Part shown: positions 1-64,000 of the stretch, piece after piece | Layout of the letters: every line of letters starts with the position of its first letter | Numbering within the stretch: the first letter of the stretch is position 1 | DNA from: a virus | Length of the DNA stretch: 64,000 nt | Virus record (IMG/VR): IMGVR_UViG_3300027970_000012 | Location: 1 to 64,000 of that record | Strand: one strand, 5' to 3' | Made by a program: the position numbers and the translations under genes | Notes under the pieces: model-generated | The model's input: the letters and a program-made list of their open reading frames with translations, nothing else | The model's database searches: none | What the model was told of the DNA's origin: nothing

Positions 1-707
1 TCAAAGTCTTCACCAAATGAGGTAGGATTCTTTTTCAAATACTTTGCGGCTTCTCCTTCACCCTGAAGTTTAGCAAGCAACATCTTAGCTTTAGTTTTAG
101 CTTTCTTGCTGAGCTTAGGCTTGTCTGAACAAGATTTAGCTTCTTCTAGAATTTCAATCGCCCAATCTATGCTCATATTTTCGGCAATCACAGAAGCGTC
201 TTCTACACACTCTGCAAATTCACTATCAATCAAATGTGCAAGAATGTCTTCATAATCTTCACTACGAATGGACTTGAGTAGCTTATTTGCTGTTGAACCT
301 AGAGTATCCTTCCTAAGCCTAGGATGAAGCCTACGAGTGGCTTCAGGAGCATCTTCCTTAGGAGTAGGTGCGGTAGTTCCCATCGCTCTCTCAGAGCGTC
401 TGGAAGGTCTTCCAGTCTCTTTGGCGATAATGGAATCTGCAGCCTTTTCTAGTGCTTCAGCCTTCTTTTCTTCTCTTCTTGCTTTCGCCTTCTGACTTGC
501 TCTTTTGCTGGAAGTCATGACTTCACCAGCATCTTCCATTTCCTTTACTCTAGCCCAACGTGCAGCGAGTCTAGCGTCTCTCTGAGCTTTAGTTTCTTCT
601 GAAAATGCTTCTGCAGATTCAGTGAGATTTTCACTATACATTGATTGATATAGGTCATGAATCTCCATACTAATTTTATTGGAGGAACCGAATTCTAGAT
701 TACTCAT
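1..707 (-). CDS. Partial late protein, Lys/Ala/Glu-rich (C-terminus outside window)
   Basis: The frame is open from an ATG at 707 to the left edge without a stop, giving about 235 residues. It starts MSNLEFGSSNKI and then reads HDLYQSMYSE, NLTESAEAFSEE and a highly charged helical stretch (EEKKAEALEKAADSI). The C-terminal half (LLKSIRSEDYEDILAHLID) looks globular. I do not recognise a family. Composition and the late promoter just upstream (732-738) suggest a virion or internal head protein. L-T-E followed by S at residues 30-33 fits the gp21 prohead-protease consensus (I/L-X-E). Function is unknown and the gene continues outside the window. Confidence 0.75.
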   Translation of the reverse strand, partial: MSNLEFGSSNKISMEIHDLYQSMYSENLTESAEAFSEETKAQRDARLAARWARVKEMEDAGEVMTSSKRASQKAKARREEKKAEALEKAADSIIAKETGRPSRRSERAMGTTAPTPKEDAPEATRRLHPRLRKDTLGSTANKLLKSIRSEDYEDILAHLIDSEFAECVEDASVIAENMSIDWAIEILEEAKSCSDKPKLSKKAKTKAKMLLAKLQGEGEAAKYLKKNPTSFGEDF

Positions 708-731
708 TTAATTAAAACTATACTTTAGTAT

Positions 732-738
732 TATTTAT
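732..738 (-). promoter_or_regulatory. Late promoter for the gene ending at the left edge
   Basis: ATAAATA on the minus strand, the T4-like late -10 box recognised by gp55-loaded host polymerase, lies about 25 nt upstream of the ATG at 707. It overlaps the stop codon of the preceding gene. Confidence 0.6.
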
Positions 739-1229
739 CATTTCTCACATTCTGTCTTTTCCGTCCATACACCACGAATACCCATAGCACCACCCAATTG
801 ACTTTGCGCTACGCTCTCATCTGGTGAACATTCATAGTAAATAGCATCTTTGACTATAAGTTTTTGAGTTGCTGTATATTTGGACTTTTCAATTTCTTTC
901 AATATAACTGTATTTTTCATATTTGGAACATAGTTTCTTTTTTCTTGTTTCTCATATTCACGTAAAGCTTGGTCTACATCAATCTTAACTTTAAAGTTTA
1001 ATAGCTCAGGGTCTGTTATCATCTGCTGGTCAATTTGTCGTCTTACTTCAGGTAATCCAATATTAAATTTGATTCCAAGAGCTTTTTCAATTTGATAGAA
1101 CTTTTTCCAAAAATCAGTATACGAAAGATTTACTCCACACTTAGAAAGCCCGAATATAATAGAACCTACCACCAGAGTAATAGACAGAGCAGTTGTATTT
1201 TGTTTATTGAAGAATTTAGATACTTTCAT
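738..1229 (-). CDS. Small membrane-anchored hypothetical protein
   Basis: This 163-residue protein has one N-terminal hydrophobic segment (about residues 13-35, ALSITLVVGSIIFGL) after a short basic stretch, then a soluble charged domain ending in a Cys-containing tail (YECSPDES, TEKTECEK). The arrangement predicts a single-pass membrane protein or uncleaved signal anchor with the bulk on one side. It abuts the next upstream gene with no gap, so the two are probably co-transcribed. I recognise no catalytic motif and assign no function. A late-expressed envelope-active or accessory protein is possible. Confidence 0.7.
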   Translation of the reverse strand: MKVSKFFNKQNTTALSITLVVGSIIFGLSKCGVNLSYTDFWKKFYQIEKALGIKFNIGLPEVRRQIDQQMITDPELLNFKVKIDVDQALREYEKQEKRNYVPNMKNTVILKEIEKSKYTATQKLIVKDAIYYECSPDESVAQSQLGGAMGIRGVWTEKTECEK

Positions 1230-1901
1230 TTAATCTCTGTCTATTGGTGTTAATCTACCCTTACCTTTAGCGGCTTGTTTTGATGATGAGGGCCTACCTA
1301 CTTTGGCGTATTGGTCACCATCACGATCTATTTTTCCAAATCCCATTCTTTGGTAGAGTTTACCTCTAGCATTTTTTTCTATAATCCGAGTATTTCCTTT
1401 AGAATCTTTATATGTATGGTCATTGGATGATGGGCTATTCATTACTACTGAGTGAGAAGGTAGTCTTGGCTCAACATGTCTTTTCCAAACATATTTGGCA
1501 TTACGTATCATATGTTGCTTTTCTCTATCCGACATTGTGGAGTTATTGTCACTATGACGCCAGGATATTCCATGAGTCGGTTTTCCATCGACAGAATTTT
1601 CGTCGTTAAGTTTATATATATTAAATTCAACTCCAGTTGGTCTATGATGAAATGTTACCATTGTTGTTCCGTGATTTATCTTTAAATGAGGATGAGAATG
1701 TGTCTTCAAATTTGGATTATCCGCACCATGAAAAACATTATCTTTGGTTTTCTCCCAATGTTTATTCTTTTTATATTCACTACTAAATGGCCTACTTTGC
1801 CTATTGAATGCTTTGCTACGTGGAGTTTGTCCAGAAGGTAACTTATCTGTAGGAGCGTAATATTTCTCCACAAGTAGCATAAACTCTTGAAATGTTTTCA
1901 T
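1230..1901 (-). CDS. Putative head-cargo protein with T4 internal-protein-like N-terminus (paralogue A)
   Basis: The 223-residue basic protein starts MKTFQEFMLLVEKYYAP. T4 internal head proteins IPI and IPIII start MKTYQEFIAEA, the capsid-targeting peptide cut by gp21 after I-A-E. Here the corresponding cut would follow L-V-E at residue 12. The C-terminal third (GKLYQRMGFGKID, then KVGRP and QAAKGKGRLTP) is nearly shared with the next gene upstream, so the two are tandem paralogues. The LYQRMGFG string resembles the end of a GNAT acetyltransferase fold, but I cannot confirm that. It probably is a late protein packed in the prohead; its role after injection is unknown. Confidence 0.7.
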   Translation of the reverse strand: MKTFQEFMLLVEKYYAPTDKLPSGQTPRSKAFNRQSRPFSSEYKKNKHWEKTKDNVFHGADNPNLKTHSHPHLKINHGTTMVTFHHRPTGVEFNIYKLNDENSVDGKPTHGISWRHSDNNSTMSDREKQHMIRNAKYVWKRHVEPRLPSHSVVMNSPSSNDHTYKDSKGNTRIIEKNARGKLYQRMGFGKIDRDGDQYAKVGRPSSSKQAAKGKGRLTPIDRD

Positions 1902-1904
1902 GGC

Positions 1905-2606
1905 TTAATCGTCATACTCTACGTAATTTAATGGAGTTAATCTCTTTTTACCCTTAGCTGCTTGTTTTGGTGAAAGTGGCCTACCTACTTTAGCATGTTG
2001 ATTTCTGTGAGTCGGATCTATTTTTCCAAATCCCATTCTTTGGTAGAGCTTACCTCTAGTGTTTTTAAATTTAGTTCTCAACCCCCCGCTCTCATCTCTA
2101 TATGTGCTATTATTATGTTGAGGACTATTTCTAGCTAAACTATGAGAGGGTAATCTATTTTCAATATGGTCCTTCCACATTTTTTTAGCATTGGTTGCAA
2201 TTACTTGCCTTGTCTTATCACTAGCATTATGTATATTTGGATGAGTATGAGACCAACTCACCAAATGAGTTGGTTTACCATTCACATCATCTTTTTTAGT
2301 GGTTCTATATTTAATTCCAGTTTTTTTATTATAAATATCGTGATTTCCCTGATATGAATCTATCTCTAAATCTGGATGCGGCTTATTGTCCACCTCAGGA
2401 CTATCTGCACCTCGTGCAACTTCCCAATGTGTTCTACGTCTTTGAATATGTTGTCTAGTGAGTTGTCTTCTTCCTGTTTTGCTTATTGAAACAGGCCCAT
2501 AAGCTTTGGCTTTAGCCTTTTCTCTAGGGGTTTTTCCTGAAGGAAGTTTTTCATTAGGTTCATAATATTTTTCTACCAGTAATATAAACTCTTGAAAGGT
2601 TCTCAT
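1905..2606 (-). CDS. Putative head-cargo protein with T4 internal-protein-like N-terminus (paralogue B)
   Basis: The 233-residue basic protein starts MRTFQEFILLVEKYYEP, nearly the same as its downstream neighbour, followed in both by KLPSG-TPR. Both share a central VNGKPTH..SW element, a PSHS-NSP motif and a C-terminal GKLYQRMGFGKID...AKVGRP..KQAAKGK block. The N-terminus fits a capsid-targeting sequence with predicted gp21 cleavage after L-V-E. Only 3 nt separate the two genes, so they are co-transcribed products of a tandem duplication whose middle portions have diverged. Enzymatic function is not known; a GNAT-like fold is a guess from the C-terminal motif. Confidence 0.7.
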   Translation of the reverse strand: MRTFQEFILLVEKYYEPNEKLPSGKTPREKAKAKAYGPVSISKTGRRQLTRQHIQRRRTHWEVARGADSPEVDNKPHPDLEIDSYQGNHDIYNKKTGIKYRTTKKDDVNGKPTHLVSWSHTHPNIHNASDKTRQVIATNAKKMWKDHIENRLPSHSLARNSPQHNNSTYRDESGGLRTKFKNTRGKLYQRMGFGKIDPTHRNQHAKVGRPLSPKQAAKGKKRLTPLNYVEYDD

Positions 2607-2609
2607 AAA

Positions 2610-2984
2610 TCAACCTTCAATATATTCCTTCCAATACTCATAGGAGGTTTGTGGACGAGAGGTTTCTTCATTCGTCAGTTCACCATCAGCTTCAGTATCT
2701 TGAGTGTCTTCTTCTGGTTCATCTATTTGAATCATAGATTTCCAATATTGATAAGGAGTCATTTCAACCTCTTCTTGAAGTTCTTTCTTGGGTCTGTGCT
2801 TGTATGGAGAATTATATTGAATTTTTCGTATAGATTTTTTGATATTTCTACCTGGCTTATGATTGTCTCCAGGAGCGGCTACTGCAGTAATGGCTTCATA
2901 AATCTCTTCCCAAGTATATTCACTTAAATCATATCCTTCTTCTACTAGAGCGTCTACCCACTCATTAAATTCTTCGTAATTCAT
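2610..2984 (-). CDS. Acidic conserved cyanophage protein
   Basis: The 124-residue protein begins MNYEEFNEWVDALVEEG, then DLSEYTWEEIYEAI. From memory this N-terminal signature is common in cyanomyoviruses. The middle is basic (KKSIRKI, RPKKEL) and the C-terminus acidic with two YxYWKxxI elements (YQYWKSMI, YEYWKEYI), an internal repeat. The L-V-E near residue 15 would fit gp21 processing. It has its own late promoter (3007-3013) and is followed 3 nt later by the cargo-like paralogues. It is probably virion-associated; biochemical function is unknown. Confidence 0.65.
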   Translation of the reverse strand: MNYEEFNEWVDALVEEGYDLSEYTWEEIYEAITAVAAPGDNHKPGRNIKKSIRKIQYNSPYKHRPKKELQEEVEMTPYQYWKSMIQIDEPEEDTQDTEADGELTNEETSRPQTSYEYWKEYIEG

Positions 2985-3006
2985 TTTTTGGTATTCCTAC
3001 TAAGAG

Positions 3007-3013
3007 TATTTAT
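3007..3013 (-). promoter_or_regulatory. Late promoter
   Basis: GAATAAATAC on the minus strand lies about 23 nt upstream of the ATG at 2984 and just past the end of the previous gene. It heads the 2984-738 group. Confidence 0.65.
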
Positions 3014-3020
3014 TCAAAGT

Positions 3021-4643
3021 CTATTTTTTAGCTTGATATGACCTAGTGACGACTTCTCCAGACTTAGTTGGATGTGCTAGATGAGTTTTGATTTTTGGCG
3101 CACTTGGAGTTGAAGTTTTATGAGCTTGAAAGGCTTTATGAACCTTTACAGCATCATCATACATATGAATTTTTTTAGCATCCAATCTCTTTGCAAGATT
3201 TTTTGCAATCTCTAACTTCTTCTTACCAATATCTGGTCCTTTCATTCCTCCAGTGTAATGAATTTTATTCTGTGGAACTTTAAGTCCGTGCTTTTTGAAT
3301 TGTGAATGAAATTCTTTTGGGTCATCAAACTTTGCACGAGCAGTAATTAAATGAACATTATGCCCTCTTGCCTCTTTTCTCTTAATATCCTTCACTACTC
3401 TCTTGTTTGGAGAGGAAGTTTCTTTAAATTTTTTAGCACTTCTGAATTCACTAAAATCATAATCGTGGCCTGGAGCCAATTTATGAGTATTGAATTCTTG
3501 ATTGGTTAAACTCTGAACTCTCTTTCCAGAAGAGTCCTTTACGTGAACCTGCACATTTGGTCTGTTACCCTTTCCGTGAGTAAAAATTGTTTCGTCCACA
3601 TCATAAGCGTGAACAGTTCTCTTTGGACGAGTTCCTCTTGATTTTTCTTGTAGATACCCAAATGCTTCTTTAAGTTTCGCACTGGGCAAAGAATAAATTC
3701 TTTCCAATGATTTTCTATTTTTTCCCAGCTCAACATTCTGTTTGGAGACTTTTTTCTTTTCCTGTGCAGCAAGCTTTTTAAGATTTGGGTCTTCATTTTC
3801 ACCACCACGCATATGTACTCCAATCTCAGCTACTCTTTTAGCTCTATTAGAGAGTTCCATTGCCTTACGGTCTGCATTGAGACCTGATGCTACATTTGCA
3901 CCCGACACTAGATTTGAAATTTTATTTAGAGAACGATTTGCTCTTTTATTATTAAAATTTTGAAATTTCTCAGAAAGATAATTCTGCATAGCTTCAAAAT
4001 CTTCTTTCGCCAAGTATCCATTGGACCAAAACTCATCCCACTTTCTTTTTGCAGCCTGAGCATGACCTCTTGAAGATGGAGTAAATCCAGGAATATTAGA
4101 CCTAATTCTACGAACTGGTTGTGAGAAAGATGCTCTAGGAGTATGAGTTTTTGAAACTCTCTTAATTGGTGCTCTTACAATATGATACTTTGGAACTTCA
4201 GGTAGAGGCTTTACTGCATCCTCTTCCTCTCTTCTTTCAATTCTATCTTTTTTTGAAAGTGCTCTCTTCGGATTTCCAGAACGAAACGCAACTTTTACTC
4301 CTTTGGGTAGGTTATTACTTCCCGCACTTGGAGAATATTGAGCATTTCCAACTTTTTCTAAATTCTTATAACGTTCTCTATGAGAAAGATACTCACTTTT
4401 AGAAACGCCTTCATCCAAGTCAAAAGCTTCTCCAATCTTACTCTTAGAGAAGAAATCTACAATCTTTCTTTCTTTCCGTGCTTTTGGTGAAGCTGATTCT
4501 TCTCTGCGCTGCTTTCTCTTTGCTAAAATCTCTTCTGCTTTTTGTTGAAAGGATTTTTGACCAGAAATATCTGGATGATTAGATGCACGTGCCTCTAAGA
4601 ACAATTCAACAAAAACATCATAATTTTTTGGATAACTACTCAT
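3021..4643 (-). CDS. Large basic virion-type protein with C-terminal HAD-like domain
   Basis: The ATG at 4643 (MSSYPKNYDVFVEL) is preferred over the one 9 nt upstream because AAAAGGAT sits about 10 nt before it. The first 340 residues are basic and low-complexity, with an N-terminal VFVELFLEAR resembling the cargo-type N-termini. Residues from about 345 to the end look like a HAD-superfamily hydrolase: DVDETIF (motif I, DxDxT-like), LITARA (motif II), a Lys-rich stretch and MYDDAVKV (acidic motif IV). Polynucleotide 3'-phosphatase or another phosphatase activity is possible, but the substrate cannot be read. A late promoter lies at 4664-4670. It is probably a head-internal or structural protein carrying an enzyme domain. 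Confidence 0.75.
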   Translation of the reverse strand: MSSYPKNYDVFVELFLEARASNHPDISGQKSFQQKAEEILAKRKQRREESASPKARKERKIVDFFSKSKIGEAFDLDEGVSKSEYLSHRERYKNLEKVGNAQYSPSAGSNNLPKGVKVAFRSGNPKRALSKKDRIERREEEDAVKPLPEVPKYHIVRAPIKRVSKTHTPRASFSQPVRRIRSNIPGFTPSSRGHAQAAKRKWDEFWSNGYLAKEDFEAMQNYLSEKFQNFNNKRANRSLNKISNLVSGANVASGLNADRKAMELSNRAKRVAEIGVHMRGGENEDPNLKKLAAQEKKKVSKQNVELGKNRKSLERIYSLPSAKLKEAFGYLQEKSRGTRPKRTVHAYDVDETIFTHGKGNRPNVQVHVKDSSGKRVQSLTNQEFNTHKLAPGHDYDFSEFRSAKKFKETSSPNKRVVKDIKRKEARGHNVHLITARAKFDDPKEFHSQFKKHGLKVPQNKIHYTGGMKGPDIGKKKLEIAKNLAKRLDAKKIHMYDDAVKVHKAFQAHKTSTPSAPKIKTHLAHPTKSGEVVTRSYQAKK

Positions 4644-4663
4644 TGATATCAATCCTTTTTAGA

Positions 4664-4670
4664 TATTTAT
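4664..4670 (-). promoter_or_regulatory. Late promoter
   Basis: ATAAATATC on the minus strand, 21 nt before the chosen start of the HAD-like protein gene. A Shine-Dalgarno-like AAAAGGAT lies between. Confidence 0.65.
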
Positions 4671-4677
4671 ATAAATA

Positions 4678-5418
4678 TCAAGCTTCTTGAGTAGTATAAT
4701 TATCAACTATACTAGATTTCCAAGCTTCACTCATATTCGTCATAATAGCTAGAGCAGACTCTACAGAATTCACATAACCTTCATCTAGAAGATGGTCTAG
4801 AATTATATCATACGCATCTACAGATTCCTTGGTAGGAATAGGTCTATTCATTAAAGGATTTGGAGTCTTAGGCCTATTTGCTAACGATGGATTTGCGAGT
4901 GCCCAAGTAGATTTACCTGTTGCTTCTGCACCCTTAACATCTCCAACTTTAATTTGAGATTTATAGACGGAGGTTCCACCCTGAATCTTCTGTTGAGTTG
5001 TTGCGTTCGCAGAAGAAGAATTAGAAGCTGCAGTGGGCTTAGGTGCGGTTGGCTTGATTGCAGGCGTAGAAATAGGCTTAGAGGCTTGTGGTTTAGCTAC
5101 TGGAGTAGGTCTTACTACCGAAGTTGGTCTTGTAGCTACAGGTTTAGGAGCTTGTGAGTTAACTGTCGGAGTTGGTGTAGTTGCGAATGTTTTTTGTACT
5201 GGCGCCCCAACACGACTACCAGCATATCCTGTGGCGTTTGGAGCTATCTTATATGATGGTGGATTTATTCTTTTTCCAGAGTTGGGTGCAACTGTTGCTC
5301 TTTGCTTAGCTGCTGCGGCATAACCAGGAAGAACGGCACCAGCTTCATTTATAGAAGACTCATCAGAATATACTTGACCATATGCTTCGTATAAATTCTG
5401 TAGATTGATATGGTCCAT
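4678..5418 (-). CDS. Pro/Ala/Thr-rich structural-type protein with conserved C-terminal helix pair
   Basis: The 246-residue protein has three parts: an N-terminal helix (MDHINLQNLYEAYG, with L-Y-E as a possible gp21 site), a long Pro/Thr/Ala/Lys-rich linker, and a conserved C-terminus AYDIILDHLLDEGYVNS..ALAIMTNMSEAWK. That C-terminal signature recurs in many cyanomyovirus proteins, often at the ends of otherwise unrelated virion proteins (from memory). The gene has its own late promoter. It is likely virion-associated; function is unknown. Confidence 0.7.
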   Translation of the reverse strand: MDHINLQNLYEAYGQVYSDESSINEAGAVLPGYAAAAKQRATVAPNSGKRINPPSYKIAPNATGYAGSRVGAPVQKTFATTPTPTVNSQAPKPVATRPTSVVRPTPVAKPQASKPISTPAIKPTAPKPTAASNSSSANATTQQKIQGGTSVYKSQIKVGDVKGAEATGKSTWALANPSLANRPKTPNPLMNRPIPTKESVDAYDIILDHLLDEGYVNSVESALAIMTNMSEAWKSSIVDNYTTQEA

Positions 5419-5444
5419 TTTAATTACTATAGCTACCTATGAGT

Positions 5445-5451
5445 TATTTAT
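5445..5451 (-). promoter_or_regulatory. Late promoter
   Basis: ATAAATAAC on the minus strand, about 27 nt upstream of the ATG at 5418. It overlaps the stop codon region of the preceding gene. Confidence 0.65.
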
Positions 5452-5693
5452 ATAATATCTAAAATATCACAAAATTCTCTAAAGGTTTTCTTTGTTCCTT
5501 CACGAGTTTTCAACCATTCATCTGGAGTCTTTCCCTCATTCGCATTCTTAAATCCATAATGTAATTCTTTTGCAGTAAGAGAATACTTCTTCATTAGTAT
5601 TCTCATTGCAGAATCAATGGAATCATATGTTGGATTCGGAAGTTTCTCTAAACTTCGTTTCAACTCAGTAATGATTTTGAAATCAATCTTCAT
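5448..5693 (-). CDS. Small conserved cyanophage protein
   Basis: An 81-residue protein with KKYSLTAKELHYGFKNANEG and a TPDEWLKTR motif, a pattern I recall in small cyanomyovirus hypothetical proteins. The C-terminal KKTFREFCDILDI resembles the cargo-type amphipathic helix but sits at the wrong end. The gene overlaps the preceding one by 11 nt, so translation is probably coupled. No enzymatic motif is visible. Confidence 0.6.
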   Translation of the reverse strand: MKIDFKIITELKRSLEKLPNPTYDSIDSAMRILMKKYSLTAKELHYGFKNANEGKTPDEWLKTREGTKKTFREFCDILDII

Positions 5694-5967
5694 CTTTTAC
5701 TTTCTTCTTCTTTTTCTTCTTTTTAACTGGAGTTCCTGCAAGACCGTTCTCTCTCATCTTCTGTAGAAATCTTGATGTTCTACTTCCTCTACTTTCCTCT
5801 TCATCACCTAAGGGACCAAGAGTATCTTTTGAATGCTGACGAAACATATCATCAGCATACGATTCATTGTGATTCATAATCGCTTCCAACAGATAATTAA
5901 CTTCATTCAACTCTAGTCTTTTTTTTCTTCTATTTAAAATTTCGTCTATGTTTTGCATAACATTCAA
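5683..5967 (-). CDS. Small late protein with poly-lysine tail
   Basis: The 94-residue protein has an N-terminal amphipathic segment (NIDEILNRRKKRLELNEVNYLLEAI), a middle rich in acidic and Ser/Arg residues, and a C-terminal run of eight lysines (PVKKKKKKKKVKDED). The tail suggests nucleic-acid or capsid-interior binding. It has a late promoter at 5987-5993. The start at 5967 is kept because AAAGG lies about 12 nt upstream; an in-frame ATG three codons in is an alternative. Function is unknown. Confidence 0.6.
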   Translation of the reverse strand: MNVMQNIDEILNRRKKRLELNEVNYLLEAIMNHNESYADDMFRQHSKDTLGPLGDEEESRGSRTSRFLQKMRENGLAGTPVKKKKKKKKVKDED

Positions 5968-5986
5968 AGATTTGAACCTTTAGATG

Positions 5987-5993
5987 TATTTAT
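5987..5993 (-). promoter_or_regulatory. Late promoter
   Basis: ATAAATACATC on the minus strand, about 20 nt upstream of the ATG at 5967. It lies in the gap after the nrdB stop, marking the switch from RNR to late-gene transcription. Confidence 0.65.
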
Positions 5994-6005
5994 GTTCTCA
6001 TTAAA

Positions 6006-8120
6006 CTACAATTTAAAGTTTACAAAGGTATCAGTGTCAATATCTTGTTTGATTGCTCCTACTAAATACGAAATTTTTTCAGTCTCCTGTGGGCTTTCTT
6101 GAACTTCCTTACTATTCAACCAATGTGAAGTCCAGGGTAAAGGATTATTCTTTGCGGGAATATCAAACATAGGAGCTAATCCAATTGCCTTTCTTCTACG
6201 ATTTGCAATCCAATCCACGTAATTGAAAAGTAATTTGTCGTTCAATCCAATCATACTTCCATCACGAAACAGATACTGTGCCCATCGTTTTTCTTCATTC
6301 ACAGCAAGTTCAAACATTTTATCTACATAATGTTTCTCTTCCTGAATGATTCCAAGCATTTCTGGGTCATCTCCCTGCCTCCATTTAGTGAGAATTTTTT
6401 GTGTGAGATTTAAATGACAATTTCCAGATACAATGACTTTATTCTCATAACGAACAACTAACATTCCACTGGGAACGGAGACACAGAATACATCTCCATC
6501 ATAGTTATAAGTTGAAGTTGTTTTTGGTTTGGCTCCAGCGCAATAGTAATCTCTATCTTGAATGATGGTTATGCGATGAACATTCTTATATCTATCCTGT
6601 CTATGGTCTATTTGAATACCTCTATGTGCTCTTCTTCCAGAAAGAGCGGCAATGGCTTGAACCATATCAGCTACATCTGAATTTGTAGTAGAGAAATAAA
6701 TGTTAGAATAATCTCCATTTCTTAGATGACCATCCCAGTGAGAAAGCTCTTCTAGAAATTCAATACACCAAGCGCCACCAACTTCTTCTAGATTAACCCA
6801 AGAGAAATCCTTAACAACATCGTGCTCTATAGGAACCCATACAGTATACACGTAAGAAATTTTATCATTATGTATAAATTCTATTTTCGTATGTCTAAAT
6901 TGAATCTGCTCTAGAATATGGTCCAGCCTATCAATTTTTCTGGGTTTTGTAAGAGTAAAAGTTGTAATATTACACCCATTGAATTTTCCATTTCTGAGGT
7001 CTTTATTCTGTATTGACCCATCTGCCTGCAGAGCAATTTTAAATCTTTCAACATATGAAAGTTCGGCTCTACCACCAGTTTTAACCCCAGAAGCAATAAA
7101 ATGTTTCAAAAAAGAAGAATTAAATTCTTCCGCAGTATTTTCTTTAATGTCTCTAGTGATGCTATCTCTCCAGATAATTCTATGGTCTGGGGTGACTACC
7201 TGTTTGAAGTGTCCTTTGATATTGGAGAACTCATACACTAAACCAGAATGAGGTTTTTTAGTGTAATGTAATGGATGCACAAATTCAATTGAACCATTCG
7301 TATTATATTGAGCCACTTTTTCTGTCTGGTCTAGGTCCTCAAATTTCTTCCATCCAATTGGTGTTAAAACTTCAGTTCCTTTCACAAAACAGCTTTCATC
7401 ACGCGAAATCAGTGAGATAATCTTGGCCGAACCTTCCATCAGTTTTAGCTCACCAAAAGCGAAACTACAGGCGAAGCTCACATAAAAGCGAATTCCTTCA
7501 AGAATATTCACATTCATAATTGCCCGATATAGCTTCCGTTTCAGTTCTATTCTTGTGGATAATCCGACATCAATTCCTTCATTCGCAAATCTCCACATAT
7601 TTGTAGAGCCATATTGTTGAGCATAATTGATAAAGTCATTATAGGACTCAGTTACTGATGCCGCTCTCTCTAGAATCATCTCATCATGAATGATAGTATC
7701 AAATACTTCTGTTGGATTTGCATATACATTTTTGATGATATGAGTATATGAGCGACTATGAATCATCTCAAAGAACTCCCAGGCAGTCATCGCAGCTTCC
7801 AATTCAGGAAGAGAGCAATAAGGAATGAATGCCATTCCTGGTCCTCTTCCTTGAACGCTATCTAATAGAATTTGATACTTTAGATTTGAAGTGAATATAT
7901 GCTTCTGTTCTGGGCGAAGAGTCATATAATCAGATTTATCTTTCTGTAAAGAAATCTCCTCGGGTCTCCAGAAGAAACTCAATTGTTGTTGAGTGAGTTT
8001 TTCAAATTCTGGGTATTTGAATGTGTCATATCTTTGAACTCCTAGAGGAGCCCCAAAGAACATAGGTGATTTAGTCGTATCAATATCCTCGGTATTAAAT
8101 ACCGTCATTCCATTTATCAT
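6006..8120 (-). CDS. nrdB: Ribonucleotide reductase class I small subunit NrdB, with intein
   Basis: The 704-codon reading frame encodes a NrdB of about 380 residues plus a 324-residue in-frame intein. NrdB carries the diiron centre and tyrosyl radical that, with NrdA, reduce ribonucleotides for phage DNA synthesis. Extein features: HDEMILERAASV for the first carboxylate/His pair, NILEGIRFYVSFACSF for the middle helix, and SRDES + CHLN for the E..H iron ligands. The intein (residues 244-567) splits the last motif between DES and CHLN, so unspliced protein cannot build the metal site. NrdB lies directly downstream of fractured nrdA (9 nt gap), forming one operon. Confidence 0.95.
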   Translation of the reverse strand: MINGMTVFNTEDIDTTKSPMFFGAPLGVQRYDTFKYPEFEKLTQQQLSFFWRPEEISLQKDKSDYMTLRPEQKHIFTSNLKYQILLDSVQGRGPGMAFIPYCSLPELEAAMTAWEFFEMIHSRSYTHIIKNVYANPTEVFDTIIHDEMILERAASVTESYNDFINYAQQYGSTNMWRFANEGIDVGLSTRIELKRKLYRAIMNVNILEGIRFYVSFACSFAFGELKLMEGSAKIISLISRDESCFVKGTEVLTPIGWKKFEDLDQTEKVAQYNTNGSIEFVHPLHYTKKPHSGLVYEFSNIKGHFKQVVTPDHRIIWRDSITRDIKENTAEEFNSSFLKHFIASGVKTGGRAELSYVERFKIALQADGSIQNKDLRNGKFNGCNITTFTLTKPRKIDRLDHILEQIQFRHTKIEFIHNDKISYVYTVWVPIEHDVVKDFSWVNLEEVGGAWCIEFLEELSHWDGHLRNGDYSNIYFSTTNSDVADMVQAIAALSGRRAHRGIQIDHRQDRYKNVHRITIIQDRDYYCAGAKPKTTSTYNYDGDVFCVSVPSGMLVVRYENKVIVSGNCHLNLTQKILTKWRQGDDPEMLGIIQEEKHYVDKMFELAVNEEKRWAQYLFRDGSMIGLNDKLLFNYVDWIANRRRKAIGLAPMFDIPAKNNPLPWTSHWLNSKEVQESPQETEKISYLVGAIKQDIDTDTFVNFKL
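6420..7391 (-). mobile_element. NrdB cis-splicing intein with LAGLIDADG endonuclease
   Basis: Residues 244-567 of the NrdB frame. Block A is CFVKGTEVLTPIGWKKF with Cys1; block B is VVTPDHRI (TPDH); the end is VISGN-type (KVIVSGN) followed by Cys+1. The penultimate residue is Gly, not the usual His. Two LAGLIDADG-like motifs, FKIALQADGSI and LEELSHWDGHL, indicate a DOD homing endonuclease. It looks complete and should be a class 1 intein. Confidence 0.9.
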
Positions 8121-8129
8121 AATATTACC

Positions 8130-9218
8130 TTAAATTGAACAGCTATCACAAGTTTCATCTTGTGAGTTTAAAATTTCATCAATCAAATTTTGAGTTTCAT
8201 CCTTCGCAGAGGAATCAGTTTTTCCATCATATGTGTTTTGATAGTAAGCAGTTTTATGTCCTTTAGCATATGCGGAAAGAAAATCATTTACAATCACGCT
8301 CATTGGAACTTCATTATTTGGATAGTGCTCTGGATTGTAATTCCAATTTGCACTAATAGCTTGGTCAAAGAACTTCTGAATCATCGCAACAATATTAAAG
8401 TATCCCTCATTGGATTTAATATCCCACAATAGAGTATAATTATTTTTGAGTGTATTATACTGTGGGACGATTTGCTTAATAGGTCCTTTCTTTGATTGTT
8501 TGATGGATAGATAACCTCTAGGAGGCTCAATTCCATTTGTAGCATTAGAGGTCACACTAGATGACTCACTGGGAAGAATGCAAGTAAGAGTATTATTTCT
8601 CAGGCCATATTGAATGATACTCTGACGTAATTCTTCCCAATCGTGTTGATATGAGACCTCGCAGATATCATCAATTTCTTTTTTGTAGGTGTCTATGGGT
8701 AGAATTCCCTGAGAATATTTGGACTGATAAAAATCAGAACAAACTCCCTTCTCCTTAGCTAATTGATTTGAAGCCTTAAGTAGGTAATATTGAATACTTT
8801 CCGCAAGACCGTGAACTGCTTTCCAAGCTTCTGGGTCTTCATATTTGAATCCTAGTTTTGCAAGATAATGTGCAAGCCCAATAACCCCTATTCCTAAAGT
8901 TCTTCCTCCTTTTGCAGAAAGTTCAGCAGCTCTAATTGGATAGGACTGATAATCAATCAATTCGTCTAAAGACCTGACACACAAATCACACAATTCTTCA
9001 AGTTCTTCATCAGACTTAATTTTACCTACGTTTAAAGCTTTTAGAATACACAATGCAATTCTTCCGTTCTCATCTTCAAGACTTTGAATAGGTTTTGTTA
9101 GAAGAGTTATTTCTGTACAATTATGAATTAAGATATCATTCGCAAAGAAATTATGATTATCCTCCACAGTAATATCATATACTGGAATTTCGTTTTCAAG
9201 ATGTTCAATTTTTAGCAT
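8130..9218 (-). CDS. nrdA: NrdA C-terminal half with N-terminal split-intein IntC
   Basis: The 362-residue protein begins with a 33-residue IntC (MLKIEHLENEIPV...NDILIHN) followed by Cys+1 and the NrdA C-extein (CTEITLLTKP). That Cys corresponds to the catalytic thiyl-radical Cys of class I RNR (NLC-EI motif, E. coli C439). The C-extein has the NrdA core (GRTLGIGVIGLAHYLAKLG), PSESSS for the phosphate site, the tyrosine-containing region and a C-terminal redox pair (ETCDSCSI). It requires trans-splicing with the product of 9920-11545 for activity. The start overlaps the upstream endonuclease gene by 14 nt. Confidence 0.93.
   Translation of the reverse strand: MLKIEHLENEIPVYDITVEDNHNFFANDILIHNCTEITLLTKPIQSLEDENGRIALCILKALNVGKIKSDEELEELCDLCVRSLDELIDYQSYPIRAAELSAKGGRTLGIGVIGLAHYLAKLGFKYEDPEAWKAVHGLAESIQYYLLKASNQLAKEKGVCSDFYQSKYSQGILPIDTYKKEIDDICEVSYQHDWEELRQSIIQYGLRNNTLTCILPSESSSVTSNATNGIEPPRGYLSIKQSKKGPIKQIVPQYNTLKNNYTLLWDIKSNEGYFNIVAMIQKFFDQAISANWNYNPEHYPNNEVPMSVIVNDFLSAYAKGHKTAYYQNTYDGKTDSSAKDETQNLIDEILNSQDETCDSCSI
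9120..9218 (-). mobile_element. NrdA split intein, IntC half
   Basis: 33 residues: block F VYDITVEDNHNFFANDIL and block G IHN followed by Cys. It matches the form of the known NrdA-2 type split intein (DITVKDNSNFFANNILVHN, recalled from the fractured-gene literature). The partner IntN is at 9923-10240. Confidence 0.9.
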
Positions 9219-9865
9219 TTTTTTCTAGTTCGGTTAAGATAATTCGTCTGTGTCTATAATATGGATTGTAACTCAATCCTGTTTTTTCTTCAAGTATTTT
9301 AGAATAATTTATATACTTCCCACCAAATCTATTTTTTGAAAAGTGTTTTGGAAAAGTCAAATTTAAATGAGTTATCGCAAACTCTCTCAATACCATAATC
9401 CCAGGAATAAACTTATATATTTTAATAAATTTTATTCCTATTTCAATTAAATCCTCATCAGTTAATCCATTCCAATTTGGATTAGAATACCCAGTTGAGT
9501 TGAGTGTTAATGAATTAAACCAATTGTCCTGGACTTCTTTAGAACATCTGGGAATCATCCACCCGCCTGTTCCACCTAAAGTTGCATTATAACCTTTTTT
9601 AGTATTACTTTCAAAAAGTTTAATAAAATGGATTTCTTTTTCGTTTATGATATTAACATTCTCAGTTTGGTAAGTTTCAATAATGGATAAATCCCAACAA
9701 TCTTCACCATATTTTCTAATTGCGGAATGAAATCTAAATTTAGAGCCATTTCTTGCACAAGAGAGGTGCCGATTCCATCTATGTGATAGAGAATATTCAG
9801 TTTTTCCTATGTAGCATTTACTATTTTTTTAAATTTGTGATTTTATAAATGATGTGAGTTTTCAT
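9205..9865 (-). pseudogene. GIY-YIG homing endonuclease between the nrdA halves, frameshifted in an A7 run
   Basis: Read from the ATG at 9863-9865 the frame gives MKTHIIYKITNLKK and then TAG, right after a run of seven A. One base shifted, it continues SKCYIGKTEYSLSHRWNRHL...FHSAIRKYGED...EKEIHFIKLF...GYNATLGGTGGW and runs without a stop to 9205. Together these make a GIY-YIG nuclease: IIYKITNL / CYIGKT, catalytic Arg in HRWNRH, Glu in NEKEIHFIK, and a C-terminal DNA-binding region. The longest intact ATG frame is 9205-9558, only the C-terminal part. It is either a recent frameshift, a sequencing error in the homopolymer, or a slippage-dependent gene. Confidence 0.85.
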
Positions 9866-9866
9866 T

Positions 9867-9920
9867 ATATTAAGTGTAATCTCACGGCTAGTTATAATAT
9901 ATAGAGATTACACTTAATAT
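9867..9920 (-). repeat. Perfect 17-bp inverted repeat after the nrdA IntN gene
   Basis: 9867-9883 and 9904-9920 are exact reverse complements (arms containing TTAAGTGTAATCTC), with a 20-nt AT-rich loop. It overlaps the last base of the IntN stop codon and ends 2 nt before the endonuclease ATG. There is no T-run after it, so it is not a classical terminator. It could protect or process the mRNA, or sequester the endonuclease translation start. Confidence 0.85.
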
Positions 9921-11545
9921 CAATTGATTATTAATTCATCAGTTTCAACCAAATCTTTTACCATCACATATCCACGATTTTTCGTAAATACTTTGTGTCC
10001 TGGTGTGGCTACGATACTCTTACCCGTTTCTTCATCAGTAATTCTCATTACTTCTGATTTCGGAGAAGTCTGTGCAAATGCAGTGATTTGTTTCCATTCT
10101 AAAATATCACTTTTTATGTTATAAGAAAGGACTTTTATATTAGAGTAGCTATTCATAAATTTCGGCAAATCCTGAATTTCAATTCTATCCCACTCATCCT
10201 CATCAAGTAATACTTCTATTTTAGTATCACCAGAAACGCATAAATTGCTCATTGCAACTTGTTCTATAAATGAACTGTGAGAGTTGCAGTGGTCTATATT
10301 CATAATATAGATTCTACCAGTTTCCGCTCTTTCTTTGAGTAAGTCAAGAATCAGTTTTTGTGCCCCAACAACTTTTCTTGGAATGGTGAGGTCTTTTTCA
10401 TATTTTGTATAGAGTTCATCAAACTCGGGCATTCCGAATACATCATATAGACCAGGAACATTCTGAGGAGAGAAGAGTGTGATTTCTGCATTCTGAATGA
10501 ATCGTTCGTAGAATATCTTGGACAACTGAATGCCGTAATCCAACTTTCGGGCACGATTTTCCTCAGTTCCTTTGTTGTTCTTAAGAACGAGAACTTCCTC
10601 AATTTCAGTATGCCAAATTGGAAAATAAACCGTAGCGCTGCCTTGACGAATTCCACCTTGATGACAAGATTTGAGAGAGCTTTCAAATTTCTTCAGAAAT
10701 GGAATGATACCCGTTGATAGAACTTCTCCATTCCGAATCTTACTATTGATTGCACGTAGTCTTCCGATATTCAATCCAATTCCAGCTCTACCCGCCACAT
10801 ACTTCATCATCGCGCCATCAGAAGCAATGATGCTGTCTAGAGTATCGTCTACATCAATGAGAGTGCAGGAGGCAAATTGCCGAGATGGAGTTCTCACTCC
10901 CGCCATAATAGGAGTAGGAATATTAATTTTATGTTTGGAGACCGCATCATAATATCTCTTCACATAATCCATACGAATTGTTGAATTATAGTTTGAGAAC
11001 ATAGTCAGTGCAATCATCATATATGCAAACTGAGGCGTTTCGTATAGCGTTGATGTGCTTCGGTCTTGAACCAAATACTTATCTACGACTTGACGTAGAC
11101 CAGCATAAGTGAAGAGATAATCTCTATGATGGTCAATATATTCTCCAAGAGCATTTAGTTCTTGCTCAGTATACTTCTCAAGAACTTCCTTATCGTATAC
11201 ACCCAAATTTACACAATTTTGAATGTGTTCGTAGAATTTAGGATGGTCCTTAAGTCTACCATAGATTTTCTTACGAATAGAAAACAGTAGAAGTCTTGCT
11301 GCAACGTATTGATAGTTTGGAGAATCCAAAGAAATCAAATCGGATGCAGATTTGATGAGAATTTCCTGAATATCTGAGGTAGTAATTCCATCATACAATT
11401 GTATTCCTGAAGAAATTTCAACTTGCGATGCAGATACTCCAGATAATCCAAAGCAGGCTTCATCCACCATTCTATGAATTTTATCTAACAGGAGTATCTC
11501 ATCCTCTCCACTGCGCTTCTTAACTCTAATTTCTTTGTTGCTCAT
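9920..11545 (-). CDS. nrdA: NrdA N-terminal half ending in split-intein IntN
   Basis: The start at 11545 (MSNKEIRVKKRSGEDE) is chosen because AGGAGT lies 10 nt upstream; an in-frame ATG at 11575 sits inside the end of gp61. It encodes 435 residues of NrdA: an ATP-cone-like N-terminus, LFTYAGLRQVVDKY, PTPIMAGVRTPSRQFASC (containing the first redox Cys), and NIGRLRAINS. It ends at VAMSNL and is fused to a 106-residue IntN (CVSGDTKIEV...DELIIN) and stop. It binds nucleotide substrates and effectors once spliced to the C-half. It is downstream of gp61 in the same operon. Confidence 0.93.
   Translation of the reverse strand: MSNKEIRVKKRSGEDEILLLDKIHRMVDEACFGLSGVSASQVEISSGIQLYDGITTSDIQEILIKSASDLISLDSPNYQYVAARLLLFSIRKKIYGRLKDHPKFYEHIQNCVNLGVYDKEVLEKYTEQELNALGEYIDHHRDYLFTYAGLRQVVDKYLVQDRSTSTLYETPQFAYMMIALTMFSNYNSTIRMDYVKRYYDAVSKHKINIPTPIMAGVRTPSRQFASCTLIDVDDTLDSIIASDGAMMKYVAGRAGIGLNIGRLRAINSKIRNGEVLSTGIIPFLKKFESSLKSCHQGGIRQGSATVYFPIWHTEIEEVLVLKNNKGTEENRARKLDYGIQLSKIFYERFIQNAEITLFSPQNVPGLYDVFGMPEFDELYTKYEKDLTIPRKVVGAQKLILDLLKERAETGRIYIMNIDHCNSHSSFIEQVAMSNLCVSGDTKIEVLLDEDEWDRIEIQDLPKFMNSYSNIKVLSYNIKSDILEWKQITAFAQTSPKSEVMRITDEETGKSIVATPGHKVFTKNRGYVMVKDLVETDELIIN
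9923..10240 (-). mobile_element. NrdA split intein, IntN half
   Basis: 106 residues starting at Cys1. Block A is CVSGDTKIEVLL and block B is SIVATPGHKVFT (TPGH), ending DLVETDELIIN. It splits at the canonical position where a homing endonuclease would sit, and a free endonuclease gene does lie between the halves. This is the fractured-gene arrangement. Confidence 0.9.
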
Positions 11546-11559
11546 AATTGATTTGACTC

Positions 11560-12552
11560 CTAAATTCTTTTCCAACCTATCATTTTAGCTTTTGCCGCTA
11601 ATCCACGAAAAGTATTATCTTTAATAATATTTTCTGGAGATAATCCTGCAATTATCATATCATTCACATCTTTATACTCCAAATTTTTTGGCCAAACTAC
11701 AATAGAGTCTCCTGATTCTATTGTAGTTTCCATACGATGAACAATGTGTTTATTTCTTCTTTCATTATCATATACATAAACAAAATTACAATCTTTAAAC
11801 TTATGTAAAGTTTTGATATTCAAATCAGCTCCTACCATAGCTATAGAATTTGGTATAAACATACTATCAAATGGCCCTTCCAAAACATATATTGGAGAAT
11901 TCACATTCACATTGTCCAATCCATAAATCTTCGGTAGTTCATTATTTAGAATTACGGTGATGTACTTCACTGTAGAATTTTTGGACAGTGCTCTACCCTG
12001 AAATCCGAAGATTTGATTTTCATATATGAGTGGAATTACAATTCTACTCTCTTCATAATCTGTAGTCTCAAATGTGTGTATTTGAGAATTAGTCCACTTC
12101 TTAAAACTTTCACAGAAGTATAATTGATTCCATTTTGATTTGGGGATTTTTCTAGATTCAATATACTTTCGGGCAATATGAGTTTCGGATAACTCTGAAA
12201 TCGTGAGTAAATCAAAATACTTTTTACTAAATGTGGGTTTCTTTTTTGGTGGAGATGAAACTAATTTTAATGTTTTTGAACCTTTATTCTTAAACTTCTC
12301 AAAAACATATCTATCATATATCGATTTGTCTATGTCCTTCAGTACCATAGATATATTACAAGATTTTCCGCAATTATGACATTTATAATTATATGTGTCT
12401 TTCACTGGATATAAATATCCTCGCGCTTTGTTTTTATATCTTTCACTGTCTCCACAATAAAAACATCTAAAATTGTAGGTGTTACCTTTTTTTATAAATT
12501 TAAGTAGTTGTGGTGAAATTTCGGCAATATACTTTTCCTCAATAAATGACAT
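11560..12552 (-). CDS. 61: DNA primase gp61
   Basis: The 330-residue protein is a T4 gp61-type primase that makes RNA primers at the fork with gp41 helicase. The N-terminal zinc ribbon shows CFYCGDS (29-35) and CHNCGKS (58-64). A TOPRIM-type catalytic region follows: IYVLEGPFDSMFIPNSIA and FVYVYDNERRN with the acidic residues. FGFQGRAL marks the middle. It overlaps the upstream AUG context of nrdA only in the noncoding frame. A sigma-70-type promoter lies at 12576-12604, so gp61, nrdA and nrdB form an early/middle operon. Confidence 0.92.
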   Translation of the reverse strand: MSFIEEKYIAEISPQLLKFIKKGNTYNFRCFYCGDSERYKNKARGYLYPVKDTYNYKCHNCGKSCNISMVLKDIDKSIYDRYVFEKFKNKGSKTLKLVSSPPKKKPTFSKKYFDLLTISELSETHIARKYIESRKIPKSKWNQLYFCESFKKWTNSQIHTFETTDYEESRIVIPLIYENQIFGFQGRALSKNSTVKYITVILNNELPKIYGLDNVNVNSPIYVLEGPFDSMFIPNSIAMVGADLNIKTLHKFKDCNFVYVYDNERRNKHIVHRMETTIESGDSIVVWPKNLEYKDVNDMIIAGLSPENIIKDNTFRGLAAKAKMIGWKRI

Positions 12553-12575
12553 GAATTAAGTGGCTGTGAGAACTA

Positions 12576-12604
12576 AGTTTAAAACGAAGTTAAAATTTGG
12601 TCAA
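12576..12604 (-). promoter_or_regulatory. Sigma-70-type promoter for gp61-nrdA-nrdB
   Basis: TTGACC, 17-nt spacer, TAAACT on the minus strand, ending 24 nt before the gp61 ATG. It should be read by host RNA polymerase before gp55 is made. Confidence 0.55.
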
Positions 12605-12611
12605 GATTTAA

Positions 12612-12821
12612 TCATTTCTGAGTAAAGGACCTTCTGTATAAGGCTTTATATGGCGGAGGTAGTCTACGATATTTCTTTTTTCTTAGGTCCACTGGAGGTA
12701 AATCACCTTCTTTACCTGAGAGTCCATTAATTCCTCCAGCACCAACGGAATTGGTAGGACCACCTTCTTCTTTTAAATGTTTAATGAGTTCTATGATGAA
12801 TTGTAGCGATTTCTTCTTCAT
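12612..12821 (-). CDS. Small basic protein with NSVGAGGINGL motif
   Basis: The 69-residue protein starts MKKKSLQFIIELIKHLKEE, an amphipathic helix resembling the cargo-type N-termini. It then has a PTNSVGAGGINGLSG motif and a basic tail (DLRKKKYRRLPPPYKALYRR). From memory, a Pro-Thr-Asn-x-Val-Gly motif with a Lys/Arg tail is common in small tailed-phage virion proteins. It is translationally coupled to the preceding gene (4-nt overlap). Function is unknown; capsid or DNA contact is an inference. Confidence 0.65.
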   Translation of the reverse strand: MKKKSLQFIIELIKHLKEEGGPTNSVGAGGINGLSGKEGDLPPVDLRKKKYRRLPPPYKALYRRSFTQK

Positions 12822-13189
12822 AATTCTCGTAATAGCTTAAGAAAATATATATCCACTGGTATATCATTCAATATCGTTTTGGGGTATTCTGGAAATTTCC
12901 CCAAATACAATATTGTAGTTTTTATGAGAGACCAATATTGAGATTCGGTTTTATAAAATAATAGTGGCGTGGCCGCCTCACCAAATACATTATATAAAAT
13001 CAAAAAATGATTAATCAATAGTTTAATATTAACTCTATTATCTAAAATATATTTCTTAAGAAGTTTTTTAATCAACTTGAATCTCTTCAAATCTTCATAA
13101 AAATCTTCTTTGGTTACAGATTGCGGATTTTCATAATATTTTATAGCAAATAATAAATGGTTATCTTCATTCAAATCATCAAAAGTCAT
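12818..13189 (-). CDS. Conserved T4-like hypothetical (DUF7207 type)
   Basis: The 123-residue, helix-rich protein starts MTFDDLNEDNHLLFAIKYYENP. FYEDLKRFKLIKKLLKKY and INHFLILYNVFGEAATPLLF follow. I recognise this as the widespread T4-like family in which FDDL/FLFA..YYNP, EDLKRFKYLKRL and FNVFG..A are conserved. Its role is not established. It overlaps both neighbours by 4 nt, suggesting a coupled late transcript driven from 13754-13760. Confidence 0.75.
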   Translation of the reverse strand: MTFDDLNEDNHLLFAIKYYENPQSVTKEDFYEDLKRFKLIKKLLKKYILDNRVNIKLLINHFLILYNVFGEAATPLLFYKTESQYWSLIKTTILYLGKFPEYPKTILNDIPVDIYFLKLLREL

Positions 13190-13719
13190 GTATTTGGAAA
13201 TATAAAGTTGTCTGGGGCATCCCCTGTAATTGAATTTGATGCAACAAAAACTTCATTCTTGACTCTTAGATTTCCATTGCAATCTATATAGGTCATAATT
13301 CCTACCCATCCTGCGTGAGTCACTGCATATCTGGTTGTAGATGCAACCGAAGCTTCAGTTTCATCAACTCCATATACTATTGCAGTGTAGGTTGTACTCA
13401 CTCCAACCTGATAATTAGAGTTAAGTGTTCCAGATATAGGAAGTTCACTAATTGTGTATGATGTTGTAGCAATTCCAACTCCACTCAAATTTGATGTGGA
13501 TGCAATAGAAAGTTGAGTAGTGCTTGCAATACCCACAATCACAGCATCTCCGAAGAAGTTGGAAGTACCACCAAGTCTACCAAATCTAATTACATTACCA
13601 GTTGCTGCAGCACCAACCTGCCCAAATGAAGTTCCCGCTCCAGTCACAGTTAATGTGGTGTAGTTTAAACTCACCGTTCCGTTGGAACCTTTAGCGTCAA
13701 TATTTCCCCAGAGAGCCAT
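13186..13719 (-). CDS. Beta-rich virion structural protein
   Basis: The 177-residue protein begins MALWGNIDAKGSNGTVSLNY. It is rich in Gly/Ser/Thr and alternating hydrophobics (TVTGAGTSFGQVG, GNVIRFGRLGG, FFGDAVIVGI). The MALWGN start followed by a VTGxGTxF element recurs in cyanomyovirus structural proteins, as I recall. No enzymatic motif is seen. The late promoter at 13754-13760 supports a virion role, perhaps in neck, tail or decoration. Confidence 0.7.
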   Translation of the reverse strand: MALWGNIDAKGSNGTVSLNYTTLTVTGAGTSFGQVGAAATGNVIRFGRLGGTSNFFGDAVIVGIASTTQLSIASTSNLSGVGIATTSYTISELPISGTLNSNYQVGVSTTYTAIVYGVDETEASVASTTRYAVTHAGWVGIMTYIDCNGNLRVKNEVFVASNSITGDAPDNFIFPNT

Positions 13720-13753
13720 TTAATCTTCCTCGTTATCTTACAATTTGTATGAG

Positions 13754-13760
13754 TATTTAT
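13754..13760 (-). promoter_or_regulatory. Late promoter
   Basis: ATAAATACTC on the minus strand, about 35 nt upstream of the ATG at 13719. It follows a terminator hairpin (13786-13815), so it starts a new late unit. Confidence 0.65.
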
Positions 13761-13785
13761 GATAAATTTGATATCACGAAATAAT

Positions 13786-13815
13786 AAAAAGAGAAAGAGA
13801 ACTCTCTTTCTCTTT
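13786..13815 (-). terminator. Rho-independent terminator
   Basis: A perfect 13-bp stem (13788-13800 with 13803-13815, a purine tract and its complement) with a 2-nt loop. On the minus strand it is followed by TTTTTATTATTT. It ends the small gene at 13834. Confidence 0.8.
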
Positions 13816-13833
13816 GAATGTGATAAACCTAAC

Positions 13834-14016
13834 TCACATTGGTTTGGTAGGTAGCAATTTTTCTCTTACTAATGCAACTAGCTCGTCATCTACTCTATTA
13901 TCAGTAGTTTTGACGTATTTTGTAAGCAATTCAATAAGAAATAGTTTAACAGATTCAGTGTTCCAGAACATAACAACCAAATTTTCACCAAGTGATAAAA
14001 GTAGATTTTTTTTCAT
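13834..14016 (-). CDS. Small conserved cyanophage protein
   Basis: About 60 residues: MKKNLLLSLGENLVVMFWN, then LLTKYVKTTDNRVDDELVALVREKL. I choose the ATG at 14016 because GGCGAG lies 8-9 nt upstream. The ATG at 14037 would leave almost no leader after the late promoter at 14041. The N-terminal half is amphipathic to hydrophobic and could touch membrane, but it is short of a clear transmembrane segment. I recall similar small proteins with VDD-L conserved in cyanophages. Function is unknown. Confidence 0.6.
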   Translation of the reverse strand: MKKNLLLSLGENLVVMFWNTESVKLFLIELLTKYVKTTDNRVDDELVALVREKLLPTKPM

Positions 14017-14040
14017 TGTGTTCTCGCCGTGATTCATAAG

Positions 14041-14047
14041 TATTTAT
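14041..14047 (-). promoter_or_regulatory. Late promoter
   Basis: ATAAATACTT on the minus strand, 25 nt upstream of the preferred ATG at 14016. It forms a short monocistronic late unit with the terminator at 13786-13815. Confidence 0.65.
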
Positions 14048-14060
14048 GTTTTGGAGGAAG

Positions 14061-15425
14061 TCACCATTTCCAAATATCACTCCAATATGCGGCAGAGCTT
14101 TTACCTTTCTTAATGTTTTTACTATGTCTGGATTTAAATCTTTCTCTTCTATTTTTATATGCCTCACTTTCACCTTCTTTTTTTGGAGAACCCTTAACTC
14201 CTTTCTGACCAAACCGAATTAATTTTTCTTCTTCATTTTCACAAGACTTAACTACGTGAGATTTACCAGTTGTATTATTTCCAACTGGGTCGGATTTTGG
14301 CTTGTTGCAATCTAAATTAGACTTATCATACTTTGCTTCTTCTAATTTTTTTCGATTTCTTGCTGGATGATTCACTCTACCGTGGTCCAAGTTTTTAGTG
14401 GCCTTTTCTTTTCTTTTCATCATTCGGTCCATCAACTGCATTCCTGGACCCTCTATATGACCAGACCTCACAAAGTTTTTTGGAGACTGCGCCAAATTAG
14501 CAGCAAATGCAACGCTTAATATCGCATTTGCTAGATGGTCTCTTTTTCTGGCCTCAATTAGAAGCTTCCTTTTCATCACTTGTTCTATTCTGGTCAGAGC
14601 TTCCTGAAGTGAATCTGAACTTAATTCTTCTTTAATATTAGGATTAATGATAATTTTATTTTTACCTTTCATAATGTCTACGGTATAATCTATACCCTTT
14701 TCTTTCTTTTTCTTTTTATCATCAACTTCATAGAGTAATTCCTCTCTCCAACAGGAATATATTTCAGAAACTTGTCCCTTTCCCAGATACTTTCCTTGAG
14801 ATACTGCAGTTCTCTTTTCTCTACCACTCATTTGTGATGGTGCAGAAGGAAGAAGTCTTTTAGACTGCGACATTGCAGAAGTGGTTGCAGATTTAAATTT
14901 CTGAATTTTAGATTTTCTAAATTTATCTAAATCATTCGCTCTAGCAGTCTCGGCTTCTTTATCTCTTTCAGATTGCTGGTCTTTTCTTTTTTGATATTCC
15001 TTTTTTCCTATAGAAAATGCTGTACCTACAGCGTGTTTGCCGATACTTGCAAGATTTCCAAGTGCTTTTTTATAAGCAGTTGGGTCTTTGTCGGTATCAT
15101 TTATGGTTTGAGTCTGAATTCCAGAAGATTGATTTCCTTGAGCTGCTCTGCGAGCTTCTCTATCTTTTCTCTGTAGTTCAAGCTCTCTATACTTTTTAAT
15201 AGATTGCTTTTTTTGCCATTCTAATCTATCTCTCTTATGTACAAGAGTATTTTGCTTTTGTTCGTAGTCTAATCTTCTTGCACGTTCACGATTCTTTTCA
15301 CGAGCAGACCTAAGTGCTTCTGGAGTTTTAAGACTATCTGAAACATCAGGGTCATTCTCAAATGCCTGACTTACTCTTTTCTCTAAATCCTTGGTTCTTG
15401 AACTTACTTCTGTAATCTGAGTCAT
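14061..15425 (-). CDS. Large basic virion-type protein with conserved SAAYW C-terminus
   Basis: The 454-residue protein is very rich in Lys, Arg, Glu and Gln. The N-terminal 200 residues are predicted coiled coil (EKNRERARRLDYEQKQN, RELELQRKDREAR). A middle EALTRIEQVMKRKLL helix and a VAFAANLAQSPKNF stretch follow. The C-terminus has LDCNKPKSDPVGN, IRFGQKGVKGSPKKEGES, RRERFKSRHSKN and KSSAAYWSDIWKW. From memory this C-terminal domain is widespread in T4-like and related phages, fused to different N-termini. It overlaps the next gene by 4 nt. It is probably a late head or DNA-associated protein. Confidence 0.7.
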   Translation of the reverse strand: MTQITEVSSRTKDLEKRVSQAFENDPDVSDSLKTPEALRSAREKNRERARRLDYEQKQNTLVHKRDRLEWQKKQSIKKYRELELQRKDREARRAAQGNQSSGIQTQTINDTDKDPTAYKKALGNLASIGKHAVGTAFSIGKKEYQKRKDQQSERDKEAETARANDLDKFRKSKIQKFKSATTSAMSQSKRLLPSAPSQMSGREKRTAVSQGKYLGKGQVSEIYSCWREELLYEVDDKKKKKEKGIDYTVDIMKGKNKIIINPNIKEELSSDSLQEALTRIEQVMKRKLLIEARKRDHLANAILSVAFAANLAQSPKNFVRSGHIEGPGMQLMDRMMKRKEKATKNLDHGRVNHPARNRKKLEEAKYDKSNLDCNKPKSDPVGNNTTGKSHVVKSCENEEEKLIRFGQKGVKGSPKKEGESEAYKNRRERFKSRHSKNIKKGKSSAAYWSDIWKW

Positions 15426-16633
15426 TGAAGCTTACCTAACTGCAACATTCGCCTTATCTTATTTATTGATTTGGGGACAGTTTCTTTAATTCTAACATTA
15501 GTATAAGACTTTGTTGGTTGACCTGGAGTGAGGCTTTGTAGAAACTTCCGATACTTATCCGTTCCCACCTCATATACCTCTTCATTGAATAGATGCACAT
15601 TCTGTAGCCAAGATTTAAACATCATTCCATCTTCCGTCACACAAATTAAATAATTGGTTCCTCTTCTCGTGACTTCTCCCACCAATCCAGTATTCAGATT
15701 CTCAACAATGGAACCTACTGGATACAAATTATTAACTTTATAATTATATCTCAACATTTCCATATCTAATTCTGGAGCAATTTTCCATAACTCCAGAGAT
15801 TCTTTCTGCTGACCTCTACTCATAGAATCAACCACCGAATTAAACAATTCTTCTTTATCTGCTCTCTTCATTGGAGCAGGCAGACTAGAGAAAAATGCTT
15901 GAGCGTTTCCTTCTGCGGCTGAAGTTCTCAGTGCAGCAGAAGACCCAGTTCCACCAGTATCACTGTCTGGGTCCTTTCCTGGAGCTGCAAGGACTTCAAT
16001 ATTAGCGAATTGGTAGTCCTGCCCTTCTCCCTTATGAGCTAATGACTGAAACTCTCCTAGCCTATCTGCACCCACAACTAATCTTACATCTTGATATCCA
16101 TCATTTCCTAATGCAGTTAATACATCAAAGATAGTTTTTGATTCATCATTATCCAAAATATAATCTGCATAATCAGGATACATCATTTGCATATATTGAA
16201 TCTTAAGACTTGGGTTTAGAGGATTTGTTCCAGCATCTTGAACTCTACTTGGATATATTCGGAAGTCATAATTATTTTCCGTTGCTTTAGACATTCCAAA
16301 TTTACACATATTCTCGTGATTTTTTGCAGGAGGATTAAATCTTCCTACAACAACTACAACACCCTTTGCAGATTTTGGAACGGGTGAAGCTGCTGCCTTT
16401 GTAGATTGAGTTTTTTGAACTTGTTGTTTAGGTTGACGTTGAGACTTTTGTTCTTGCTCTGCTCCTTGTCTACCCGAGAAAATCTTAAGTTCTCCACCAA
16501 TAGTTTTAGCTACCAGCTTACCTGAATTATCATAATAATCTCCGTGGCCATTGCTTCTCCAACCTCTCTGCCTTGCTTGCGTAGATGCTTGAGTTTCTCT
16601 GGCTTCACATATAAATTGTATAAAAGTTTTCAT
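15422..16633 (-). CDS. Nucleotidylyltransferase-like protein with capsid-targeting-like N-terminus
   Basis: The 403-residue protein starts MKTFIQFICEARET, close to T4 IPIII MKTYQEFIAEAR, with a predicted gp21 cut after I-C-E. A Gln/Lys-rich linker follows. Residues about 88-250 look like a HIGH-superfamily nucleotidylyltransferase: GVVVVVGRFNPPAKNHENM (HxGH-like, here with Asn-His), RLVVGADRLGEF and GSSAALRTSAAEG (the ISSTxLR-type motif). This fits NMN/FAD adenylyl- or cytidylyltransferase-like enzymes. The C-terminal part (YPVGSIVENLNTGLVGEV) is an SH3-like KOW-type segment. The late promoter at 16651-16657 and the N-terminus suggest an enzyme packed in the head and injected; the substrate is unknown. 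Confidence 0.8.
   Translation of the reverse strand: MKTFIQFICEARETQASTQARQRGWRSNGHGDYYDNSGKLVAKTIGGELKIFSGRQGAEQEQKSQRQPKQQVQKTQSTKAAASPVPKSAKGVVVVVGRFNPPAKNHENMCKFGMSKATENNYDFRIYPSRVQDAGTNPLNPSLKIQYMQMMYPDYADYILDNDESKTIFDVLTALGNDGYQDVRLVVGADRLGEFQSLAHKGEGQDYQFANIEVLAAPGKDPDSDTGGTGSSAALRTSAAEGNAQAFFSSLPAPMKRADKEELFNSVVDSMSRGQQKESLELWKIAPELDMEMLRYNYKVNNLYPVGSIVENLNTGLVGEVTRRGTNYLICVTEDGMMFKSWLQNVHLFNEEVYEVGTDKYRKFLQSLTPGQPTKSYTNVRIKETVPKSINKIRRMLQLGKLQ
15460..15466 (-). promoter_or_regulatory. Probable internal late promoter
   Basis: ATAAATAAG on the minus strand, inside the 3' end of the nucleotidylyltransferase-like gene and about 35 nt before the ATG at 15425. It may give the basic protein its own transcript. 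Confidence 0.45.
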
Positions 16634-16650
16634 TTAACAGGGTTTTTAAG

Positions 16651-16657
16651 TATTTAT
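16651..16657 (-). promoter_or_regulatory. Late promoter
   Basis: GAATAAATAC on the minus strand, about 18 nt upstream of the ATG at 16633. It overlaps the last part of the preceding gene's spacer. Confidence 0.65.
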
Positions 16658-16664
16658 TCAATTC

Positions 16665-17756
16665 TTAAAGTTTACATTCAAGATACTTCTTTTTTCTCAA
16701 TATGTCTCCATTCATTGCGTGATTCCGATTTACAAATTGAACTGATAAATTCTTATATGGATACATAGCTGTAGAATTACTGTCTTCAGCTGGGTCCTTT
16801 GACCTTAACGTAGTGTCGTATATAACCATATACACTTCTGGCCTGAGTGCAACCGTATCTGGTGGATGATTTCTTTTATATATTTTCTCAGCTTCCATAT
16901 ATATGAAAAGCGAGTCCTCGTCACTATGTTCTTCTTTACCATTTATAATAATATAATCCGCGAAATTATCTTTCATACCAAAACAATAATAGTTAATTTC
17001 ACTGTCCGTAGCTGGAGTTCGTATTCCCATAATTCCTTCTGGAAAGATTACTTTGTTACGGTCAGTAGGGTCAAGAGAAATCAAGCCCGTTGCAACGGCC
17101 TTATCTATCAATTTTTTGGGTCTAGCTGAGTGTAAAGTGTGATAAGTTCCTGCACTTCCCCAAGAAAAGAAATTACTTTGTTTTAATGATATTCTAACTT
17201 TTTTTAGTTTTGTTTGAATTGTTACATCAGATTTACTACTTTTCCCCGCAGCATCATCTATGGATATAATTGGGCCAATTCCAATTTTTTTCTTATTTAC
17301 ACTCCATATTGTAAGTGTAACATTATGATATTTTTCAAATAATAAATACGAAAACTCTTTTAAATCAGATTTGAGTTCCGTTAATTTTAGTAGTTTGTCT
17401 ACTATTACTGAATGAAAGTATAGTTCATATGCTCTTCCTGGATTTAGGATGGATGAACGTTTTCCAACTGGACATTGCGTATATACTTCTCCCGTTCCAG
17501 TATTCTTACCAACCACTCGTATCTTTTTTATATTTCCGTCAGTGGATTCTTTAAATTTAGAAAGTGGATATTTAGAAACTAACGCTGCATAAATTTTTTT
17601 ATGTAATTCTGGACCATTTTTTAAAATCTTCGGAATGACCCATATCGTGTCCTTTTTTTTGTATATTAGATTATCTGACTTAGGTGCCAATTTTTGAACT
17701 ATTTCTAAAATTTTATATGGGTCAGCTAGAGTATGTCTTACGATTGGTGGAGCCAT
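16665..17756 (-). CDS. Unrecognised protein, possible PD-(D/E)XK-type nuclease
   Basis: The start at 17756 (MAPPIVRHTLADPYKI) is preferred because the upstream ATG at 17789 lies within the late promoter ATAAATATC. The 363-residue protein has a central SIDDAAGKSSKSDVTI and, after a short strand, KVRISLKQSNFFSWG. An Asp then a strand ending in hydrophobic-S-L-K-Q resembles the D...(D/E/Q)xK core of restriction-type nucleases, but the acidic residue before K is replaced by Leu, so this is tentative. No obvious membrane segment is present. It is late-transcribed and lies between mazG and the cargo-like nucleotidylyltransferase gene. Confidence 0.6.
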   Translation of the reverse strand: MAPPIVRHTLADPYKILEIVQKLAPKSDNLIYKKKDTIWVIPKILKNGPELHKKIYAALVSKYPLSKFKESTDGNIKKIRVVGKNTGTGEVYTQCPVGKRSSILNPGRAYELYFHSVIVDKLLKLTELKSDLKEFSYLLFEKYHNVTLTIWSVNKKKIGIGPIISIDDAAGKSSKSDVTIQTKLKKVRISLKQSNFFSWGSAGTYHTLHSARPKKLIDKAVATGLISLDPTDRNKVIFPEGIMGIRTPATDSEINYYCFGMKDNFADYIIINGKEEHSDEDSLFIYMEAEKIYKRNHPPDTVALRPEVYMVIYDTTLRSKDPAEDSNSTAMYPYKNLSVQFVNRNHAMNGDILRKKKYLECKL

Positions 17757-17779
17757 AAATTCAAGAGTATACCATATGA

Positions 17780-17786
17780 TATTTAT
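17780..17786 (-). promoter_or_regulatory. Late promoter
   Basis: ATAAATATC on the minus strand, 23 nt before the preferred ATG at 17756 and immediately after the mazG terminator. Confidence 0.65.
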
Positions 17787-17795
17787 CATATATCA

Positions 17796-17818
17796 TAAAA
17801 AAGAGGCTTTCGCCTCTT
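17796..17818 (-). terminator. Rho-independent terminator after mazG
   Basis: AAGAGGC-GAAA-GCCTCTT (7-bp stem, GNRA-type loop) followed by TTTT on the minus strand. It sits 6 nt after the mazG stop and ends the helicase-mazG transcript. Confidence 0.85.
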
Positions 17819-17823
17819 AAATA

Positions 17824-18228
17824 TCAAACGTCTCCTGTTACTCGGTTTTCAGAAAAATATGAATCAAAAGTTCCACTTGGATATCTTGCAGAAAGTTTTT
17901 CAACGTTCATAGCAAAGGCATCATCTATAGTCATTCCTAAAGCCTCACATGCTAATGCGATATAAAATAAAATATCTCCAATTTCACGCTTCATATGAAA
18001 TACATTTTCTGCGTTATATGGCTTTCCCTGAAAGAGAATCTTCTTGACTACTTCTGCGTATTCTCCAGCTTCTGCACAAATTCCAGTGTATGAAGTCATC
18101 AACTTTGGAACATTCACTCCAAGTTCATTTAATTCATTCATTCGTTCTATCAGAGCATCATAGTTTGAGGATGGTTTAGAGGTTATACTAGCTACAAATC
18201 TACTATAATCTTGAGTGCTTACATTCAT
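17824..18228 (-). CDS. mazG: MazG-like nucleotide pyrophosphohydrolase
   Basis: The 134-residue, all-alpha NTP pyrophosphatase is of the short cyanophage MazG type. The metal-binding signature is visible: CAEAGEYAEVVKK (E-x-x-E) and KREIGDILFYIALACEALG (E-x-x-D). It hydrolyses NTPs or dNTPs to NMPs plus PPi. In cyanophages it has been proposed to alter host (p)ppGpp or recycle nucleotides, but that is not settled. It lies 9 nt downstream of the gp41 C-terminal ORF and is followed by a terminator. Confidence 0.9.
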   Translation of the reverse strand: MNVSTQDYSRFVASITSKPSSNYDALIERMNELNELGVNVPKLMTSYTGICAEAGEYAEVVKKILFQGKPYNAENVFHMKREIGDILFYIALACEALGMTIDDAFAMNVEKLSARYPSGTFDSYFSENRVTGDV

Positions 18229-18237
18229 AAATTCACC

Positions 18238-18777
18238 TTAGTATTTAAATTTCAAAAATTTATCCATTTTATTGGATTGTTCTTCAGGATTATAGTCGGA
18301 TTCTAATTCTTCGTCAAGAGCTTCTATTTGAGCAGATTGCTCAACGTTATATAGCTTCATTTTTGTTTTGTCTATACCTACTACAAATCTCTTGAATTTA
18401 GAAACATCATTATCACGATTTCGGAGTTGTTTGAACATTACCTGTCCTAAATTAGACAACTCTTCTGTATTAATGAGAGCAACTGCAACGTCAGCAGTCA
18501 TCATAGTTCCAAAACTATTTTTTGTTAGTATGCCATTACAATAAAATAAATTATCCCCCGATACTCCGATATTAATAGTTTCCAATTCTCCTAATTCTAT
18601 AATCTCTACAATTTCATCAACATAGCTTATGTTATTGTCGGTTATTGTATCTTTCTCTTGTTTTTCTTTGTCTAATTTAATCAACAATTCCGTAAGTTCA
18701 AATAAATCTAGATTACTCAATCCAGATGAAATCATTTTTTCTGCCGTTCTAAAACATTTTAATTCTAAATTATCCAT
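18238..18777 (-). CDS. 41: gp41 helicase C-terminal part with split-intein IntC
   Basis: The 179-residue product has an 87-residue N-terminal segment ending in a canonical IntC (LETINIGVSGDNLFYCNGILTKN), then Ser+1 and the 92-residue gp41 C-extein (SFGTMMTADVAVALINTEEL). The C-extein supplies the end of the DnaB-type ATPase core (arginine-finger region, VGIDKTKMKLYNV) and C-terminal tail. The first ~50 residues (MDNLELKCFRTAEKM..., LFELTELLIKLDKEK) are not intein-like and form an unusual extension. Only 9 nt separate it from the IntN ORF, with no endonuclease between. Confidence 0.92.
   Translation of the reverse strand: MDNLELKCFRTAEKMISSGLSNLDLFELTELLIKLDKEKQEKDTITDNNISYVDEIVEIIELGELETINIGVSGDNLFYCNGILTKNSFGTMMTADVAVALINTEELSNLGQVMFKQLRNRDNDVSKFKRFVVGIDKTKMKLYNVEQSAQIEALDEELESDYNPEEQSNKMDKFLKFKY
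18517..18777 (-). mobile_element. gp41 split intein, IntC half with N-terminal extension
   Basis: Blocks F and G (INIGVSGDNLFYCNGIL, TKN) end in Asn before Ser+1; the penultimate residue is Lys where His is usual. The canonical IntC would be about 35 residues, but this one is preceded by about 50 extra charged helical residues of unknown role. Confidence 0.88.
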
Positions 18778-18786
18778 TTATAATCT

Positions 18787-20157
18787 CTATGAAAGTGAAT
18801 TTAATTTGTCGCCAGGAGTAAGCCCAGTATTGATTGATATTCTACCCCTATTTGTTGGAAATATATGGTCCTTACTCACAATAAGTTCTTTACCACTCTT
18901 AGTCCTAATTTTAACACAATCCTTGAATTTTTTATGATGAGTCAACATAACTGTCTTATATCCATCGTGTGAAGTAATTTGGTCTCCGACACAAATATCT
19001 TGAATTTGCTTTATTGCGCCGTCTCTAAGTTCAACTTTTTCATTCACATAGATGCATTCAGAAACATCAGTCATATCTGGGTCAGAGGATGTTGATCCAC
19101 CTCTACCACTTTGAGTAGCACTCAGAATGGGAACATCATACTCTACAGCAAGTGCTCTAAGTTCTTCTGCAACACTTTTAATATAAGTGTATGAGTTAAT
19201 ATTTGAGTTCTTCTTATATCTATTAGAAGCACAAATATTCAGATAATCAATGAAGATGATGTCTGGATGAAAATGTTTCTTCAGAGCAAGTTCACTCAAA
19301 AGACTTTTGAAGTGCCCAACGTGACCACATCCAGTTGGATATTCTTTAACAATAAACTTCCCGTGAGTTTTTTGAGCCAATTTAATAATTCTAGACTCAA
19401 ATTTTTCTTTCGGAATACTACTCAGTTCGGAGATATTCACATTCAGTAGATTTGAGTCTATTCTCTGAGCGACTTTCTCCTCCGACATTTCTAGACTAAT
19501 GTAGAGAACATTCTTACCCTGAGCTAGAAATGAGCTTGCAAAAGAACACATTGACAATGACTTGCCCGCATTAGGAGCAGACATAATCAGGAATAGGGTT
19601 TTCTTAGAGAGACCACCACCTGTAATTTTATTGAAGTAATCTATATCAAATGGAAGCTTATCCTCTTTACGAGTATAATATTCAAATCTTCTTTCATAGT
19701 CCTCAATTAAGTCGTGACCAATATGTTCATCAAATGAGATAGATAATGCATCCTGCAGAATTCCAGGAATAGCGTCTCTATCCTTAACCTCATCTCCACC
19801 ATCTGCAATACGAATACTTTCCATCAGTGCAAGATAGATTGCTCTGTCTCTACACCATTTCTCAGTGTTATCCACTAACCATTTTAAGTCTACGTGACTA
19901 TCATCTAGACTCCTAATGTAGTTGCAGATATTCTTATATCCATCTTCATTCAAATCTGTTCTCTTTTCAGTTTCAATGAGTAGAATTTCTTTTGTTGCTA
20001 AGTCTTCATAGGAAATGATGAACTTACTAATTTCCTCAAATAATATTCTTTCGTGAGAATTATCAAAATATTCAGGATTGATAAAGGGTAATACCTTTTT
20101 ATAATAATCACTATTGAAAATTAAATTTCGGAGAATAGTGGTTTCAATTTTTTCCAT
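18787..20157 (-). CDS. 41: gp41 replicative helicase N-terminal part with split-intein IntN
   Basis: The 456-residue product contains 367 residues of T4 gp41 (DnaB family) and an 89-residue IntN. Helicase features: Walker A SAPNAGKS (about 193-200), LYISLEMSEEKVAQR (motif 1a region), Walker B IIFIDYLNI (about 300-308), LSATQSGRGG. The extein stops at DMTDVSE, followed by Cys1 of the intein. gp41 unwinds the fork and loads gp61. Active hexamers require trans-splicing with 18238-18777. It lies downstream of the oxygenase gene with a 1-nt overlap. Confidence 0.93.
   Translation of the reverse strand: MEKIETTILRNLIFNSDYYKKVLPFINPEYFDNSHERILFEEISKFIISYEDLATKEILLIETEKRTDLNEDGYKNICNYIRSLDDSHVDLKWLVDNTEKWCRDRAIYLALMESIRIADGGDEVKDRDAIPGILQDALSISFDEHIGHDLIEDYERRFEYYTRKEDKLPFDIDYFNKITGGGLSKKTLFLIMSAPNAGKSLSMCSFASSFLAQGKNVLYISLEMSEEKVAQRIDSNLLNVNISELSSIPKEKFESRIIKLAQKTHGKFIVKEYPTGCGHVGHFKSLLSELALKKHFHPDIIFIDYLNICASNRYKKNSNINSYTYIKSVAEELRALAVEYDVPILSATQSGRGGSTSSDPDMTDVSECIYVNEKVELRDGAIKQIQDICVGDQITSHDGYKTVMLTHHKKFKDCVKIRTKSGKELIVSKDHIFPTNRGRISINTGLTPGDKLNSLS
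18790..19056 (-). mobile_element. gp41 split intein, IntN half
   Basis: 89 residues beginning CIYVNEKVELRDGAIKQI. Block B is LIVSKDHIFPT (S-K-D-H) and the end is LTPGDKLNSLS. The form is that of the gp41-type split inteins known from marine metagenomes (ending in a short GLK-GD tail). The insertion point is DVSE / SFG. Confidence 0.9.
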
Positions 20158-20714
20158 TATTTGTAATGCAGATACGTGCTTAGAATATATTTTGAATTGG
20201 AATTAGGCTCAAGTCCTCTATGTGGGAACATCCACATAGGAGGAAATATAATCAGAGTTCCTCTTTTGGGAACAACAGTAAGGTCTATAAATTCGGTTTG
20301 TCCTCCAGCTTCAACATCATTGAGATACCACATAAATGCAAGAAATCTACGAGCAGTTTCATAATCTTGAACATCTACGTGTGTATCAAAAGCTTCATTC
20401 TCTTCTGGAGAGTATCTCTTAATTCTGTAGTGTTCAAAAGCGTGACTCTCTGGAAATACACCTTTGTTCATAAATTCGTAATATGAATCTCTATACTCCA
20501 AAGTTTTTTGAATCAGATAGTTCTGAACATTATTTACCTCTTCCGATAATTCTCGGTTTTCGGTTAAATTGAATTGCGTGAAATTGGGTCTTCTATCGTT
20601 CTCAATTTTTTCTTGAAATTCAAATTGAGTATCAAATAGATTTACGAGAAAGTCGCATACATTTGGCTCCAAAGCTTCTTCATGTATTTGTATTAAATCA
20701 TTTAATTCAACCAT
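20157..20714 (-). CDS. 2-oxoglutarate/Fe(II) oxygenase
   Basis: The ATG at 20714 (MVELNDLIQIHEEAL) overlaps the uvsX end by 8 nt and is preferred over the ATG at 20741. The double-stranded beta-helix motif is clear: H-x-D in DTHVDVQDY, GGQTEFIDLTVVPKRG, distal His in FPHRGLEP and the 2OG-binding Arg after it. This family (prolyl-4-hydroxylase-like) is common in cyanophages. Substrates are unknown, with protein, nucleobase or host-metabolite hydroxylation all possible. It sits between uvsX and gp41 in the replication operon. Confidence 0.9.
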   Translation of the reverse strand: MVELNDLIQIHEEALEPNVCDFLVNLFDTQFEFQEKIENDRRPNFTQFNLTENRELSEEVNNVQNYLIQKTLEYRDSYYEFMNKGVFPESHAFEHYRIKRYSPEENEAFDTHVDVQDYETARRFLAFMWYLNDVEAGGQTEFIDLTVVPKRGTLIIFPPMWMFPHRGLEPNSNSKYILSTYLHYK

Positions 20715-22164
20715 ATGCAAACTCCGATTTTGCTGCTTCATTCAATGCTTCTAGAATTTCTGGAGTAAAATACTTTTCTGGATTACCGTAAATGGTTTTT
20801 CCATATTGAGTAGTTCCATCTGAAACTTTATACCGAGTTCCAACTTTTTCAAAAATATTATATTTTTCTGCTAATTCCAGAAGTCCGTAGTATCTATCCA
20901 ATCCTCTTTCGTCATAATATAGTCTCATTTCAACTTCTTGATTTTCTTTACTCAATCTAGATTTAAATGTTTTAGCTTTGAGAATAACTCCAACTACATC
21001 AGTTCCGTCTTTTTCCTTAGATTTAGAAAGTTCTAATATTGTAGAAGAGGAATAGATAAGCCCAGTTCCGCCACTTTGGACCTGAGGAGGTCCATATCCA
21101 CCCACATTAGCATATAGGTGATTAGTCACAATCATCGGAATCTTAGCCTGTCCGAGCTTCAGAGTTAACATCCTAAAGCAAGCCTTGATGAGTGCAGCTT
21201 TAGTCATATCCTTTGTATCTTTTTCTAACAAAGTATCATTAATTTCTTTATTCGTAGACAACATTCCTAGACTATCCAATACAAAAATACAAGAATTTCT
21301 TGCTTGTTCTGGAGTCTTAAGATATAAATCTACTGCTTTGAGTGCTTTGGTTCGGAAATCTTCAATCGTGACTACATTCAATACAATCACCCGAGCTAAA
21401 TCTATACCTCTACTTGCTAATAGGGATTTTGTTACTGCGGACTCAGTATCAAAATATAGACAATACCCTGTGGGATTGGCTTCTAGAAAATTCTTTACTG
21501 TTGCTAATGCGAACCACGTATTATGATGATAAATTCCAGATTTCGGATTACTAATATACCAATGTGGGGCATCTATTGAAATATCATACACACTCTCAAT
21601 TCCCAATGGTGTTTTTTCTACAACTACTTTTTTACCATATGTAGACATAATTTCTTTGGCATCAATTGCCGATACTTCAATTCCAGTATGGTAATCACAA
21701 AAATTATGATTAACTGAGCATTCAAATGTATCTTCGCCATCAAAATCTAGACGAATCACCTCGTTATTATGTTTAGTTACAACTTCATTAATTCTAGTAA
21801 ATCCAGTTGGGGTTCTAACATAAATTTCATCAGCTACTTCATATGGAACCTCGTGTTCTCCACTCCCATACAATTTATATAATTGCTCATATGTTAATTC
21901 AGATTCAATCAGGTCTTCATTTGCATATATTGTAATTTTTTCCGAGCCTCTAGCGCATTTCCCAGTTCCAGAAAGTCCAGAATATGCAGTAATTTTATTT
22001 CCAGATACTCCACCAAAGATACTTCCCGATACCAGAGCATTTAAAATATACGAACCAGTATCCACATACGTTTCTGTCTCATCAATATCTTTAGCTAATT
22101 GTGTATACTCTCCGCCAATTTCCTTCACTAAATCTGAAAGAAAATTTAAATTTTGTTCCGTCAT
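20707..22164 (-). CDS. uvsX: UvsX RecA-like recombinase with intein in the P-loop
   Basis: The 485-residue frame contains a 339-residue UvsX and a 146-residue intein. UvsX coats ssDNA and drives strand exchange and recombination-dependent replication. Walker A is GLSGTGK + T, cut by the intein exactly between Lys and Thr. Walker B is CIFVLDSLGML. The C-terminal part (QVQSGGTGLIYSS, the L2-loop region) is intact. A strong sigma-70 promoter precedes it, and the gene heads the uvsX-oxygenase-gp41-mazG operon. Confidence 0.94.
   Translation of the reverse strand: MTEQNLNFLSDLVKEIGGEYTQLAKDIDETETYVDTGSYILNALVSGSIFGGVSGNKITAYSGLSGTGKCARGSEKITIYANEDLIESELTYEQLYKLYGSGEHEVPYEVADEIYVRTPTGFTRINEVVTKHNNEVIRLDFDGEDTFECSVNHNFCDYHTGIEVSAIDAKEIMSTYGKKVVVEKTPLGIESVYDISIDAPHWYISNPKSGIYHHNTWFALATVKNFLEANPTGYCLYFDTESAVTKSLLASRGIDLARVIVLNVVTIEDFRTKALKAVDLYLKTPEQARNSCIFVLDSLGMLSTNKEINDTLLEKDTKDMTKAALIKACFRMLTLKLGQAKIPMIVTNHLYANVGGYGPPQVQSGGTGLIYSSSTILELSKSKEKDGTDVVGVILKAKTFKSRLSKENQEVEMRLYYDERGLDRYYGLLELAEKYNIFEKVGTRYKVSDGTTQYGKTIYGNPEKYFTPEILEALNEAAKSEFAYG
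21520..21957 (-). mobile_element. UvsX cis-splicing mini-intein
   Basis: Residues 70-215 of the frame: block A CARGSEKITIYANE, block B FECSVNHNFCDY (S-V-N-H), block F VYDISIDAPHWYISN, block G IYHHN followed by Thr+1. No LAGLIDADG motif is present; only a short linker replaces the endonuclease. Homing would need help from another nuclease, or it is now fixed. Confidence 0.92.
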
Positions 22165-22186
22165 AATATTCTTTAAGTTATACTAA

Positions 22187-22215
22187 ATTATATACCATTT
22201 CTAAAGTTCCGTCAA
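22187..22215 (-). promoter_or_regulatory. Strong sigma-70 promoter for uvsX operon
   Basis: TTGACG, 17-nt spacer, TATAAT on the minus strand, 23 nt upstream of the uvsX ATG. It has a perfect -10 and a 5/6 -35. Confidence 0.8.
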
Positions 22216-22224
22216 AATTTTAAA

Positions 22225-24717
22225 TTAGGCATAAAATTTTGCAAGATTTACTCTTCTTTCTGGTGCCCATCCAATTGCATCTAAAATGTTAGTTAATGGA
22301 GACAAAAAGGATTTATCAAATTGAGTTTGATAATCAATATAATTATCTAAGTTAAATTCTTTTGGACAAGTCTGAATAAACGCAATGGTATTCTGACGAA
22401 TTGGATTGGGCAACTTAAGATAGCAAAATTTAATCTTTTCACCATTCTGAATTCGTTGATATTTTTGAGTAAGTCCCAACTCCCGAATATAATGATTGAA
22501 GAGCAATACTCCACGAATTTGCATTGGTGTGCCCTTCTTGAAAATAGTAAGATTTGATTTATATACATCCAATTTATTTACACTTCTGGGAAAAGAAATA
22601 TCCTCAATGGGTAATTGTATAAATTCAGATTTACATTTACTAATATAATTCACCATATCATTTTCAGTACCACTCATCATAATGGGAATGGCGTTCTTAA
22701 TCATTTTACGACACACCTGAGGAGTAGATGACTTAATCGCTTCCAATCCCTTAATCTTAATCTTAGGCGATGCATACCTAACTCCCTCATTGTCCCAGAC
22801 ATTTAGAATATACCTTTTCTTAGCAGTCCAGATTCCTCTATCGGATATGGTTTCTCTTTTCATATAAAGAGTGTTTCTATAGGCATTAGTGTATTGAGAA
22901 AATTCTTCAAAACAAGCAGTAATGAATTCTTGAAGCTTAATATCACATATTTTATCTAGAAAATTGATGGCAGTTTCTTTATCTGGTGGAGTTCCTTTAA
23001 ATATAGTTTGAATTACGGGTCCGAGGTTCAAAAAAACACTATCCGTGTCCATAGATATGGCGAAATCCACATCTTTCTTTCCTACAATTTTATTTAAGTA
23101 TTGATTGAGCTTGGATTCAATCCATTTAATCACAGTTTGTCCAGAAAATGTAATGGCTTTTGCATTATCCAATCTATAGTATCTAAATCCAGGATTTCCC
23201 AATGCTCCATATAAACTGTTCAGACAGATTTTCAAGTTGAGTTGAATATTATGATATTCCGTAATGAGATTTGATAGTTGTGGAGTGGGATTTATTTCAT
23301 ATTCCTTTTCAGCCTCAATCATTTTTGCCTTGTATAATTTTCTCTTTGTGAACATTTCGTCCACCAATTCTGGGAAAAATCCAAGAATGTCTTTTCTATA
23401 CATACATCCATTCGGGCATATCGCATAATCAGAATATGATTCGGTATCAATTCTTTTATGTAGAATGTTCTCAATGCTCGCTTGAGGATGCTTCGTCTCC
23501 ACTAAAGTTTCTGGACTCAAATTATACATCATAATCAATGACGGATAAAGTGAAGCAAGGTCAAAACTTACAACATATTCATACATTCCAGGAATAGGTT
23601 CCTTTACATATGCTCCTTCAAATTTCTCATCCTTTTCTACAGTATTTCTAGGTGGAATTGCAATATTCTTAGCCTTTAGATAATTGTATGTGATAGCATC
23701 CCACATTCTTACTTGAAAAAACACATCAGAGAAGTTGACTTTGGCGTTATAAGCCATCATCACACAAAGTTCCATCAATTTCATCTTTGATTCCAACTTA
23801 TCTACAAGAATAGTATCTTGAAGATTATATGAAATGAATTTTTGCCAATTCCGAGTATAAAATTCTTTGAAAGTTTCGTACTCAGAGTGGTCTAATTTGG
23901 TTTCCTCCAATTCAACTTCACCAATATAACCTAAAGCATAACTTTCTCTATTCACATATGTAAATTTTTTATATAAGTCTAGATAGTCAACAATAGAAAT
24001 TCCGACGATATCCGCAAGAACAGATACTTTTCCAGAAAATTCAATTTCTTTTGTGCGAACATCTTCCCAAGGAGAAAGCCTCTTAACTTCACCTCCAACG
24101 ATTTTACCAAACCTTCCAATCAAATATGGGAAGTCGTAAAGTGCTATGTTCCATCCAGTTACAATATCTGGGTAATTTCTCTCCCAAAACTCTATAAATT
24201 TATAAAATAAGTCAACTTCACCATCACACAAAACATAAGTAACATTTGGATTTTCATTTACATAAGGCTTCACTCCAAAGCAAGTAATCTGCTTCGTGTT
24301 CATATTATGAAGACAAATGGATAGAATTTCTTCATTACATTCTAATGGGCTCGGAAAGCCATATTCAGAAGAAACCTCAATATCAATTGTGTAAATTAGC
24401 AGTTTGGTTATATCATATTCAATTTTAGGTTCAGAATAAGTTTCTGAAATATATTGAAAAGTATAATTCTCCATTCCATAGATTTCAAATCCATCAACTT
24501 CCTTATACTTCTTATAGAATTCTCTACAATCCCGAATCGTTCCTGGGTTGATTTCTCTTACATAACTTCCATCTAATGTTTTATAATCTGTCTTAGCTTT
24601 ACTTGGAAGATAGAGTGTAGGAAGAAATTCAACTTCCGTTGAAAAATGTTCTCCATCTTCATACCCACGAACTAAAATACTATCTCGTCTTTGTGATATA
24701 TTCGTATAAAATCTCAA
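22225..24717 (-). CDS. 43: DNA polymerase gp43
   Basis: The 830-residue family B polymerase is uninterrupted. The exonuclease domain shows YTIDIEVSSEYGFP (Exo I) and GWNIALYDFPYL (Exo II). Polymerase motifs are SFDLASLYPSLIMMYN (A), KICLNSLYGALGNPGFRYY (B) and ISMDTDSVF (C). The start is TTG at 24717, overlapping the TGA of the upstream gene, with GAGGAGGAA 6 nt before it. It replicates the phage genome with clamp gp45 and loader gp44/62. This gene often carries inteins or introns in other phages, but here it has none. Confidence 0.95.
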   Translation of the reverse strand: MRFYTNISQRRDSILVRGYEDGEHFSTEVEFLPTLYLPSKAKTDYKTLDGSYVREINPGTIRDCREFYKKYKEVDGFEIYGMENYTFQYISETYSEPKIEYDITKLLIYTIDIEVSSEYGFPSPLECNEEILSICLHNMNTKQITCFGVKPYVNENPNVTYVLCDGEVDLFYKFIEFWERNYPDIVTGWNIALYDFPYLIGRFGKIVGGEVKRLSPWEDVRTKEIEFSGKVSVLADIVGISIVDYLDLYKKFTYVNRESYALGYIGEVELEETKLDHSEYETFKEFYTRNWQKFISYNLQDTILVDKLESKMKLMELCVMMAYNAKVNFSDVFFQVRMWDAITYNYLKAKNIAIPPRNTVEKDEKFEGAYVKEPIPGMYEYVVSFDLASLYPSLIMMYNLSPETLVETKHPQASIENILHKRIDTESYSDYAICPNGCMYRKDILGFFPELVDEMFTKRKLYKAKMIEAEKEYEINPTPQLSNLITEYHNIQLNLKICLNSLYGALGNPGFRYYRLDNAKAITFSGQTVIKWIESKLNQYLNKIVGKKDVDFAISMDTDSVFLNLGPVIQTIFKGTPPDKETAINFLDKICDIKLQEFITACFEEFSQYTNAYRNTLYMKRETISDRGIWTAKKRYILNVWDNEGVRYASPKIKIKGLEAIKSSTPQVCRKMIKNAIPIMMSGTENDMVNYISKCKSEFIQLPIEDISFPRSVNKLDVYKSNLTIFKKGTPMQIRGVLLFNHYIRELGLTQKYQRIQNGEKIKFCYLKLPNPIRQNTIAFIQTCPKEFNLDNYIDYQTQFDKSFLSPLTNILDAIGWAPERRVNLAKFYA

Positions 24718-25034
24718 TTAGATTCCTCCTCAGATTCTTGTTCTGGTGCAGCCTCCACTACTTCTGGTTCTTTCTCTTCAATCTTAGTTGCCGTTAAGTA
24801 TTTCTTAGTTAACATTTCATTGGGAGTAAACATAGTGAAAATATCATTACTCTTAAACGAAAATACTGTTTGGTCCGTAAGAACCCCCAGATATGGATAA
24901 AGTTTATCTCCCAGGTCTACTTTATATGGGAAATGCATTTCAAAATCTGGGTCGTCATAATCTTCTGCAACCACTTTAATTACATTATTTGAAACCAAAA
25001 TGTTTCCATTCTTGAATACTACTGCTTGAATCAT
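24714..25034 (-). CDS. Conserved hypothetical upstream of gp43
   Basis: The 106-residue protein starts MIQAVVFKNGNILVSNN. The middle (DPDFEMHFPYKVD, LYPYLGVLTDQTVFSFKSNDIFTMFTP) looks like a small beta domain, and the tail is acidic (EEKEPEVVEAAPEQESEEESN). I recall similar short proteins beside gp43 or gp45 in cyanomyoviruses. It overlaps gp43 by 4 nt and contains its ribosome-binding site, so translation is coupled. Function is unknown. Confidence 0.7.
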   Translation of the reverse strand: MIQAVVFKNGNILVSNNVIKVVAEDYDDPDFEMHFPYKVDLGDKLYPYLGVLTDQTVFSFKSNDIFTMFTPNEMLTKKYLTATKIEEKEPEVVEAAPEQESEEESN

Positions 25035-25063
25035 AACTTTTCCTCAATATCATTTATTCTAAT

Positions 25064-25105
25064 ACAAAAAAACGTCCTCGTCAAATAAAAGTTCAACGAG
25101 GACGT
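25064..25105 (-). terminator. Strong rho-independent terminator after hsp20
   Basis: A perfect 10-bp stem (25072-25081 with 25096-25105, ACGTCCTCGT and its complement), extended by TGAA/TTCA pairing, and followed by TTTTTTTG on the minus strand. Confidence 0.9.
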
Positions 25106-25125
25106 GCATCAATTTAATTTAAATT

Positions 25126-25557
25126 TCATACAATATTATATACTTGTTTTCTCTGATGTTCTGGAACTACAGTAGTGATTTCTACCGAAAGTAATCCATC
25201 AGAGAATCTCACTTCATTCACTCTCACTTCATCGCTTATAGTCCAGGACCTTCTGAAACTTCTATTTGCGATTCCATTGTAATGATATTTTTCATCTACG
25301 GTTGTAGACTTACTTCCTTCAATGACCAATTGATTTTTCTCGGTATACACAGAAATTTCATCTTTATGAAATCCTGCTACTGCAAGGTCCAATCTCTTTC
25401 TTCCTTCTCCTGAATCTACTAGATTATATGGAGGATAGTTTGATGTTGAATATCCTTCCGTCAGCCTATCAAACCAGGGGTCTAATCCAATTGTAAATCT
25501 GTCAATATCTTCTAGAATTTTTGAGATATTTCCAGTGTTGTATCTTGTAAGTAACAT
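25126..25557 (-). CDS. hsp20: Small heat-shock protein Hsp20
   Basis: The 143-residue protein has an alpha-crystallin domain: RLDLAVAGFHKDEISVYTEKN, LVIEGSK, GIANRSFRRSWTI and VRVNEVRFSDGLLSVEI (the GxLxVxI-type strand). It is an ATP-independent holdase that prevents aggregation. In cyanophages it is a core gene of unclear purpose, perhaps protecting photosystems or folding virion proteins. Its leader holds a 10-bp hairpin at 25612-25636, and a terminator follows. AAGGAG precedes the ATG. Confidence 0.92.
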   Translation of the reverse strand: MLLTRYNTGNISKILEDIDRFTIGLDPWFDRLTEGYSTSNYPPYNLVDSGEGRKRLDLAVAGFHKDEISVYTEKNQLVIEGSKSTTVDEKYHYNGIANRSFRRSWTISDEVRVNEVRFSDGLLSVEITTVVPEHQRKQVYNIV

Positions 25558-25611
25558 AGTTGATTCTCCTTAATAAGCGAGTGTATATTGTGAGCCCATT
25601 CGGCACTCATA

Positions 25612-25636
25612 GAAAGAGTTGAACTCCAACTCTTTC
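25612..25636 (-). promoter_or_regulatory. Hairpin in the hsp20 leader
   Basis: A perfect 10-bp inverted repeat (GAAAGAGTTG, 5-nt loop, complement) between regA and hsp20, ending 54 nt before the hsp20 ATG. No T-run follows on either strand, so it is not a terminator. It may be a leader structure or processing site. Confidence 0.6.
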
Positions 25637-25695
25637 ACTATATTTACACAACTATTGAGAATTTGCAAGAGTTATTGAAGTGGGAATACCCGAAC

Positions 25696-26133
25696 TTATT
25701 CTGAAACTTCAGTTTCGCTCTTTTTTCCGATTGTATACTTTGAAACTAAATTATATTCGCTCTTATCTTTATGAGGAATCACTTTAATTTGATTCATTGG
25801 GCAGATTTCTTGAAACTTATCTGGCTCTACAATTTTTACCAATCCCCAATCTTGAAGAAGAAATGCAATTCGGTTTCTTCTTTGAACATCATTCAGAGTT
25901 AAATTATTATACTTACCGTCAAGTAAAAAGAGTTCCTTAAAACTCACTAGATAATACTTACTCTTCTTGTGTAGAATATGCACGGATTGATATAGAGTTT
26001 GGTCTTTCTTAGACAACACTCCAATGCGAGAAAGAGTTTCCTTTACCTTGAGAAAATCATCTGGCTCAGAGAGCTTAATTTCAAGCATTGATTCCAAGGA
26101 CCAATCAACTTTGTTTTCATTCATAGTATTCAT
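25696..26133 (-). CDS. regA: RegA translational repressor
   Basis: The 145-residue protein matches the T4 RegA type: MLEIKLSEPDDFLKVKETLSRIGV, ILHKKSKYYLVSFKELFLLDGK, then LNDVQRRNRIAFLLQDWGLV near the RNA-binding surface. It binds AU-rich translation-initiation regions of early mRNAs (gp44, gp45, its own) and blocks ribosomes. It lies directly downstream of gp62-gp44 (5-nt gap), the same order as in T4 and other cyanophages. An acidic Ser/Glu tail is added at the C-terminus. Confidence 0.9.
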   Translation of the reverse strand: MNTMNENKVDWSLESMLEIKLSEPDDFLKVKETLSRIGVLSKKDQTLYQSVHILHKKSKYYLVSFKELFLLDGKYNNLTLNDVQRRNRIAFLLQDWGLVKIVEPDKFQEICPMNQIKVIPHKDKSEYNLVSKYTIGKKSETEVSE

Positions 26134-26138
26134 TGTAT

Positions 26139-26516
26139 TTAAATTTCACCAGTTTGTGATGTTTTCATTATATAGGTAATTTGGTCTTTTGTTAGCACTT
26201 CTAAAGCTTGTTGAGCCTTGTCGTTATTATAACCAAAATAGGATTTTATTGTATCTAGGTTGTCTATATTCAACTTTTTTACCCAGAATCTAGGTCTTTT
26301 TCTTTTCCGAATAGAATTAAATAGAAAGCTATATTGAATATCTTTATCTAAGAAATGTCTGAAATTCATCTCATTACATAATAGTAGACAATCAAGTTGA
26401 TGAGACAGAGCCTTATTTACAATATAGGGATTGTAGTTCTTTCGTGGGTCCTGTGAAGTTAAGTCTTCTTTAGTTTCAGAGATACTTGTTACCCAATCAA
26501 ATGGATTTGTGGTCAT
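26139..26516 (-). CDS. 62: Clamp loader small subunit gp62
   Basis: The 125-residue protein has NPFDWVTSISETKEDL, NPYIVNKALSHQLDCLLLCNEMN, and YFGYNNDKAQQALEVLT, the standard gp62 pattern in cyanomyoviruses. It combines with four gp44 subunits to load the gp45 clamp onto primer ends. It overlaps gp44 by 4 nt, so subunit ratio is probably set by translational coupling. Confidence 0.88.
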   Translation of the reverse strand: MTTNPFDWVTSISETKEDLTSQDPRKNYNPYIVNKALSHQLDCLLLCNEMNFRHFLDKDIQYSFLFNSIRKRKRPRFWVKKLNIDNLDTIKSYFGYNNDKAQQALEVLTKDQITYIMKTSQTGEI

Positions 26517-27454
26517 TTGAACTTACACTCAGACATAATTTCAATCAAACAGGCAAGTAGATTAATTTCAGTATCCGCGACAAAGGAATTCTTATATTGA
26601 TAGTCTGCAATATGAATAATTGCAATGGGTAGAGTTTCTGGTAGCAGTGCTAGACTTAATCCATCATATAGTTGACGATAGACTTTTATTACGTCATTAT
26701 CGGTATTTTGACTTGTCCACTTTTTAACTTCTCTGAAGTCTCTTTCCTTCATATGAGTTAGAAGTTCATCAATATTCTTTTGTGAATTTGCCGCAATAGA
26801 GCCTAAATCTAATTTCCCAGAAGAAGAATATCTCTGAAGTTCATTAAGAGTTCGTCGGAAATCTGGAAAGTGTTTCTGAATGAGTTCAACTAAAATTTTA
26901 TCTTCATACTCAATTTCTTCTAACTGAAGAATATTCTTCAATCTTTGAAAGAATTCCATCGCAAGCTTTGGTCTATCTTGTGCGGGAATAGTAAAGTCTA
27001 GAACTGATGCTCTAGAGTGAAGTGGTGGAAGTATTTTATTCTTATAATTACAGGTAAAAATGAATGAGCAATTCTTCTGTAGCTTCTCAATTGCTCCACG
27101 CAAAGCAAGTTGTGCATCATGAGTTACATTATCGGCCTCATCAATGAGCAGAATCTTCTTTCCTGTGTTCACCAGAGAAATTGTAGAGGCATAAGACTGA
27201 ACTTTATTACGAATGGTATCAATGAATCTTCCTTCCTCCGAACCATTAATCATCATAAAATCCAGCTTCATTTCATTCGCTAGAGCTTTAATGGTTGACG
27301 TTTTTCCAATTCCAGGAGGTCCAGATAGAATTATATTTGGAACTTCTTTAGTATCCCGAATATGAAGAAAGAAATCCTTCAGCTCTTTTGGTAAAATACA
27401 GTCATCAATAGTCTTTGGAGCATACTTCTCCACAAATAGAAAATCTTCGCGCAT
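26513..27454 (-). CDS. 44: Clamp loader ATPase gp44
   Basis: The 313-residue AAA+ protein shows Walker A SGPPGIGKTST (about 44-54), Walker B ILLIDEADN (about 100-108), sensor 1 FIFTCNYKNK and the HSRA arginine finger (SRC-like). C-terminal collar helices follow. It forms the ATPase of the clamp loader with gp62. A weak sigma-70-like promoter lies at 27477-27505. No intein is inserted, although this P-loop family is a frequent target. Confidence 0.93.
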   Translation of the reverse strand: MREDFLFVEKYAPKTIDDCILPKELKDFFLHIRDTKEVPNIILSGPPGIGKTSTIKALANEMKLDFMMINGSEEGRFIDTIRNKVQSYASTISLVNTGKKILLIDEADNVTHDAQLALRGAIEKLQKNCSFIFTCNYKNKILPPLHSRASVLDFTIPAQDRPKLAMEFFQRLKNILQLEEIEYEDKILVELIQKHFPDFRRTLNELQRYSSSGKLDLGSIAANSQKNIDELLTHMKERDFREVKKWTSQNTDNDVIKVYRQLYDGLSLALLPETLPIAIIHIADYQYKNSFVADTEINLLACLIEIMSECKFK

Positions 27455-27476
27455 AATAATTTAATCTCACTTCTAT

Positions 27477-27505
27477 ACTGTAATTTAACCTAATATGATT
27501 GTAAA
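27477..27505 (-). promoter_or_regulatory. Possible sigma-70-type promoter for gp44-gp62-regA
   Basis: TTTACA, 17-nt spacer, TACAGT on the minus strand, 23 nt before the gp44 ATG. The match is moderate; position and spacing agree with the other early promoters here. Confidence 0.4.
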
Positions 27506-27507
27506 GA

Positions 27508-28380
27508 TTATAAATCTTCTATGTCCCTAAATCCTAAGAAAACAGGATGCCTAGGCAATTCCTTCACTCCGTGAGCAAAATACTTATATTTTACCAATTT
27601 ACCAATATAATATTCTTGATTCTCCCAAATCTCATTCCGCACTTCATCATTTAGTCCAGAACCAATACTGAACTCCAATCCAGATGTATTTCTAACCCAG
27701 AGTGCTCCAGCAGTTCCTGTAGCTACCATTCCATCAAGTGCTGACGAACGTTTAGTTCGCCCAAAGTTATCCTTCTCCGCGAGATTTTGATTACTCAGTT
27801 TTTCTTCAATTCCTAAGATAACTGCTTCATCATCTAGAAATCTCTTTACTTTGAGTAGAATATTATCATTTACAGTGGACCTACCGAACTTATATGTTCC
27901 CATTGGGTCACGAAGCATTACTCCCTCATATCCAGCCTCTAAACAAATTTGCTCATATGCATTCAATTCTTCAAGTGTCTTTATACTAATTCCAGATAGT
28001 ATTTGATATTCAAATGGAATATCAAGTTTAGGAAGATTAGGCATTCTAAGATAAAATGGAAGAATTTCCGTGTCGGATGGGTCAACGTAATCAAAAATCC
28101 ACATTTTAAAATTAGGTTCTCCCTCAATGGTCATAATTCCAGAAGTTGAGTCCTGAAAGTTATTTCCACAAGTCAGTTCTCCATCAATACCCTCTGGTAA
28201 AAATATTCGCAGTAGTTCCTGAATATAAACGTTCCTTATAGGTTTGAATGTTCTAGATACAGCTTGCCCGTCAATCATCAAGGTTCTAATTCCATCAATC
28301 TTAGGAGTAGCAATATAAGGAAATTTCGCTTTATTTGGGTCAAATTTTCCCGCTAATAGTGGCTTGGTTATTCTAGGCAC
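27508..28380 (-). CDS. ATP-dependent DNA ligase
   Basis: The 290-residue protein has the nucleotidyltransferase motif I PYIATPKIDGIRTLM (Lys is the AMP-attached residue), motif III-like FKMWIFDYVD, motif IV EGVMLRDP and motif V ILLKVKRF, then a C-terminal OB domain. It lacks extra N-terminal domains and is short, like small phage/T7-type ligases, not T4 gp30. The start is GTG at 28380, overlapping the end of the upstream gene (AGTGCCTAG). It seals nicks during replication and repair. Confidence 0.9.
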   Translation of the reverse strand: MPRITKPLLAGKFDPNKAKFPYIATPKIDGIRTLMIDGQAVSRTFKPIRNVYIQELLRIFLPEGIDGELTCGNNFQDSTSGIMTIEGEPNFKMWIFDYVDPSDTEILPFYLRMPNLPKLDIPFEYQILSGISIKTLEELNAYEQICLEAGYEGVMLRDPMGTYKFGRSTVNDNILLKVKRFLDDEAVILGIEEKLSNQNLAEKDNFGRTKRSSALDGMVATGTAGALWVRNTSGLEFSIGSGLNDEVRNEIWENQEYYIGKLVKYKYFAHGVKELPRHPVFLGFRDIEDL

Positions 28381-28924
28381 TGTTAGTTTCTATCCAATCA
28401 GGTTTTCTATGCGGGGCACGAACATAATCGGTCGCTGCCCAAGGTTTTGATGCAATGTATCTTTTATATGCCTCAAATGTGGAGATAGATTCATCATATT
28501 TAAGCTCATCGGGCATAGCTCGTGTAAATTCGTTTAGCTCACATAAATGAGGAATTCGATTTGGCCGCATTCCAATATTAGTCTCAAAAATATTGTATGC
28601 AACAATTAGTGTGTCTAAGCAACCGTGAGAGCGTCCGTATCTCCTATCAAATTCATCACATAATCCAAACCCATGCATTATCAGCCAAGCAAGATTATTT
28701 ACATTTCTTGCTGCCCATACTGTGCAAGGATGATTGCGAAATGCACCTCTTTCGGTTTTATATGGAGTTCTATCTTTTTTAGGTATGGTTCCCCAATCAA
28801 AATACCACTTGGAATACACAAGTGCAATCATTTGACATGTCTCAATCCCCATTTTACATATATGAGAGTCAGGAAGTACATTAGCACTATCAATTGGATT
28901 TGATGAGGTCACAAAAATATTCAT
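28373..28924 (-). CDS. Conserved phage protein, possibly pyrimidine-dimer glycosylase-related
   Basis: The 183-residue protein begins MNIFVTSSNPIDSANVLPDSHICKMGIETCQMIALVYSKW. N-terminal Asp-x-His-x-x-K-M plus E-T/S-x-Q-M is the signature of a widespread phage family sometimes annotated as pyrimidine-dimer DNA glycosylase-like. The later HPCTVWAARNVNNLAWL and AMPDELK parts are also typical of it. Activity has not been shown to my knowledge. It overlaps ligase by 8 nt, consistent with a repair context. Confidence 0.7.
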   Translation of the reverse strand: MNIFVTSSNPIDSANVLPDSHICKMGIETCQMIALVYSKWYFDWGTIPKKDRTPYKTERGAFRNHPCTVWAARNVNNLAWLIMHGFGLCDEFDRRYGRSHGCLDTLIVAYNIFETNIGMRPNRIPHLCELNEFTRAMPDELKYDESISTFEAYKRYIASKPWAATDYVRAPHRKPDWIETNSA

Positions 28925-28942
28925 AATAAAATAAATTCAAAG

Positions 28943-29230
28943 TTATGATAAAGAAAGTGCAAGTTCAATTGCACTTTTAGCTGATGGTAGAGTTGGCCAG
29001 CCTAAATGTAAATTAGCTACATTAAGCTCTTTTTCTGAGGGCCTTCTCATTTGAAATCCAATTAAGTCATCATCAGGAGAACAATTCCACTGAAAGCTAA
29101 TGGGACGAATAAAATAAATTCCAGCGTGAGCAACTACAATGTCCTGTAGGTCAACAAATCCTAATCCACGTAATGCACACTCAAGCTTAAGAGAGTAGCA
29201 TCCATCAATTACTTTAAGTCTACTCGGCAT
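28943..29230 (-). CDS. Hypothetical protein
   Basis: About 95 residues from the ATG at 29230 (MPSRLKVIDGCYSLKLECA); a TTG five codons upstream is an alternative. The sequence has Cys- and Gly-containing short strands (LRGLGFVDLQDIVVAHAGIYF), suggesting a small globular fold. I do not recognise it. It follows a late-type box (29255-29261) but lies among early/middle genes. Confidence 0.55.
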   Translation of the reverse strand: MPSRLKVIDGCYSLKLECALRGLGFVDLQDIVVAHAGIYFIRPISFQWNCSPDDDLIGFQMRRPSEKELNVANLHLGWPTLPSAKSAIELALSLS

Positions 29231-29254
29231 TTGATGTAAAAGCAAGATTTGAAA

Positions 29255-29261
29255 TATTTAT
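29255..29261 (-). promoter_or_regulatory. Possible late promoter
   Basis: ATAAATATTTC on the minus strand, about 25 nt upstream of the ATG at 29230. It overlaps the end region of the previous gene. Confidence 0.45.
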
Positions 29262-29267
29262 TTCAAC

Positions 29268-29549
29268 TCACCAAATAACATCAAAAAGTGGAGGGTCCGT
29301 CCCTGTTAAAATAAATACAATAGCTTCACCTAATTTAAACCCTTCTGAGCTTGAAAACATAAACGTAAGCGGCCATCCGTGTTTACATTCCCAACCACCT
29401 TGACCATAAAAATAAATTAGAGCTGCCCGAGTAGCTAACAGTTCCAACCAATTATCTTGATATGATACTGCAGAAGGTGCTCTAAATTGTACTGGGGAAT
29501 CCTCTTCGGTGTGGACTTCTTTAATTTTATAGTAAAATTTCTTTTCCAT
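29268..29549 (-). CDS. Conserved small phage protein
   Basis: The 93-residue protein starts MEKKFYYKIKEVHTEEDSP. It contains NWLELLATRAALIYFYGQGGWECKHGWPLTFMF and ends PPLFDVIW. A D/N-W-x-x-L...A...GGWE...WPL-F pattern recurs in many tailed phages as a small protein of unknown function (from memory). No catalytic motif. It follows a small ORF and an early promoter at 29635-29663. Confidence 0.65.
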   Translation of the reverse strand: MEKKFYYKIKEVHTEEDSPVQFRAPSAVSYQDNWLELLATRAALIYFYGQGGWECKHGWPLTFMFSSSEGFKLGEAIVFILTGTDPPLFDVIW

Positions 29550-29554
29550 ATACT

Positions 29555-29617
29555 TTAATATGTGGGTAGTGGCTTCAAATCTGGGTCTAATTCAAGAGCA
29601 ATAGCAAACATACTCAT
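29555..29617 (-). CDS. Possible 20-residue ORF downstream of an early promoter
   Basis: ATG to TAA encodes MSMFAIALELDPDLKPLPTY. It lies right after the sigma-70 promoter at 29635-29663 with a weak GAAG upstream. It could be a leader peptide or chance. Confidence 0.3.
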   Translation of the reverse strand: MSMFAIALELDPDLKPLPTY

Positions 29618-29634
29618 TTAGCTTCACTTCGTTC

Positions 29635-29663
29635 ATCCTAGCAGGACTACGAACTCAAGTCAA
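29635..29663 (-). promoter_or_regulatory. Sigma-70-type promoter
   Basis: TTGACT, 17-nt spacer, TAGGAT on the minus strand. It overlaps the end of the degenerate ORF at 29647-29799 and should drive the 29549-27508 group (small genes and ligase). Confidence 0.65.
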
Positions 29664-29799
29664 GTCTTCCCAATTTGTATTTCTCATTCCCTAGTTCAAT
29701 AATATTCTCTCCATTCTCAGATAAAGCTATCTGTAGTTACTTTCTTAATTTTACATCTGCAAGAATTTCTTTCATTCTATCTGAAATATGAGCTTTCAT
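29647..29799 (-). pseudogene. Short gene interrupted by in-frame TAA
   Basis: From the ATG at 29799 the frame gives MKAHISDRMKEILADVKLRK, a TAA at 29737-29739, and then LQIALSENGENIIEL, GNEKYKLGRLDLSS and TAG. The part after the stop reads like protein (ELGNEKYKLGRLDL). A CAA-to-TAA change would explain it. It starts 2 nt after the phosphoesterase stop. Confidence 0.55.
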
Positions 29800-29801
29800 A
29801 A

Positions 29802-30506
29802 TTAATACTTCTCTATGGAATACATTCCATTCTTTTCCACAATTGCGGAACAGATATCGCACCAATCACCACAACACATATAAGTGATTGTATCAAATCT
29901 TCTAATATTTGGAACGTGAATGTGCCCACAAATGATTCCATCGTATTTTTCATCTCGTTGAGCACAATATGATGCTATATCAGTCTCATATTGCTGAATA
30001 TATTTTCTTCCGCGAATACTATTCTTAAGTAGACTAATCAGTGAAAACTTCAAATATTTTTCTAAGAAGATATTCAGTGGAGTCACAAATTCATAACCCT
30101 TATTGAAGAGTAATTGCTTCCAGGACCCAGAAGAATACTCAGAATACTTGTCACCATGAACACATAGGAATTTATGTCCAGTTGAATCTATATGAACATA
30201 TTCGTTCACTATATTCAGATTTTTGTACTCAAACTTAGCATATCTACGAATCTGAGCCTCGTGATTTCCTAGAATATAAACTACTTCCGTTCCAGTTTTC
30301 ATTAAATTTAATATCTGATGAATGCACTCAGTATGTTCTCTTCTCCATCTTGTGTTATATTTCTCCATACAGTAGATGTCTACAATATCACCTACTAGCA
30401 CCAATTTTTTAGTTTTGAGTTCCTTTAAAAACTTAAGAAGTTTTTTTGTATTACATCGGTCAGTTCCCAAATGTGAATCTGATATAAAGACTGTATCATA
30501 TTTCAT
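29802..30506 (-). CDS. Calcineurin-type metallophosphoesterase (LpxH-like)
   Basis: The 234-residue protein shows the five phosphoesterase motifs: FISDSHLG, LVGDIVDIY, ILGNHEAQ, CVHGDKY and ICGHIHVP. This set is closest to UDP-2,3-diacylglucosamine hydrolase-like proteins, with a central helical insert (KYLKFSLISLLKNSIRG). The two-metal site is complete, so it should be active on a phosphodiester or monoester. The substrate is unknown: a lipid A precursor, nucleotide or RNA end are options. A CTAAATA-type late promoter lies at 30525-30531. Confidence 0.85.
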   Translation of the reverse strand: MKYDTVFISDSHLGTDRCNTKKLLKFLKELKTKKLVLVGDIVDIYCMEKYNTRWRREHTECIHQILNLMKTGTEVVYILGNHEAQIRRYAKFEYKNLNIVNEYVHIDSTGHKFLCVHGDKYSEYSSGSWKQLLFNKGYEFVTPLNIFLEKYLKFSLISLLKNSIRGRKYIQQYETDIASYCAQRDEKYDGIICGHIHVPNIRRFDTITYMCCGDWCDICSAIVEKNGMYSIEKY

Positions 30507-31108
30507 AAAATACTGGCTTTTATGTATTTAGTTTTCGGTCTGGCCTGGACCAGAGTAAGTATTTCTACATTTTCAATGTATCGTTTAGCAGTTTCATGAC
30601 GAGTTTCCCCAGGGTACTTACGGGCCACTTGCATAATCAAATCTAAGTATAATGCTTTGTAATCTTTGGTATCTACTGAAGATTCTTTTGATTCAATTAA
30701 CATTGCTTTCGTATTTTGTGGCGAGACTGGAGTAGTCAATACTTTACTCCATTTTTCATAAAGTTCTTCCTTGGTCAAGTGAGTTAGGCCCGTCTCACTC
30801 GTATCTATACATGACATTATTGCCGCGCTTCTTAATCTCTGCTCTCGTGCGAACATGGCACACATCTCTAGACTTTCTCTTCCTTTATCACTCAAAAGAA
30901 CGTCTAGAATATCAACAGACGATACTCCAGAAGAATCTATAGTAACTTTAGGATGATTACGTTTATATTCTTTACGTTCCCATAAGTATTGTTTATATTT
31001 TAATTTAGTTTTTTTAAAAAATTCACCATAACAACAATACCTCTTCTTTTTTGTATGAAAATGCCCAGTAATCATCCGTATCCTCATTATAATATACTTT
31101 AACTCCAT
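30503..31108 (-). CDS. Hypothetical protein with uncertain start
   Basis: Coding from about LKYKQYLWERKEYKRNHPK onward is convincing (SSVDILDVLLSDKGRESLEMCAMFAREQRLRS, YLDLIMQVARKYPGETR). The open frame extends to 31108 but overlaps the next gene by 86 nt in another frame, unlike the neighbouring gene spacing. An ATG at the natural overlap position (ATGGTGAATTTTTT) is out of frame by one base across a T6-A7 tract, so an indel there would restore a normal start. No family recognised. It overlaps the phosphoesterase start by 4 nt. Confidence 0.6.
   Translation of the reverse strand: MELKYIIMRIRMITGHFHTKKKRYCCYGEFFKKTKLKYKQYLWERKEYKRNHPKVTIDSSGVSSVDILDVLLSDKGRESLEMCAMFAREQRLRSAAIMSCIDTSETGLTHLTKEELYEKWSKVLTTPVSPQNTKAMLIESKESSVDTKDYKALYLDLIMQVARKYPGETRHETAKRYIENVEILTLVQARPKTKYIKASIL
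30525..30531 (-). promoter_or_regulatory. Late-type promoter
   Basis: CTAAATACAT on the minus strand, about 20 nt before the phosphoesterase ATG. It has the C-T-A-A-A-T-A variant used before gp18, gp20 and gp15 in this window. Confidence 0.5.
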
Positions 31109-31241
31109 CTCCTAACTCATTAACTAGAGAATTTATTTTAGTTACTTCTATCTCATTCTCAAATTGATAAAAATTGCCAATTACGACTTCCATATCTTCT
31201 GAATGCTTTTGGAGTTCTTCAATTAGTGCCTTGAGTTTCAT
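31023..31241 (-). CDS. Small conserved phage protein
   Basis: 72 residues: MKLKALIEELQKHSEDMEVVIGNFYQFENEIEVTKIN, then a C-terminal YYNEDTDDYWAF. LxxLIEELQK..D.EV is a common small-phage-protein pattern, typically a two-strand, one-helix fold of unknown role. GGAAATATGA gives a plausible ribosome-binding site. Confidence 0.65.
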   Translation of the reverse strand: MKLKALIEELQKHSEDMEVVIGNFYQFENEIEVTKINSLVNELGDGVKVYYNEDTDDYWAFSYKKEEVLLLW

Positions 31242-31253
31242 TCATATTTCCTT

Positions 31254-31619
31254 CTAATGCTTTTTGTTGAAGCTTGAATGATGGTTCCATATATATTTCT
31301 TAAATCTATCTACTATACCCTGACGAACATACCTATCCAGAAGAACAGAGCCGCAATTTGGAGGCATTTCACCCAAAGTATTTTCATAATGATGAACAAA
31401 TAGAGGTTTCCAATGTAGATGATGTTGCATTAAAGCCTCTTTATTTACTTTAATTTTATACTCTAATTCTGGAATTAAGCCATCATTTACGAGGCTACGT
31501 TCCTCAATCTGAATCGCATCGACATCGTCAAAAATATTATATCATGGTATATGAATACCTTCTTTATCTAACTGCTCTTTAACGGAGTCACTAATGTAGA
31601 AGTCTTGATATAGAGTCAT
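31254..31619 (-). pseudogene. Gene of 122 codons interrupted by in-frame TGA
   Basis: From the ATG at 31619 the frame reads MTLYQDFYISDSVKEQLDK, EGIHIP, then TGA (31542-31544, codon 26), then YNIFDDVDAIQIEERSLV... LHWKPLFVHHYENTLGE...RYVRQGIVDRFKKYIW and TAG. The downstream 95 codons are clearly coding-like and in the same frame. TGG to TGA is the simplest explanation (Pro-Trp-Tyr). Family not recognised. Confidence 0.7.
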
Positions 31620-31659
31620 TTTACTTACACTAAAATTAAATTATATAGAAAGAAGTATA

Positions 31660-32358
31660 TTATGTCAAGTGATTGAGGTTGATAAATGACAACACATCCT
31701 CAATTGGTAAAATATCAGTAAGATGTTCGGTCATTCCCCGACCCATGCTCATTTCAGTTAATGGTGACTTGTATTGAGAAAACTCCTTCAAAACTTTCTT
31801 TTCTAAATTCCATATATCTATAGATTTTCCTGACCACTCTCCAATAAGCTCAGACGTTTCCTTTTTACGATATAGCCAACCTTTATATGACCTACCTATT
31901 TTATAATTACCATTGTGAAGTTTTATAAAGTAAAGTTTATCTGGTCTCTCATTATCTTTTGGTCTCTGAAATCCAGACCAAGGTTGCCCATTAGCTGTTA
32001 TTCTTTTTCTTGCTTGGGAATACTTCTCAAGTGTTTCCTTACTATATGGAGTTGAATTTTTTACTCCTTCGGGTCTCCCACCAACTCCAGGACACTTTTT
32101 ACCCTTGTTCCAGGGTGATTTTTGGTGAGCAGGATTATTTTTTCCAAGTTTTGCCTTTCTACCACAACAAGTTTTACTGGTCTTCATACCGCAAACTAGT
32201 ATTTCTCGTTCACCAGAACATTCACAATATACCTTTATCCTTTCTCTTTTTGTATGAGTTCTATTTTCGCCCCTATATTCCAATTTCCTATTTTCACAAA
32301 GCTTATTTAGTATATCAAATGTGTAAGTTCCTTTCATAAAACTCTCATAAGTTTCCAC
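31660..32358 (-). CDS. Free-standing GIY-YIG-like homing endonuclease downstream of psbA
   Basis: The 232-residue protein has Cys-rich zinc-binding N-terminal segments (VYCECSGE, CGMKTSKTCCGRK), a NUMOD3-like linker (NPAHQKSPWNKGKKCPG) and a C-terminal LYFIKLHNGNYKIGRSYKGWLYRK domain that matches the T5orf172/MUG113 branch of GIY-YIG nucleases (YFIK... KIGRS). The following EKKVLKEF supplies the acidic residue. In S-PM2 a homing endonuclease (F-CphI, HNH) is found next to the psbA intron. Here a different family occupies the corresponding place. It has its own late promoter. Confidence 0.75.
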   Translation of the reverse strand: METYESFMKGTYTFDILNKLCENRKLEYRGENRTHTKRERIKVYCECSGEREILVCGMKTSKTCCGRKAKLGKNNPAHQKSPWNKGKKCPGVGGRPEGVKNSTPYSKETLEKYSQARKRITANGQPWSGFQRPKDNERPDKLYFIKLHNGNYKIGRSYKGWLYRKKETSELIGEWSGKSIDIWNLEKKVLKEFSQYKSPLTEMSMGRGMTEHLTDILPIEDVLSFINLNHLT

Positions 32359-32361
32359 TAG

Positions 32362-32368
32362 TATTTAT
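32362..32368 (-). promoter_or_regulatory. Late promoter for the psbA-linked endonuclease
   Basis: ATAAATACTAG on the minus strand between the psbA terminator and the ATG at 32358. The ATG lies only 3 nt downstream of the box, so initiation at the ATG at 32337 (MKGTYTF, with GAG upstream) is also possible. Confidence 0.5.
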
Positions 32369-32394
32369 ATAAAAGGAGCCCACGTGGGCTCCTT
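32369..32394 (-). terminator. Rho-independent terminator after psbA
   Basis: AAGGAGCCCAC-GTGGGCTCCTT, an 11-bp perfect palindrome, followed by TTTAT on the minus strand, 7 nt after the psbA stop. Confidence 0.85.
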
Positions 32395-32401
32395 ATGAGC
32401 A

Positions 32402-32479
32402 TTACCCAATTGCTGGAGCAGTAAGGGCAATAGAGGTTTCCTTGGTCATAGCAAGGTCTAAAGGAAAATTATGGGCATT
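32402..32479 (-). CDS. psbA: psbA exon 3 (D1 C-terminus)
   Basis: 26 codons including the stop: NAHNFPLDLAMTKETSIALTAPAIG. The NAHNFPLDLA motif provides Mn-cluster ligands (His and Glu/Asp region and C-terminal Ala after processing) of D1. It joins exon 2 after HER (MHER / NAHN). With the junctions used here the three exons total 1083 nt, 360 residues, the expected D1 length. Confidence 0.92.
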   Translation of the reverse strand, partial: NAHNFPLDLAMTKETSIALTAPAIG

Positions 32480-32690
32480 CTTATATTTCTTTAGGTTTCT
32501 GGTATTACTACCAGGATTGGACTATATCATCATCATTTCTGATGCCGGACGCTTAAACCTGTTATTAAGAAAACTATATTCCTCAGGTAGTCTCTGAACC
32601 TTTCTTAGATGTATCTAAGACTTGGCTGCTGATTACCCACTTAGGGTTTCCAGCAATTCATCCGATTTAAAGAGCGCAATACCCAAATCT
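32480..32690 (-). mobile_element. psbA group I intron 2 (211 nt, no ORF)
   Basis: It separates MHER (exon ends in T) from NAHNF (intron ends in G). Core elements of group I introns are visible: GAATTGCTGGAAACCCTAAG (P4-P6 side), AATCAGCAGCCAAG, GTTCAGAGACTA (P7 5' strand) and ATGATATAGTCC (P7 3' strand). The size is close to the 212-nt psbA intron of cyanophage S-PM2. Confidence 0.92.
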
Positions 32691-33136
32691 ACGCTCGTGC
32701 ATAACTTCCAGTCCCAAGTTTGCCCGATTAAGAACATCAGCCCAGGTATTAATAACGCGGCCCTGATGGTCTAAAATACTCTGATTGAAATTTAGTCCGT
32801 TCAAATTGAACCCAGACATAAAAATACCAGCAGCGGCAAACCATATCCCGATGACAGGTAGAGCAGCCATTACAAAATGCAGTGAACGACTATTGTTAAA
32901 CGATGCATATTGAAACAATAATCTCCCCAGATATCCATGTGCGGAAACTAAATTATAAGTTTCCTGCTCCTGTCCGAACTTATAACCATAGTTCTGGCTC
33001 TCATTCTCTGTTGTTTCTCTAACAAGAGAGCTAGTGACCAATGAACCATGAACTGAACTGACCAGGGCTCCCCCGAATACACCAATAACTCCAAGTTGAT
33101 GAAACGGATTCATAAGAATATTATGTTCAGCCTGAA
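32691..33136 (-). CDS. psbA: psbA exon 2 (D1 middle part)
   Basis: The exon starts with TT CAG GCT GAA ([13 protein letters not shown]) and ends GTT ATG CAC GAG CGT. It contains [16 protein letters not shown], the [15 protein letters not shown]-pocket region, [11 protein letters not shown] and helix E/CD residues. The open frame from ATG 33113 is only an in-frame fragment; the true exon begins at 33136. Confidence 0.92.
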
Positions 33137-33221
33137 CACTTTACCCAAACTTTCGTAAGGGAGTGGACTATATCATCACCCCATAATGGGGGCAGGGCGC
33201 TTATTCTGGTTATTAAGAGGA

Positions 33222-33890
33222 CTAAACCTCTCCAGTAGTCTCTGAACCTTTTGGAGGTGTACCTCCAACTTGGATGCTGATTTCCATATTATATTGTTCT
33301 TTTAAAAATTGAATAAATTGTTCTTTTGTATTATTACCATACCCATATTTATTGTGAAATTCTTTATGAATTTGCTTTGTTAAAAGAATTCCATTAGTAA
33401 TATCATATCTTAAATCTGGATATGCGTTCCAACCATATAAATGGTGGACCACTAAATCTTTTTTAGACCCGGTGACGCAACAATAACGTCCAACTCTTTT
33501 CCTGACGGCGTTTATCCAAATATAATAATCTGTTGAGGGATTATGAAAATCTCTACTTAATGTACCTTTGAAAGCTGGGTGATGTTTTCCATATACACCT
33601 TTCAAAGAACCTTTTCGCCCAGTTGCCTTTTTACTTAATTTTTGTCTAGTTTGTACAGAAACAAATTTATTAGTATGCAATTCAGAAATTCTTTTCTTTT
33701 TGCAATGTGGGCAACCTGTTTTAGGTGAGTTTTTATAAGACGCTAAAGATGTTTCAAATTCATTATTACAAGTAAAACAAAGAAACTTTATTTTACTTTT
33801 AACGCAAGTATACCCGTCCATAGAAATTAATTTATGATTTCTAGATTCGGCAATATTTTGAATATGCTCAAAAGAAAGTGGTTTACTCAT
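33222..33890 (-). CDS. HNH homing endonuclease in psbA intron 1
   Basis: The 222-residue protein has zinc-ribbon pairs CFTC and CPHC near the N-terminus, a NUMOD-like linker (GVYGKHHPAFKG), and an HNH core: YCCVTGSKKDLVVHHLYGW...RYDITNGILLTKQIHKEFHNKYG. The catalytic His-His, Asn and His are present. The C-terminal residues (PPKGSETTGEV) are read from the intron's catalytic core. It is expected to cut intronless psbA. It resembles F-CphI of S-PM2 in class and association, by inference. It has its own late promoter at 33913-33919. Confidence 0.88.
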   Translation of the reverse strand: MSKPLSFEHIQNIAESRNHKLISMDGYTCVKSKIKFLCFTCNNEFETSLASYKNSPKTGCPHCKKKRISELHTNKFVSVQTRQKLSKKATGRKGSLKGVYGKHHPAFKGTLSRDFHNPSTDYYIWINAVRKRVGRYCCVTGSKKDLVVHHLYGWNAYPDLRYDITNGILLTKQIHKEFHNKYGYGNNTKEQFIQFLKEQYNMEISIQVGGTPPKGSETTGEV

Positions 33891-33912
33891 TTAATATCAT
33901 ACTAACATATTT

Positions 33913-33919
33913 TATTTAT
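33913..33919 (-). promoter_or_regulatory. Late promoter inside psbA intron 1
   Basis: ATAAATAAAATATG on the minus strand, about 23 nt before the HNH ATG. An intron-internal late promoter (as for T4 I-TevI) would uncouple endonuclease expression from psbA. Confidence 0.6.
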
Positions 33920-34016
33920 ATTAGCACAATATTGAAAGACTGCAAATATAACTTAGGGTTCCAGCAGTTCACCCTATTTAGCCAAGGAAATTACTTTCCA
34001 GGAGTGCCTCAAACTG

Positions 34017-34575
34017 ACACTAACATAAAATTAAATTGACCAGAAATTCCTAGAGGAAATCCATCAGAAAACGAACCTTGTGAAATAGGATAGGCTAGAA
34101 AAATTGCAGTTGCAGCAGCTACGGGAGCAGAATATGCAACAAAAATAAATGGACGCATTCCCAATCGGTATGATAATTCCCATTCACGACCCATATAAGC
34201 ATAAATGGCAATCATAAAATGGAAAACAATGAGCTGATATTCACCACCATTATAAAGCCATTCATCAAGAGACTGTGCTTCCCAGATTGGATATAGATGC
34301 AATCCAATAGCATTGGAACTAGGAATTATGGATGCTGTAATTATATTATTTCCATACATTAAAGAGCCAGAGACCGCCTCCCTAATACCATCCAAATCAG
34401 TTGGTGGTGCGGCAATGAACCCCAAAATAAAGCAAGTAGTAGCAACTAAAGCTGTCGGAATCATCAGAACTCCAAACCAACCGATATACAATCTATTATC
34501 AGTTGAGGTTATCCAGGAACAAAATCGTTCCCAGAGATTTTCGCCAGAACGGCGTGTAGCAATTGTAGAAGTCAT
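34017..34575 (-). CDS. psbA: psbA exon 1 (photosystem II D1 N-terminal part)
   Basis: 186 codons plus one base of D1: [35 protein letters not shown], transmembrane helices A-C and the pheophytin/P680 region ([40 protein letters not shown]). The reading frame runs 9 nt into the intron and then stops at TGA. After two splicing events the protein is about 360 residues. Phage D1 replaces photodamaged host D1 and keeps photosynthesis running during infection. A dual promoter lies upstream (34715-34748). Confidence 0.97.
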
Positions 34576-34596
34576 AAGTTAACAAGTAAAATGTGT

Positions 34597-34671
34597 TCAG
34601 GGGAATGAACAATACAGTATTTTCACGCTACCCTCAGGCGTGAATATGAGAGACGTATTTGAATTGCTCAT
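34597..34671 (-). other. Possible 24-codon uORF in the psbA leader
   Basis: ATG to TGA encodes MSNSNTSLIFTPEGSVKIL and YCSFP, 21 nt upstream of the psbA ATG. It contains a small hairpin (TCACGC...GCGTGA). It may be a leader feature or chance. Confidence 0.25.
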
Positions 34672-34714
34672 AAGTCTCGGTGAAGCAATAGAAGCCTTTG
34701 TCAGCCTTCCAACA

Positions 34715-34722
34715 TATTTATA
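34715..34722 (-). promoter_or_regulatory. psbA late promoter
   Basis: TATAAATA on the minus strand, a perfect T4 late consensus, about 140 nt upstream of the psbA ATG. Confidence 0.65.
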
Positions 34723-34748
34723 CTAGCAGATGTTACGTTTTGTTACAA
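34720..34748 (-). promoter_or_regulatory. psbA sigma-70-type promoter
   Basis: TTGTAA, 17-nt spacer, TAGTAT on the minus strand. Its -10 overlaps the late box, so psbA could be read both early and late. Confidence 0.5.
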
Positions 34749-34761
34749 TGAGTAGAATTAC

Positions 34762-35466
34762 TCAGTCCTTCCGCAACCGATAAGGAATTGTGATTTCCTG
34801 CCATCTATTTTCTATTAGATTCAAGTATGAATCTTTACTACAGGTTCCCCAAGGATAATATCCCAATGACCATCCATCATTCACTTCTACTAAAAGCAAA
34901 TCTGCATCTTTAGTATGACCAACATCAAGACTATACCCAATGGGAGAATCTTTGTAATCTTGAACAATTTGATTCACTTTAGATACATCAATTGTATCAT
35001 TCGGGCCATCATCATACTGTGAGTATCCTAAAATTTTATTTTCAAGAACATAAAATCTAAATTCAGAGGTGAATTCTACTGGGTCAGATACCCACACTGA
35101 AGTGTCTGAATGTATTTCTAACTCTAATTCAGACTTAATATCTCCAGTAAAAGATTTATTTTCTTTTGGTTTAACGAAAAGATGGTCTTCTACTTCTCCA
35201 AATACAGAACTCCAAACATTTCGGTTTAAGTATTTCTGTAAAGACTTTGGATAGTTGATTGGCTTAGGGCAGGTAATGTTCATTACTTCAAAATACTTCT
35301 GAACATACTCAACCGAGCCAATGGGTATGGGTAGATATTCCCCGATGGATTTTGCATCCAAATCTTCATAAGAAATATAAGAGAAGCTATCACTTGCACT
35401 AGAAATAACTACAAATTTTTCTGTGGGTAATATATCTCCTGGCTGTAAAATATAACTAGACATCAT
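34762..35466 (-). CDS. ATP-grasp domain protein (DUF4343 type)
   Basis: The 234-residue protein has EFTSEFRFYVLENKILGYSQYDDGPND and YSLDVGHTKDADLLLVEVNDGWSLGYYPWG, matching the ATP-grasp DUF4343 pattern (FRFYVL / DVG...LVEVNDG..LG.Y). Upstream FVKPKENKSFTG supplies the first ATP-binding lysine. ATP-grasp enzymes form amide or peptide-type bonds via acyl-phosphate; the substrate here is unknown. It lies between gp45 and psbA, a location where accessory genes are frequent in cyanophages. Confidence 0.8.
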   Translation of the reverse strand: MMSSYILQPGDILPTEKFVVISSASDSFSYISYEDLDAKSIGEYLPIPIGSVEYVQKYFEVMNITCPKPINYPKSLQKYLNRNVWSSVFGEVEDHLFVKPKENKSFTGDIKSELELEIHSDTSVWVSDPVEFTSEFRFYVLENKILGYSQYDDGPNDTIDVSKVNQIVQDYKDSPIGYSLDVGHTKDADLLLVEVNDGWSLGYYPWGTCSKDSYLNLIENRWQEITIPYRLRKD

Positions 35467-35473
35467 CTACTCC

Positions 35474-36142
35474 TCAAAACTCAAAACTACTATCACTGTC
35501 TAATCCAATCCAGTATGTTAAATCATGATTTTGATTTCTAAATTCTGCTATCAATTCTTTAGAAACATTTACAATATAATTCCCAGGAATGATTTTAACA
35601 TTCTCAATTTTAAAATTAAGAGAGAAGTCATCATTAGTTTCGCCTACCAATACTGCAACTTCATTTGAGGACGAGTTTTCTTTATCTCTCACCTTCACAT
35701 TAATCTCACCATTCTCTCCTACAATAGATAGGTCAGGAAGAGAAAAAATATTGGAAGATTTTACAAGTTTTTCATATTGTTCGGTAGTCAACTCAAAAGA
35801 AACATCGGTTGAAGGAAGTTTGATGTCTCTATCTTCTGGATAGAAAATTAGAGACGGGTCAGTTAATCTATATGTAATTTTATGCCTGCCTTCTTTAATG
35901 ATTACACAATTATTCTTACTAAAATCTAAACTTGGTTGGTCATAAATCTTGAGCCCATTCAAAAATTGATTTAGGTCATAGAGTGCAAAAGAAGTTTCAA
36001 ATTCATCTCCAATCTTAGCCTTAGCAGCAATATTTCCAGAAACAGAGATAGTTCTGAGAACATTTCCTTCCCGAATATAAATGCTAGAATTGATTGCTGA
36101 GAAATTTCTCAGAATTGCAATTGTATTTGGAGAAATATTCAT
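35474..36142 (-). CDS. 45: Sliding clamp gp45
   Basis: The 222-residue protein has the clamp repeats: NTIAILRNFSAINSSIYIREGNVLRTIS, AALYDLN-like FALYDLNQFLNGLKIYDQPSLDF, and FKIENVKIIPGNYIVNVSKELIAEF. It trims as a homotrimer around DNA and tethers gp43; it also activates late transcription with gp55 and gp33. The gene starts 4 nt inside the upstream ORF. No insertion is found. Confidence 0.9.
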   Translation of the reverse strand: MNISPNTIAILRNFSAINSSIYIREGNVLRTISVSGNIAAKAKIGDEFETSFALYDLNQFLNGLKIYDQPSLDFSKNNCVIIKEGRHKITYRLTDPSLIFYPEDRDIKLPSTDVSFELTTEQYEKLVKSSNIFSLPDLSIVGENGEINVKVRDKENSSSNEVAVLVGETNDDFSLNFKIENVKIIPGNYIVNVSKELIAEFRNQNHDLTYWIGLDSDSSFEF

Positions 36143-36561
36143 AGTGGCTTAAACTCATCAAGGCCATTTTCAAGTCTAGAGTAATGCTCATCGAAATGCA
36201 ACAACAACATTGCATAATGAATCACCTTCATAATATCTTTTTTATTTCTCCCATTTTTCTCCCCATAACGAGAAGCATACTTAAGAATGGATGCTTGACA
36301 AAATGGTACTGCGAGATTCTTCACTCCCATAAGGTCTATAGTTTGGATATTCCTATCTTCAGTATCTGTCCCAGTGTAATGCCCACTATAAGTTGAAATT
36401 ACGTAATCTTTAATATCCTTAAGAATTTTGTCCTCACTATACTTCCACATTGGAATATAAAATTCATTTGATATAGTGGGAGGTGCAGTATAATACTGTG
36501 AGCTTGTTCCCGAAAGTAAGATATCTGGGTTAGGATAGTCTCCTATTGAGGCTTCGGTCAT
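36139..36561 (-). CDS. Conserved cyanophage protein (DUF3310-like C-terminus)
   Basis: 140 residues. The C-terminal half (HYTGTDTEDRNIQTIDLM, VPFCQASILKYASRYGEKNGRNKKDIMKVIHYAMLLLHF) matches the pattern of small phage proteins in which an N-/I-K-Y-x-x-R-x-G-x-K-N-G element is followed by a D-hydrophobic-x-K-x-x-H-Y helix, like DUF3310. The N-terminal half is specific. A strong early promoter is just upstream (36584-36612), and it overlaps gp45 by 4 nt. Confidence 0.75.
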   Translation of the reverse strand: MTEASIGDYPNPDILLSGTSSQYYTAPPTISNEFYIPMWKYSEDKILKDIKDYVISTYSGHYTGTDTEDRNIQTIDLMGVKNLAVPFCQASILKYASRYGEKNGRNKKDIMKVIHYAMLLLHFDEHYSRLENGLDEFKPL

Positions 36562-36583
36562 AATTTATCGTCGTAGTTAGTGT

Positions 36584-36612
36584 ATTTTACACAGTATTCA
36601 CCGCTAAGTCAA
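36584..36612 (-). promoter_or_regulatory. Strong sigma-70-type promoter
   Basis: TTGACT, 17-nt spacer, TAAAAT on the minus strand. The -35 overlaps the gp46 stop codon. It drives the small gene and gp45. Confidence 0.7.
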
Positions 36613-38316
36613 GATTTTAGAGAACCCATTTACCTTCTTAACTTCTAAAACTCTTTGAAATTTATCTTCAAATCCTTCTCGGTGAGAGATTACAAAGATA
36701 TTGGAATTCACGATTACATAATTAATAATCTTAAGAAAGTCATCAATACCTGTTGCATCTAGAGAGGAGTCTAAAGTTTCATCAAAAAAGATAAGATTAC
36801 AATTTGCACAATTCTTTAATCTACAAATTTCTCTCCAGGATAGAATAGTTGCAAGATTGATTCTTTGCTTCTCTCCTTCTGAGAATGAGCTATATGAAAA
36901 TCCTTCGTGTAGTGGAGTATTGATATTCTCTTTAAATTCCTCATCCAAATTAAAATTAATATACATATCCATCAACTGTAAATATTTGTTAATTTGCTGA
37001 TTGATAATTGGAATATACTGTTTGATAATCTTCGCCTTCACTCCATCATCACGAAAGAGTAGATTAGAAAACTCAAAATAGTATAGTGCTTCCTGCGCCT
37101 TCTTATGCTGTGCTTCAAGTTTAGAGTGAGTCTTAAGTAAATCAAGTAATGTCGCCTCCTCAGAGCTTTGTGTGTCTAAACTGTGCCGAATTTCATCAAT
37201 CTCCTGTTCTAACTCACGAATCTGTTTATTTACAATTCCAGTTTCATTCCGAATGTTTGATAGTTTGGAATTGAGTTGAGATATATTTGAGTTAATTTCA
37301 TTAACTCTGCTTTGATTTTTTTCCTGTTCTTGAATTGTAAGCAACAGTTCTTGATGTCCAGAGGAAATTGTCTCAAATTCAGAATTTAGTTCTTTAATTT
37401 TATTTTGAGTAAAGTCAACTTGTAGGTCCTGTTTGCAAGTTGGACAAGTTGATTCCGAATGAAAGAATTCACGTTCTTTCATCAGATTTTCTAATTTTTG
37501 AGACAACTTACCTTCTAAGGATATAAATTTGTTGAGTGATGATGAAGAAAATGTGATTTCGGATAGAGAAGTTTGAACGAACTCAAGTTCAGTAAGAAGA
37601 TTTTGTGAATTGGAGTCTAGTTCATCTCTATTCAAAATTAGTTGTTCAATTCTACTTTCTTTATCTTCAATTAACTTCAATCCATTTTGCTTGAGTTGTG
37701 AGATGAAGTTTCTCTGCATTCCTATCTTTTCAGATGTAGAAGTTTTAGCTACTTCAAATTCTTTTAACTTTAATGAAATATTTTTAACTTTAGTCTTAAG
37801 AATGGAACTCATTGTGGAGAAGATTTTAATGTCCAACAATTCTTCCACCAAATCTCTTCGGTCTGCAGCAGAGAGCTGCATAAAGGGAATGTAGTTATTA
37901 CTTCCTAGAACAACAACTTGCATAAACGTCTTATACGTCATCTTGAGAATGTTAATCTCCAGATACTTTTGTTGGTCTTTCACTGCAGAAAGCTCATCCT
38001 GCAGCACATCATTGATATAAATTTGAAAAATATTTGGAGCAATACCTCTTCTTATCAAGTATTCTTTACCATCTATTGAAAACTCAACTTCAACCAGACA
38101 ATCTTTTTTATTCACAGTATTAACTAACTGCTTCTTTACCGTTCCCCGATTTGACTTACCATAAAGTCCAAAAATTAAAGCAGTAATAATTAGGCTTTTA
38201 CCTTGGCCAGAATTTCCTCGGATAAGTGTGGTTGAATTTAAATTAAAATCTATCTCTGTGAACTGATTTCCTGATGAAAGAATATTTTTATATCTAAGTT
38301 TTTTTATGAGCAGCAT
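36604..38316 (-). CDS. 46: Recombination endonuclease subunit gp46 (Rad50/SbcC-like)
   Basis: The 570-residue ABC-type ATPase has Walker A RGNSGQGKSLIITALIFGLYGKSNRG, a long coiled coil with the zinc hook CPTCKQD in the middle, the ABC signature SFSEGEKQRINLA and Walker B NLIFFDETLDS. With gp47 it resects ends and degrades host DNA. It overlaps the upstream gene by 23 nt. The protein is complete and intein-free. Confidence 0.94.
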   Translation of the reverse strand: MLLIKKLRYKNILSSGNQFTEIDFNLNSTTLIRGNSGQGKSLIITALIFGLYGKSNRGTVKKQLVNTVNKKDCLVEVEFSIDGKEYLIRRGIAPNIFQIYINDVLQDELSAVKDQQKYLEINILKMTYKTFMQVVVLGSNNYIPFMQLSAADRRDLVEELLDIKIFSTMSSILKTKVKNISLKLKEFEVAKTSTSEKIGMQRNFISQLKQNGLKLIEDKESRIEQLILNRDELDSNSQNLLTELEFVQTSLSEITFSSSSLNKFISLEGKLSQKLENLMKEREFFHSESTCPTCKQDLQVDFTQNKIKELNSEFETISSGHQELLLTIQEQEKNQSRVNEINSNISQLNSKLSNIRNETGIVNKQIRELEQEIDEIRHSLDTQSSEEATLLDLLKTHSKLEAQHKKAQEALYYFEFSNLLFRDDGVKAKIIKQYIPIINQQINKYLQLMDMYINFNLDEEFKENINTPLHEGFSYSSFSEGEKQRINLATILSWREICRLKNCANCNLIFFDETLDSSLDATGIDDFLKIINYVIVNSNIFVISHREGFEDKFQRVLEVKKVNGFSKILT

Positions 38317-38572
38317 CTTGTTTGGGTGGAATCACAACATCATCTTTTCCGATAATCACATAATTATAATTATACATCTCACAGGTTTTCGTTGCAATAT
38401 CATTTGCAACCTCTACTACGTGAAGCTCAGGATAATCATCTGCTTCAAGTAGTCCAGCGTATCTTTCTGCATCATCATATTCCTCAAAGAAGTATATCAC
38501 TTTGTCTCCATATTTGTCAAGTACGCAGAAGGCTCCTTCTCTAGCTTCCTCTGTAAGATTTAAAATAAACAA
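38294..38572 (-). CDS. Conserved cyanobacterial/phage protein (DUF3110-like)
   Basis: The 92-residue protein begins MFILNLTEEAREGAFCVLDKYGDKVIYFFEEYDDAERYAGLLEADDYPELHVVEV and continues to a C-terminal YVIIGKDDVVIPP. I recognise this as a DUF3110-type family shared by cyanobacteria and their T4-like phages, always between gp46 and gp47. It may associate with them, but this is positional inference. The overlap with gp46 is 23 nt. Confidence 0.75.
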   Translation of the reverse strand: MFILNLTEEAREGAFCVLDKYGDKVIYFFEEYDDAERYAGLLEADDYPELHVVEVANDIATKTCEMYNYNYVIIGKDDVVIPPKQDAAHKKT

Positions 38573-38576
38573 CGTA

Positions 38577-39623
38577 TCATACCTCCAATTCTAACGCTTC
38601 TTTATAGACATCAAGAATCACTTTCTTAACAAATTCTTTATTTAAACTGAAATCTGAATTATCAATATATTTATGTAAAATTGATAAAGTGTCTTCAATT
38701 TCAATTTCTGAAATATCTACTTCAGTATCATCATATGTTTCCGTATTCACGATTTTTAAATCAATAATATCCAACTCAAGTAATTTTGAAACTAGTGAAT
38801 TATATTGAGATTCATTTGTCTTTTTATTAACGACTAATTTTAGATATTTTCCCGATAATTCTGCTGAATCATAATCTTCAATTGCACTATCGCTATAGTG
38901 AACTTTCTTATATAACTCATGAGGATTTTTGATGAACTCTAAATCATATGTCCTCAGATTGAAAATATTAAATCCTCGTTCATCATTCACATCTCCCCAG
39001 AACATCTGATATGGATTTCCTAGATAATGCAATTTACCATTATTACTTCGGGTATGAAAATGCCCAGAGAATACTCTATCAAATTTATTGAATAAATTTC
39101 CATCTAATCCAGTAGTGCATATTTGACCTGGAAATAGAGTAAATCCCGATACTTCTAGATGCCCAAATGCTAATTTAGCTTCCGTAGCTTGCATTAGTCT
39201 AAATGTTTCCTCTTGATTATCCTTACAAATCCAAGGAATAAAGAATATTTCCACTCCGTCAATAATATAAGTAGAGGGTTTTGTAATGGGAATCACGTTA
39301 TCATAATCACGAAGAAGTGTGTCTATTGCATTGTGCTGATTCGTTGATTTTAGCTGTGTGTCGTGATTACCACAGATTTGGTACACTGTTATCCCCAGAG
39401 ATTTAAACCTGTCGTAGACGTGCTCCTGAGCCCACCTGAGGCCCCAATAATCAATGCCCTTTCTATTGTCAAACGCATCTCCCAAATGAATAACGGTTTT
39501 AATATTCCTCTCAATCAATTCTGGAAAAAATACATTTTCATAAAACTTTTGAAAGTAATTATGAAAGATTTGATTTGAATTTTTAAACGAAATATGAGTA
39601 TCTGTTATACATCCAATGTTCAT
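38577..39623 (-). CDS. 47: Recombination endonuclease subunit gp47 (Mre11/SbcD-like)
   Basis: The 348-residue protein shows Mre11 phosphoesterase motifs in order: CITDTHISF (I), HLGDAFDNRKG (II), QICGNHDTQ (III), LAFGHLEVSG (IV) and FSGHFHTRS (V). The C-terminal domain caps the nuclease. It forms the resection complex with gp46. It is separated from gp55 by only 2 nt. Confidence 0.94.
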   Translation of the reverse strand: MNIGCITDTHISFKNSNQIFHNYFQKFYENVFFPELIERNIKTVIHLGDAFDNRKGIDYWGLRWAQEHVYDRFKSLGITVYQICGNHDTQLKSTNQHNAIDTLLRDYDNVIPITKPSTYIIDGVEIFFIPWICKDNQEETFRLMQATEAKLAFGHLEVSGFTLFPGQICTTGLDGNLFNKFDRVFSGHFHTRSNNGKLHYLGNPYQMFWGDVNDERGFNIFNLRTYDLEFIKNPHELYKKVHYSDSAIEDYDSAELSGKYLKLVVNKKTNESQYNSLVSKLLELDIIDLKIVNTETYDDTEVDISEIEIEDTLSILHKYIDNSDFSLNKEFVKKVILDVYKEALELEV

Positions 39624-39625
39624 AA

Positions 39626-40114
39626 TTAAGAATACTTCGTCTGAACTGCATCCTTTATTGAGTTGTAATCTGAGCTGGAAAAGTTTTCATCTGCAGTGAA
39701 CACTTCATCAAATTGACTACGTTCAATAATTTTATCTTTAATCTCCATTTGCTTTTTCTCTCTTCCTATTCTTCTCAGAAAAGCATAATAACAAATCTGT
39801 GTAAAGTATGCAAATGGATTCATCTTACCTCCAGTTTTAGGACTGGTGTAATCTGGGTCAAAATTATGAATATAAGTTAGTTGATTTTCAACCGCATCCG
39901 ATACCATATCATCCCGATATTGATAATTGCAGAAATTGGGTCGGTATGATAAATGCGTTGCTATTTTTAGAAAACAACTTCCCAAATACTTAGATACAAC
40001 AGGCTTATCTGTGCCTGCTTCCTTCGCACGAGTACACAGAATCTTATACTCCACAAGAGCTTGATAGAATTCTTTATTATTTACGTAATGCTCGGTCTTT
40101 TCTCTTTTTGCCAT
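39626..40114 (-). CDS. 55: Late transcription sigma factor gp55
   Basis: The 162-residue protein has a sigma-70 region 2-like core: YRDDMVSDAVENQLTYIHNFDPD, NPFAYFTQICYYAFLRRIGREKKQ (the -10 recognition and core-binding helix), preceded by the KPVVSKYLGSCFLKIATHLSYRPNF segment typical for phage gp55. It directs host polymerase to the ATAAATA promoters found throughout this window. A good sigma-70 promoter at 40128-40156 makes it an early/middle gene, as expected for the switch. Confidence 0.93.
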   Translation of the reverse strand: MAKREKTEHYVNNKEFYQALVEYKILCTRAKEAGTDKPVVSKYLGSCFLKIATHLSYRPNFCNYQYRDDMVSDAVENQLTYIHNFDPDYTSPKTGGKMNPFAYFTQICYYAFLRRIGREKKQMEIKDKIIERSQFDEVFTADENFSSSDYNSIKDAVQTKYS

Positions 40115-40127
40115 TTTAAAAAATATT

Positions 40128-40156
40128 AATATACAAAACTATATCATATTCGTCAA
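40128..40156 (-). promoter_or_regulatory. Sigma-70-type promoter for gp55
   Basis: TTGACG, 17-nt spacer, TATATT on the minus strand, 14 nt before the gp55 ATG. It also drives gp47, the DUF3110-like gene and gp46. Confidence 0.65.
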
Positions 40157-40178
40157 TCAATGTATAGAATTGAATTTC

Positions 40179-40206
40179 TTGACTTAACTTTCAGAACTGC
40201 TATAAT
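40179..40206 (+). promoter_or_regulatory. Strong plus-strand promoter, antisense to the 40247 gene
   Basis: TTGACT, 16-nt spacer ending in TGC, TATAAT on the plus strand: a perfect -10 with extended TGn, and a 5/6 -35. No plus-strand gene follows, so a transcript would run antisense into 40247-40651 and beyond. Confidence 0.6.
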
Positions 40207-40246
40207 AAATCTGTTGGTTTCAAGCCTATCTAGAACTTATAGAGTA

Positions 40247-40651
40247 CTAGAGTGTTGGTTCAGGAGTTGAGTTATAAGACTTCTCTAGTCTTTCTCTTGC
40301 GTCTGAGACTGTAGCAACGTATCCCATATCAGAATTGAGTTTAGTTCTACTCGTTACTTTATTGTGCTCCCTAGTGTATCTCTGATGCATCTGAATGAGA
40401 GTTTCATCCTTAACCTGAGTCATTGTGATGATTTTATCTCTATTGATGATAAATGTGGTGTCCAATGTTAATTTCATCCACGGTGTAACTTGTGCAATAG
40501 GCCCTCCAAGTTTAGGAGAAAATCTAGTTTCAACAAAAATTGGATGGTCTAATACAACTAAGACTTCATCATTCTCTTCAAATCCACATACTTTAGAAAA
40601 TATTTCCTCTCCTGAGACTAATTTTAGTGACGCATAAAACTCTTCATTCAT
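40247..40651 (-). CDS. Conserved cyanophage protein, Sm-like fold candidate
   Basis: 134 residues: MNEEFYASLKLVSGEEIFSKVCGFEENDEVLVVLDHPIFVE, then PWMKLTLDTTFIINRDKIITMTQVKD. This alternation with a GEEI and DHP element looks like a small beta barrel (Sm/LSM-like). Homologues sit next to uvsW or gp55 in cyanomyoviruses (from memory). The C-terminus is Arg/Glu-rich. It overlaps the uvsW start by 8 nt. No function is established. Confidence 0.7.
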   Translation of the reverse strand: MNEEFYASLKLVSGEEIFSKVCGFEENDEVLVVLDHPIFVETRFSPKLGGPIAQVTPWMKLTLDTTFIINRDKIITMTQVKDETLIQMHQRYTREHNKVTSRTKLNSDMGYVATVSDARERLEKSYNSTPEPTL

Positions 40652-42128
40652 TTGGCTTCTCCTGAAATTTTATTTTATGAATTTGATAATTAAAATTCTC
40701 TTCATTATAAATTTTAACTCTTTCTATCAAGTGATTTAATGTATAGTTTTTTCGGTTTTGATTAGACATATCATCTGCAATATCATATAAGATTGCTTTA
40801 TTCTTTGTATCTGATTTTCTTAGAACTCTTCCAATACTTTGTAGATTTCTTATTTTGGATTTAAATGGACTGGCGAAAATTAAATTATTCAAATTTTTAA
40901 TTGAAATTCCAGTGCTAAAAACTCCATATGAAGCTACAATGATTGCATTATTCTGAGTTTCAGTGATTTCTCTTATATGCTCTCTATGTTCAGTATCAAC
41001 TCCACCGTGAACAAAAAATACTTTTCGTTCATCATTTATAACTGAACTATTTATTAAATCAAAGAGAATTTGTCCGTGAGTTTCTACTCTTGAAAATAGA
41101 ATTAATGTATTTCCAGTTAAGTCTAAGGTTAAGTTTTTAATAAATTGATTTCGTTTTTCGTGAGTGATAATGTATTGAACTTCATCCTCATAAGTTTCAA
41201 AGGATTTCTTACCGTGTTCCAAAATTAAAATATTAATTTGAAGCTTAGCAATGGTTCCTTTATGCATAAGTTCATCAGTACGAATCACCTTATACACAGG
41301 CCCAAATAGACCTTCTAGTGTCCAGATATGAACCTTCTCTGGTTGAGTTGTTCCCGTCATACCAAATCTATATTTCACATCGCACATCTTATGTAAAATT
41401 CCACAAATAGACGCAGATTTTGCTGTGTGTGCCTCGTCTACAATCACTACATCAAATTGCTCAAAGTAAGATTTTGACATATCAGAAATACTCTGATACG
41501 TTGAAATCATCACAGAATCATTCGTATCTTTGGCTCTTCCTCCATACACTCTATGAATTGGAATGTTTTCATCCCAACCATAATTCATAAAGTCTTTATA
41601 CCCCTGTTCTATCAAAGAAGTTGTGGGACATATGATGAGAACTCTCAATCCTTGTTCTACGTAATATCGTGTGATACAGTATGATATGATAGTTTTTCCA
41701 GATGATGTAGGAGAAACTAACAATTTCCGATTATGTCTAAGTGCCTGATATACTGCTTCAATTTGATATTCACGAACTTCAAAACTTGGATTCAGAATTC
41801 TTTTAATGTATGTTTCTACTCCAGCTTCAGAAATCATCTCATTTTCATCATATGGAAGACCATAGAATTTGCTATCCTCAAATTCATATGAGAAATCACA
41901 AATCTTAATCTTTTCTATGAGTTTATCTAAAAGCCCAATATAAAGTTCTCCAGTATGTGTGGAGAGCATTCGCACTTTTCCATCCCAATGCTTATACCTA
42001 GAGCTTTTCATAAATTTGGCTTCTGGAACTTCAAACTCAAAGTATGGGGCGAGTTCATATAAAATATGTGGCTCACAATGAAGCTTTAGATAAACTTCAT
42101 TTTTCTTCTTAATGATAATGTCACTCAT
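40644..42128 (-). CDS. uvsW: UvsW RNA-DNA/DNA helicase
   Basis: The 494-residue SF2 helicase shows motif I LVSPTSSGKTIISY, Ia ICPTTSLIEQGYKDF, II VVIVDEAHTAKS (DEAH), III FGMTGTTQPE, IV LILFSRVETHG, V ASYGVFSTGISIKNLNNL and VI QSIGRVLRKSD. UvsW unwinds R-loops and stalled forks, shutting down origin replication in favour of recombination-dependent replication. It lies next to uvsY (1-nt gap) as in most cyanophages. Confidence 0.94.
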   Translation of the reverse strand: MSDIIIKKKNEVYLKLHCEPHILYELAPYFEFEVPEAKFMKSSRYKHWDGKVRMLSTHTGELYIGLLDKLIEKIKICDFSYEFEDSKFYGLPYDENEMISEAGVETYIKRILNPSFEVREYQIEAVYQALRHNRKLLVSPTSSGKTIISYCITRYYVEQGLRVLIICPTTSLIEQGYKDFMNYGWDENIPIHRVYGGRAKDTNDSVMISTYQSISDMSKSYFEQFDVVIVDEAHTAKSASICGILHKMCDVKYRFGMTGTTQPEKVHIWTLEGLFGPVYKVIRTDELMHKGTIAKLQINILILEHGKKSFETYEDEVQYIITHEKRNQFIKNLTLDLTGNTLILFSRVETHGQILFDLINSSVINDERKVFFVHGGVDTEHREHIREITETQNNAIIVASYGVFSTGISIKNLNNLIFASPFKSKIRNLQSIGRVLRKSDTKNKAILYDIADDMSNQNRKNYTLNHLIERVKIYNEENFNYQIHKIKFQEKPNE

Positions 42129-42129
42129 A

Positions 42130-42558
42130 TTAACTAAATCCTGCTTGGAATTTCATTACGTCTATGCTATTCTTGATTTGAAAGCTTCGGTTCTCAATAT
42201 TCTTAATAATGCTTTCCAAAAATTTCAACATAATATTATAGTATTGAAGTTTCGAATTTGACCGAATCAATTCAGCATCAGAATCCATATACTTATCTAG
42301 GTCTGATTTTAATACTTTGTAATCAAATGGATTTTCTTTATAGACTTCTGGACTAGCTTTTCCAGAATAATACAGCCATTTTTCTTTATGTAGTTCTGCG
42401 CAATTTGCCTCCTCTTTAATGCGAAGAAGATATAAATTATTGTATATTTGAAAATATTTTGAATGTAATAGTGGTATTCTAATACTCTCTAGATGAAGAT
42501 TATCTGGGTCAATGATACTATCTTCACGCCACTGAGTTTCAATTTCAGATAAATTCAT
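42130..42558 (-). CDS. uvsY: UvsY recombination mediator
   Basis: The 142-residue protein begins MNLSEIETQWREDSIID and continues PLLHSKYFQIYNNLYLLRIKEEANCAELHKEKWLYYSGKA, the UvsY pattern, ending with helical FLESIIKNIENRSFQIKNSIDVMKFQAG. UvsY forms hexamers that load UvsX onto gp32-covered ssDNA. It is in the usual location beside uvsW. Confidence 0.92.
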   Translation of the reverse strand: MNLSEIETQWREDSIIDPDNLHLESIRIPLLHSKYFQIYNNLYLLRIKEEANCAELHKEKWLYYSGKASPEVYKENPFDYKVLKSDLDKYMDSDAELIRSNSKLQYYNIMLKFLESIIKNIENRSFQIKNSIDVMKFQAGFS

Positions 42559-42589
42559 AATATTCTGACCTTAAACTCATATTATATCA

Positions 42590-43138
42590 TCAATTCTCAA
42601 TTCTTTCAATATCATAGATGGTATATTTAAACACTGCCTGAGCCTCTAGATATGTGATATCAGTTTCTTTAGTATTAAATTCTGGAGCAGATAAGGAAAC
42701 TGGAAATAAATCTTTGAAGTTTACTTGAATATTTGGTCTATAATTGCTATTGTAAATGATGAGAGTTCCATCACTCATTCCTGAGATTGCAGTTTGTTTT
42801 CCTGTATTATACTCCTCAGAGTCCAATAAGTCTTGATACTGCCGAGCAGACTCTGGAAAGCCAAATTGAGTTAACCAAGTATGATTTTCAATATAATTGT
42901 CCATATTCTCATCAATCATATATTTGATAACTAAGTCATCAAATGATAGAGTTTCTCCTGGAATGGGAATATTTTTCAGATATGTTGCTTGTATTGCTAC
43001 TCCTAAATTGATTCCTGGAATCTGAGCTTGATTGCAAAAGAAATCTAATTTTGGTTTTTTTGATAGAATGAATTTGAATCCAGTTGGAGATAGAAAATTC
43101 TTGTTTTCAATCTGACCTCCCCAAGAAAAACTAGACAT
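42590..43138 (-). CDS. Conserved tail/baseplate structural protein, tail-tube-like
   Basis: The 182-residue protein starts MSSFSWGGQIENKNFLSPTGFKFILSKKPKLDFFCNQAQIPGINLG, with PIPGETLSFDDLVIKYMIDENM and WLTQFGFPES. The F..P-GF.F.L.K.P...FF...A.IPGI pattern is shared by cyanomyovirus proteins related to the tail-tube fold (compare the gp19 gene's IPGSTIS). It is probably a baseplate-tube or tube-initiator component. The late promoter CTAAATAC is upstream. Confidence 0.75.
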   Translation of the reverse strand: MSSFSWGGQIENKNFLSPTGFKFILSKKPKLDFFCNQAQIPGINLGVAIQATYLKNIPIPGETLSFDDLVIKYMIDENMDNYIENHTWLTQFGFPESARQYQDLLDSEEYNTGKQTAISGMSDGTLIIYNSNYRPNIQVNFKDLFPVSLSAPEFNTKETDITYLEAQAVFKYTIYDIERIEN

Positions 43139-43159
43139 AGTATAAAATTCGTAGTATAG

Positions 43160-43166
43160 TATTTAG
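43160..43166 (-). promoter_or_regulatory. Late promoter
   Basis: CTAAATACTAT on the minus strand, about 22 nt before the ATG at 43138. It also lies in the 5' leader of the divergent plus-strand endonuclease gene. Confidence 0.6.
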
Positions 43167-43181
43167 AGAACAGGCCTAAGA

Positions 43182-44690
43182 ATGTCCATTAAATTACTAC
43201 CTCTCATACAAGCACATTGGGAGAAGTCTAAATTTATATCGTTATCAAAAAATTTAAGTCTGGTCAACTTAATTAAAGCCGAAACGAGCTTCTTAGATAA
43301 AATCTACTCTCAAATTTCATTAAGAACCCGAGCATATGTAATACAAAACCAAATCACTTTAGCTACACTACCCAAATGTAAGTGTGAATGTGGAAAATAC
43401 GCAGGAATCAATCATACAAATCCCGAATTAGGATTTCGCTTATATTATAATGTAACTTGCTCTCGTAGAAATAAAACTATAGATAAAGAGATTCTCAAGA
43501 AGCTTGATGATTATCAATTTTTATATGATGAGAAAATAACAAAAAACAAGTCTATAGAACAAATTGCTTCCGAAAATAACGTTTCCATCACTCCAGTAGT
43601 TAAATATTTGAAAAAATATGAACTATATCAACTAAATGATGCAAGAAGAAGAAACAATAAGGCAAATATAGTTCTTGAAGATAAGAAAGAATTGGAGTTA
43701 TTATATGCTACCAATACAATGGAGAACATTGCTGAAACTCTAGGAACTACGAAAGGAACTGTTTCCCGATGGTTTAAAGTTCATGCCATTTCAGCAAAGC
43801 CTACAAATTCATACGAGAGAAAAATCAAAAGAGTCTCAGGAGAGGAGATGGAACTCTACGATTACATAAAGAGTATATCTTCATATGAAGTATTTCAATC
43901 TAATCGCTCAATTCTAAATGGAAAAGAATTAGATATCTACATTCCAGATAAAAACTTAGCAATTGAATATAATGGTCTTTATAGTCATTATTATAGACCT
44001 TGGGAAGACTCCTCAGGATTAAGAAAGGATAGTAGTTATCATTTATGGAAAACTGAGGAATGTGCAAAACAGAATATACAATTACTACAATTCTATAGCG
44101 ATGAATGGAAATTTAAAAAATCAATCGTACAAAATATCATAACGTCTAAACTCGGACTCAATGATAGAATTTATGCAAGAAAATGTGAAATAGTATTAGT
44201 GGACACATATACTAAAAATGAATTTCTAAATGAATATCATATTCAGGGTGAAGATAAGAGTTCAATAAAGTTAGGTCTTACATATGAAAATACTCTAGTT
44301 GCGATTATGACTTTTGCTAAATCTAGATTTAATTCAAATTATACTTGGGAACTAACTCGGTTTTGTGTGAAAGGAGGAACTAGTGTGATTGGTGGATTTA
44401 GTAAATTATTAAAAAGCTTTACAAATGAGCACGGAACTTCTATTATATCTTATGCGGATAGAAGATATTCAAATGGAAATGTCTATGAAACAAATGGATT
44501 CAATTTAATTGCGACAAATAAGCCATCATATTATTATGTGGATAAGAATCATCTTCGTAGAATAAATCGTATGAGATTTCAGAGAAAATATATTGGTGCT
44601 TATGACTGTACCGAATATGAAAAAGCTAGAGAACTGGGATATGAAAAAATCTGGGATTGTGGAACCTTAAGATACGGATTTTCCCAATAA
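43182..44690 (+). CDS. Free-standing Vsr/EDxHD-like homing endonuclease (only plus-strand gene)
   Basis: The 502-residue protein contains two helix-turn-helix (NUMOD-like) segments, KSIEQIASENNVSITPVVKYLKK and NIAETLGTTKGTVSRWFK. The nuclease core is ELDIYIPDKNLAIEYNGLYSHYY with downstream HLWKTEECAKQNIQLLQFYSDEWKFK, which is the Vsr-like core of the fractured-gene homing endonuclease family (EDxHD type, e.g. I-Bth0305I). The C-terminal domain (KCEIVLVDTYTKNEF..., GGTSVIGGFSKLLKSF, SYADRRYSNGNVYETNGF) is often fused to this nuclease in T4-like phages, as I recall. It is inserted between gp23 and a tail gene, opposite to all neighbours. Target unknown. Confidence 0.88.
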   Translation: MSIKLLPLIQAHWEKSKFISLSKNLSLVNLIKAETSFLDKIYSQISLRTRAYVIQNQITLATLPKCKCECGKYAGINHTNPELGFRLYYNVTCSRRNKTIDKEILKKLDDYQFLYDEKITKNKSIEQIASENNVSITPVVKYLKKYELYQLNDARRRNNKANIVLEDKKELELLYATNTMENIAETLGTTKGTVSRWFKVHAISAKPTNSYERKIKRVSGEEMELYDYIKSISSYEVFQSNRSILNGKELDIYIPDKNLAIEYNGLYSHYYRPWEDSSGLRKDSSYHLWKTEECAKQNIQLLQFYSDEWKFKKSIVQNIITSKLGLNDRIYARKCEIVLVDTYTKNEFLNEYHIQGEDKSSIKLGLTYENTLVAIMTFAKSRFNSNYTWELTRFCVKGGTSVIGGFSKLLKSFTNEHGTSIISYADRRYSNGNVYETNGFNLIATNKPSYYYVDKNHLRRINRMRFQRKYIGAYDCTEYEKARELGYEKIWDCGTLRYGFSQ

Positions 44691-44712
44691 AAAAGGAACC
44701 TTTCGGCTCCTT
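44691..44712 (-). terminator. Terminator of the major capsid gene
   Basis: On the minus strand AAGGAGCC-GAAA-GGTTCCTT forms an 8-bp stem with one G-U pair, followed by TTTTTTATT. On the plus strand the same position is an A-C mismatch and no T-run follows, so it works mainly for gp23. Confidence 0.85.
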
Positions 44713-44737
44713 AAACATTCCAACCAAAGATTGGGTA

Positions 44738-46129
44738 TCACATAAGATTCTTAATAAGAGTTCTCTTGTAATATCTATTAGTATTAACTTGAAGTCTACC
44801 CAGTCCTTGGTCAGTACCTTCGGCAAAAGGATTAGCTACGATACCGTATCTAGTCTTGAAGCCGATTTTTGGTTGGAAGCTCCTTTCACCAACAGCACGA
44901 ACCATTTGTAGAGGAACGTAAGGGCAGTAGAAAAGTCCAGCATCATAAGGATTTGGACCCTTATAACCAACGACGTAGTATTGATATTGGTTGGTATAAC
45001 CGTTTGCAGCATAAGGGTCAATAAAGACCTTAAACTTACCGTTTAGAGTACCCGCGAAAGTATTACCAGTATCATCTACCTGCATATTGGAGTTCAAAGC
45101 AGGAGTATAATCTAGAATACCAGCGTGAGTTAGAGAAGAAGCAACGTCTGCGGAACACAGAACGATGTTACCCTTTCCTCTACGAGTCCTTTGAGCAATG
45201 CTGTTAGCGTCACGTTCAATTTGGAAAATCATTCCTTTGAACTTCTCAACGGACCAACGACCATTGGAGTCAACGTCAAGGTCAAATACACCTTGAGTAG
45301 CGACGTTCTGTTGTGCGCCAGGCTCAGCAATCTTATAGATTGTTCTGATGACTTCACGGTTGATTTCGGCAAGAATTTCGCTTGAAAGAATGTTTGCAAG
45401 CTCAGCTTCTGCATTCAGTCCGTGAATAGCCTTCAAGTCCTGAGCAAGCTCAAGGCTGTATTCGGCTTTCAGAGCACGGCTCTTAGCAGTCACTGAAATT
45501 CTTTCAATGCTGAGTGCCATTTCAGCAAATTGGTCTCCAGCATTGGTGCCATCACCAAGATTTTCTGCGTCCCCAGTGTTCATACCTTGACCTAGGTTAT
45601 AAGCTCCTAGAGGTGATGCAGTTGGGTTAAGAAGACCAGGGTTAGAACCTACTTGAGATGTAGTACCAAGACCAGCAGCGGCGCTAGAGAAACCAGTTAG
45701 AGATTTTCCTGCGTTCTGTCCTGAGAATGCGGTATTTACTTCATTATAGAATGCTTCTGGACCAGATTGATTGACATAACGGCTTCTCATTGCGAAGATA
45801 AGGCTTACAGGGCCGCTCATTGGTTGAACGCCAGCCAAATCATAAGCAACAAGATTAGGCATTGAACGTCTAATCATAGAGATTAGAACGGGGTCAAAAC
45901 CTGCTACTGGACCTGCGGCAGCAGAGCCGTAGCTAAATCCACCAGTTCCCGCAGAAACAGTTGGAGATTCGGATAGAAACTCACTCTCTTCACGAAGAGC
46001 TTGTTCTTGATTTTCTAACAGGATAGCAGTAACCGCCCTACGATGTGAATCTTTGATAGGTTCTAGACCGTTATAGTCTAGTAAGGGAGCCCACTTTTCC
46101 TGCAGTTGTTCGGAATTGAACATTTGCAT
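44738..46129 (-). CDS. 23: Major capsid protein gp23
   Basis: The 463-residue HK97-fold protein begins MQMFNSEQLQEKWAPLLDYNGLEPIKDSHRRAVTAILLENQ, the removable N-terminal segment. EFLSE / SPTV (L-S-E) is the predicted gp21 maturation cleavage. Mature features include DPVLISMIRRSMPNLVAYDLAGVQPMSGP, VTAKSRALKAEYSLELAQDL, GLNAEAELANILSSEI and the C-terminal GFKTRYGIVANPFAEG. The ATG at 46129 has AGAGG 9 nt upstream. It is followed by a terminator, consistent with high-level expression. Confidence 0.97.
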   Translation of the reverse strand: MQMFNSEQLQEKWAPLLDYNGLEPIKDSHRRAVTAILLENQEQALREESEFLSESPTVSAGTGGFSYGSAAAGPVAGFDPVLISMIRRSMPNLVAYDLAGVQPMSGPVSLIFAMRSRYVNQSGPEAFYNEVNTAFSGQNAGKSLTGFSSAAAGLGTTSQVGSNPGLLNPTASPLGAYNLGQGMNTGDAENLGDGTNAGDQFAEMALSIERISVTAKSRALKAEYSLELAQDLKAIHGLNAEAELANILSSEILAEINREVIRTIYKIAEPGAQQNVATQGVFDLDVDSNGRWSVEKFKGMIFQIERDANSIAQRTRRGKGNIVLCSADVASSLTHAGILDYTPALNSNMQVDDTGNTFAGTLNGKFKVFIDPYAANGYTNQYQYYVVGYKGPNPYDAGLFYCPYVPLQMVRAVGERSFQPKIGFKTRYGIVANPFAEGTDQGLGRLQVNTNRYYKRTLIKNLM

Positions 46130-46183
46130 TTGAATTTACCTCTAATTAAAATTTTGGTTTAGTTTGATTTTATGATATATAAA

Positions 46184-47467
46184 TCACTTTTTTGAAACAC
46201 GCTCAAGAGCACTCATATAAACTCCCATTGTTCCACTTGGAATGGAATATGGAGTATATTCTGTAGAATCTTCTACAAGATAGTCCTGGCCATTTCTCTG
46301 AGTTCTAGTAGTTGTGGTGGGGAAATAAGATTCCTTGAGTGCAACTAGTTTCTCACGATATTCTTCTTCACTATCAAACTCAACACTTTCCACAAGAGAA
46401 GCAAGCTTATCTTTCTGAGAAAGCGCAAGGCCCTCAGAAATTTCACTAAAGATTACATCAGTTACTGATTCTGCTAGTCTTTTGTTGAGAGAAACATTTC
46501 TCTCTATTTGTTCGTTGAGTTTATTCTCCATCTCGTCAAGTTTATCAGTCATTGCCTCTAGCACATCATATCTATCTTCAGGAATTGTTACATAGTGATT
46601 TTCAAAAAGTTCCTTGAGGTTCACAAGGAAACTCTCGGTCATTTCGGCACGAAGTCCGTTTTCTATAGCTAGAGCATTTTCTTCAATCCATTCTTGAGCA
46701 ACATACTCAAGATATGAATCTACTCTTTCGGTTAAAGCCTCAGTGATAACTTCAATCTCTTCGGCTAGTTGTTCTTCATATTGAAGAATGACTGCTTCTT
46801 CAATTTGTTCTGTTCTGGAATTCAGAGCAGCTTCAAATACAGTCTTGGCTTTAAATCTAAATTCTTCGGAGAGTTCTTCGCCTGAAAGAAGAGCATCTAC
46901 ATCTTCTTCAATCTGAGATTCAATTTCTTCAATCTGTTCTTGAACTTCTTCTTTCTTTTTATCAGACTTCTTGGACTTCTTAAACTCTTTAGGAGTTTCT
47001 TCATCCTCGTCATCTTCTTCATCGTCATCGGACTTAGAGGATTCGTCATCTTCTTCATCGTCATCATCAGACTTGGAAGATTCTTCTAATCTAGGCTCAT
47101 CTTCGTCATCTTCTAAATCAGATTCGTAATATTCATCATCTTCTAAATCTTCTTCATCTAAGTCTTCCTTTACAGCACCCTTAGGTAAGGACTTCATTGA
47201 GTCTGCTTTACCAGCTCCACGATTTACAACATCTCTAACTTGAGCTAGAACTGCCGATGCATCTTTCAGCTTGGCGCTATCATTATCAGGCTTGTAATTA
47301 TCAGGTGTTGGACCACCTAGGTCTTCCCAACTGGCCGTCTGACCATCGGGAATATTTTTGGTAAGTTTAGGAAGTGGTTCTGCAGGTTTTGCTCCAGAGT
47401 TCACAACATTTTTTACGTGCTTTGTGCCTACTTCCATTTCTTGTAGATTTTTTCTTCCACGAGGCAT
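46184..47467 (-). CDS. 22: Prohead core scaffold protein gp22
   Basis: The 427-residue protein has a basic N-terminus, a long Asp/Glu/Ser-rich segment (about 98-165) and a coiled-coil C-terminal half starting at EEFRFKAKTVFEAALNSR, a typical gp22 signature. KLNEQIERNVSLNKRLAESV and ESYFPTTTTR follow. gp22 forms the temporary scaffold of the prohead and is degraded by gp21. It is located between 21 and 23 with a late promoter at 47507-47513. Confidence 0.92.
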   Translation of the reverse strand: MPRGRKNLQEMEVGTKHVKNVVNSGAKPAEPLPKLTKNIPDGQTASWEDLGGPTPDNYKPDNDSAKLKDASAVLAQVRDVVNRGAGKADSMKSLPKGAVKEDLDEEDLEDDEYYESDLEDDEDEPRLEESSKSDDDDEEDDESSKSDDDEEDDEDEETPKEFKKSKKSDKKKEEVQEQIEEIESQIEEDVDALLSGEELSEEFRFKAKTVFEAALNSRTEQIEEAVILQYEEQLAEEIEVITEALTERVDSYLEYVAQEWIEENALAIENGLRAEMTESFLVNLKELFENHYVTIPEDRYDVLEAMTDKLDEMENKLNEQIERNVSLNKRLAESVTDVIFSEISEGLALSQKDKLASLVESVEFDSEEEYREKLVALKESYFPTTTTRTQRNGQDYLVEDSTEYTPYSIPSGTMGVYMSALERVSKK

Positions 47468-47506
47468 TTTGATTCTCCGAAAAACTTAAATTTGTATTTC
47501 TGTATA

Positions 47507-47513
47507 TATTTAT
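47507..47513 (-). promoter_or_regulatory. Late promoter for gp22-gp23
   Basis: TATAAATATATA on the minus strand, about 40 nt upstream of the gp22 ATG. Confidence 0.65.
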
Positions 47514-47532
47514 ATTTTTTAGTTTTTGTGCT

Positions 47533-48012
47533 TTATTTTGGTTCTCTTAAACCTTTTGGACCTTTTTCATAATACTTATCTCTATGGACATTATTTTTAG
47601 CCTCGAATTTAGGTCTATCAATATATTTAATTGACACCCATCTTGGGGGTCTTCCTGCTCTTGAAGTTCTCCTTAGTCCATCAGACTTTCTACCGTGCTT
47701 AGATTCACTGGGCATTCTTGGCTCTTGACTAAAATAAAAATTGTGTCTACCAAGAGCATAATCTCTTTCGTCTTTATGTTCTATATTCTTATTCCTTTTA
47801 GAGTTCTTTTCTTGACTGTGAGCTAAATGTAGTTTCCCATATCTTTCTAAATCTCTATGACTTGGAGTGGAATTAGGATTCTCTATTTCCAATGAAATTC
47901 TTTTGGCTCTATTCTTTTCTCTAGGAGTCCAGCCACTCGCTAATCTACTGTTCCAGGGAACCTTCTTTTCAAGTAGGATACATTCTTCAATAAACTGAAA
48001 ATAGGTTTTCAG
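47533..48012 (-). CDS. Putative head-cargo protein starting at a CTG codon
   Basis: The frame from TTG at 47892 is usable (MEIENPNSTPSH), but it extends in frame to CTG at 48010-48012, giving KTYFQFIEECILLEKKVPW after the first residue. That matches T4 IPIII/IPI (KTYQEFIAE) and has L-L-E as gp21 site. An in-frame TAA lies just upstream of the CTG, and no ATG exists in between. The rest is basic and polar (SGWTPREKNRAKR, SKHGRKSDGLRRTSRAGRPPRW). It is inserted between genes 21 and 22, with a late promoter at 48028-48034. Confidence 0.65.
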   Translation of the reverse strand: MKTYFQFIEECILLEKKVPWNSRLASGWTPREKNRAKRISLEIENPNSTPSHRDLERYGKLHLAHSQEKNSKRNKNIEHKDERDYALGRHNFYFSQEPRMPSESKHGRKSDGLRRTSRAGRPPRWVSIKYIDRPKFEAKNNVHRDKYYEKGPKGLREPK

Positions 48013-48027
48013 TTTAGTCTTTTTATA

Positions 48028-48034
48028 TATTTAT
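48028..48034 (-). promoter_or_regulatory. Late promoter
   Basis: CATAAATATAT on the minus strand, 16 nt before the proposed CTG start. It overlaps the terminal TAA of the interrupted cargo-like frame. Confidence 0.6.
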
Positions 48035-48138
48035 GAGAATTCACCCAATGCTCTCTGTTTTCTCAACTTTTTAGAATTTTTAGTTGGTGTTGGAGGATTA
48101 GTTTTTCTTTCTTCTGGACTTAATCTATATGTTGGTTC
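48031..48138 (-). pseudogene. In-frame continuation of the small cargo-like gene beyond TGA
   Basis: Directly after the TGA at 48139-48141 the same frame reads EPTYRLSPEERKTNPPTPTK and NSKKLRKQRALGEFS up to TAA at 48031-48033. The basic composition matches the cargo-like neighbours. TGG to TGA at the junction (KF-W-EPTYR) would explain it. Confidence 0.5.
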
Positions 48139-48351
48139 TCAGAATTTATCTTTTCTATCTCTACTACGCTGCAAATTATCAGATTCCTTATTTGGTTCCA
48201 ATCTAGCTCTAGACTTTTGAAGTAAATTATGATATGCCCACCACTTTTCGGATCTTTTTTCTACTGAACCACCTCTTAAAATATCAACAGCTCTATCTAC
48301 AATTCTTTGAGTAGTGGAGCTTTCAAGCATAAATTGTTTGAAAGTTTTCGT
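48139..48351 (-). CDS. Small basic cargo-like protein starting at an ACG codon, truncated by TGA
   Basis: The first ATG in the frame is at 48330, which would begin at MLESSTTQRIVDRAVDIL. Upstream in frame lies ACG AAA ACT TTC AAA CAA TTT ATG CTT GAA, starting 3 nt after the gp21 stop. With ACG as start the protein is (M)KTFKQFMLESS, again the internal-protein type of N-terminus. The remainder is basic (RGGSVEKRSEKWW, QRSRDRKDKF) and ends at a TGA that interrupts a longer open frame (48031-48138). It may be a decaying gene or one expressed at low level. Confidence 0.55.
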   Translation of the reverse strand, partial: TKTFKQFMLESSTTQRIVDRAVDILRGGSVEKRSEKWWAYHNLLQKSRARLEPNKESDNLQRSRDRKDKF

Positions 48352-48354
48352 GAC

Positions 48355-49008
48355 TCAGATTAAACGAAGATAGTTTTCAAAGTGTTCTAGTTTTCTTTCT
48401 TCGGTAAGTCTTCTACCAATCACATCTCTTTCAATCACTTGCTTGATGTTCTGTGCAATCCATTCTTGCTTTTTGCTATCATACAACCAACTTACTCCTT
48501 CATATATCCCCTCTACAAATGCAGATGGTGCAGATGGGTCGTGAACAATATCCGCAGCAGTAGAAAGCATAAAGTCTTCACTTACTCTATTGAAACCCTC
48601 ATTTGTAGGAACTAAAGAACCAACTCCACGAGAAGAAACTCCAAGTTTGACTCCTTCTTCATAAAGTCCAGCAGCAATCTTACCTAAAGGTAATGTAGTT
48701 AAAATCTTAGCTTTTCCAATAAAATTATTTCCATTTTCCTTCAATGAAATAATCTTATGTGAAACTCTATCTAAGTTGATGGTGGGAGTTGGTGAGTGCC
48801 CAAGTTCTCCAACAGCTCTACCTTTACTCAAATAATTCTCAACATAAGTATTTACTCCTCTTCTCAGAGTGTTCATTGGATAGATTCTTTTGTTTCTATT
48901 GCAGACATCTCCCTGAAGAAATACTCCTTCAATATAAAGATTCTTCTTACCGTTAACCTCCTCAACGATAACTTTTACATTTTCAGCTTCTTCTGTGATG
49001 AGTTTCAT
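48355..49008 (-). CDS. 21: Prohead core protease gp21
   Basis: 217-residue serine protease of the T4 gp21 type. It contains EGVFLQGDVCNRNKRIYPMNTLRRGVN, the catalytic-His region GRAVGELGHSPTPTINLDRVSH, and KLGVSSRGVGSLV (nucleophile Ser, S-S-R-G-V-G). It cleaves after I/L-X-E in head proteins and is needed to mature gp23, gp22 and internal proteins. It lies between the gp67-like gene and gp22, as in T4. The EELxF signal for self-removal is not evident. Confidence 0.94.
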   Translation of the reverse strand: MKLITEEAENVKVIVEEVNGKKNLYIEGVFLQGDVCNRNKRIYPMNTLRRGVNTYVENYLSKGRAVGELGHSPTPTINLDRVSHKIISLKENGNNFIGKAKILTTLPLGKIAAGLYEEGVKLGVSSRGVGSLVPTNEGFNRVSEDFMLSTAADIVHDPSAPSAFVEGIYEGVSWLYDSKKQEWIAQNIKQVIERDVIGRRLTEERKLEHFENYLRLI

Positions 49009-49010
49009 TT

Positions 49011-49571
49011 TTATGAATACGAGTTTACTTGAATTTCTGTGATATGAATCCGACTGGCTCCAGACCCAGCATTATATGCAGCTACACGAGTAACTTTCCT
49101 CAATTCACCATTAGGAGTAGTAATGATACCTACAAAAGCGGAGGTATTCCAATTCAATGTAAGTCTTGTATTCATAAAACTATCATAAGACATTCTCTCA
49201 TCTACTGTTGCAACAGTAGCAAATGTAGTGTTTAGTCCAGCAGGAGAAGCACCAGTAAGAGCAACAGAGTCACCAACATTAAATCCATTTCCAGTTCCTT
49301 CTGGAAAAATTACAGTTGTAGTTGCTCCAGTAAGAATTCCCACAAAATTCTTAGAACCCCACTCTTGCTTTAGAACAACATCTGTTCCACCAGGAACCCA
49401 CAAACTGGTTGTTGAGTTAACTCCTGGATTTGCTCCTACTTCAATGTATGTGTGTTGAGTAGGTGCAATTCTCAAATATCCAGTTTTCATTGCAATAGGA
49501 ACAGAAGTAGACACTCCATCCACAGTGGGAACATCTACAGCCGTAACATTTTGAACTATTTTAAACGCCAT
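49011..49571 (-). CDS. Beta-rich structural protein in the head gene cluster
   Basis: The 186-residue protein starts MAFKIVQNVTAVDVPTVDGVSTSVPIAMKTGYLRIAPTQHTYIEVG and ends YNAGSGASRIHITEIQVNS. It is Thr/Val/Gly-rich, with no enzymatic motif. I recall homologues in cyanomyoviruses at this position between gp67-like and gp21, occupying the place of T4 gene 68. It may be a head decoration or completion protein. The late promoter is at 49594-49600. Confidence 0.7.
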   Translation of the reverse strand: MAFKIVQNVTAVDVPTVDGVSTSVPIAMKTGYLRIAPTQHTYIEVGANPGVNSTTSLWVPGGTDVVLKQEWGSKNFVGILTGATTTVIFPEGTGNGFNVGDSVALTGASPAGLNTTFATVATVDERMSYDSFMNTRLTLNWNTSAFVGIITTPNGELRKVTRVAAYNAGSGASRIHITEIQVNSYS

Positions 49572-49593
49572 TATAATATAACACTATATGAGT

Positions 49594-49600
49594 TATTTAT
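49594..49600 (-). promoter_or_regulatory. Late promoter
   Basis: ATAAATAACTC on the minus strand, about 23 nt before the ATG at 49571. Confidence 0.65.
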
Positions 49601-49611
49601 GAAAGTTCTAA

Positions 49612-49773
49612 TCACTCAGAATCTTCGTCATCTGAGCTAAATACTGAATTTGCAACATAAGGTTGTAGTTCAGAAATTGTATTTGCAGCTTTGGTATAAA
49701 GAATTTCCTTAATTTTATCACTAATATCTGATGGATTTCCATCAGTTGCAATCATCGTTACTAGGTCTTCCAT
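49612..49773 (-). CDS. 67: gp67-like prohead core protein
   Basis: A 53-residue acidic protein: MEDLVTMIATDGNPSDISDK, then IKEILYTKAANTISELQPYV and an acidic tail SSDDEDSE. T4 gp67 (MEELIEAI..., acidic tail) has the same size class, start pattern and position between 20 and 21. It is a small core component degraded by gp21. It was too short to stand out but has a late-type promoter at 49798-49804 and good codon structure. Confidence 0.8.
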   Translation of the reverse strand: MEDLVTMIATDGNPSDISDKIKEILYTKAANTISELQPYVANSVFSSDDEDSE

Positions 49774-49797
49774 AATTTTTAAATATTGTTTCAGTAT

Positions 49798-49804
49798 TAT
49801 TTAG
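49798..49804 (-). promoter_or_regulatory. Late-type promoter for the gp67-like gene
   Basis: CTAAATAATAC on the minus strand, overlapping the gp20 stop codon, about 25 nt upstream of the ATG at 49773. Confidence 0.55.
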
Positions 49805-51468
49805 ATTTCTCCAGGTTCTATGTTTGCAGTAGATACTCCAGGCTCTTTTACTGGCTTACCTAAAGTATCTACATTTCCAGGAGGAGCACCTTCTGGAGGA
49901 ACATCCATTTGTTGAGCCAGCATATCTGCGGGATTCATAATGAGCCCAGCTTCAATTTCATCTTTAATCTGCTTATCAATTTGAACAACTTCGTCATCAG
50001 TTTGCTGTAGAATATTTTGTCTAATATATTTAATTGAAAAATACTTACCTAGATATGGGTCCATTGCAGCAACAACACCCAATTTATCATTCATAATTTC
50101 ATTCTTCTTCAATTCAGAAAAATGATTATCATAAAGATAGTCAAATTGTATATGGTCAGATAACGATGACCAATCTTCTGTACTTACGACATTCTTAAGA
50201 ATAAGTTGAGTTTTCAGCATATCTAAGAACATATATGAAAATCTCTTACGCAATCTTCCTACAAATCGTGTAAATTTTAATTCATCTCGTAGAATTTCAG
50301 AAGACCTACCTAAGTTGAATCCACCACCCGCATCTAATCTTGTGGACGGAACTCCTAGAGACTTATAAAGTTTCTTTTGAAAATATTCAATGTCCGCAAG
50401 TTCTCCAAGATTCTGTCCACCAGGAAGAGTACCTACTTCTGTTCCTCTACCACCTTCTCTTCGGGGAAGCCAATAATCTTCCATCATCGCCATATATTTC
50501 TTGTCGTCTTTAATTTCTCCAGTATCTGCATTATAGACCAATCTATTGCGATATCTGTTCATTACATCTCGCATATATTGTTCTGCCTTTATCTTAGGTA
50601 GATTTCCAACGTCAATATAGAAAAGTCTCTTTTCACTCGCACGAGAAAGACGATAGATTACAATGCTATCCTCAATCATTCTTAGTTGATTTAGAGATTT
50701 AATTGCCTTATGAAGATAGGATAGGACTGTCTGCTTATTTCTATCCACAAGCCCAGAAGTTACCGAAACTACGCTATCATTGGTCAATTTGATTGAATTC
50801 TTTTCGGAAGTGAAGCTTGTCCGAATTGCAGAATTACCTAGAGACGATGAGTTTGCATTGGGGTCGTACTGATAAAATTCCTCAATCTCTGGATTCAGAA
50901 TTGCACTATTGAGGTCTTCTTGAGTAATGCGAATATTTTGTGACTTCTCTTTTTTTATTCTTCTGATGTACTTAATTTTAAGTGGGTCTATGTATCGCAG
51001 CTCTTTAATTCCCTCGGACGGGGCAGCTAAGTCAATCACTTTATGATAATATAGTTTTCCATCTACATACCAATTTCGGAAGATTTCATGAGCCTTCTTA
51101 TCAAAGTCCATAATTTCTTTGATATATTTAAATTCCTGACGAATTCTATCCTTCAGTTTATCCGTAGCAGGAAGATTTGTTAAGTCAATTTGAACAGGAC
51201 TATCATTTAAATCTGATACAATAGCCTCATTTACAATGTCTTCTATTGCACTGTCGCATTCTGGATGAAGCGACATTTCTCTATATCTTTGTATTAAATC
51301 TGCTTCTGTTTTATATACGCCATCAATGTCTACATACTGTCCGTGAAATCCACTACCTACAAAATAATCAGATTGGTCCTCATTATTCTTTGGAACTGGA
51401 GATAATATCTTACTCTTTTTATTATTATCTCCAGATGAATCAATCTGAAATCCAAATAATTTAGCCAT
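49801..51468 (-). CDS. 20: Portal vertex protein gp20
   Basis: The 555-residue portal has DGVYKTEADLIQRYREMSLHPECDSAIEDIVNEAIV near the N-terminus, RYIDPLKIKYIRRI, the central SYLHKAIKSLNQLRMIEDSIVIYRLSRASEKRLFYIDVGNLPK, and EVGTLPGGQNLGELADIEYFQKKLYKSLGVPSTRL. These are the conserved regions used for cyanophage g20 typing. It forms the dodecameric gate for DNA and initiates head assembly. It has a CTAAATA promoter at 51494-51500. Confidence 0.96.
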   Translation of the reverse strand: MAKLFGFQIDSSGDNNKKSKILSPVPKNNEDQSDYFVGSGFHGQYVDIDGVYKTEADLIQRYREMSLHPECDSAIEDIVNEAIVSDLNDSPVQIDLTNLPATDKLKDRIRQEFKYIKEIMDFDKKAHEIFRNWYVDGKLYYHKVIDLAAPSEGIKELRYIDPLKIKYIRRIKKEKSQNIRITQEDLNSAILNPEIEEFYQYDPNANSSSLGNSAIRTSFTSEKNSIKLTNDSVVSVTSGLVDRNKQTVLSYLHKAIKSLNQLRMIEDSIVIYRLSRASEKRLFYIDVGNLPKIKAEQYMRDVMNRYRNRLVYNADTGEIKDDKKYMAMMEDYWLPRREGGRGTEVGTLPGGQNLGELADIEYFQKKLYKSLGVPSTRLDAGGGFNLGRSSEILRDELKFTRFVGRLRKRFSYMFLDMLKTQLILKNVVSTEDWSSLSDHIQFDYLYDNHFSELKKNEIMNDKLGVVAAMDPYLGKYFSIKYIRQNILQQTDDEVVQIDKQIKDEIEAGLIMNPADMLAQQMDVPPEGAPPGNVDTLGKPVKEPGVSTANIEPGEI

Positions 51469-51493
51469 TCACAAACTCAAAGTTAACTCAGTT

Positions 51494-51500
51494 TATTTAG
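51494..51500 (-). promoter_or_regulatory. Late-type promoter for gp20
   Basis: CTAAATAAACTG on the minus strand, about 26 nt before the gp20 ATG, overlapping the gp19 stop. Confidence 0.6.
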
Positions 51501-52147
51501 GTAGTTTCCGAAGTTCCCAGCATACTTGTAGAAGAATTCTCTTCAAATGTATCCCACCACTGATATTGTAGAGTTACTTGGAATTCTTGAATCTGGTCTG
51601 TGCTATCATAAGATAAGTCAATAGGACTAATATCAGATGGGAAGCAACCATAGAATTTATAGGTCTTCAATACAGGCATATTTGCCGAAGTTGAAGGTAG
51701 AGATGCACCAGTTGCACCACCCTGATTTACAACTCCTCTTCCAAGTTGATACACCAACATTTCTCTTTGATATGCAGCAGGAGTAATAACGCCAGCATTA
51801 TCGTCGTGACGATTCATGAAGTTGCTCCACTTCTCAAATGCATTACGAATCTTGAAATTGGTATCGTTAATAACTGTAATAGTCCAAGGTTCAAAGGTTC
51901 TATCTCCAGCAACTTTCAGAGTTCTTCCACGAAATGGAACTCCGATTGAAGAAATGGTAGAACCAGGAATTTGTGAACCCTTAACCATAATTCTAAAATC
52001 TAGGTCAGGTGTAATACCAATTTCTGGGAAATTGAGTACACATTCAAACAGATTCGCTCTTGCTCCACCACCAACTAACCTAGCTTTAAAGTCGTTGATA
52101 GTTCTCTCTGAGTACTGGGGTAAATTTGATGTTGCTTCGTTAGCCAT
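51497..52147 (-). CDS. 19: Tail tube protein gp19
   Basis: The 216-residue protein has RTINDFKARLVGGGARANLFECVLNFPE, MVKGSQIPGSTISSIGVPFRGRTLKVAGDRTFEPWTITVINDTNF and KFYGCFPSDISPIDLSYDSTDQIQEFQVTLQYQWWD, the standard tail tube signature. It polymerises on the baseplate to form the inner tail tube through which DNA passes. It is located between sheath gp18 and portal gp20. Confidence 0.95.
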   Translation of the reverse strand: MANEATSNLPQYSERTINDFKARLVGGGARANLFECVLNFPEIGITPDLDFRIMVKGSQIPGSTISSIGVPFRGRTLKVAGDRTFEPWTITVINDTNFKIRNAFEKWSNFMNRHDDNAGVITPAAYQREMLVYQLGRGVVNQGGATGASLPSTSANMPVLKTYKFYGCFPSDISPIDLSYDSTDQIQEFQVTLQYQWWDTFEENSSTSMLGTSETT

Positions 52148-52166
52148 TGGTTATTCCTCTAGTAAA

Positions 52167-54317
52167 TTAAACGCTTCCTACAACTTCGGAGAATGAAACT
52201 CCTGTTTTTGTAGCCACAAAAGTCAGTCCTACAAAATTGATAGACCTGTTTGGTTTGATATAAATATCAGCCTTGAATTCATTTGCATCAATCACATCAG
52301 GAGTGTTGTTTGACTCATCACATACCAATATAAATTCTGAAATTCCACGTTTTGCTCTTACATCTCTTAGATAAGGCTCAACAATATTAATGAAGTTAGT
52401 TCTTGTGATAGAATCGTTAAATTCAAATAACTGGGCTCTGGCAGCCTGCTCAATAGATTGTTCTAAAGTTAAGAATAACATTCTCACGTTGATTCTATCA
52501 AAGGCTGATGGGTATGCTAGACCTGTCTTATCTCCAAAAAGAATATATCCAGAACCTGCAGAAGAGATGATAGGATTGATTCTGTTTGAATATAGTGAAT
52601 CTCTTTGAGTTTTTGTTGGATTGTAAGCTAGTTTGATGATATTGTTGATAGTTCCTCTGGTGCTTCCAGCAGGAGAATACCAAGGATAGCTGTTTATAGA
52701 AGTTCTTACAATTGCTCCTGCAACATCAGAATTACAAGGAATATATACAAACTTGCTATTGAAACGGTCTAGAGTATACTTATATCCACTATCAAAGATT
52801 ACATAAGAAGAAGATTTGATAGGAGAGAAGAACTGTAGAATGGCGTTTGTTTGAGTAGTACTATTATTACTTCCCACTACACTAGACTTGTATGGAGAAA
52901 CAACAGCAATACAGTCTTTTCTAGACTCTGCAATGTTGATAAGTTCATTTGCCTTTGCTTGAGCATCATAAATTGTTGGTCCACCAGATGGTCCACCCAA
53001 AATAAAGTTAATAGAACTTGCTTCTACATTTAGAAAGAGTCTATATGACGTAATAATATCTTGTGTACTGACTGAGTATCCACCAAGGAAATTCACTCCG
53101 CTATAATCTGTTCCTCCAACTAAGTTATAAAGTCGTGAGCCGATTACGTTGTAGGATTTATCTTGAACCGCAGTTCCCCAAGGACTTGAAGTTAGACTAT
53201 AAGTATTTCCACTCAGTTGAGTGATATCTGAAACTCTTCCTGCTTCTGGGAATCCAACAAAGACATAGTTTGAATTCTGATTTACAAATTCTTTATAGTA
53301 GATGGGTTGAGATGGTGAAATTCGGGCATCAATACCTTTGGATAGTCCAGTGAATTTTTCAAGAACGTTTCCAGATACTCCACTAATTACACCAGTATCA
53401 TCTACAACTACAACGTGAACCTCATCACTCTTTGCATTTCTTTCTAGAGCATATTGAGAAGTTCCAGGCTTTGGTGCAATGGATTTCCAATAGATAATTC
53501 CATTCTTGAGTGATATAACTTGATTATCATACCAGTCTTGAATAGCTCCAGAACTTACAGTGGTGACTACAGTTCCTGCAGTTCCAGTAACAGTCAGTGC
53601 AGTAGTGGTGGGTGCAACTAAAGAGGATACCACAGAGCTGTAGTTGTAGTTAATATCAACTTCTTGACCAGCACTTGGAACTCTGCTGATAACTTTAATA
53701 TCAAAGGAACTATTACCAATACCCGTAATTAGTCCTCTGACGTAGCCAGTGAATGTGCCCACAGTACCATCAGCTTGTAGGTATTGTGTAGCAGTTTTGG
53801 TTTGTGTGACCGCAAGACCTACCTGAATACCACTTGTGGAAATTCCAGTTACAGTTTGGTCTGCTGCAGCATCAATTACACAAACTTTCAGGTCATTTGC
53901 CCAGGAACCAGGATTTCTTGCAGAAAATACCCAATCCACATCATTGATACGATTGCTTTGATAATCTTCGTATGAAGTGATTTTTAACGAAATGGAAGTA
54001 TTTGCAATTGTAACATTAGAGTTAATCAGTGCAGAAGGATTTCCAGTAACATCGCTTCTTACAACATTCAGTGCTCCACCATAAGATAGGTAGTTAGATG
54101 CAGACAACCAGTATTCATATTGGTCTTCTGATGTTTGTGGTTTTCCAAAAATATCTAATAATTCTTGTTCTGACTGAATGATGGTTGGAACATTTACTGG
54201 ACCCTTCTGAAATGGACCGACAATGGCTCCAACATTCTGTCTACTTGAAACAATATTTCCTCGTGTTAAATCAACCTCTCTTATATTCACACCAGGAGAT
54301 ACCAAATTGATAGCCAT
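52167..54317 (-). CDS. 18: Tail sheath protein gp18
   Basis: The start is the ATG at 54317 (MAINLVSPGVNIREVDLT) with AGAGGAAAA just upstream; the frame open to 54344 is noncoding leader. The about 716-residue sheath shows NVGAIVGPFQKGPVNVPTIIQSEQELLDIFG at the N-terminus and the conserved C-terminal domain (ARAQLFEFNDSITRTNFINIVEPYLRDVRAKRGISEFILVCDESNNTPDVIDANEFKADIYIKPNRSINFVGLTFVATKTG region). It contracts at infection. CTAAATAC promoter at 54355-54361. Confidence 0.96.
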   Translation of the reverse strand: MAINLVSPGVNIREVDLTRGNIVSSRQNVGAIVGPFQKGPVNVPTIIQSEQELLDIFGKPQTSEDQYEYWLSASNYLSYGGALNVVRSDVTGNPSALINSNVTIANTSISLKITSYEDYQSNRINDVDWVFSARNPGSWANDLKVCVIDAAADQTVTGISTSGIQVGLAVTQTKTATQYLQADGTVGTFTGYVRGLITGIGNSSFDIKVISRVPSAGQEVDINYNYSSVVSSLVAPTTTALTVTGTAGTVVTTVSSGAIQDWYDNQVISLKNGIIYWKSIAPKPGTSQYALERNAKSDEVHVVVVDDTGVISGVSGNVLEKFTGLSKGIDARISPSQPIYYKEFVNQNSNYVFVGFPEAGRVSDITQLSGNTYSLTSSPWGTAVQDKSYNVIGSRLYNLVGGTDYSGVNFLGGYSVSTQDIITSYRLFLNVEASSINFILGGPSGGPTIYDAQAKANELINIAESRKDCIAVVSPYKSSVVGSNNSTTQTNAILQFFSPIKSSSYVIFDSGYKYTLDRFNSKFVYIPCNSDVAGAIVRTSINSYPWYSPAGSTRGTINNIIKLAYNPTKTQRDSLYSNRINPIISSAGSGYILFGDKTGLAYPSAFDRINVRMLFLTLEQSIEQAARAQLFEFNDSITRTNFINIVEPYLRDVRAKRGISEFILVCDESNNTPDVIDANEFKADIYIKPNRSINFVGLTFVATKTGVSFSEVVGSV

Positions 54318-54354
54318 ATGTTTTCCTCTGAACCAAAGTCTCATTTCCTAGTAG

Positions 54355-54361
54355 TATTTAG
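54355..54361 (-). promoter_or_regulatory. Late-type promoter for gp18
   Basis: CTAAATACTAC on the minus strand, about 38 nt before the gp18 ATG at 54317. Confidence 0.6.
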
Positions 54362-54407
54362 GAAAATTGATTTTTATCAGACCAGTTGTGTTAAATTATA
54401 CAAAAAT

Positions 54408-55655
54408 TTATCCCATATAAAATTCGGACGAAACATCTCCATACTCATCTAAATTCCATACTTCCATCGGCATATTTTCTGTATTCGCCATCATCCAAAC
54501 ATCTCCAGTTTCTTTTTCAACTGTAATTTCATCATCATTCTCTAATCCAGTATTAATAAATCCAAATGGAGCCATATCTTGTTCAATCTGCTCCTTCTGT
54601 TCAAGATACATTCTCTTACGAATGTCATTGTTGGTAATTTCTTTGAAGTATTCCTGAACAACTAACCAAGAGAAAATTACGATACACATACAAAGGTCAT
54701 CATTCGTTCCAATTTCAGCTTGATATGAATTATTTTTGGATATGAATGTAGTTAACTCACTAATAATATCAAAGTCTTCAATGATAAGTTTATTGTCCTC
54801 AATGATGGTTTTCATATTAGAACAACCCACTCTCTTTACTTGCTTGGACATTTTGATTCCTAACTGTGAGGTCTTACCCGAAAATCCTTGTCCAACTAAT
54901 TGTCCAGCTCTACCTCTCATAGAACACATTAGAAGATTTTCATACTCAAGTTCATATTGTAAGTCTTTGGCTACTTGGTCTCCTACACTTGCGATTTCAA
55001 TGAGAACATAAGCTTTGTTATATGAATTTGCTACCTTATAAATGATATCTGGAAGAAGTAGTGGCTTAAGTTCATTATTTTTATACTTTGCAACAATCTT
55101 GTATGGAATATTTGTGATGTCGTATATGATGAATGCGTGATAATCCTTACCCGTTCCTTCTGAAACGTCCACAGTCATAATGTAATTGTGTTCCTCTATA
55201 GGAGGTTCATACACATCAAGTCCTTCAGACCGAGTAATTGGGTCGTTGTATATTAGGTTTTGTAGTTTTGATGAGGTAATGAGCGTATCAACAGAACCTA
55301 GGAAACTACAGTTGTGTGATACTATATTGTTAGAATAATAAAGATGGTCTTCTCCAGAGTTGACAATATCAAATAATTCTACTTCTTTCTTAATGGTTCG
55401 GTATGATTTGAGAAATGTTCCACCATTCTTGGTAAAAACTTCTGTTGTCTTATTTAAATTCTTAGCTTTGACAATACCATCTATTGTAGAGAGTGGATGG
55501 TCCAAAGAGCACTTGAGTTCATTTCCGTCTTCAAATATTAAATGAATATATTTGTTCTTCTTAATCTTATTGACGCCCAGAAAAGATTGAAATCCATTTG
55601 GAGTTGAGATTTTAATCTTTTTATGATTTAATACTATGGTTTCTGGAAGCTTCAT
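54408..55655 (-). CDS. 17: Terminase large subunit gp17, C-terminal part with atypical IntC
   Basis: The 415-residue product has a 115-residue IntC followed by Cys+1 and the 300-residue gp17 nuclease half (CSFLGSVDTLITSSKLQNL). Nuclease acidic residues are visible: MTVDVSEGTGKDYHAF, VLIEIASVGDQ and IGTNDDLCMCIVIFSWL. It cuts concatemeric DNA at the start and end of packaging and must be joined to the ATPase half. The IntC includes block B (ELKCSLDHPLS), which is normally on IntN, so the split lies unusually early. The start is 25 nt after the stop of a small remnant ORF. Confidence 0.93.
   Translation of the reverse strand: MKLPETIVLNHKKIKISTPNGFQSFLGVNKIKKNKYIHLIFEDGNELKCSLDHPLSTIDGIVKAKNLNKTTEVFTKNGGTFLKSYRTIKKEVELFDIVNSGEDHLYYSNNIVSHNCSFLGSVDTLITSSKLQNLIYNDPITRSEGLDVYEPPIEEHNYIMTVDVSEGTGKDYHAFIIYDITNIPYKIVAKYKNNELKPLLLPDIIYKVANSYNKAYVLIEIASVGDQVAKDLQYELEYENLLMCSMRGRAGQLVGQGFSGKTSQLGIKMSKQVKRVGCSNMKTIIEDNKLIIEDFDIISELTTFISKNNSYQAEIGTNDDLCMCIVIFSWLVVQEYFKEITNNDIRKRMYLEQKEQIEQDMAPFGFINTGLENDDEITVEKETGDVWMMANTENMPMEVWNLDEYGDVSSEFYMG
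55311..55655 (-). mobile_element. gp17 atypically split intein, long IntC half
   Basis: 115 residues: IKISTPNGFQSFLGVNKI, block B CSLDHPLS, block F ELFDIVNSGEDHLYYSNNI, block G VSHN before Cys+1. It resembles the AceL-TerL-type IntC (STPNGF-like start, S/T-x-x-H, end VSHN-C), recalled from the literature. The partner IntN is only 34 residues (55775-55876). Confidence 0.88.
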
Positions 55656-55680
55656 TCAGTTAGGAACTTTATACATCTAT

Positions 55681-55800
55681 TTAATGTTTCTTGTTTATAT
55701 GAGTTCTGGTCTTAAATCCATATTTTTCTGCTATTTGTTGATGAGTCATATTTAGATTATGATAATCAAATTCAATCTGTTCCTTGGTTGGATAGTTCAT
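55681..55800 (-). CDS. 39-residue helix-turn-helix remnant between the terminase halves
   Basis: ATG to TAA encodes MNYPTKEQIEFDYHNLNMTHQQIAEKYGFK and TRTHINKKH. N-M-T-H-Q-Q-I-A-E-K-Y-G-F is a helix-turn-helix of the kind found at the N-terminus or linker of homing endonucleases (compare the KSIEQIASENNVS segment of the plus-strand endonuclease). The ORF overlaps the end of the IntN frame by 29 nt. It looks like what remains of an endonuclease gene, or a free HTH peptide. Confidence 0.5.
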   Translation of the reverse strand: MNYPTKEQIEFDYHNLNMTHQQIAEKYGFKTRTHINKKH

Positions 55801-58800
55801 TATAAAGTTCACCTATGGTGGTTTCAACTACAATACCATTAACCATTATATTTATCAAGGTTTCAGGTAGGAACGATTCAAATTCCTGATTCCATTGCTC
55901 TAAGCTCGTATTTGCGATACTTTGCTGCTTAAATTTCTCGTCTCTACCTGGAACCTCACTCCAATGAACCTCAGTTGGAACATATTCATTCTTACCACGT
56001 ATGGCGTCATTCCAAAATCTATAAAAGGTATTCATTCCTTTAGGGGTTTGGTGGCCTAAAAAGTTGTTGTATAATACCGAGTGCGCCCAAGAATCATCAG
56101 CAATATCGGGTAGAGAAACATCAAAAACTTCATTCTCACTTAATTTAATATCTTTAATTTCTAACCAAATCATATTTTCGTTCACATTATCATCAAAGAA
56201 TCTTTTAATATTTTCATTAGAGCATAACTCTTCTTTATTTTCTAATAGAAGTTGTCTAGAATAATTTTTAAATTCCTTATGCCTTCTTCCCAATGAAGGC
56301 ATTCCATTTTCAGCTAGAATTACTGCAGAATTTGGAATAATATCGGTTCTACTTCCAACTCTAGTTGAAGCTTTCAATAGATTGATTCTTTCTAATTTTC
56401 TTGGTAGAGAGAACCCAATTTGAGAGAAATATTCAAATGCATATTTACCGACTATTTCAATATCAAAATGAGTTGAACTAACTTTAACTCTTTCTGAAGG
56501 TCCAGAAGTAGCTATATAAATGCTACCTAGTATGCCCATATTAGCTAATAATAATTGAACTTGACGAATTAACTCTCTTGAAGTTGAAGTATATTTAACT
56601 CTTCCTTTATTATCAATACCTCCATCACCATCAAACATCCCTCTTAATAGAGCTGTAATGTTAGATTTAGACCAGGACAACACTTTATCTGGCAGTGTTT
56701 TTACTCCAGCTTTATTTGTAATATCAAATCCTAGTTCTTTAAGAAAATCTACAAGTTGCTTTGAATTGATGACATAATGTACATCATCAATCTTTTTATA
56801 TGGAACATTTAGAGTATTCAAACAATATGAAATATCGTCACCACAACTGATTACAATTTGTCCACCAGTAATATTGTGAGTATTCTTGGATACACAGTCT
56901 CGCGCATATCCCTCTGCAACATAAAGCCCGACAAAATATGCAATGTCTTCAGTTATATAATCACAACAAAATGTGTCAATACATTTTCCCTGTTCTGGAT
57001 GAAATCCGATGTAATCTTCATTTCCAAAAACTTGATGATTATATTTTATGGCTAAATAATCGCCTACTTTTAGATGTTTACTCTCTACGTAATTATACTC
57101 ATTGTTGTGAAACGCCCAAAGTTTATGAGTTTGAGAGCATTCTAATGTTTCATACCGAGTGGTTATAATATTTGTAGAAGAAGCTTGATGATTAACAATA
57201 ATATCACTGGTATAGAACTTATTCTTACCCATTACAGTATACTCTGGAACTTGATAAGCACCTGTTTTGGAGATATCAATAAGCCTCTCAATTTTTCTGT
57301 ATCCTTTATTTGTAAGAAGATAGGTATCTTTTGATACACAAGAAACCATAATTACCTTGGTGTACTTACCAGAAGTAATCGTAGGATATACAGAACTAAA
57401 AAACTCGTCTGCAATTTGATTCGGAATGAACGCAAATTCGTCCAGGAAGATTACATTATATGAACCTCCTCGGACGGCAGAACCAGAAGTAGAAGATGCA
57501 ATAATTTTTGAACCATTGTCCAGTTCTAGAGAAGCCTTATTCCAAATCTTAACTCCATGTTGCATCCATTTGGGTAGATTCTCATAGGCAAGCTTTAGTC
57601 TACCTAAAATATCTTTTGCAGTTTGAGCTTTGTTAGCTAGAATGGCGACATTAACATTATCATTGAATATGATATAGTGAAGTAGATATGAGATAGCTGT
57701 AGTCGTATTATGAGTAGGAATGAATGTTCTTCCACATAGAAATAAGTGAGTTTCACTATCTACTTGAATACACGCTACAGGAACACTCTCCACTTTTTCT
57801 ATATTTTGTATATAATGTCTGGTATTCTGTGGCCTACTTTTTCTCTCAAAATTTATTAAATTTAATTTTCTTGGAAGATTGAAAATACACTCCTTACTAG
57901 CAAATCTGATGGTATAGTACCAACATTGATTAATGAGTCTTCTACTTACTCTAGACTTTATTCCTAATGTAGCTAATAGTTCAACAACCTGAAGAATAAG
58001 CTCATAATTTTTTTGATAAAATTCAAATGATTGAGTTTTTGTAATTGACCCATCAGAATCCATCAGTCCTCTCAACAATTCCAATCTCTGGTCTACTGAT
58101 GCTCGTAGATATTCTTGAGGAATATGTTTATTTTTCAATAAACTATTTTCTTCCAATTCTTTATTTAACCCACGACACTTGAACCGAATACAATTCTTAT
58201 AGACTGTCTCCTGTTCAACATCAATTTTAGTTTTATAAAATTCATAATCATCTTTATGGGCAACGATTCTCCCCTCGTGAGACGAACCATCACCTAACCA
58301 AAGACCAAGAAGATATGGGTCTATTGGTAAATCTTTGGGAGTTCCGACCATTGGTTTGGAGCATTCAATATAAAATGCGCCAGCCACACCTTTTCCTCTT
58401 TTGTTGTTGGCTTTTTCAGAGTATCTTAAATACATTTCATTTGTATTGATAACTCTCTTTCCAGCAGTCCAATAAGAACTATTTACTTCCCACAGATGTT
58501 CTGCATCGGCAATAATTTCTTCACCATTATCAAAGTATATTTTATAACATTGATGATTTAACATCGTTTCTGTTTTAAATGTTACAGAAACTGGATTCCC
58601 ATTTGGAGCAAGTACCCTATCTCCGACCTGGATATCCCCAATTGTAGTCCATCCTTCAGGAGTTGGTATTGGAGTATCTAACGATAATGGCTTACCAACC
58701 TGGCGTGGTAATTTACAAATATTGAATCTATGTTGATGAAACTTCTTAATGAGTTTCTCTTGAAACTTATATAATTTAAATGGAATGAGACCTTCATCAA

Positions 58801-58951
58801 GGCTCACAATTTTAATATAATTTCTTGCAAAATATACTGGGTCCTTCTTACACTTAATGAACTCCTGAATATTTTCTGCAGTGAATTCAATGGATATATT
58901 TGCTCTCTTTAGAAGAGGATTACCAGAGTAAATTTCATTGGCGGCAGCCAT
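55772..58951 (-). CDS. 17: Terminase large subunit gp17, ATPase part with two cis inteins and a split IntN
   Basis: 1059 codons. The exteins total 266 residues: 1-87, 416-537 and 969-1025; they end at WNQEFE. Walker A is LPRQVGK + TTTAIS, interrupted by intein A. Walker B is VIFLDEFAFIP. The next motif is KVIMVS + TPKGMNTF, interrupted by intein B. After WNQEFE comes a 34-residue IntN and stop. Removing all inteins and joining to the C-part gives about 566 residues, normal for gp17. It powers DNA packaging with gp16 at the portal. Three splicing events are needed for one active protein. Confidence 0.94.
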   Translation of the reverse strand: MAAANEIYSGNPLLKRANISIEFTAENIQEFIKCKKDPVYFARNYIKIVSLDEGLIPFKLYKFQEKLIKKFHQHRFNICKLPRQVGKPLSLDTPIPTPEGWTTIGDIQVGDRVLAPNGNPVSVTFKTETMLNHQCYKIYFDNGEEIIADAEHLWEVNSSYWTAGKRVINTNEMYLRYSEKANNKRGKGVAGAFYIECSKPMVGTPKDLPIDPYLLGLWLGDGSSHEGRIVAHKDDYEFYKTKIDVEQETVYKNCIRFKCRGLNKELEENSLLKNKHIPQEYLRASVDQRLELLRGLMDSDGSITKTQSFEFYQKNYELILQVVELLATLGIKSRVSRRLINQCWYYTIRFASKECIFNLPRKLNLINFERKSRPQNTRHYIQNIEKVESVPVACIQVDSETHLFLCGRTFIPTHNTTTAISYLLHYIIFNDNVNVAILANKAQTAKDILGRLKLAYENLPKWMQHGVKIWNKASLELDNGSKIIASSTSGSAVRGGSYNVIFLDEFAFIPNQIADEFFSSVYPTITSGKYTKVIMVSCVSKDTYLLTNKGYRKIERLIDISKTGAYQVPEYTVMGKNKFYTSDIIVNHQASSTNIITTRYETLECSQTHKLWAFHNNEYNYVESKHLKVGDYLAIKYNHQVFGNEDYIGFHPEQGKCIDTFCCDYITEDIAYFVGLYVAEGYARDCVSKNTHNITGGQIVISCGDDISYCLNTLNVPYKKIDDVHYVINSKQLVDFLKELGFDITNKAGVKTLPDKVLSWSKSNITALLRGMFDGDGGIDNKGRVKYTSTSRELIRQVQLLLANMGILGSIYIATSGPSERVKVSSTHFDIEIVGKYAFEYFSQIGFSLPRKLERINLLKASTRVGSRTDIIPNSAVILAENGMPSLGRRHKEFKNYSRQLLLENKEELCSNENIKRFFDDNVNENMIWLEIKDIKLSENEVFDVSLPDIADDSWAHSVLYNNFLGHQTPKGMNTFYRFWNDAIRGKNEYVPTEVHWSEVPGRDEKFKQQSIANTSLEQWNQEFESFLPETLINIMVNGIVVETTIGELYNELSNQGTD
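55775..55876 (-). mobile_element. gp17 atypically split intein, short IntN half
   Basis: 34 residues, SFLPETLINIMVNGIVVETT through NQGTD. It carries block A only. Position 1 is Ser, where the known AceL-TerL-type IntN has Cys, and the E-x-x-x-E-L-Y element near the end fits that family. Confidence 0.85.
56048..57340 (-). mobile_element. gp17 intein B (class 1, LAGLIDADG, Gln-terminated)
   Basis: Residues 538-968 (431 aa): block A CVSKDTYLLTNKGYRKI, block B LECSQTHKLWAF, LAGLIDADG motifs FVGLYVAEGYA and LLRGMFDGDGGI, block F VFDVSLPDIADDSWAHSVLYNNF, end LGHQ before Thr+1. The last residue is Gln, not Asn, a rare functional variant. Confidence 0.9.
57707..58690 (-). mobile_element. gp17 intein A (class 3 candidate, Pro at position 1, LAGLIDADG)
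   Basis: Residues 88-415 (328 aa) inside Walker A. It begins PLSLDTPIPTPEGWTTIGDI; block B has DAEHLWEV (Trp), block F VACIQVDSETHLFL (Cys), block G IPTHN (Thr) before Thr+1. This Trp-Cys-Thr set is the class 3 signature. LAGLIDADG motifs are LLGLWLGDGSS and LLRGLMDSDGSI. Confidence 0.88.
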
Positions 58952-58957
58952 AATACT

Positions 58958-59134
58958 TTATATTGGTTTGATACTACTCATTGTCTCTAGAGTAGATAGG
59001 TGCAACTTTATATAGGATTTGAATAAAGACTTCAATGTGTCTACATTTTCGCATTTATCAATCTCTCTACACAGACAGATAAATTCAAATTGCTTACTCA
59101 AATCTTTTAATTCAATTCCATCAGAATTCGGCAT
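58958..59134 (-). CDS. Small conserved protein upstream of gp17
   Basis: 58 residues: MPNSDGIELKDLSKQFEFIC, LCREIDKCENVDTLKSLFKS, then YIKLHLSTLETMSSIKPI. The F-E-x-x-x-L/C-R-E-I-D-x-C pattern followed by a short helix is common in cyanomyoviruses just before gp17 (from memory). The start overlaps the stop of the upstream gene (TGATG), so the small protein is translationally coupled. Function is unknown; packaging association is an inference from position. Confidence 0.75.
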   Translation of the reverse strand: MPNSDGIELKDLSKQFEFICLCREIDKCENVDTLKSLFKSYIKLHLSTLETMSSIKPI

Positions 59135-59601
59135 CAAGTATCTCCATATAAAAATAAGGGTTTCGTGGGGTCGTGTTCACTTGGACTGAACTTCAATACT
59201 CTTGCTTCAGGGTATATCTTATTAATTTGATGAGACATTTCTGCTTTAGTAGGTCTAGAAAATCCAGAAACAAAAATTTGAAGAGTCCTAGGAATTCCTC
59301 TCCAAGTAAACAGTATATGATAAGTGTTTCCAGTTTTCTGTAGCCGTGTATACGATTCTGACATAGGAGATTCTATTGTTTCTAATTTATCATAATAATT
59401 TGGAATTTCATCTACATGTTGAGCAGCTATTGTGAGTGCTAATCTATTGTTGGTAGTATGCTCTTTTTCAATCTTATGTCCTTTATTTAGTTGTTTTTGA
59501 ATAAATTTTACGGACACCCCATACTTTTTAGCCAATTGCTCAGGAGTTTTTGATGATTTTATTGAGCGTAAAATCTTTGAAAGTTCTTTGTATGATTTCA
59601 T
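59134..59601 (-). CDS. DUF5661-like conserved protein
   Basis: The 155-residue protein has an N-terminal HTH-like TPEQLAKKYGVSVKFIQKQLNKG, then KIEKEHTTNNRLALTIAAQHVDEIPNYYDKLETIE. A GxKIExEHT..A..IA..HL.E.PxYYxKL signature is the DUF5661 pattern. The C-terminal part (SYTRLQKTGNTYHILFTWRG) is separate. It lies between gp16 and the small gene before gp17, overlapping both by 1-4 nt. Its role is unknown. Confidence 0.75.
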   Translation of the reverse strand: MKSYKELSKILRSIKSSKTPEQLAKKYGVSVKFIQKQLNKGHKIEKEHTTNNRLALTIAAQHVDEIPNYYDKLETIESPMSESYTRLQKTGNTYHILFTWRGIPRTLQIFVSGFSRPTKAEMSHQINKIYPEARVLKFSPSEHDPTKPLFLYGDT

Positions 59602-60020
59602 TTCATGCTTTCCTTCAGGAACTTCTGTAGTTCTGCAGTAGAACCCACAAAAAGAGCATTCGTGGTATTCTGAGTAACTTTAGTAGTAGATTCTTCTTTT
59701 ATTTTCTTGAGTTTTTGCTGATTGTCCAACAGCTTATCAGACAAATCTCCAACAGTTTTGAGTAGCTGCCCGACGACTTCAAAATCTCTAGCTTTTTCAG
59801 ATTCAATTGCAGTATTCAACATTTCATATGTTGCAATCGTTCCTAATTCAATCAATTCGTGAATTGTAGTTCTCGCTGAAGAACTATCTCCATCGTGAAT
59901 TTCAGGAGTAATCTTTAGTGGAATGGATTTCTTTGGTCTCTTGACAATAGTTTTCTGAGACTCCTCTCTTTCAACCTCAATGCCTAGTGCATCATCTATG
60001 GGGGAAAAGCTGTCCATCAT
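59598..60020 (-). CDS. 16: Small terminase subunit gp16
   Basis: The 140-residue protein has IHELIELGTIATYEMLNTAIESEKARDFEVVGQLLKTVGDLSDKLLDNQQKLKKI, the long helical hairpin of T4-like small terminases, and TTNALFVGSTAELQKFLKESMK at the C-terminus, a cyanophage gp16 signature. It forms rings that recognise concatemeric DNA and stimulate the gp17 ATPase. It overlaps gp15 by 4 nt. Confidence 0.9.
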   Translation of the reverse strand: MMDSFSPIDDALGIEVEREESQKTIVKRPKKSIPLKITPEIHDGDSSSARTTIHELIELGTIATYEMLNTAIESEKARDFEVVGQLLKTVGDLSDKLLDNQQKLKKIKEESTTKVTQNTTNALFVGSTAELQKFLKESMK

Positions 60021-61072
60021 ATGTCTACTCCTTTTCTAGGACTATATATGAGCCCATCACCAAAATCAAAAGTTTCCTCATTGAAATCATACTCATCTTC
60101 CAGAGGAATCAGAGCATCATCCTCTGTATTGATAACATTAATCACATCTCCTTCCTCGTGGTCAGATGAAGTCGTGTTATTTTGTGCTCGTGTTACGGTA
60201 AGAGAATTTCCATCTATATTCGTGATATACATAACTTCATTATTCAGTTGAATATAGGTATTCAATGCAAGAAAAGTTGCATCTGAAACTGTGAATTTTG
60301 TAATTTTAGAAGTAATATTCTGTGAAATATTGGTAGTTTCATCCGAATTGTAATCTTGAATTGCTTTGGGCGTGACTACATATCTTCTTTGACGAGAGGC
60401 ATTGATTCTATTTGTATCGGTATAATAATCAACTTGAACTTTTTTGATGACATTTCCAGTATCATCCGTATCAATAGGACCAAAGAAATATATTTTAGCA
60501 ATAAAGTTTAGTGTGGTTTGTATAAATCTTCTGGTTGTGAAATCACCTTCATAGTCATCCTCAAATTGTGAGACACTATTTAATACCAATGGAACATCTC
60601 TTGTCTCACCTATAGAGGAAGCCAACTTTACGGTTAAATTGAATTCTGGTCTGAAGTAAGGAAGAATCTGTTCTATAATTTGAAACATATCATCATTATA
60701 CTTGGTTGCAATACTCAATTCAAACGGCAGATTATATGGAATGGGCATATAAATTTGCTTTGGATTATGATTTGGTCCTACCGTAGTATTGAAAGTTTGA
60801 AGAGTGGAAGACTTTCTGGAGGCATCATATTGCAACTGTCCAATTTCAAAGGACATTCTAGGTAATGTAATTGCAACACGATTTCTAAAATCAGGCTTCT
60901 GCTCTAATCTCGCAAGAAATTTCTGAATTGGCCCATAGGCAATGGGAACTTTAATATAGCTAAAATCTTCGTTTTCACCATCTTGATGCCGAATATAGAT
61001 ATCATTAAATAATGTTCCGAATGCAGCGGAAGTTCTTCTTATGATTTCGTGATAGTAGAAATTTCCAGTCAT
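60017..61072 (-). CDS. 15: Tail sheath stabiliser gp15
   Basis: The 351-residue protein starts MTGNFYYHEIIRRTSAAFGTLFNDIYIRHQDGENEDFSYIKVPIAYGPIQKFLARL, homologous to T4 gp15 (GYFYNSS.RRY..L.GDLF..I.I...). LPFELSIATKYNDDMFQIIEQILPYFRPEFN is the conserved core. It caps the tail tube and sheath and connects the neck. The C-terminal region, with TVTRAQNNTTSSDHEEG, is an extension relative to T4. Confidence 0.93.
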   Translation of the reverse strand: MTGNFYYHEIIRRTSAAFGTLFNDIYIRHQDGENEDFSYIKVPIAYGPIQKFLARLEQKPDFRNRVAITLPRMSFEIGQLQYDASRKSSTLQTFNTTVGPNHNPKQIYMPIPYNLPFELSIATKYNDDMFQIIEQILPYFRPEFNLTVKLASSIGETRDVPLVLNSVSQFEDDYEGDFTTRRFIQTTLNFIAKIYFFGPIDTDDTGNVIKKVQVDYYTDTNRINASRQRRYVVTPKAIQDYNSDETTNISQNITSKITKFTVSDATFLALNTYIQLNNEVMYITNIDGNSLTVTRAQNNTTSSDHEEGDVINVINTEDDALIPLEDEYDFNEETFDFGDGLIYSPRKGVDI

Positions 61073-61093
61073 AATAGCTACACGCCCACATTA

Positions 61094-61100
61094 TATTTAG
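61094..61100 (-). promoter_or_regulatory. Late-type promoter for gp15
   Basis: CTAAATATAATG on the minus strand, about 22 nt before the gp15 ATG, overlapping the gp14 stop. Confidence 0.55.
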
Positions 61101-62476
61101 AAAATACCGAAAGGATTGCTTTCCGTGAAGTCTAGAATTGTATCTGACTCAGTTTGAATCTCCTCATTTGAGGCAAATGCATCATCTACATCAAATGCAT
61201 CTACTGAATATAAATTGTAATTTGCCTCACTTCCAGATATAATTTCTCCGATAGCAAAGTTTCCATTTAGAATTCCAACTTTAAGAATACGACTAGTGTA
61301 ATTCCAATCTTTCACATAAGCACTTGTTCCACTGGATACTCCACGAATAATTTCATTGTAAATATAATTTCCTTCTGAGATTGAATCTGGAGGAGCAATT
61401 GTAATTGCTGGTGAGGCAGTATATCCAGAGCCTGCATTTATATATCGCAGTTGAGAAATTTGACCTGATGAATTTCTGACCGCAACAATTTGAGCATTAT
61501 TTCCAGTTGGAGAGGATGTGACTCCAACAGATGGAGCTGTGGAATATTGATTTCCAGAATTACCAATAGAGATTGGTCCAGGTATTCCTGTGGAGATAAT
61601 TGTGGTGGCTATGAATCCAGAACCAGAAGTAGATGCTATGGAAATTTTTGGAGGAATCGTATATCCAATTCCTGGATTGATAATTAAAATCTTATCTATG
61701 GTAGACTCAAAATTCTTTGAGGTCATAATAGCTACAGCAGTAGCTCGTTCTCCTACTGTTGGTTTCTGTATGGTAATGGTTGGTGTGGACTTATATCCAT
61801 ATCCACCATTTAGAATATCAACATACGATACCGATTTACCCGAAGGAATACTATACTGAATTGCAGCTAATTCTACTGCAGCAGTCGCTGATGCTGCAGT
61901 AGAATCCATCATTCTTAATGTTGTAGTGTATCCAAAATCTTTAATTGTTTCATCCACTTCTATAATACCAGTATCAATAATCTCATCTTCATATTCAAAT
62001 AGCTCACATTTAAATTCAAATACATATAAATTATTCAACTGATAGAACGGTGATTTTGGCTCAACAAATTTGATTTCAAATAATGCATTATCTAAAGGAA
62101 AATAAATCAAATCACCTTCTTGTGGCCTGGTGGTTAATTTTATATTGTCTTCATTTGTTATAAATGGTAGTATAAAAGTTTCAAATCTTTCTTTAGATAT
62201 CACCAGAGTAATTTCATCTGTACTACGAATTCCAAATTTGGAAAGAATATCACCTTGACCGCCAAATCCATCAGTAGTTTTTAAGTATGCCTCTAAATGA
62301 AAGCCTTCATCAAATTTCGATACTAAAAGTTCTTTAATAATTTGCTTTTCAGTAATAAACTTTCTCGGCATATAGATTATATCTAATCCAAACATATCAA
62401 TTTGTTCATTCACTAAACTTTGAAGTAGCTTTTGCTCGGAATTTGTTCCGTGCATAAAATATGGATTTAGAGGCAT
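61097..62476 (-). CDS. 14: Neck protein gp14
   Basis: The 459-residue protein starts MPLNPYFMHGTNSEQKLLQSLVNEQIDMFGLDIIYMPRKF and contains GDLIYFPLDNALFEIKFVEPKSPFYQLNNLYVFEFKCELFEYEDE, the gp14 core. It is much longer than T4 gp14 (256) because of three repeats with a GxGYxxxPxIxI pattern (GYGYKSTPTITIQ, GIGYTIPPKISI, GSGYTASPAITI). Such beta repeats are typical in cyanophage neck proteins. It is a collar protein that closes the head and binds the tail. Confidence 0.92.
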   Translation of the reverse strand: MPLNPYFMHGTNSEQKLLQSLVNEQIDMFGLDIIYMPRKFITEKQIIKELLVSKFDEGFHLEAYLKTTDGFGGQGDILSKFGIRSTDEITLVISKERFETFILPFITNEDNIKLTTRPQEGDLIYFPLDNALFEIKFVEPKSPFYQLNNLYVFEFKCELFEYEDEIIDTGIIEVDETIKDFGYTTTLRMMDSTAASATAAVELAAIQYSIPSGKSVSYVDILNGGYGYKSTPTITIQKPTVGERATAVAIMTSKNFESTIDKILIINPGIGYTIPPKISIASTSGSGFIATTIISTGIPGPISIGNSGNQYSTAPSVGVTSSPTGNNAQIVAVRNSSGQISQLRYINAGSGYTASPAITIAPPDSISEGNYIYNEIIRGVSSGTSAYVKDWNYTSRILKVGILNGNFAIGEIISGSEANYNLYSVDAFDVDDAFASNEEIQTESDTILDFTESNPFGIF

Positions 62477-62482
62477 ATTGAA

Positions 62483-63298
62483 TTATCCAGTTAGCCCCAT
62501 TGGAGGAAGTTCGTATTCATCTCTGAGTTGACGTTCAATTTCTTCTAATTCTTTTTCTCCATCAGCATATATTTTCTCACCATTCATAGTAATACCTCCT
62601 GCTAATACTGCATTATTAAATTTCGTAATGTTTTGTCCCCATTGCTTCTTAATAGATGCGGATAGATATCTCTTTAACCAATAATCGTTATATACGGCTG
62701 GATAATTTGATGGGTCTACTATTCTATAGCAGTCTATAATTAAATATGAGTCATTTGAAACTCTAGCCCAGTTAATATCTAGATATAGTCTATGTTGTTT
62801 TTTATTGAATCTAAGCTGAACATCTGGTGTTAATGTATAATTAATCTCTGCAAGATACTGCTTGGTCATAGAGTAATTCAAAATATCTATGGACCCCTGA
62901 TAATATAAATCATTTAAGAACATCTGATAGACGATATTAAACATTCCTCCAGAAACTGTAGAGGAGTCCAGTTTAAATACCATATTTACTCCCACTACAC
63001 TATCTGGAAGTGGAATGAAATTCTGTGGTTCCTCTAAAATTGCTGTAGTTACACCAGAAGAAGAGCCACCAGTTGTATATGCTGGTTGATTTTGTATGAT
63101 ATTTAATTCATTTGCTGTGAGTTTATGCTTTAAAAATACTCTTTCTATTCCATCAAAATGCCGTTCATAGAAATACTGAAGCGCATCATCAAGTCGGTCA
63201 TTTAGTTGGTCTTCATCTACGTTAACTTCCAATACGGGAGCGCCAAGCTTTCGTAGGCAATAATCTAATAATTCTTTTCTAGAAGAGGGTTGAGACAT
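62483..63298 (-). CDS. 13: Neck protein gp13
   Basis: The 271-residue protein begins MSQPSSRKELLDYCLRKLGAPVLEVNVDEDQLNDRLDDALQYFYERHFDGIERVF, the T4-like gp13 head-completion pattern. FNIVYQMFLNDLYY, YSMTKQYLAEINYTL and LIIDCYRIVDPSNYPAVYNDYWLKRYLSASIKKQWGQN follow. It joins the portal and gp14. It is 6 nt upstream of gp14. Confidence 0.93.
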   Translation of the reverse strand: MSQPSSRKELLDYCLRKLGAPVLEVNVDEDQLNDRLDDALQYFYERHFDGIERVFLKHKLTANELNIIQNQPAYTTGGSSSGVTTAILEEPQNFIPLPDSVVGVNMVFKLDSSTVSGGMFNIVYQMFLNDLYYQGSIDILNYSMTKQYLAEINYTLTPDVQLRFNKKQHRLYLDINWARVSNDSYLIIDCYRIVDPSNYPAVYNDYWLKRYLSASIKKQWGQNITKFNNAVLAGGITMNGEKIYADGEKELEEIERQLRDEYELPPMGLTG

Positions 63299-63319
63299 TA
63301 TAGTGAATATATGTGAATT

Positions 63320-63673
63320 TTAATTGAATGCCGAAGTAGTGATTCCAGCCGTTAATATAGCACTTCCTTCATAAACTCTTTTTTGAGTAGTACCGACTCC
63401 AACAAGAACATCATAAACATATCTGCCAGGAGTTAAGTAGGAATTTACTGGTGCTCCTAATCCTAGTTGTAATATTCCTTCTGTATGATTAACAATTCCT
63501 ACTGTAAAATTTGCAGTAATATTTAGAGACTGTGGATGTTTTTTGAGACTCGCCCGAGCAGAATATCCAGTTAGGTTGAATGGTATATTACTACCCGAGA
63601 TTTTAATGGGTGGAAAGACCTCCACATAGTCTGAACCAATGGGAATGGTTATATTTTTAACATATATTGCCAT
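63320..63673 (-). CDS. Small Ig-like virion protein
   Basis: The 117-residue protein starts MAIYVKNITIPIGSDYVEVFPPIKISGSNIPFNLTGYSARASLKKHP. The pattern G-x-D...F/I...G.P.NLTGY.ARA..(R/K) is seen in the N-terminal domain of phage baseplate upper proteins (BppU-like). The rest (EGILQLGLG, YVYDVLVGVGTTQKRVYEGSAIL) completes a beta sandwich. It is probably a virion component between neck and baseplate genes. Late-type promoter at 63697-63703. Confidence 0.7.
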   Translation of the reverse strand: MAIYVKNITIPIGSDYVEVFPPIKISGSNIPFNLTGYSARASLKKHPQSLNITANFTVGIVNHTEGILQLGLGAPVNSYLTPGRYVYDVLVGVGTTQKRVYEGSAILTAGITTSAFN

Positions 63674-63695
63674 TGTTTTAACCGACGATTATAAG

Positions 63696-63896
63696 TTATT
63701 TAGTTCCATTAATTAATTCCGCTACAAGCTTCTTTAATTCTGAAATCTCAGATTTCACTTGTTCTAATTCTCTCTTTTCATTGATTCGGGTTTCTTTAAA
63801 TCTTAAATATTCTGAATACTGATTTTCATTGCAATTTATAATTGCTCCAGTTGCCTCATCTCGGTATAATCCAGAATGACCCTCTACTGGTATCAT
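63696..63896 (-). CDS. Small coiled-coil protein
   Basis: 66 residues: MIPVEGHSGLYRDEATGAIINC, then a C-terminal coiled coil (EQVKSEISELKKLVAELI). PVEGH-x-x-L-YRDE-x-x-GAI-(I/V)N is a conserved cyanophage signature. It probably accompanies a structural protein; it overlaps the upstream gene by 4 nt (TTATGATACC). Function is unknown. Confidence 0.75.
   Translation of the reverse strand: MIPVEGHSGLYRDEATGAIINCNENQYSEYLRFKETRINEKRELEQVKSEISELKKLVAELINGTK
63697..63703 (-). promoter_or_regulatory. Late-type promoter
   Basis: CTAAATAACTT on the minus strand, about 24 nt before the ATG at 63673, overlapping the end of the coiled-coil gene. Confidence 0.55.
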
Positions 63897-64000
63897 AACG
63901 TAGCAATAGCTCTCAGGTCACGAATCAATGGAACATTAGATTGACTAGTTCCATTCATCATAATCTTTATTTGATATCCAGTAAATTGAGGCAGAGATTT
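63893..64000 (-). CDS. C-terminus of a baseplate-type structural protein (partial)
   Basis: 35 residues before the TGA: SLPQFTGYQIKIMMNGTSQS and NVPLIRDLRAIATL. YQIKI-M...(S)..N-(V/P)P.I.DLR.IA is the ending I associate with large cyanophage virion proteins with repeated Ig/fibre domains, often baseplate wedge or fibre. The remainder is outside the window. Confidence 0.7.
   Translation of the reverse strand, partial: KSLPQFTGYQIKIMMNGTSQSNVPLIRDLRAIATL

Follow-up and report, generated by a model that had tools for sequence, protein, structure and literature searches.

The window analyzed here, positions 1 to 64,000 of the 91,444-base virus record IMGVR_UViG_3300027970_000012, harbors seven inteins in five essential proteins (NrdB, NrdA, gp41, UvsX and gp17), all in reading frame, together with two introns in psbA (Table 1). 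In agreement with the earlier note, which had reported this set between positions 6006 and 58951, four of the inteins are contiguous (NrdB, UvsX, gp17-a and gp17-b) and three are split (NrdA, gp41 and gp17-c), the latter being of the previously known fractured-gene and atypically split kinds; indeed, each of the seven belongs to an already known kind. Every one is an in-frame insert in a conserved protein that is absent from homologues, begins with a position-1 nucleophile or has class 3 character, ends in Asn or Gln, and is followed by Cys, Ser or Thr at position +1, while the residue before the last is variable, being Gly in NrdB and Lys in gp41. The note's emphasis on Cys1 holds for five of the seven but not for gp17-a, which starts with Pro, or gp17-c, which starts with Ser, and the chemistries are accordingly mixed (Cys1/Cys+1, Cys1/Ser+1, Cys1/Thr+1, Pro1 with Thr+1, C-terminal Gln, and Ser1/Cys+1). 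Inspection by eye of ORFs of at least 100 aa in the other 27 kb of the record revealed no further inteins.

Table 1. Inteins, introns and associated genes of the window (window coordinates)
Feature	Position	Strand	Remarks
NrdB (RNR small subunit) with intein	6006..8120	-	contiguous intein
NrdB intein	6420-7391	-	324 aa; between SRDES and CHLNL; Cys1, ends GN, Cys+1
NrdA IntC + C-half	8130..9218	-	IntC 9120-9218, 33 aa
GIY-YIG homing endonuclease gene between NrdA halves	9205..9865	-	frameshift near codon 13
NrdA N-half + IntN	9920..11575	-	IntN 9920-10240, 106 aa; site SNL/C
gp41 IntC + C-part	18238..18777	-	IntC 18517-18777, 87 aa
gp41 helicase N-part + IntN	18787..20157	-	IntN 18787-19056, 89 aa; site E/S
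UvsX with contiguous intein	20707..22164	-	intein 21520-21957, 146 aa; Walker A, GK/T
232-aa ORF adjoining psbA	31660..32358	-	candidate free-standing endonuclease, by position
psbA, three exons	32404..34575	-	exons about 34018-34575, 32691-33134, 32405-32479
psbA intron 2	about 32480-32690	-	90.5 bits
psbA intron 1	about 33135-34017	-	group I match, E 8.7e-6, 32.7 bits; under Rfam gathering score 50
HNH ORF inside psbA intron 1	33222-33890	-	
gp17 IntC of intein c + C-part	54408..55655	-	IntC 55311-55655, 115 aa, Cys+1
Endonuclease-gene deletion scar between gp17-c halves	55655..55794	-	matches to L238 ORF
gp17 (large terminase) N-part	55772..58951	-	inteins a, b + IntN of split intein c
gp17 intein c IntN	55772-55876	-	34 aa; Ser1
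gp17 intein b	56048-57340	-	431 aa; Cys1, ends HQ, Thr+1; LAGLIDADG
gp17 intein a	57707-58690	-	328 aa; Pro1, ends HN, Thr+1; Walker A; class 3-like

Profile support is uneven. The curated NCBIfam cut-off was passed by the NrdA halves only (intein_Nterm, 38.0 bits; intein_Cterm, 38.3 bits), gp41-N, gp17-N and gp17-C gave intein or Hint matches under the cut-offs (E 0.005 to 5e-7), gp41-C had no intein match in Pfam, and the NrdB and UvsX inserts matched none of the intein profiles searched. TIGR01445 proved a poor detector, recovering three of the seven inteins of the record; the numbers it gave for 23 other records are therefore minimum values, on which no claim of a record count was based. 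The NrdB intein, whose site we take to be the RDExxH metal-ligand motif, is identified by comparison with Pseudanabaena phage PA-SR01, which carries a 46.6% identical insert at this site. Sequence matches to solved inteins indicate the HINT fold for gp17-a (class 3 DnaB intein 6bs8, E 1.5e-27) and gp17-c (CatC 6dsl, E 3.3e-19); gp17-a also scores 63.8% to the terminase intein of Synechococcus phage B23, and the last 34 residues of the gp41 IntC match the gp41-1 intein 6qaz (E 0.00038). For the UvsX intein, identification relies on related loci and on the HINT-type fold predicted for it (AlphaFold2 pLDDT 88.8 from 11 aligned rows), whose top Foldseek ranks were inteins and intein-like domains. 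VidaL (6vgv) ranked second among the fold matches of this model, and the break in the UvsX family appears to follow an early strand, close to the position described as S1 in VidaL; the window copy, unlike VidaL, is contiguous, and a relationship by sequence was discarded since VidaL is absent from the 19 sequence matches of the UvsX intein.

The possibility, raised in the earlier note, that the inserts reflect an assembly chimera joining different phages is exceedingly remote. Contig G001 (48,483 b) corresponds to window positions 1-48483 with one mismatch and contig L237 to positions 48357-58817 exactly, the two together reproducing 58.8 kb with that single mismatch; L085 (44902-63300) and L040 (11012-24716) are collinear with the window, and the intein junctions are exact to the codon. 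The differing gp17-a alleles of L237 and L084 are the one observation that could suggest a chimera, which was rejected on these four alignments.

Split inteins and their endonuclease genes

Fractured genes, as reportedly described by Dassa et al. in 2009, pair a split intein with a free-standing gene for a homing endonuclease. NrdA, gp41 and gp17-c are each cut in two by a split intein, and in none of the three is an intact free-standing endonuclease gene found between the halves, the gene being frameshifted in NrdA, deleted with a scar in gp17-c and absent in gp41. The NrdA relic, of which ORF 9205-9558 is the C-terminal half, shares 69-70% identity over 209 residues (tblastn) with the homing endonuclease genes of L335 and L316, the L335 copy having a GIY-YIG Pfam match (E 1.4e-12); L377 and L379, with an unrelated ORF, were removed from the 56 NrdA inserts, leaving 54 in the ORF-size count. 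The gp17-c scar matches residues 4-38 and 356-370 of a 370-aa ORF in L238, and the gp41 IntN and IntC ORFs are separated by 9 nt without an endonuclease gene. Among 50 non-self inserts in gp41 relatives, 37 exceed 1.6 kb and 34 contain an ORF of 347-362 aa, while 13 are short as in the window (loci lacking both flanks were left out of all gap counts). Because relatives have open ORFs at these places, we read the relics of the split inteins as derived. LAGLIDADG domains are retained in gp17-a and gp17-b, and probably in the NrdB intein.

The window thus resembles known fractured genes in that NrdA and gp41 are cut by split inteins, many relatives hold an endonuclease ORF between the halves, and the hosts are phages; it differs in its frameshifted, deleted or missing endonuclease genes and in the contiguous UvsX member. 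According to PMC3653736, the fractured-gene work included nrdA inteins from ocean metagenomes, and two putative inteins are reported for a Campylobacter phage nrdA. With an IntN of 34 aa, an IntC of 115 aa and a TerL host, gp17-c has the form of the atypically split inteins, whose IntN is given as 15-37 aa (PMC13014065), and is like AceL-TerL, GOS TerL and Cat; it shares the Ser1/Cys+1 reported for GOS TerL, and is unlike these inteins in sharing its gene with two more inteins and in having an endonuclease scar between its halves.

Occupancy in relatives and at the gp17 Walker A codon

The presence/absence comparison with close relatives suggested in the earlier note found the sites mostly empty: five of 474 site-locus pairs were occupied and 469 empty after the self or near-self records L004, L169 and L084 were dropped, these being counts of loci rather than of independent phages because L212 and L333 come from one contig, as do L268 and L345, and some loci look near-identical. 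The NrdB +1 residue is Cys in the window, and Gln (49) or Ile (5) at all 54 empty sites. Likewise, the gp17-a +1 residue is Thr in the window versus Ser at 77 of 77 empty sites.

The earlier note had also proposed that a shared dependence on splicing could serve as a common temperature or redox switch over dNTP supply, replication, recombination and packaging. All host enzymes are part of one replication-packaging program, five of the seven inteins have Cys1, and AceL-TerL, an atypically split TerL intein, is reported to splice optimally at 8 degrees C (PMC11766414). We nevertheless consider such a switch improbable, as the nucleophiles are mixed, the inteins are nearly absent from relatives, the endonuclease genes have decayed, and the near-identical contig L084 has an unrelated intein at the same site as gp17-a; no support for common temperature or redox control was found at the sequence level. 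The endonuclease remnants fit selfish elements better than regulators, and, judged from sequence, the seven inteins are probably selfish elements at different stages of spread and decay in the homing cycle. In this proposal a T4-like cyanophage would have accumulated seven selfish elements capable of protein splicing, inserted at seven codons in five essential genes; each element would remove itself in cis or join separately made halves in trans, so that the host enzymes would stay functional. The elements would persist by homing and then decay, NrdA, gp41 and gp17-c being fractured inteins whose free-standing endonuclease gene would have been frameshifted, lost and deleted with a scar, respectively, and turnover may still be ongoing at the gp17-a site. 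Since the seven elements span several stages, the homing cycle could be studied in one virus instead of being pieced together from many.

By eye, gp17-a has the features of a class 3 intein, with Pro1 in place of a nucleophile, the motifs HLW and ACI, and Thr+1, comparable to the Trp-Cys-Thr triplet in blocks B, F and G described in PMC5050341 and to the class 3 inteins known from phage terminases and from DnaB. The class 3-like gp17-a inteins of L238 and L247 have Ser at both positions 1 and +1, which counts against a strict need for Thr+1. Unlike the known class 3 cases, the codon occupied by gp17-a is occupied in L084 by an unrelated fractured Cys1 intein. Window and L084 differ at one position in the 4,484 nt of the downstream flank and at none in the 107 nt farther upstream (one mismatch over 4,591 nt), whereas the 22 nt directly upstream of the site contain eight differences, all synonymous. 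This recoded tract is likely a homing footprint, with homing as its presumed cause, and the flanking codons favor neither allele as donor in the replacement. Different inteins at one codon next to such a tract would make the pair a clean natural homing footprint.

Separately, L237 ends 127 nt from the gp17-a site (window position 58691), and the G001-L237 overlap has the same length; the L237 end, in sample 3300028114, hints at a branch at this point.

The contiguous UvsX intein

In the usual view, contiguous inteins become split ones when an endonuclease gene breaks them. Of 13 other viral loci with the UvsX intein family, 12 are split (including L234 and L236, readable from the C side only), as are 10 of the 11 non-self loci with both flanks, while the window copy is contiguous. 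Seven split loci hold related ORFs of 321-324 aa (50-100% identical); the ORF is truncated in L227, leaves a weak trace in L233, and in L232 no ORF is longer than 128 aa. The window junction reads DL-IE-SELTYEQ, and in split L005 the IntN carries DTIEGIKKRL* and the IntC begins MIELELTYEQ.

These observations support, though not decisively, a fractured intein in the window that was rejoined after endonuclease loss. A deletion would have removed the endonuclease gene with the surrounding stop and start codons, in the direction we infer from split to contiguous. The alternative, that the contiguous form is ancestral and the relatives were fractured by endonuclease insertion, once or repeatedly, without any rejoining, seems to us possible but rather doubtful. 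Several insertions at one place are conceivable because endonuclease genes are mobile, and the other contiguous copy, L235, is divergent, on a long branch, and retains a segment resembling the IntN tail. Against an ancestral contiguous form, the window lacks the IntN tail present in 10 of 10 split forms with readable IntN, its junction contains a segment resembling the beginning of IntC, with the position of the start codon included, reduced intermediates exist (L227, L233), and the outgroup L236, read from the C side, is split.

With exteins included, the window nests among split forms, grouping with L005, L231 and L226 (unrooted; support 99/97 for protein, 98/95 for DNA). This grouping depends partly on exteins, since inteins and exteins may have had different histories, and the intein was less diverged than the extein in eight of eight comparisons at synonymous and nonsynonymous sites, fitting movement plus purifying selection; the combined tree was thus weakened and set aside as sole proof of rejoining. 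Intein-only trees were weak. With L236 as outgroup, a basal position was rejected for the window alone (p 0.03) and for L235 alone (p 0.012) and tolerated for both contiguous rows together (p 0.21); a single clade of these two rows was likewise tolerated (p 0.33). Duplicate self loci L253 and L224 were dropped from the trees, as was L230 from the outgroup test, its endonuclease protein being identical to that of L228 and its intein region alike; alignment A1 was made without L228, L230 and L231. Vibrio phage vB_VmeM-32 was rejected as an outgroup, its C part reading as gp41.

On balance we lean towards the broader reading that splitting may be reversible in nature, with a two-gene trans intein in UvsX healed to a one-gene cis intein by endonuclease-gene deletion across a short repeat, L235 as perhaps a second, independent rejoining, and unrelated inteins competing for the gp17 Walker A codon in a single phage population. 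If rejoining in UvsX is true, traffic in intein splitting would be two-way, and natural cis/trans pairs of one intein would be at hand for testing the cost of splitting. Among the matches listed from the open-licence literature (titles and abstract starts), neither rejoined split inteins nor many-intein phages are described.

Introns of psbA

Both of the introns previously claimed in psbA are present, the first with its HNH ORF. The 232-aa ORF that had been placed inside intron 2 lies instead downstream of exon 3, and has no Pfam match. A psbA intron with an adjacent F-CphI endonuclease is described for cyanophage S-PM2 (PMC6083498); the window is similar in having a group I intron in psbA and an ORF adjoining the gene, and differs in its further intron and its own HNH ORF.

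Inteins of the window and their assembly

The seven inteins that the earlier note had reported in this T4-like cyanophage are read directly from the reading frames of the window, its psbA gene is indeed interrupted by two introns, and the assembly is borne out by two further contigs, G001 and L237 (see table). The window covers the initial 64 kb of a virus record of 91,444 bases; its major capsid protein shares 72.6-76.8% identity with the matches listed (30 of 2,498 records), 28 of these 30 being Synechococcus or Prochlorococcus phages or cyanophages by name, and no near DNA match to bases 1-25000 was found in the phage collection searched. The curated intein profile cut-off was exceeded by the NrdA halves only, the remaining profile matches being weaker, and the profile search gave no intein match for the NrdB and UvsX inserts. 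Motifs, family membership and low dN suggest that each intein would excise itself, in cis or in trans, and that the enzymes stay functional.

Inteins, supporting contigs and other features of the window
Feature	Position	Strand	Description
NrdB intein			cis; read from frames
NrdA intein			split; read from frames
gp41 intein			split; read from frames
UvsX intein			cis; read from frames
gp17-a intein			cis; read from frames
gp17-b intein			cis; read from frames
gp17-c intein			split; read from frames
Contig G001	1-48483		identical but for 1 mismatch
Contig L237	48357-58817		equals this stretch
PhotoRC-II RNA motif	34609-34703	-	61.9 bits; upstream of psbA
502 aa ORF	43182-44690	+	adjoins major capsid gene; sole other-strand ORF >130 aa
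Spacer between head genes	47528-48369		~840 nt, versus ~13 nt in locus L085; near G001/L237 meeting point

The 502 aa ORF gave helix-turn-helix matches only, all weak, and by eye its middle resembles a Vsr/DUF559-type endonuclease.

Every element here is of a known kind. Fractured genes are reportedly known from a 2009 paper. Published accounts describe split inteins of the AceL/GOS-TerL type (PMC11766414, PMC13014065), class 3 inteins (PMC5050341) and psbA introns (PMC6083498). Nor is the window unique as a many-intein phage: four intein C-terminus matches fall in the L243 contig (G024, 99,158 b), and two of the four lie at its sites gp17-a and gp17-c.

Insertion sites and the gp17-a alleles

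The inserts are placed in conserved motifs of the host proteins. The UvsX and gp17-a inteins are located at the Walker A GK|T codon, the NrdB intein lies inside RDExxH, and the NrdA intein stands before the Cys of SNLC. Relatives were taken from loci recovered with three extein queries (UvsX, gp17, NrdB), excluding L004, L169 and L084; because two of these searches were capped at about 600 candidates, of which 80 were retained, the occupancies of NrdB (0/54), NrdA (2/46), gp41 (0/65), UvsX (1/77), gp17-a (1/78), gp17-b (0/79) and gp17-c (1/75) describe a sample of near relatives and not a census. The first extein residue after the intein (+1) is Thr at gp17-a in the window versus Ser in 77/77 empty sites, and Cys at NrdB versus Gln or Ile in 54/54; at the other five sites it is the same as in at least 71/73 empty loci. 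Ser at +1 also occurs in the gp17-a inteins of loci L238 and L247, which belong to the same family as that of the window. These two are class 3-like, with Ser at position 1 and +1, as against Pro/Ala and Thr.

Locus L084 differs from the window by one mismatch over 4,484 nt, inteins b and c included. Its gp17-a site holds a 39-aa N-terminal intein half (IntN), an endonuclease-like ORF (345 aa from a TTG start; DUF559 match with E 6e-5, above the cut-off) and a 115-aa C-terminal half (IntC). Eight of the 22 nt beside the site differ between the two, all synonymously, and the 107 nt further upstream show no difference; the best account of the synonymous changes would be a co-conversion tract from homing. 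The window allele is also present in L237, whose record name and G001 have the same sample number. No report of a near-isogenic allele pair of this kind was found in the open-licence literature searched. Locus L241 carries a short insert, class 3-like by eye, about three codons upstream of the gp17-a site.

Split inteins and endonuclease genes

Many relatives have their intein halves separated by a free-standing ORF, and the split inteins of the window are, to judge from sequence, relics. At NrdA, such an ORF (223-234 aa; GIY-YIG, E 1.4e-12, in the copy tested) is found in 54 of 68 non-self inserts, the remainder being contiguous (4), split without such an ORF (1) or otherwise arranged (9); the endonuclease gene of the window has a frameshift near codon 13. 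Among 50 non-self gp41 inserts, 37 exceed 1.6 kb, 34 contain a 347-362 aa ORF, and 13 are short and window-like. At gp17-c, where L238, L241 and L242 have ORFs of 369-370 aa, the stretches remaining in the window match residues 4-38 and 356-370 of such an endonuclease ORF. The profile search gave LAGLIDADG matches in the gp17-a and gp17-b inteins and no family match for the NrdB intein, in which LAGLIDADG-like motifs are seen only by eye.

These remnants, the empty sites and the gp17-a footprint point to elements that would spread by homing and whose endonuclease genes would then decay, in agreement with the published homing cycle (PMC7765530). The suggestion that the inteins act as a common temperature or redox control received no support in this analysis; individual inteins may well be condition-sensitive.

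Seven NrdA loci (L371, L372, L374, L375, L339, L342, L385) have longer inserts, all with a 253-254 aa ORF; farther downstream of its contiguous intein, NrdA of L375 is interrupted a second time. The gp41 inserts of L279 and L292 are unlike the rest, L279 apparently having two split-type inteins ~12 residues apart.

Origin of the contiguous UvsX intein

The UvsX intein is split in 12 of 13 other loci (10 with both flanks read, plus L234 and L236, for which the C side was read), L235 being the only contiguous copy among them. Related ORFs of 321-324 aa occur in seven loci; reduced forms are found in L227 and L233, and the ORFs of L232 reach at most 128 aa. The window intein is without an IntN tail (such as KIKxxL) and runs straight into IntC-start-like sequence, the junction being CTGATTGAATCTGAATTAAC versus ATGATTGAATTAGAATTAAC in the split locus L005. 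Since the IE codon pair of the junction also occurs inside the L005 IntN tail (ACAATAGAA), the window arrangement would result if a deletion had joined short stretches that resemble each other, and the intein probably represents a fractured gene rejoined by such a deletion. No report of a rejoined fractured intein was found in the open-licence literature searched.

In the unrooted tree including exteins, the window UvsX groups with the split loci L005, L231 and L226 (99/97; DNA 98/95), and in the unrooted intein-only tree it belongs to a seven-member set in which all six others are split (94/96). With the distant outgroup L236, basal placement was rejected for the window alone (p 0.03) and for L235 alone (p 0.012), while the two jointly at the base are compatible with the data (p 0.21); grouping both contiguous rows as one clade is likewise compatible (p 0.33). 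In 8/8 comparisons intein divergence is lower than extein divergence, at synonymous and nonsynonymous sites, which suggests that the intein moved after separation of the exteins or by exchange, and that selection acts on it. A confident AlphaFold2 model of the window UvsX intein (pLDDT 88.8) retrieved inteins at the top ranks in Foldseek, VidaL being second.

What the first reader, a model, noticed from the sequence alone, without database searches (positions are those of the whole stretch)
18238..20157. Split intein in gp41 with an extra ~50 residues ahead of IntC
The IntN/IntC halves look normal, but the C-terminal ORF has about 50 additional charged helical residues before the IntC. There is no endonuclease between the halves and only a 9-nt gap. 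The extension could help halves associate, or be an exapted fragment.
Basis: partly seen in the sequence, partly recalled or inferred. Interest (0 to 1): 0.68.

Follow-up and report, generated by a model that had tools for sequence, protein, structure and literature searches.

The report
Split intein with a conserved helical arm
In a marine T4-like phage the replication helicase is made in two pieces that an intein glues together, and the extra ~48 residues in front of the second intein half are not junk but a conserved helical module, kept in every related phage found, which probably helps the two halves find each other.

Summary
gp41 is broken into two same-frame ORFs 9 nt apart. IntN is 89 aa. 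IntC is 87 aa, against 37 in gp41-1 and 33 in this phage's own NrdA split intein. No endonuclease lies between the halves.

The extension is real and translated. It occurs in all 47 divergent loci aligned, starts at a conserved start codon, and is under purifying selection as strong as on the helicase extein (pN/pS 0.20 vs 0.19). In some relatives no alternative start would omit it. It matches no known family, the endonuclease or gp41. A scan with the extension alone found only IntC ORFs.

Relatives often carry a ~354-aa Vsr/DUF559-like endonuclease ORF between the halves. It comes or goes at least 9 times on the tree, yet the extension always stays. AlphaFold models the extension as a helical hairpin on a gp41-1-like Hint domain (pLDDT 90, pTM 0.81).

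Best reading: a pre-folded acidic docking module on IntC that helps capture the basic half of IntN. The role is inferred. The clade also has an invariant penultimate Lys (not His) and an invariant His at the 'NX' position, described for cysteine-less inteins. This is a new variant of a known kind.

The parts
19057..20157 (-). gp41 (DnaB-type replicative helicase) N-terminal extein, ends ...TDVSE
   Evidence: DnaB_C Pfam 3.3e-18 and phage_DnaB
18790..19056 (-). IntN, 89 aa, Cys1 ... LNSLS (stop TAG 18787-18789)
   Evidence: TIGR01445 intein_Nterm, below its cut-off; profile match to gp41-1 intein 6qaz
18934..18939 (-). His-His of IntN (IntN residues 40-41); the second His lies exactly 23 residues before the block B His, the NX-histidine position
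   Evidence: invariant in 30 diverse IntN; hhalign with a Ser1 Pol intein, ungapped
18865..18867 (-). block B (N3) histidine, SKDH
   Evidence: invariant in alignment A7
18778..18786 (-). 9-nt gap AGATTATAA between IntN stop and IntC start; site of the ~1.1-kb endonuclease ORF in relatives
18634..18777 (-). IntC N-terminal extension (residues 1-48), predicted helical hairpin (H 3-18 and H 25-45)
   Evidence: conservation and pN/pS, AlphaFold
18517..18633 (-). IntC core, residues 49-87, ...GDNLFYCNGILTKN; catalytic Asn87 at 18517-18519
   Evidence: profile match to gp41-1 intein IntC
18520..18522 (-). penultimate Lys86 where most inteins have His
   Evidence: 47 of 47 aligned loci have Lys; also in every partner IntC at this site found by an IntN-only scan
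18238..18516 (-). Ser+1 and gp41 C-terminal extein (SFGTMM...), with stop
   Evidence: tblastn to cyanophage gp41; model of this part matches T4 gp41 structure 8dtp

Best explanation
A class 1 (Cys1/Ser+1) split intein interrupts the gp41 helicase. The ~48 residues ahead of the IntC core are a conserved, self-folding, acidic helical hairpin at the place where inteins usually carry an endonuclease. Shown: it is encoded behind a conserved start codon, conserved, under purifying selection, and predicted helical. Inferred: it folds before the rest of IntC, which is poorly ordered alone; together with the acidic IntC core it captures the basic second half of IntN, packs on the joined Hint domain and speeds or secures the correct pairing. 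Splicing then runs from Cys1 and Ser+1 through Asn87, giving intact gp41. With penultimate His replaced by Lys, the invariant NX-position His of IntN probably supplies part of the missing acid/base help.
For: Extension present in all 47 aligned loci from many metagenomes, including Shigella phage ESh36. An IntN-only scan, whose patterns did not include the extension, Lys86 or HH, gave IntC partners of 87 aa or more with Lys wherever downstream DNA was readable. pN/pS is 0.20 in the extension, 0.15 in the IntC core, 0.19 in the extein. The extension is retained through >=9 changes in endonuclease presence. The C-terminal ORF alone models with the extension helices at pLDDT 82-88 but most of the IntC core at 63-74; the whole intein models at mean pLDDT 90.1 and pTM 0.81 with the two helices at about 88-96. 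Mean net charges over 47 loci: IntN C-terminal half +5.8, IntC core -7.3, extension -3.6. The Hint part matches gp41-1 intein 6qaz/6riz, TM 0.91-0.92 on the target.
Against: No coordinates or inter-domain error were available, so hairpin-Hint contact is read only from a pTM higher than the Hint part alone would be expected to give. A covariation test between extension and IntN was inconclusive (47 sequences, about 36 effective). gp41-1 and this phage's NrdA intein have normal-length IntC without any extension, so one is not needed for trans-splicing in general. Nothing here shows that the intein splices. The window copy (and L002) has Asn at a block F position (residue 69) that is Asp in 96% of relatives.
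Confidence: 0.55

Rival explanations
1. The hairpin is a solubility or anti-degradation cap: it keeps the short, unfolded IntC and the helicase tail from aggregating or being degraded until IntN arrives, without specific contacts to IntN.
For: The C-terminal ORF models with an ordered extension and a poorly ordered IntC core; the extension is acidic. Another natural split intein, Aes123 PolB1, loses most of its activity to aggregation of its N fragment (PMC11923092).
Against: Position-specific conservation (Asp47 invariant; Glu38, Lys42, Tyr52, Asp54 >=90%) is more than a generic solubility tag needs, and the joint model places the helices confidently.
Confidence: 0.2
2. The hairpin is a specificity key: it prevents wrong pairing in phages that carry several split inteins at once, rather than raising speed.
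For: This phage has two other split inteins, NrdA and an atypically split TerL. L028, L055/L125 and L145 carry a second, gp41-1-type split intein in the same gp41 gene, where cross-pairing would misjoin the middle piece.
Against: Most relatives were not checked for other split inteins. The NrdA IntC in the same phage manages with 33 aa and no extension.
Confidence: 0.12
3. The extension serves the endonuclease or translation: a leader whose start overlaps the end of the endonuclease ORF and couples translation, with no role in splicing.
For: In relatives the endonuclease ORF ends a few to about two dozen nt past the IntC start codon.
Against: Conservation is at the amino acid level over 46 residues, far past the overlap, and persists in the 21 of 47 loci without the endonuclease, including the window. 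No profile similarity to the endonuclease.
Confidence: 0.06
4. The extension is an exapted or leftover fragment (of an endonuclease, of gp41 or another gene) with no selected function.
For: It sits where inteins carry an endonuclease.
Against: pN/pS 0.20 over 19 pairs; invariant residues; no similarity to the endonuclease, gp41, Pfam or PDB; an extension-only scan gave only IntC ORFs.
Confidence: 0.04
5. The extension is not translated; IntC starts at a later codon.
For: The window has an internal ATG (codon 15) and TTG codons; M15 is not excluded in this one genome.
Against: A start codon about 87 codons before Asn recurs across relatives, several with GGAG-like sequences upstream. L005 has only a TTG at 68 as alternative and L037/L041 have none. 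Selection acts on residues 2-46.
Confidence: 0.03

Closest known systems
gp41-1 split intein (PDB 6qaz, 6riz)
   Same: Same host gene, same canonical split position, Cys1/Ser+1, closest solved relative by sequence (E 9e-31) and fold (TMt 0.91-0.92)
   Different: Different insertion site in gp41 (TSE/SFG here; SGY/SSS for the gp41-1 type seen in L028); gp41-1 IntC has no extension, has penultimate His and no His at the NX position
'Fractured gene' split inteins with a free-standing endonuclease between the halves (Dassa et al. 2009, known to me, text not held)
   Same: Relatives of the window have exactly this layout, with a Vsr/DUF559-like ORF between the halves
   Different: The window allele has no endonuclease; whether that paper noted an IntC extension at this site could not be checked
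Ssp/Npu DnaB inteins (1mi8, 4o1r)
   Same: DnaB-type helicase host, Hint fold, weak IntC similarity
   Different: Contiguous genes and no helical hairpin match; TM on the query stays about 0.60
Cysteine-less (Ser1) inteins with the NX histidine (PolB16, Psp Pol; PMC10189870)
   Same: An invariant His 23 residues before the block B His, aligning ungapped with the Pol intein of 2cw7
   Different: Cys1 here; the residue before NX His is His or Ser, not Arg/Lys; penultimate residue is Lys

Membership tests
class 1 split intein | Hint fold reconstituted from two separately encoded halves | tested here: met
   two ORFs; read-through model pLDDT 90.1, Foldseek to intein structures
class 1 split intein | Cys/Ser/Thr at position 1, block B His, C-terminal Asn, Cys/Ser/Thr at +1 | tested here: met
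   Cys1, His64 of IntN, Asn87, Ser88, invariant in alignments
class 1 split intein | penultimate His (common, not obligatory) | tested here: not met
   Lys86 in the window and all aligned relatives
class 1 split intein | trans-splicing activity | not testable with these tools
   needs expression and assay
gp41-1-type split inteins | insertion site SGY/SSS in gp41 and short (~37 aa) IntC | tested here: not met
   window site is TSE/SFG with 87-aa IntC; both sites are occupied by different inteins in L028 and L055
fractured-gene arrangement | free-standing endonuclease gene between split-intein halves | tested here: not met
   9-nt gap in the window; met in 26 of 47 loci by gap size; DUF559-like by Pfam in three of five ORFs tested, weak, two just above the cut-off
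Ser1 / NX-motif inteins | Ser at position 1 | tested here: not met
   Cys1 in the window and all of alignment A7
Ser1 / NX-motif inteins | His at the NX position | tested here: met
   IntN His41, 23 residues before block B His

The most novel reading that the evidence does not exclude
A widespread clade of phage gp41 split inteins has acquired a dedicated partner-docking domain on IntC, conserved independently of the endonuclease. It also uses a different set of catalytic helpers in a Cys1 intein (penultimate Lys plus NX-position His in place of the penultimate His and usual block F His). Together these would form a distinct, orthogonal split-intein type.
Probability: 0.35. Interest if true: 0.75.

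Novelty: new variant of a known kind. Interest (0 to 1): 0.55.

Why it matters
Natural split inteins are the tools of choice for protein ligation, and how their halves find each other is a main limit on speed and orthogonality. A conserved add-on domain on IntC, if it does aid pairing, would be a natural solution that can be grafted and tested. The clade also separates two questions that are usually tangled: what the endonuclease needs and what the split intein itself needs. The endonuclease comes and goes while the extension stays. The Lys-for-His exchange with an invariant NX-position His gives a natural test of which residues are needed for splicing chemistry in Cys1 inteins.

Tried and rejected
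- Extension as endonuclease remnant: hhalign A6 vs A8, probability 0.2%.
- Extension as gp41 duplication: probability 1%.
- Known domain: Pfam, PHROGs and PDB by sequence gave nothing credible; Foldseek of the C-terminal ORF found only T4 gp41 for the extein part.
- Extension elsewhere: a scan with the extension of a relative (L028) found only IntC ORFs. The A6 alignment was too diverse to scan. One genome-contig scan found no relative.
- Covariation extension-IntN: too few sequences, inconclusive.
- Ascertainment worry: the IntC profile scan used patterns containing ILTKNS, so Lys86 was re-tested with the IntN-only scan.
- ESh36 rows had to be left out of the structure jobs.
- Literature: Dassa 2009, Carvajal-Vallejos 2012 and Beyer 2020 are not held; a search for an IntC N-terminal extension found nothing relevant.

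Full report
**Observation.** gp41-N plus IntN is 20157..18787 (-) and IntC plus gp41-C is 18777..18238 (-). They are separated by AGATTATAA and lie in the same frame. The exteins are DnaB-type helicase: Pfam DnaB_C 3.3e-18 for the N part, cyanophage gp41 by tblastn for the C part, and T4 gp41 structure 8dtp by fold. IntN is 89 aa. IntC is 87 aa to Asn87, and only its last ~33 residues are covered by the gp41-1 intein. As an internal control, the NrdA split intein of the same phage has a 33-aa IntC (MLKIEHLENEIPVYDITVEDNHNFFANDILIHN) without any extension.

**The extension is translated and selected.** A protein search of IMG/VR gave 58 loci, one of them the window's own sequence and the rest 46-77% identical, that carry it. 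A profile search added more divergent ones. In the 47-sequence alignment, plus two loci without a readable IntN, the extension aligns through its length; Asp47 is invariant, and Ala12, Glu38, Lys42, Tyr52 and Asp54 are at 90% or more. Pooled pN/pS over 19 pairs is 0.20 for residues 2-46, 0.15 for the IntC core and 0.19 for the extein. A start codon about 87 codons before Asn recurs. L005 has only a TTG at position 68 as alternative, and L037/L041 have none.

**It is independent of the endonuclease.** In 26 of 47 loci a gap of about 1 kb (971-1136 nt) separates the halves. In all but one of these (L059, where the ORF was read from the record's annotation instead) the gap scan found an ORF in it, about 350-376 aa where complete. 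DUF559, which I take to be a Vsr-like endonuclease fold (own knowledge), is just above the cut-off in two of five ORFs tested and weaker in a third. The ORF end overlaps the IntC start by a few to about two dozen nt. In the other 21, including the window, it is absent. On a tree from IntN and the IntC core the presence changes 13 times, at least 9 on well-supported branches, while the extension is present throughout. The extension shows no profile similarity to the endonuclease or to gp41, nor to Pfam or PDB.

**Structure.** Because both halves are in one frame, reading the two stops as Gln gives one 191-residue chain from the window's own DNA. With 61 rows AlphaFold gives mean pLDDT 90.1 and pTM 0.81; the extension forms helices at 100-115 and 123-146 of that chain. 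The C-terminal ORF alone gives the same two helices (pLDDT 82-88), while most of the IntC core is at 63-74. Foldseek puts the Hint part on gp41-1 intein (TMt 0.91-0.92) with TM on the query only 0.62, so the hairpin is not covered by the listed structures. Packing of the hairpin on the Hint domain is therefore inferred from the pTM, not seen.

**Charge.** Over 47 loci the IntN C-terminal half averages +5.8, the IntC core -7.3 and the extension -3.6. This is the reverse of the DnaE polarity (acidic IntN, basic IntC; own knowledge) and fits electrostatic capture with the extension adding to the acidic partner. A covariation test was inconclusive.

**Catalytic residues.** The penultimate residue is Lys in all aligned sequences. 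Because the profile scan used a Lys-containing pattern, this was re-tested by scanning with IntN only. Every partner IntC at this site that could be read had Lys and was 87 aa or longer, and every IntN that could be read had His-His. ESh36 has Ser-His. The second His lies 23 residues before the block B His and aligns without gaps to the His of a Pol intein segment. By position that is the NX histidine which PMC10189870 reports as conserved in Ser1 but not in Cys1 inteins; the equivalence rests on sequence alignment only. The block F His is mostly Asn here, and the window itself also has Asn for the usual block F Asp at residue 69. That NX His compensates for the missing penultimate His is a proposal, not shown.

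**Context.** The phage carries two further split inteins (NrdA, and an atypically split TerL whose long half matches CatC 6dsl at 3e-19) and several contiguous ones. In L028, L055/L125 and L145 gp41 carries a second, gp41-1-type split intein upstream in the same gene. In L028 all three pieces are complete and the helicase would need two orthogonal joining reactions. This makes partner choice a plausible selective pressure.

**Verdict.** The feature is real. It is best read as a conserved IntC-borne docking module (0.55), with a solubility cap (0.2) and a pure specificity key (0.12) as main rivals. It is a new variant of the known split-intein kind. Whether earlier work on fractured genes already noted the extension could not be checked, because those papers are not held.

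Noticed in passing
window 8130-11575 (-): A second split intein in NrdA: IntN at the end of 9920..11575, IntC as the first 33 aa of 8130..9218 (penultimate His, Cys+1), ~700-nt gap with an unassigned 117-aa ORF at 9205..9558.
   Followed up: partly
window 54408-58951 (-): TerL has two contiguous inteins and an atypically split one: a short IntN that seems to begin with Ser (SFLPETLINIMVNGIVVETTIGELYNELSNQGTD) and a long IntC in 54408..55655 matching CatC (6dsl) at 3e-19.
   Followed up: partly
window 20707-22164 (-): UvsX/RecA carries a contiguous mini-intein (CARGSEK...IYHHN/T) with a helical-looking insert near its N-terminus and a Lys-His resembling an NX motif.
   Followed up: no
window 6006-8120 (-): NrdB carries a contiguous intein of about 310 residues, probably with an endonuclease domain.
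   Followed up: no
L028 127-3252; also L055/L125 and L145: gp41 carries two different split inteins in one gene (gp41-1 type with penultimate His, then the Lys type). In L028 the gene is in three complete pieces, with a GIY-YIG-like ORF between the first two.
   Followed up: partly
L059 (Shigella phage ESh36, record marked UNVERIFIED) 1575-4555: A T4-like phage genome record with the same gp41 split intein, extension, penultimate Lys and a 332-aa ORF between the halves; the only such record found in the phage collection.
   Followed up: partly
window residue 69 of the IntC ORF (18571-18573, -): Asn instead of the near-invariant block F Asp, shared with close relative L002; might lower splicing efficiency.
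   Followed up: no
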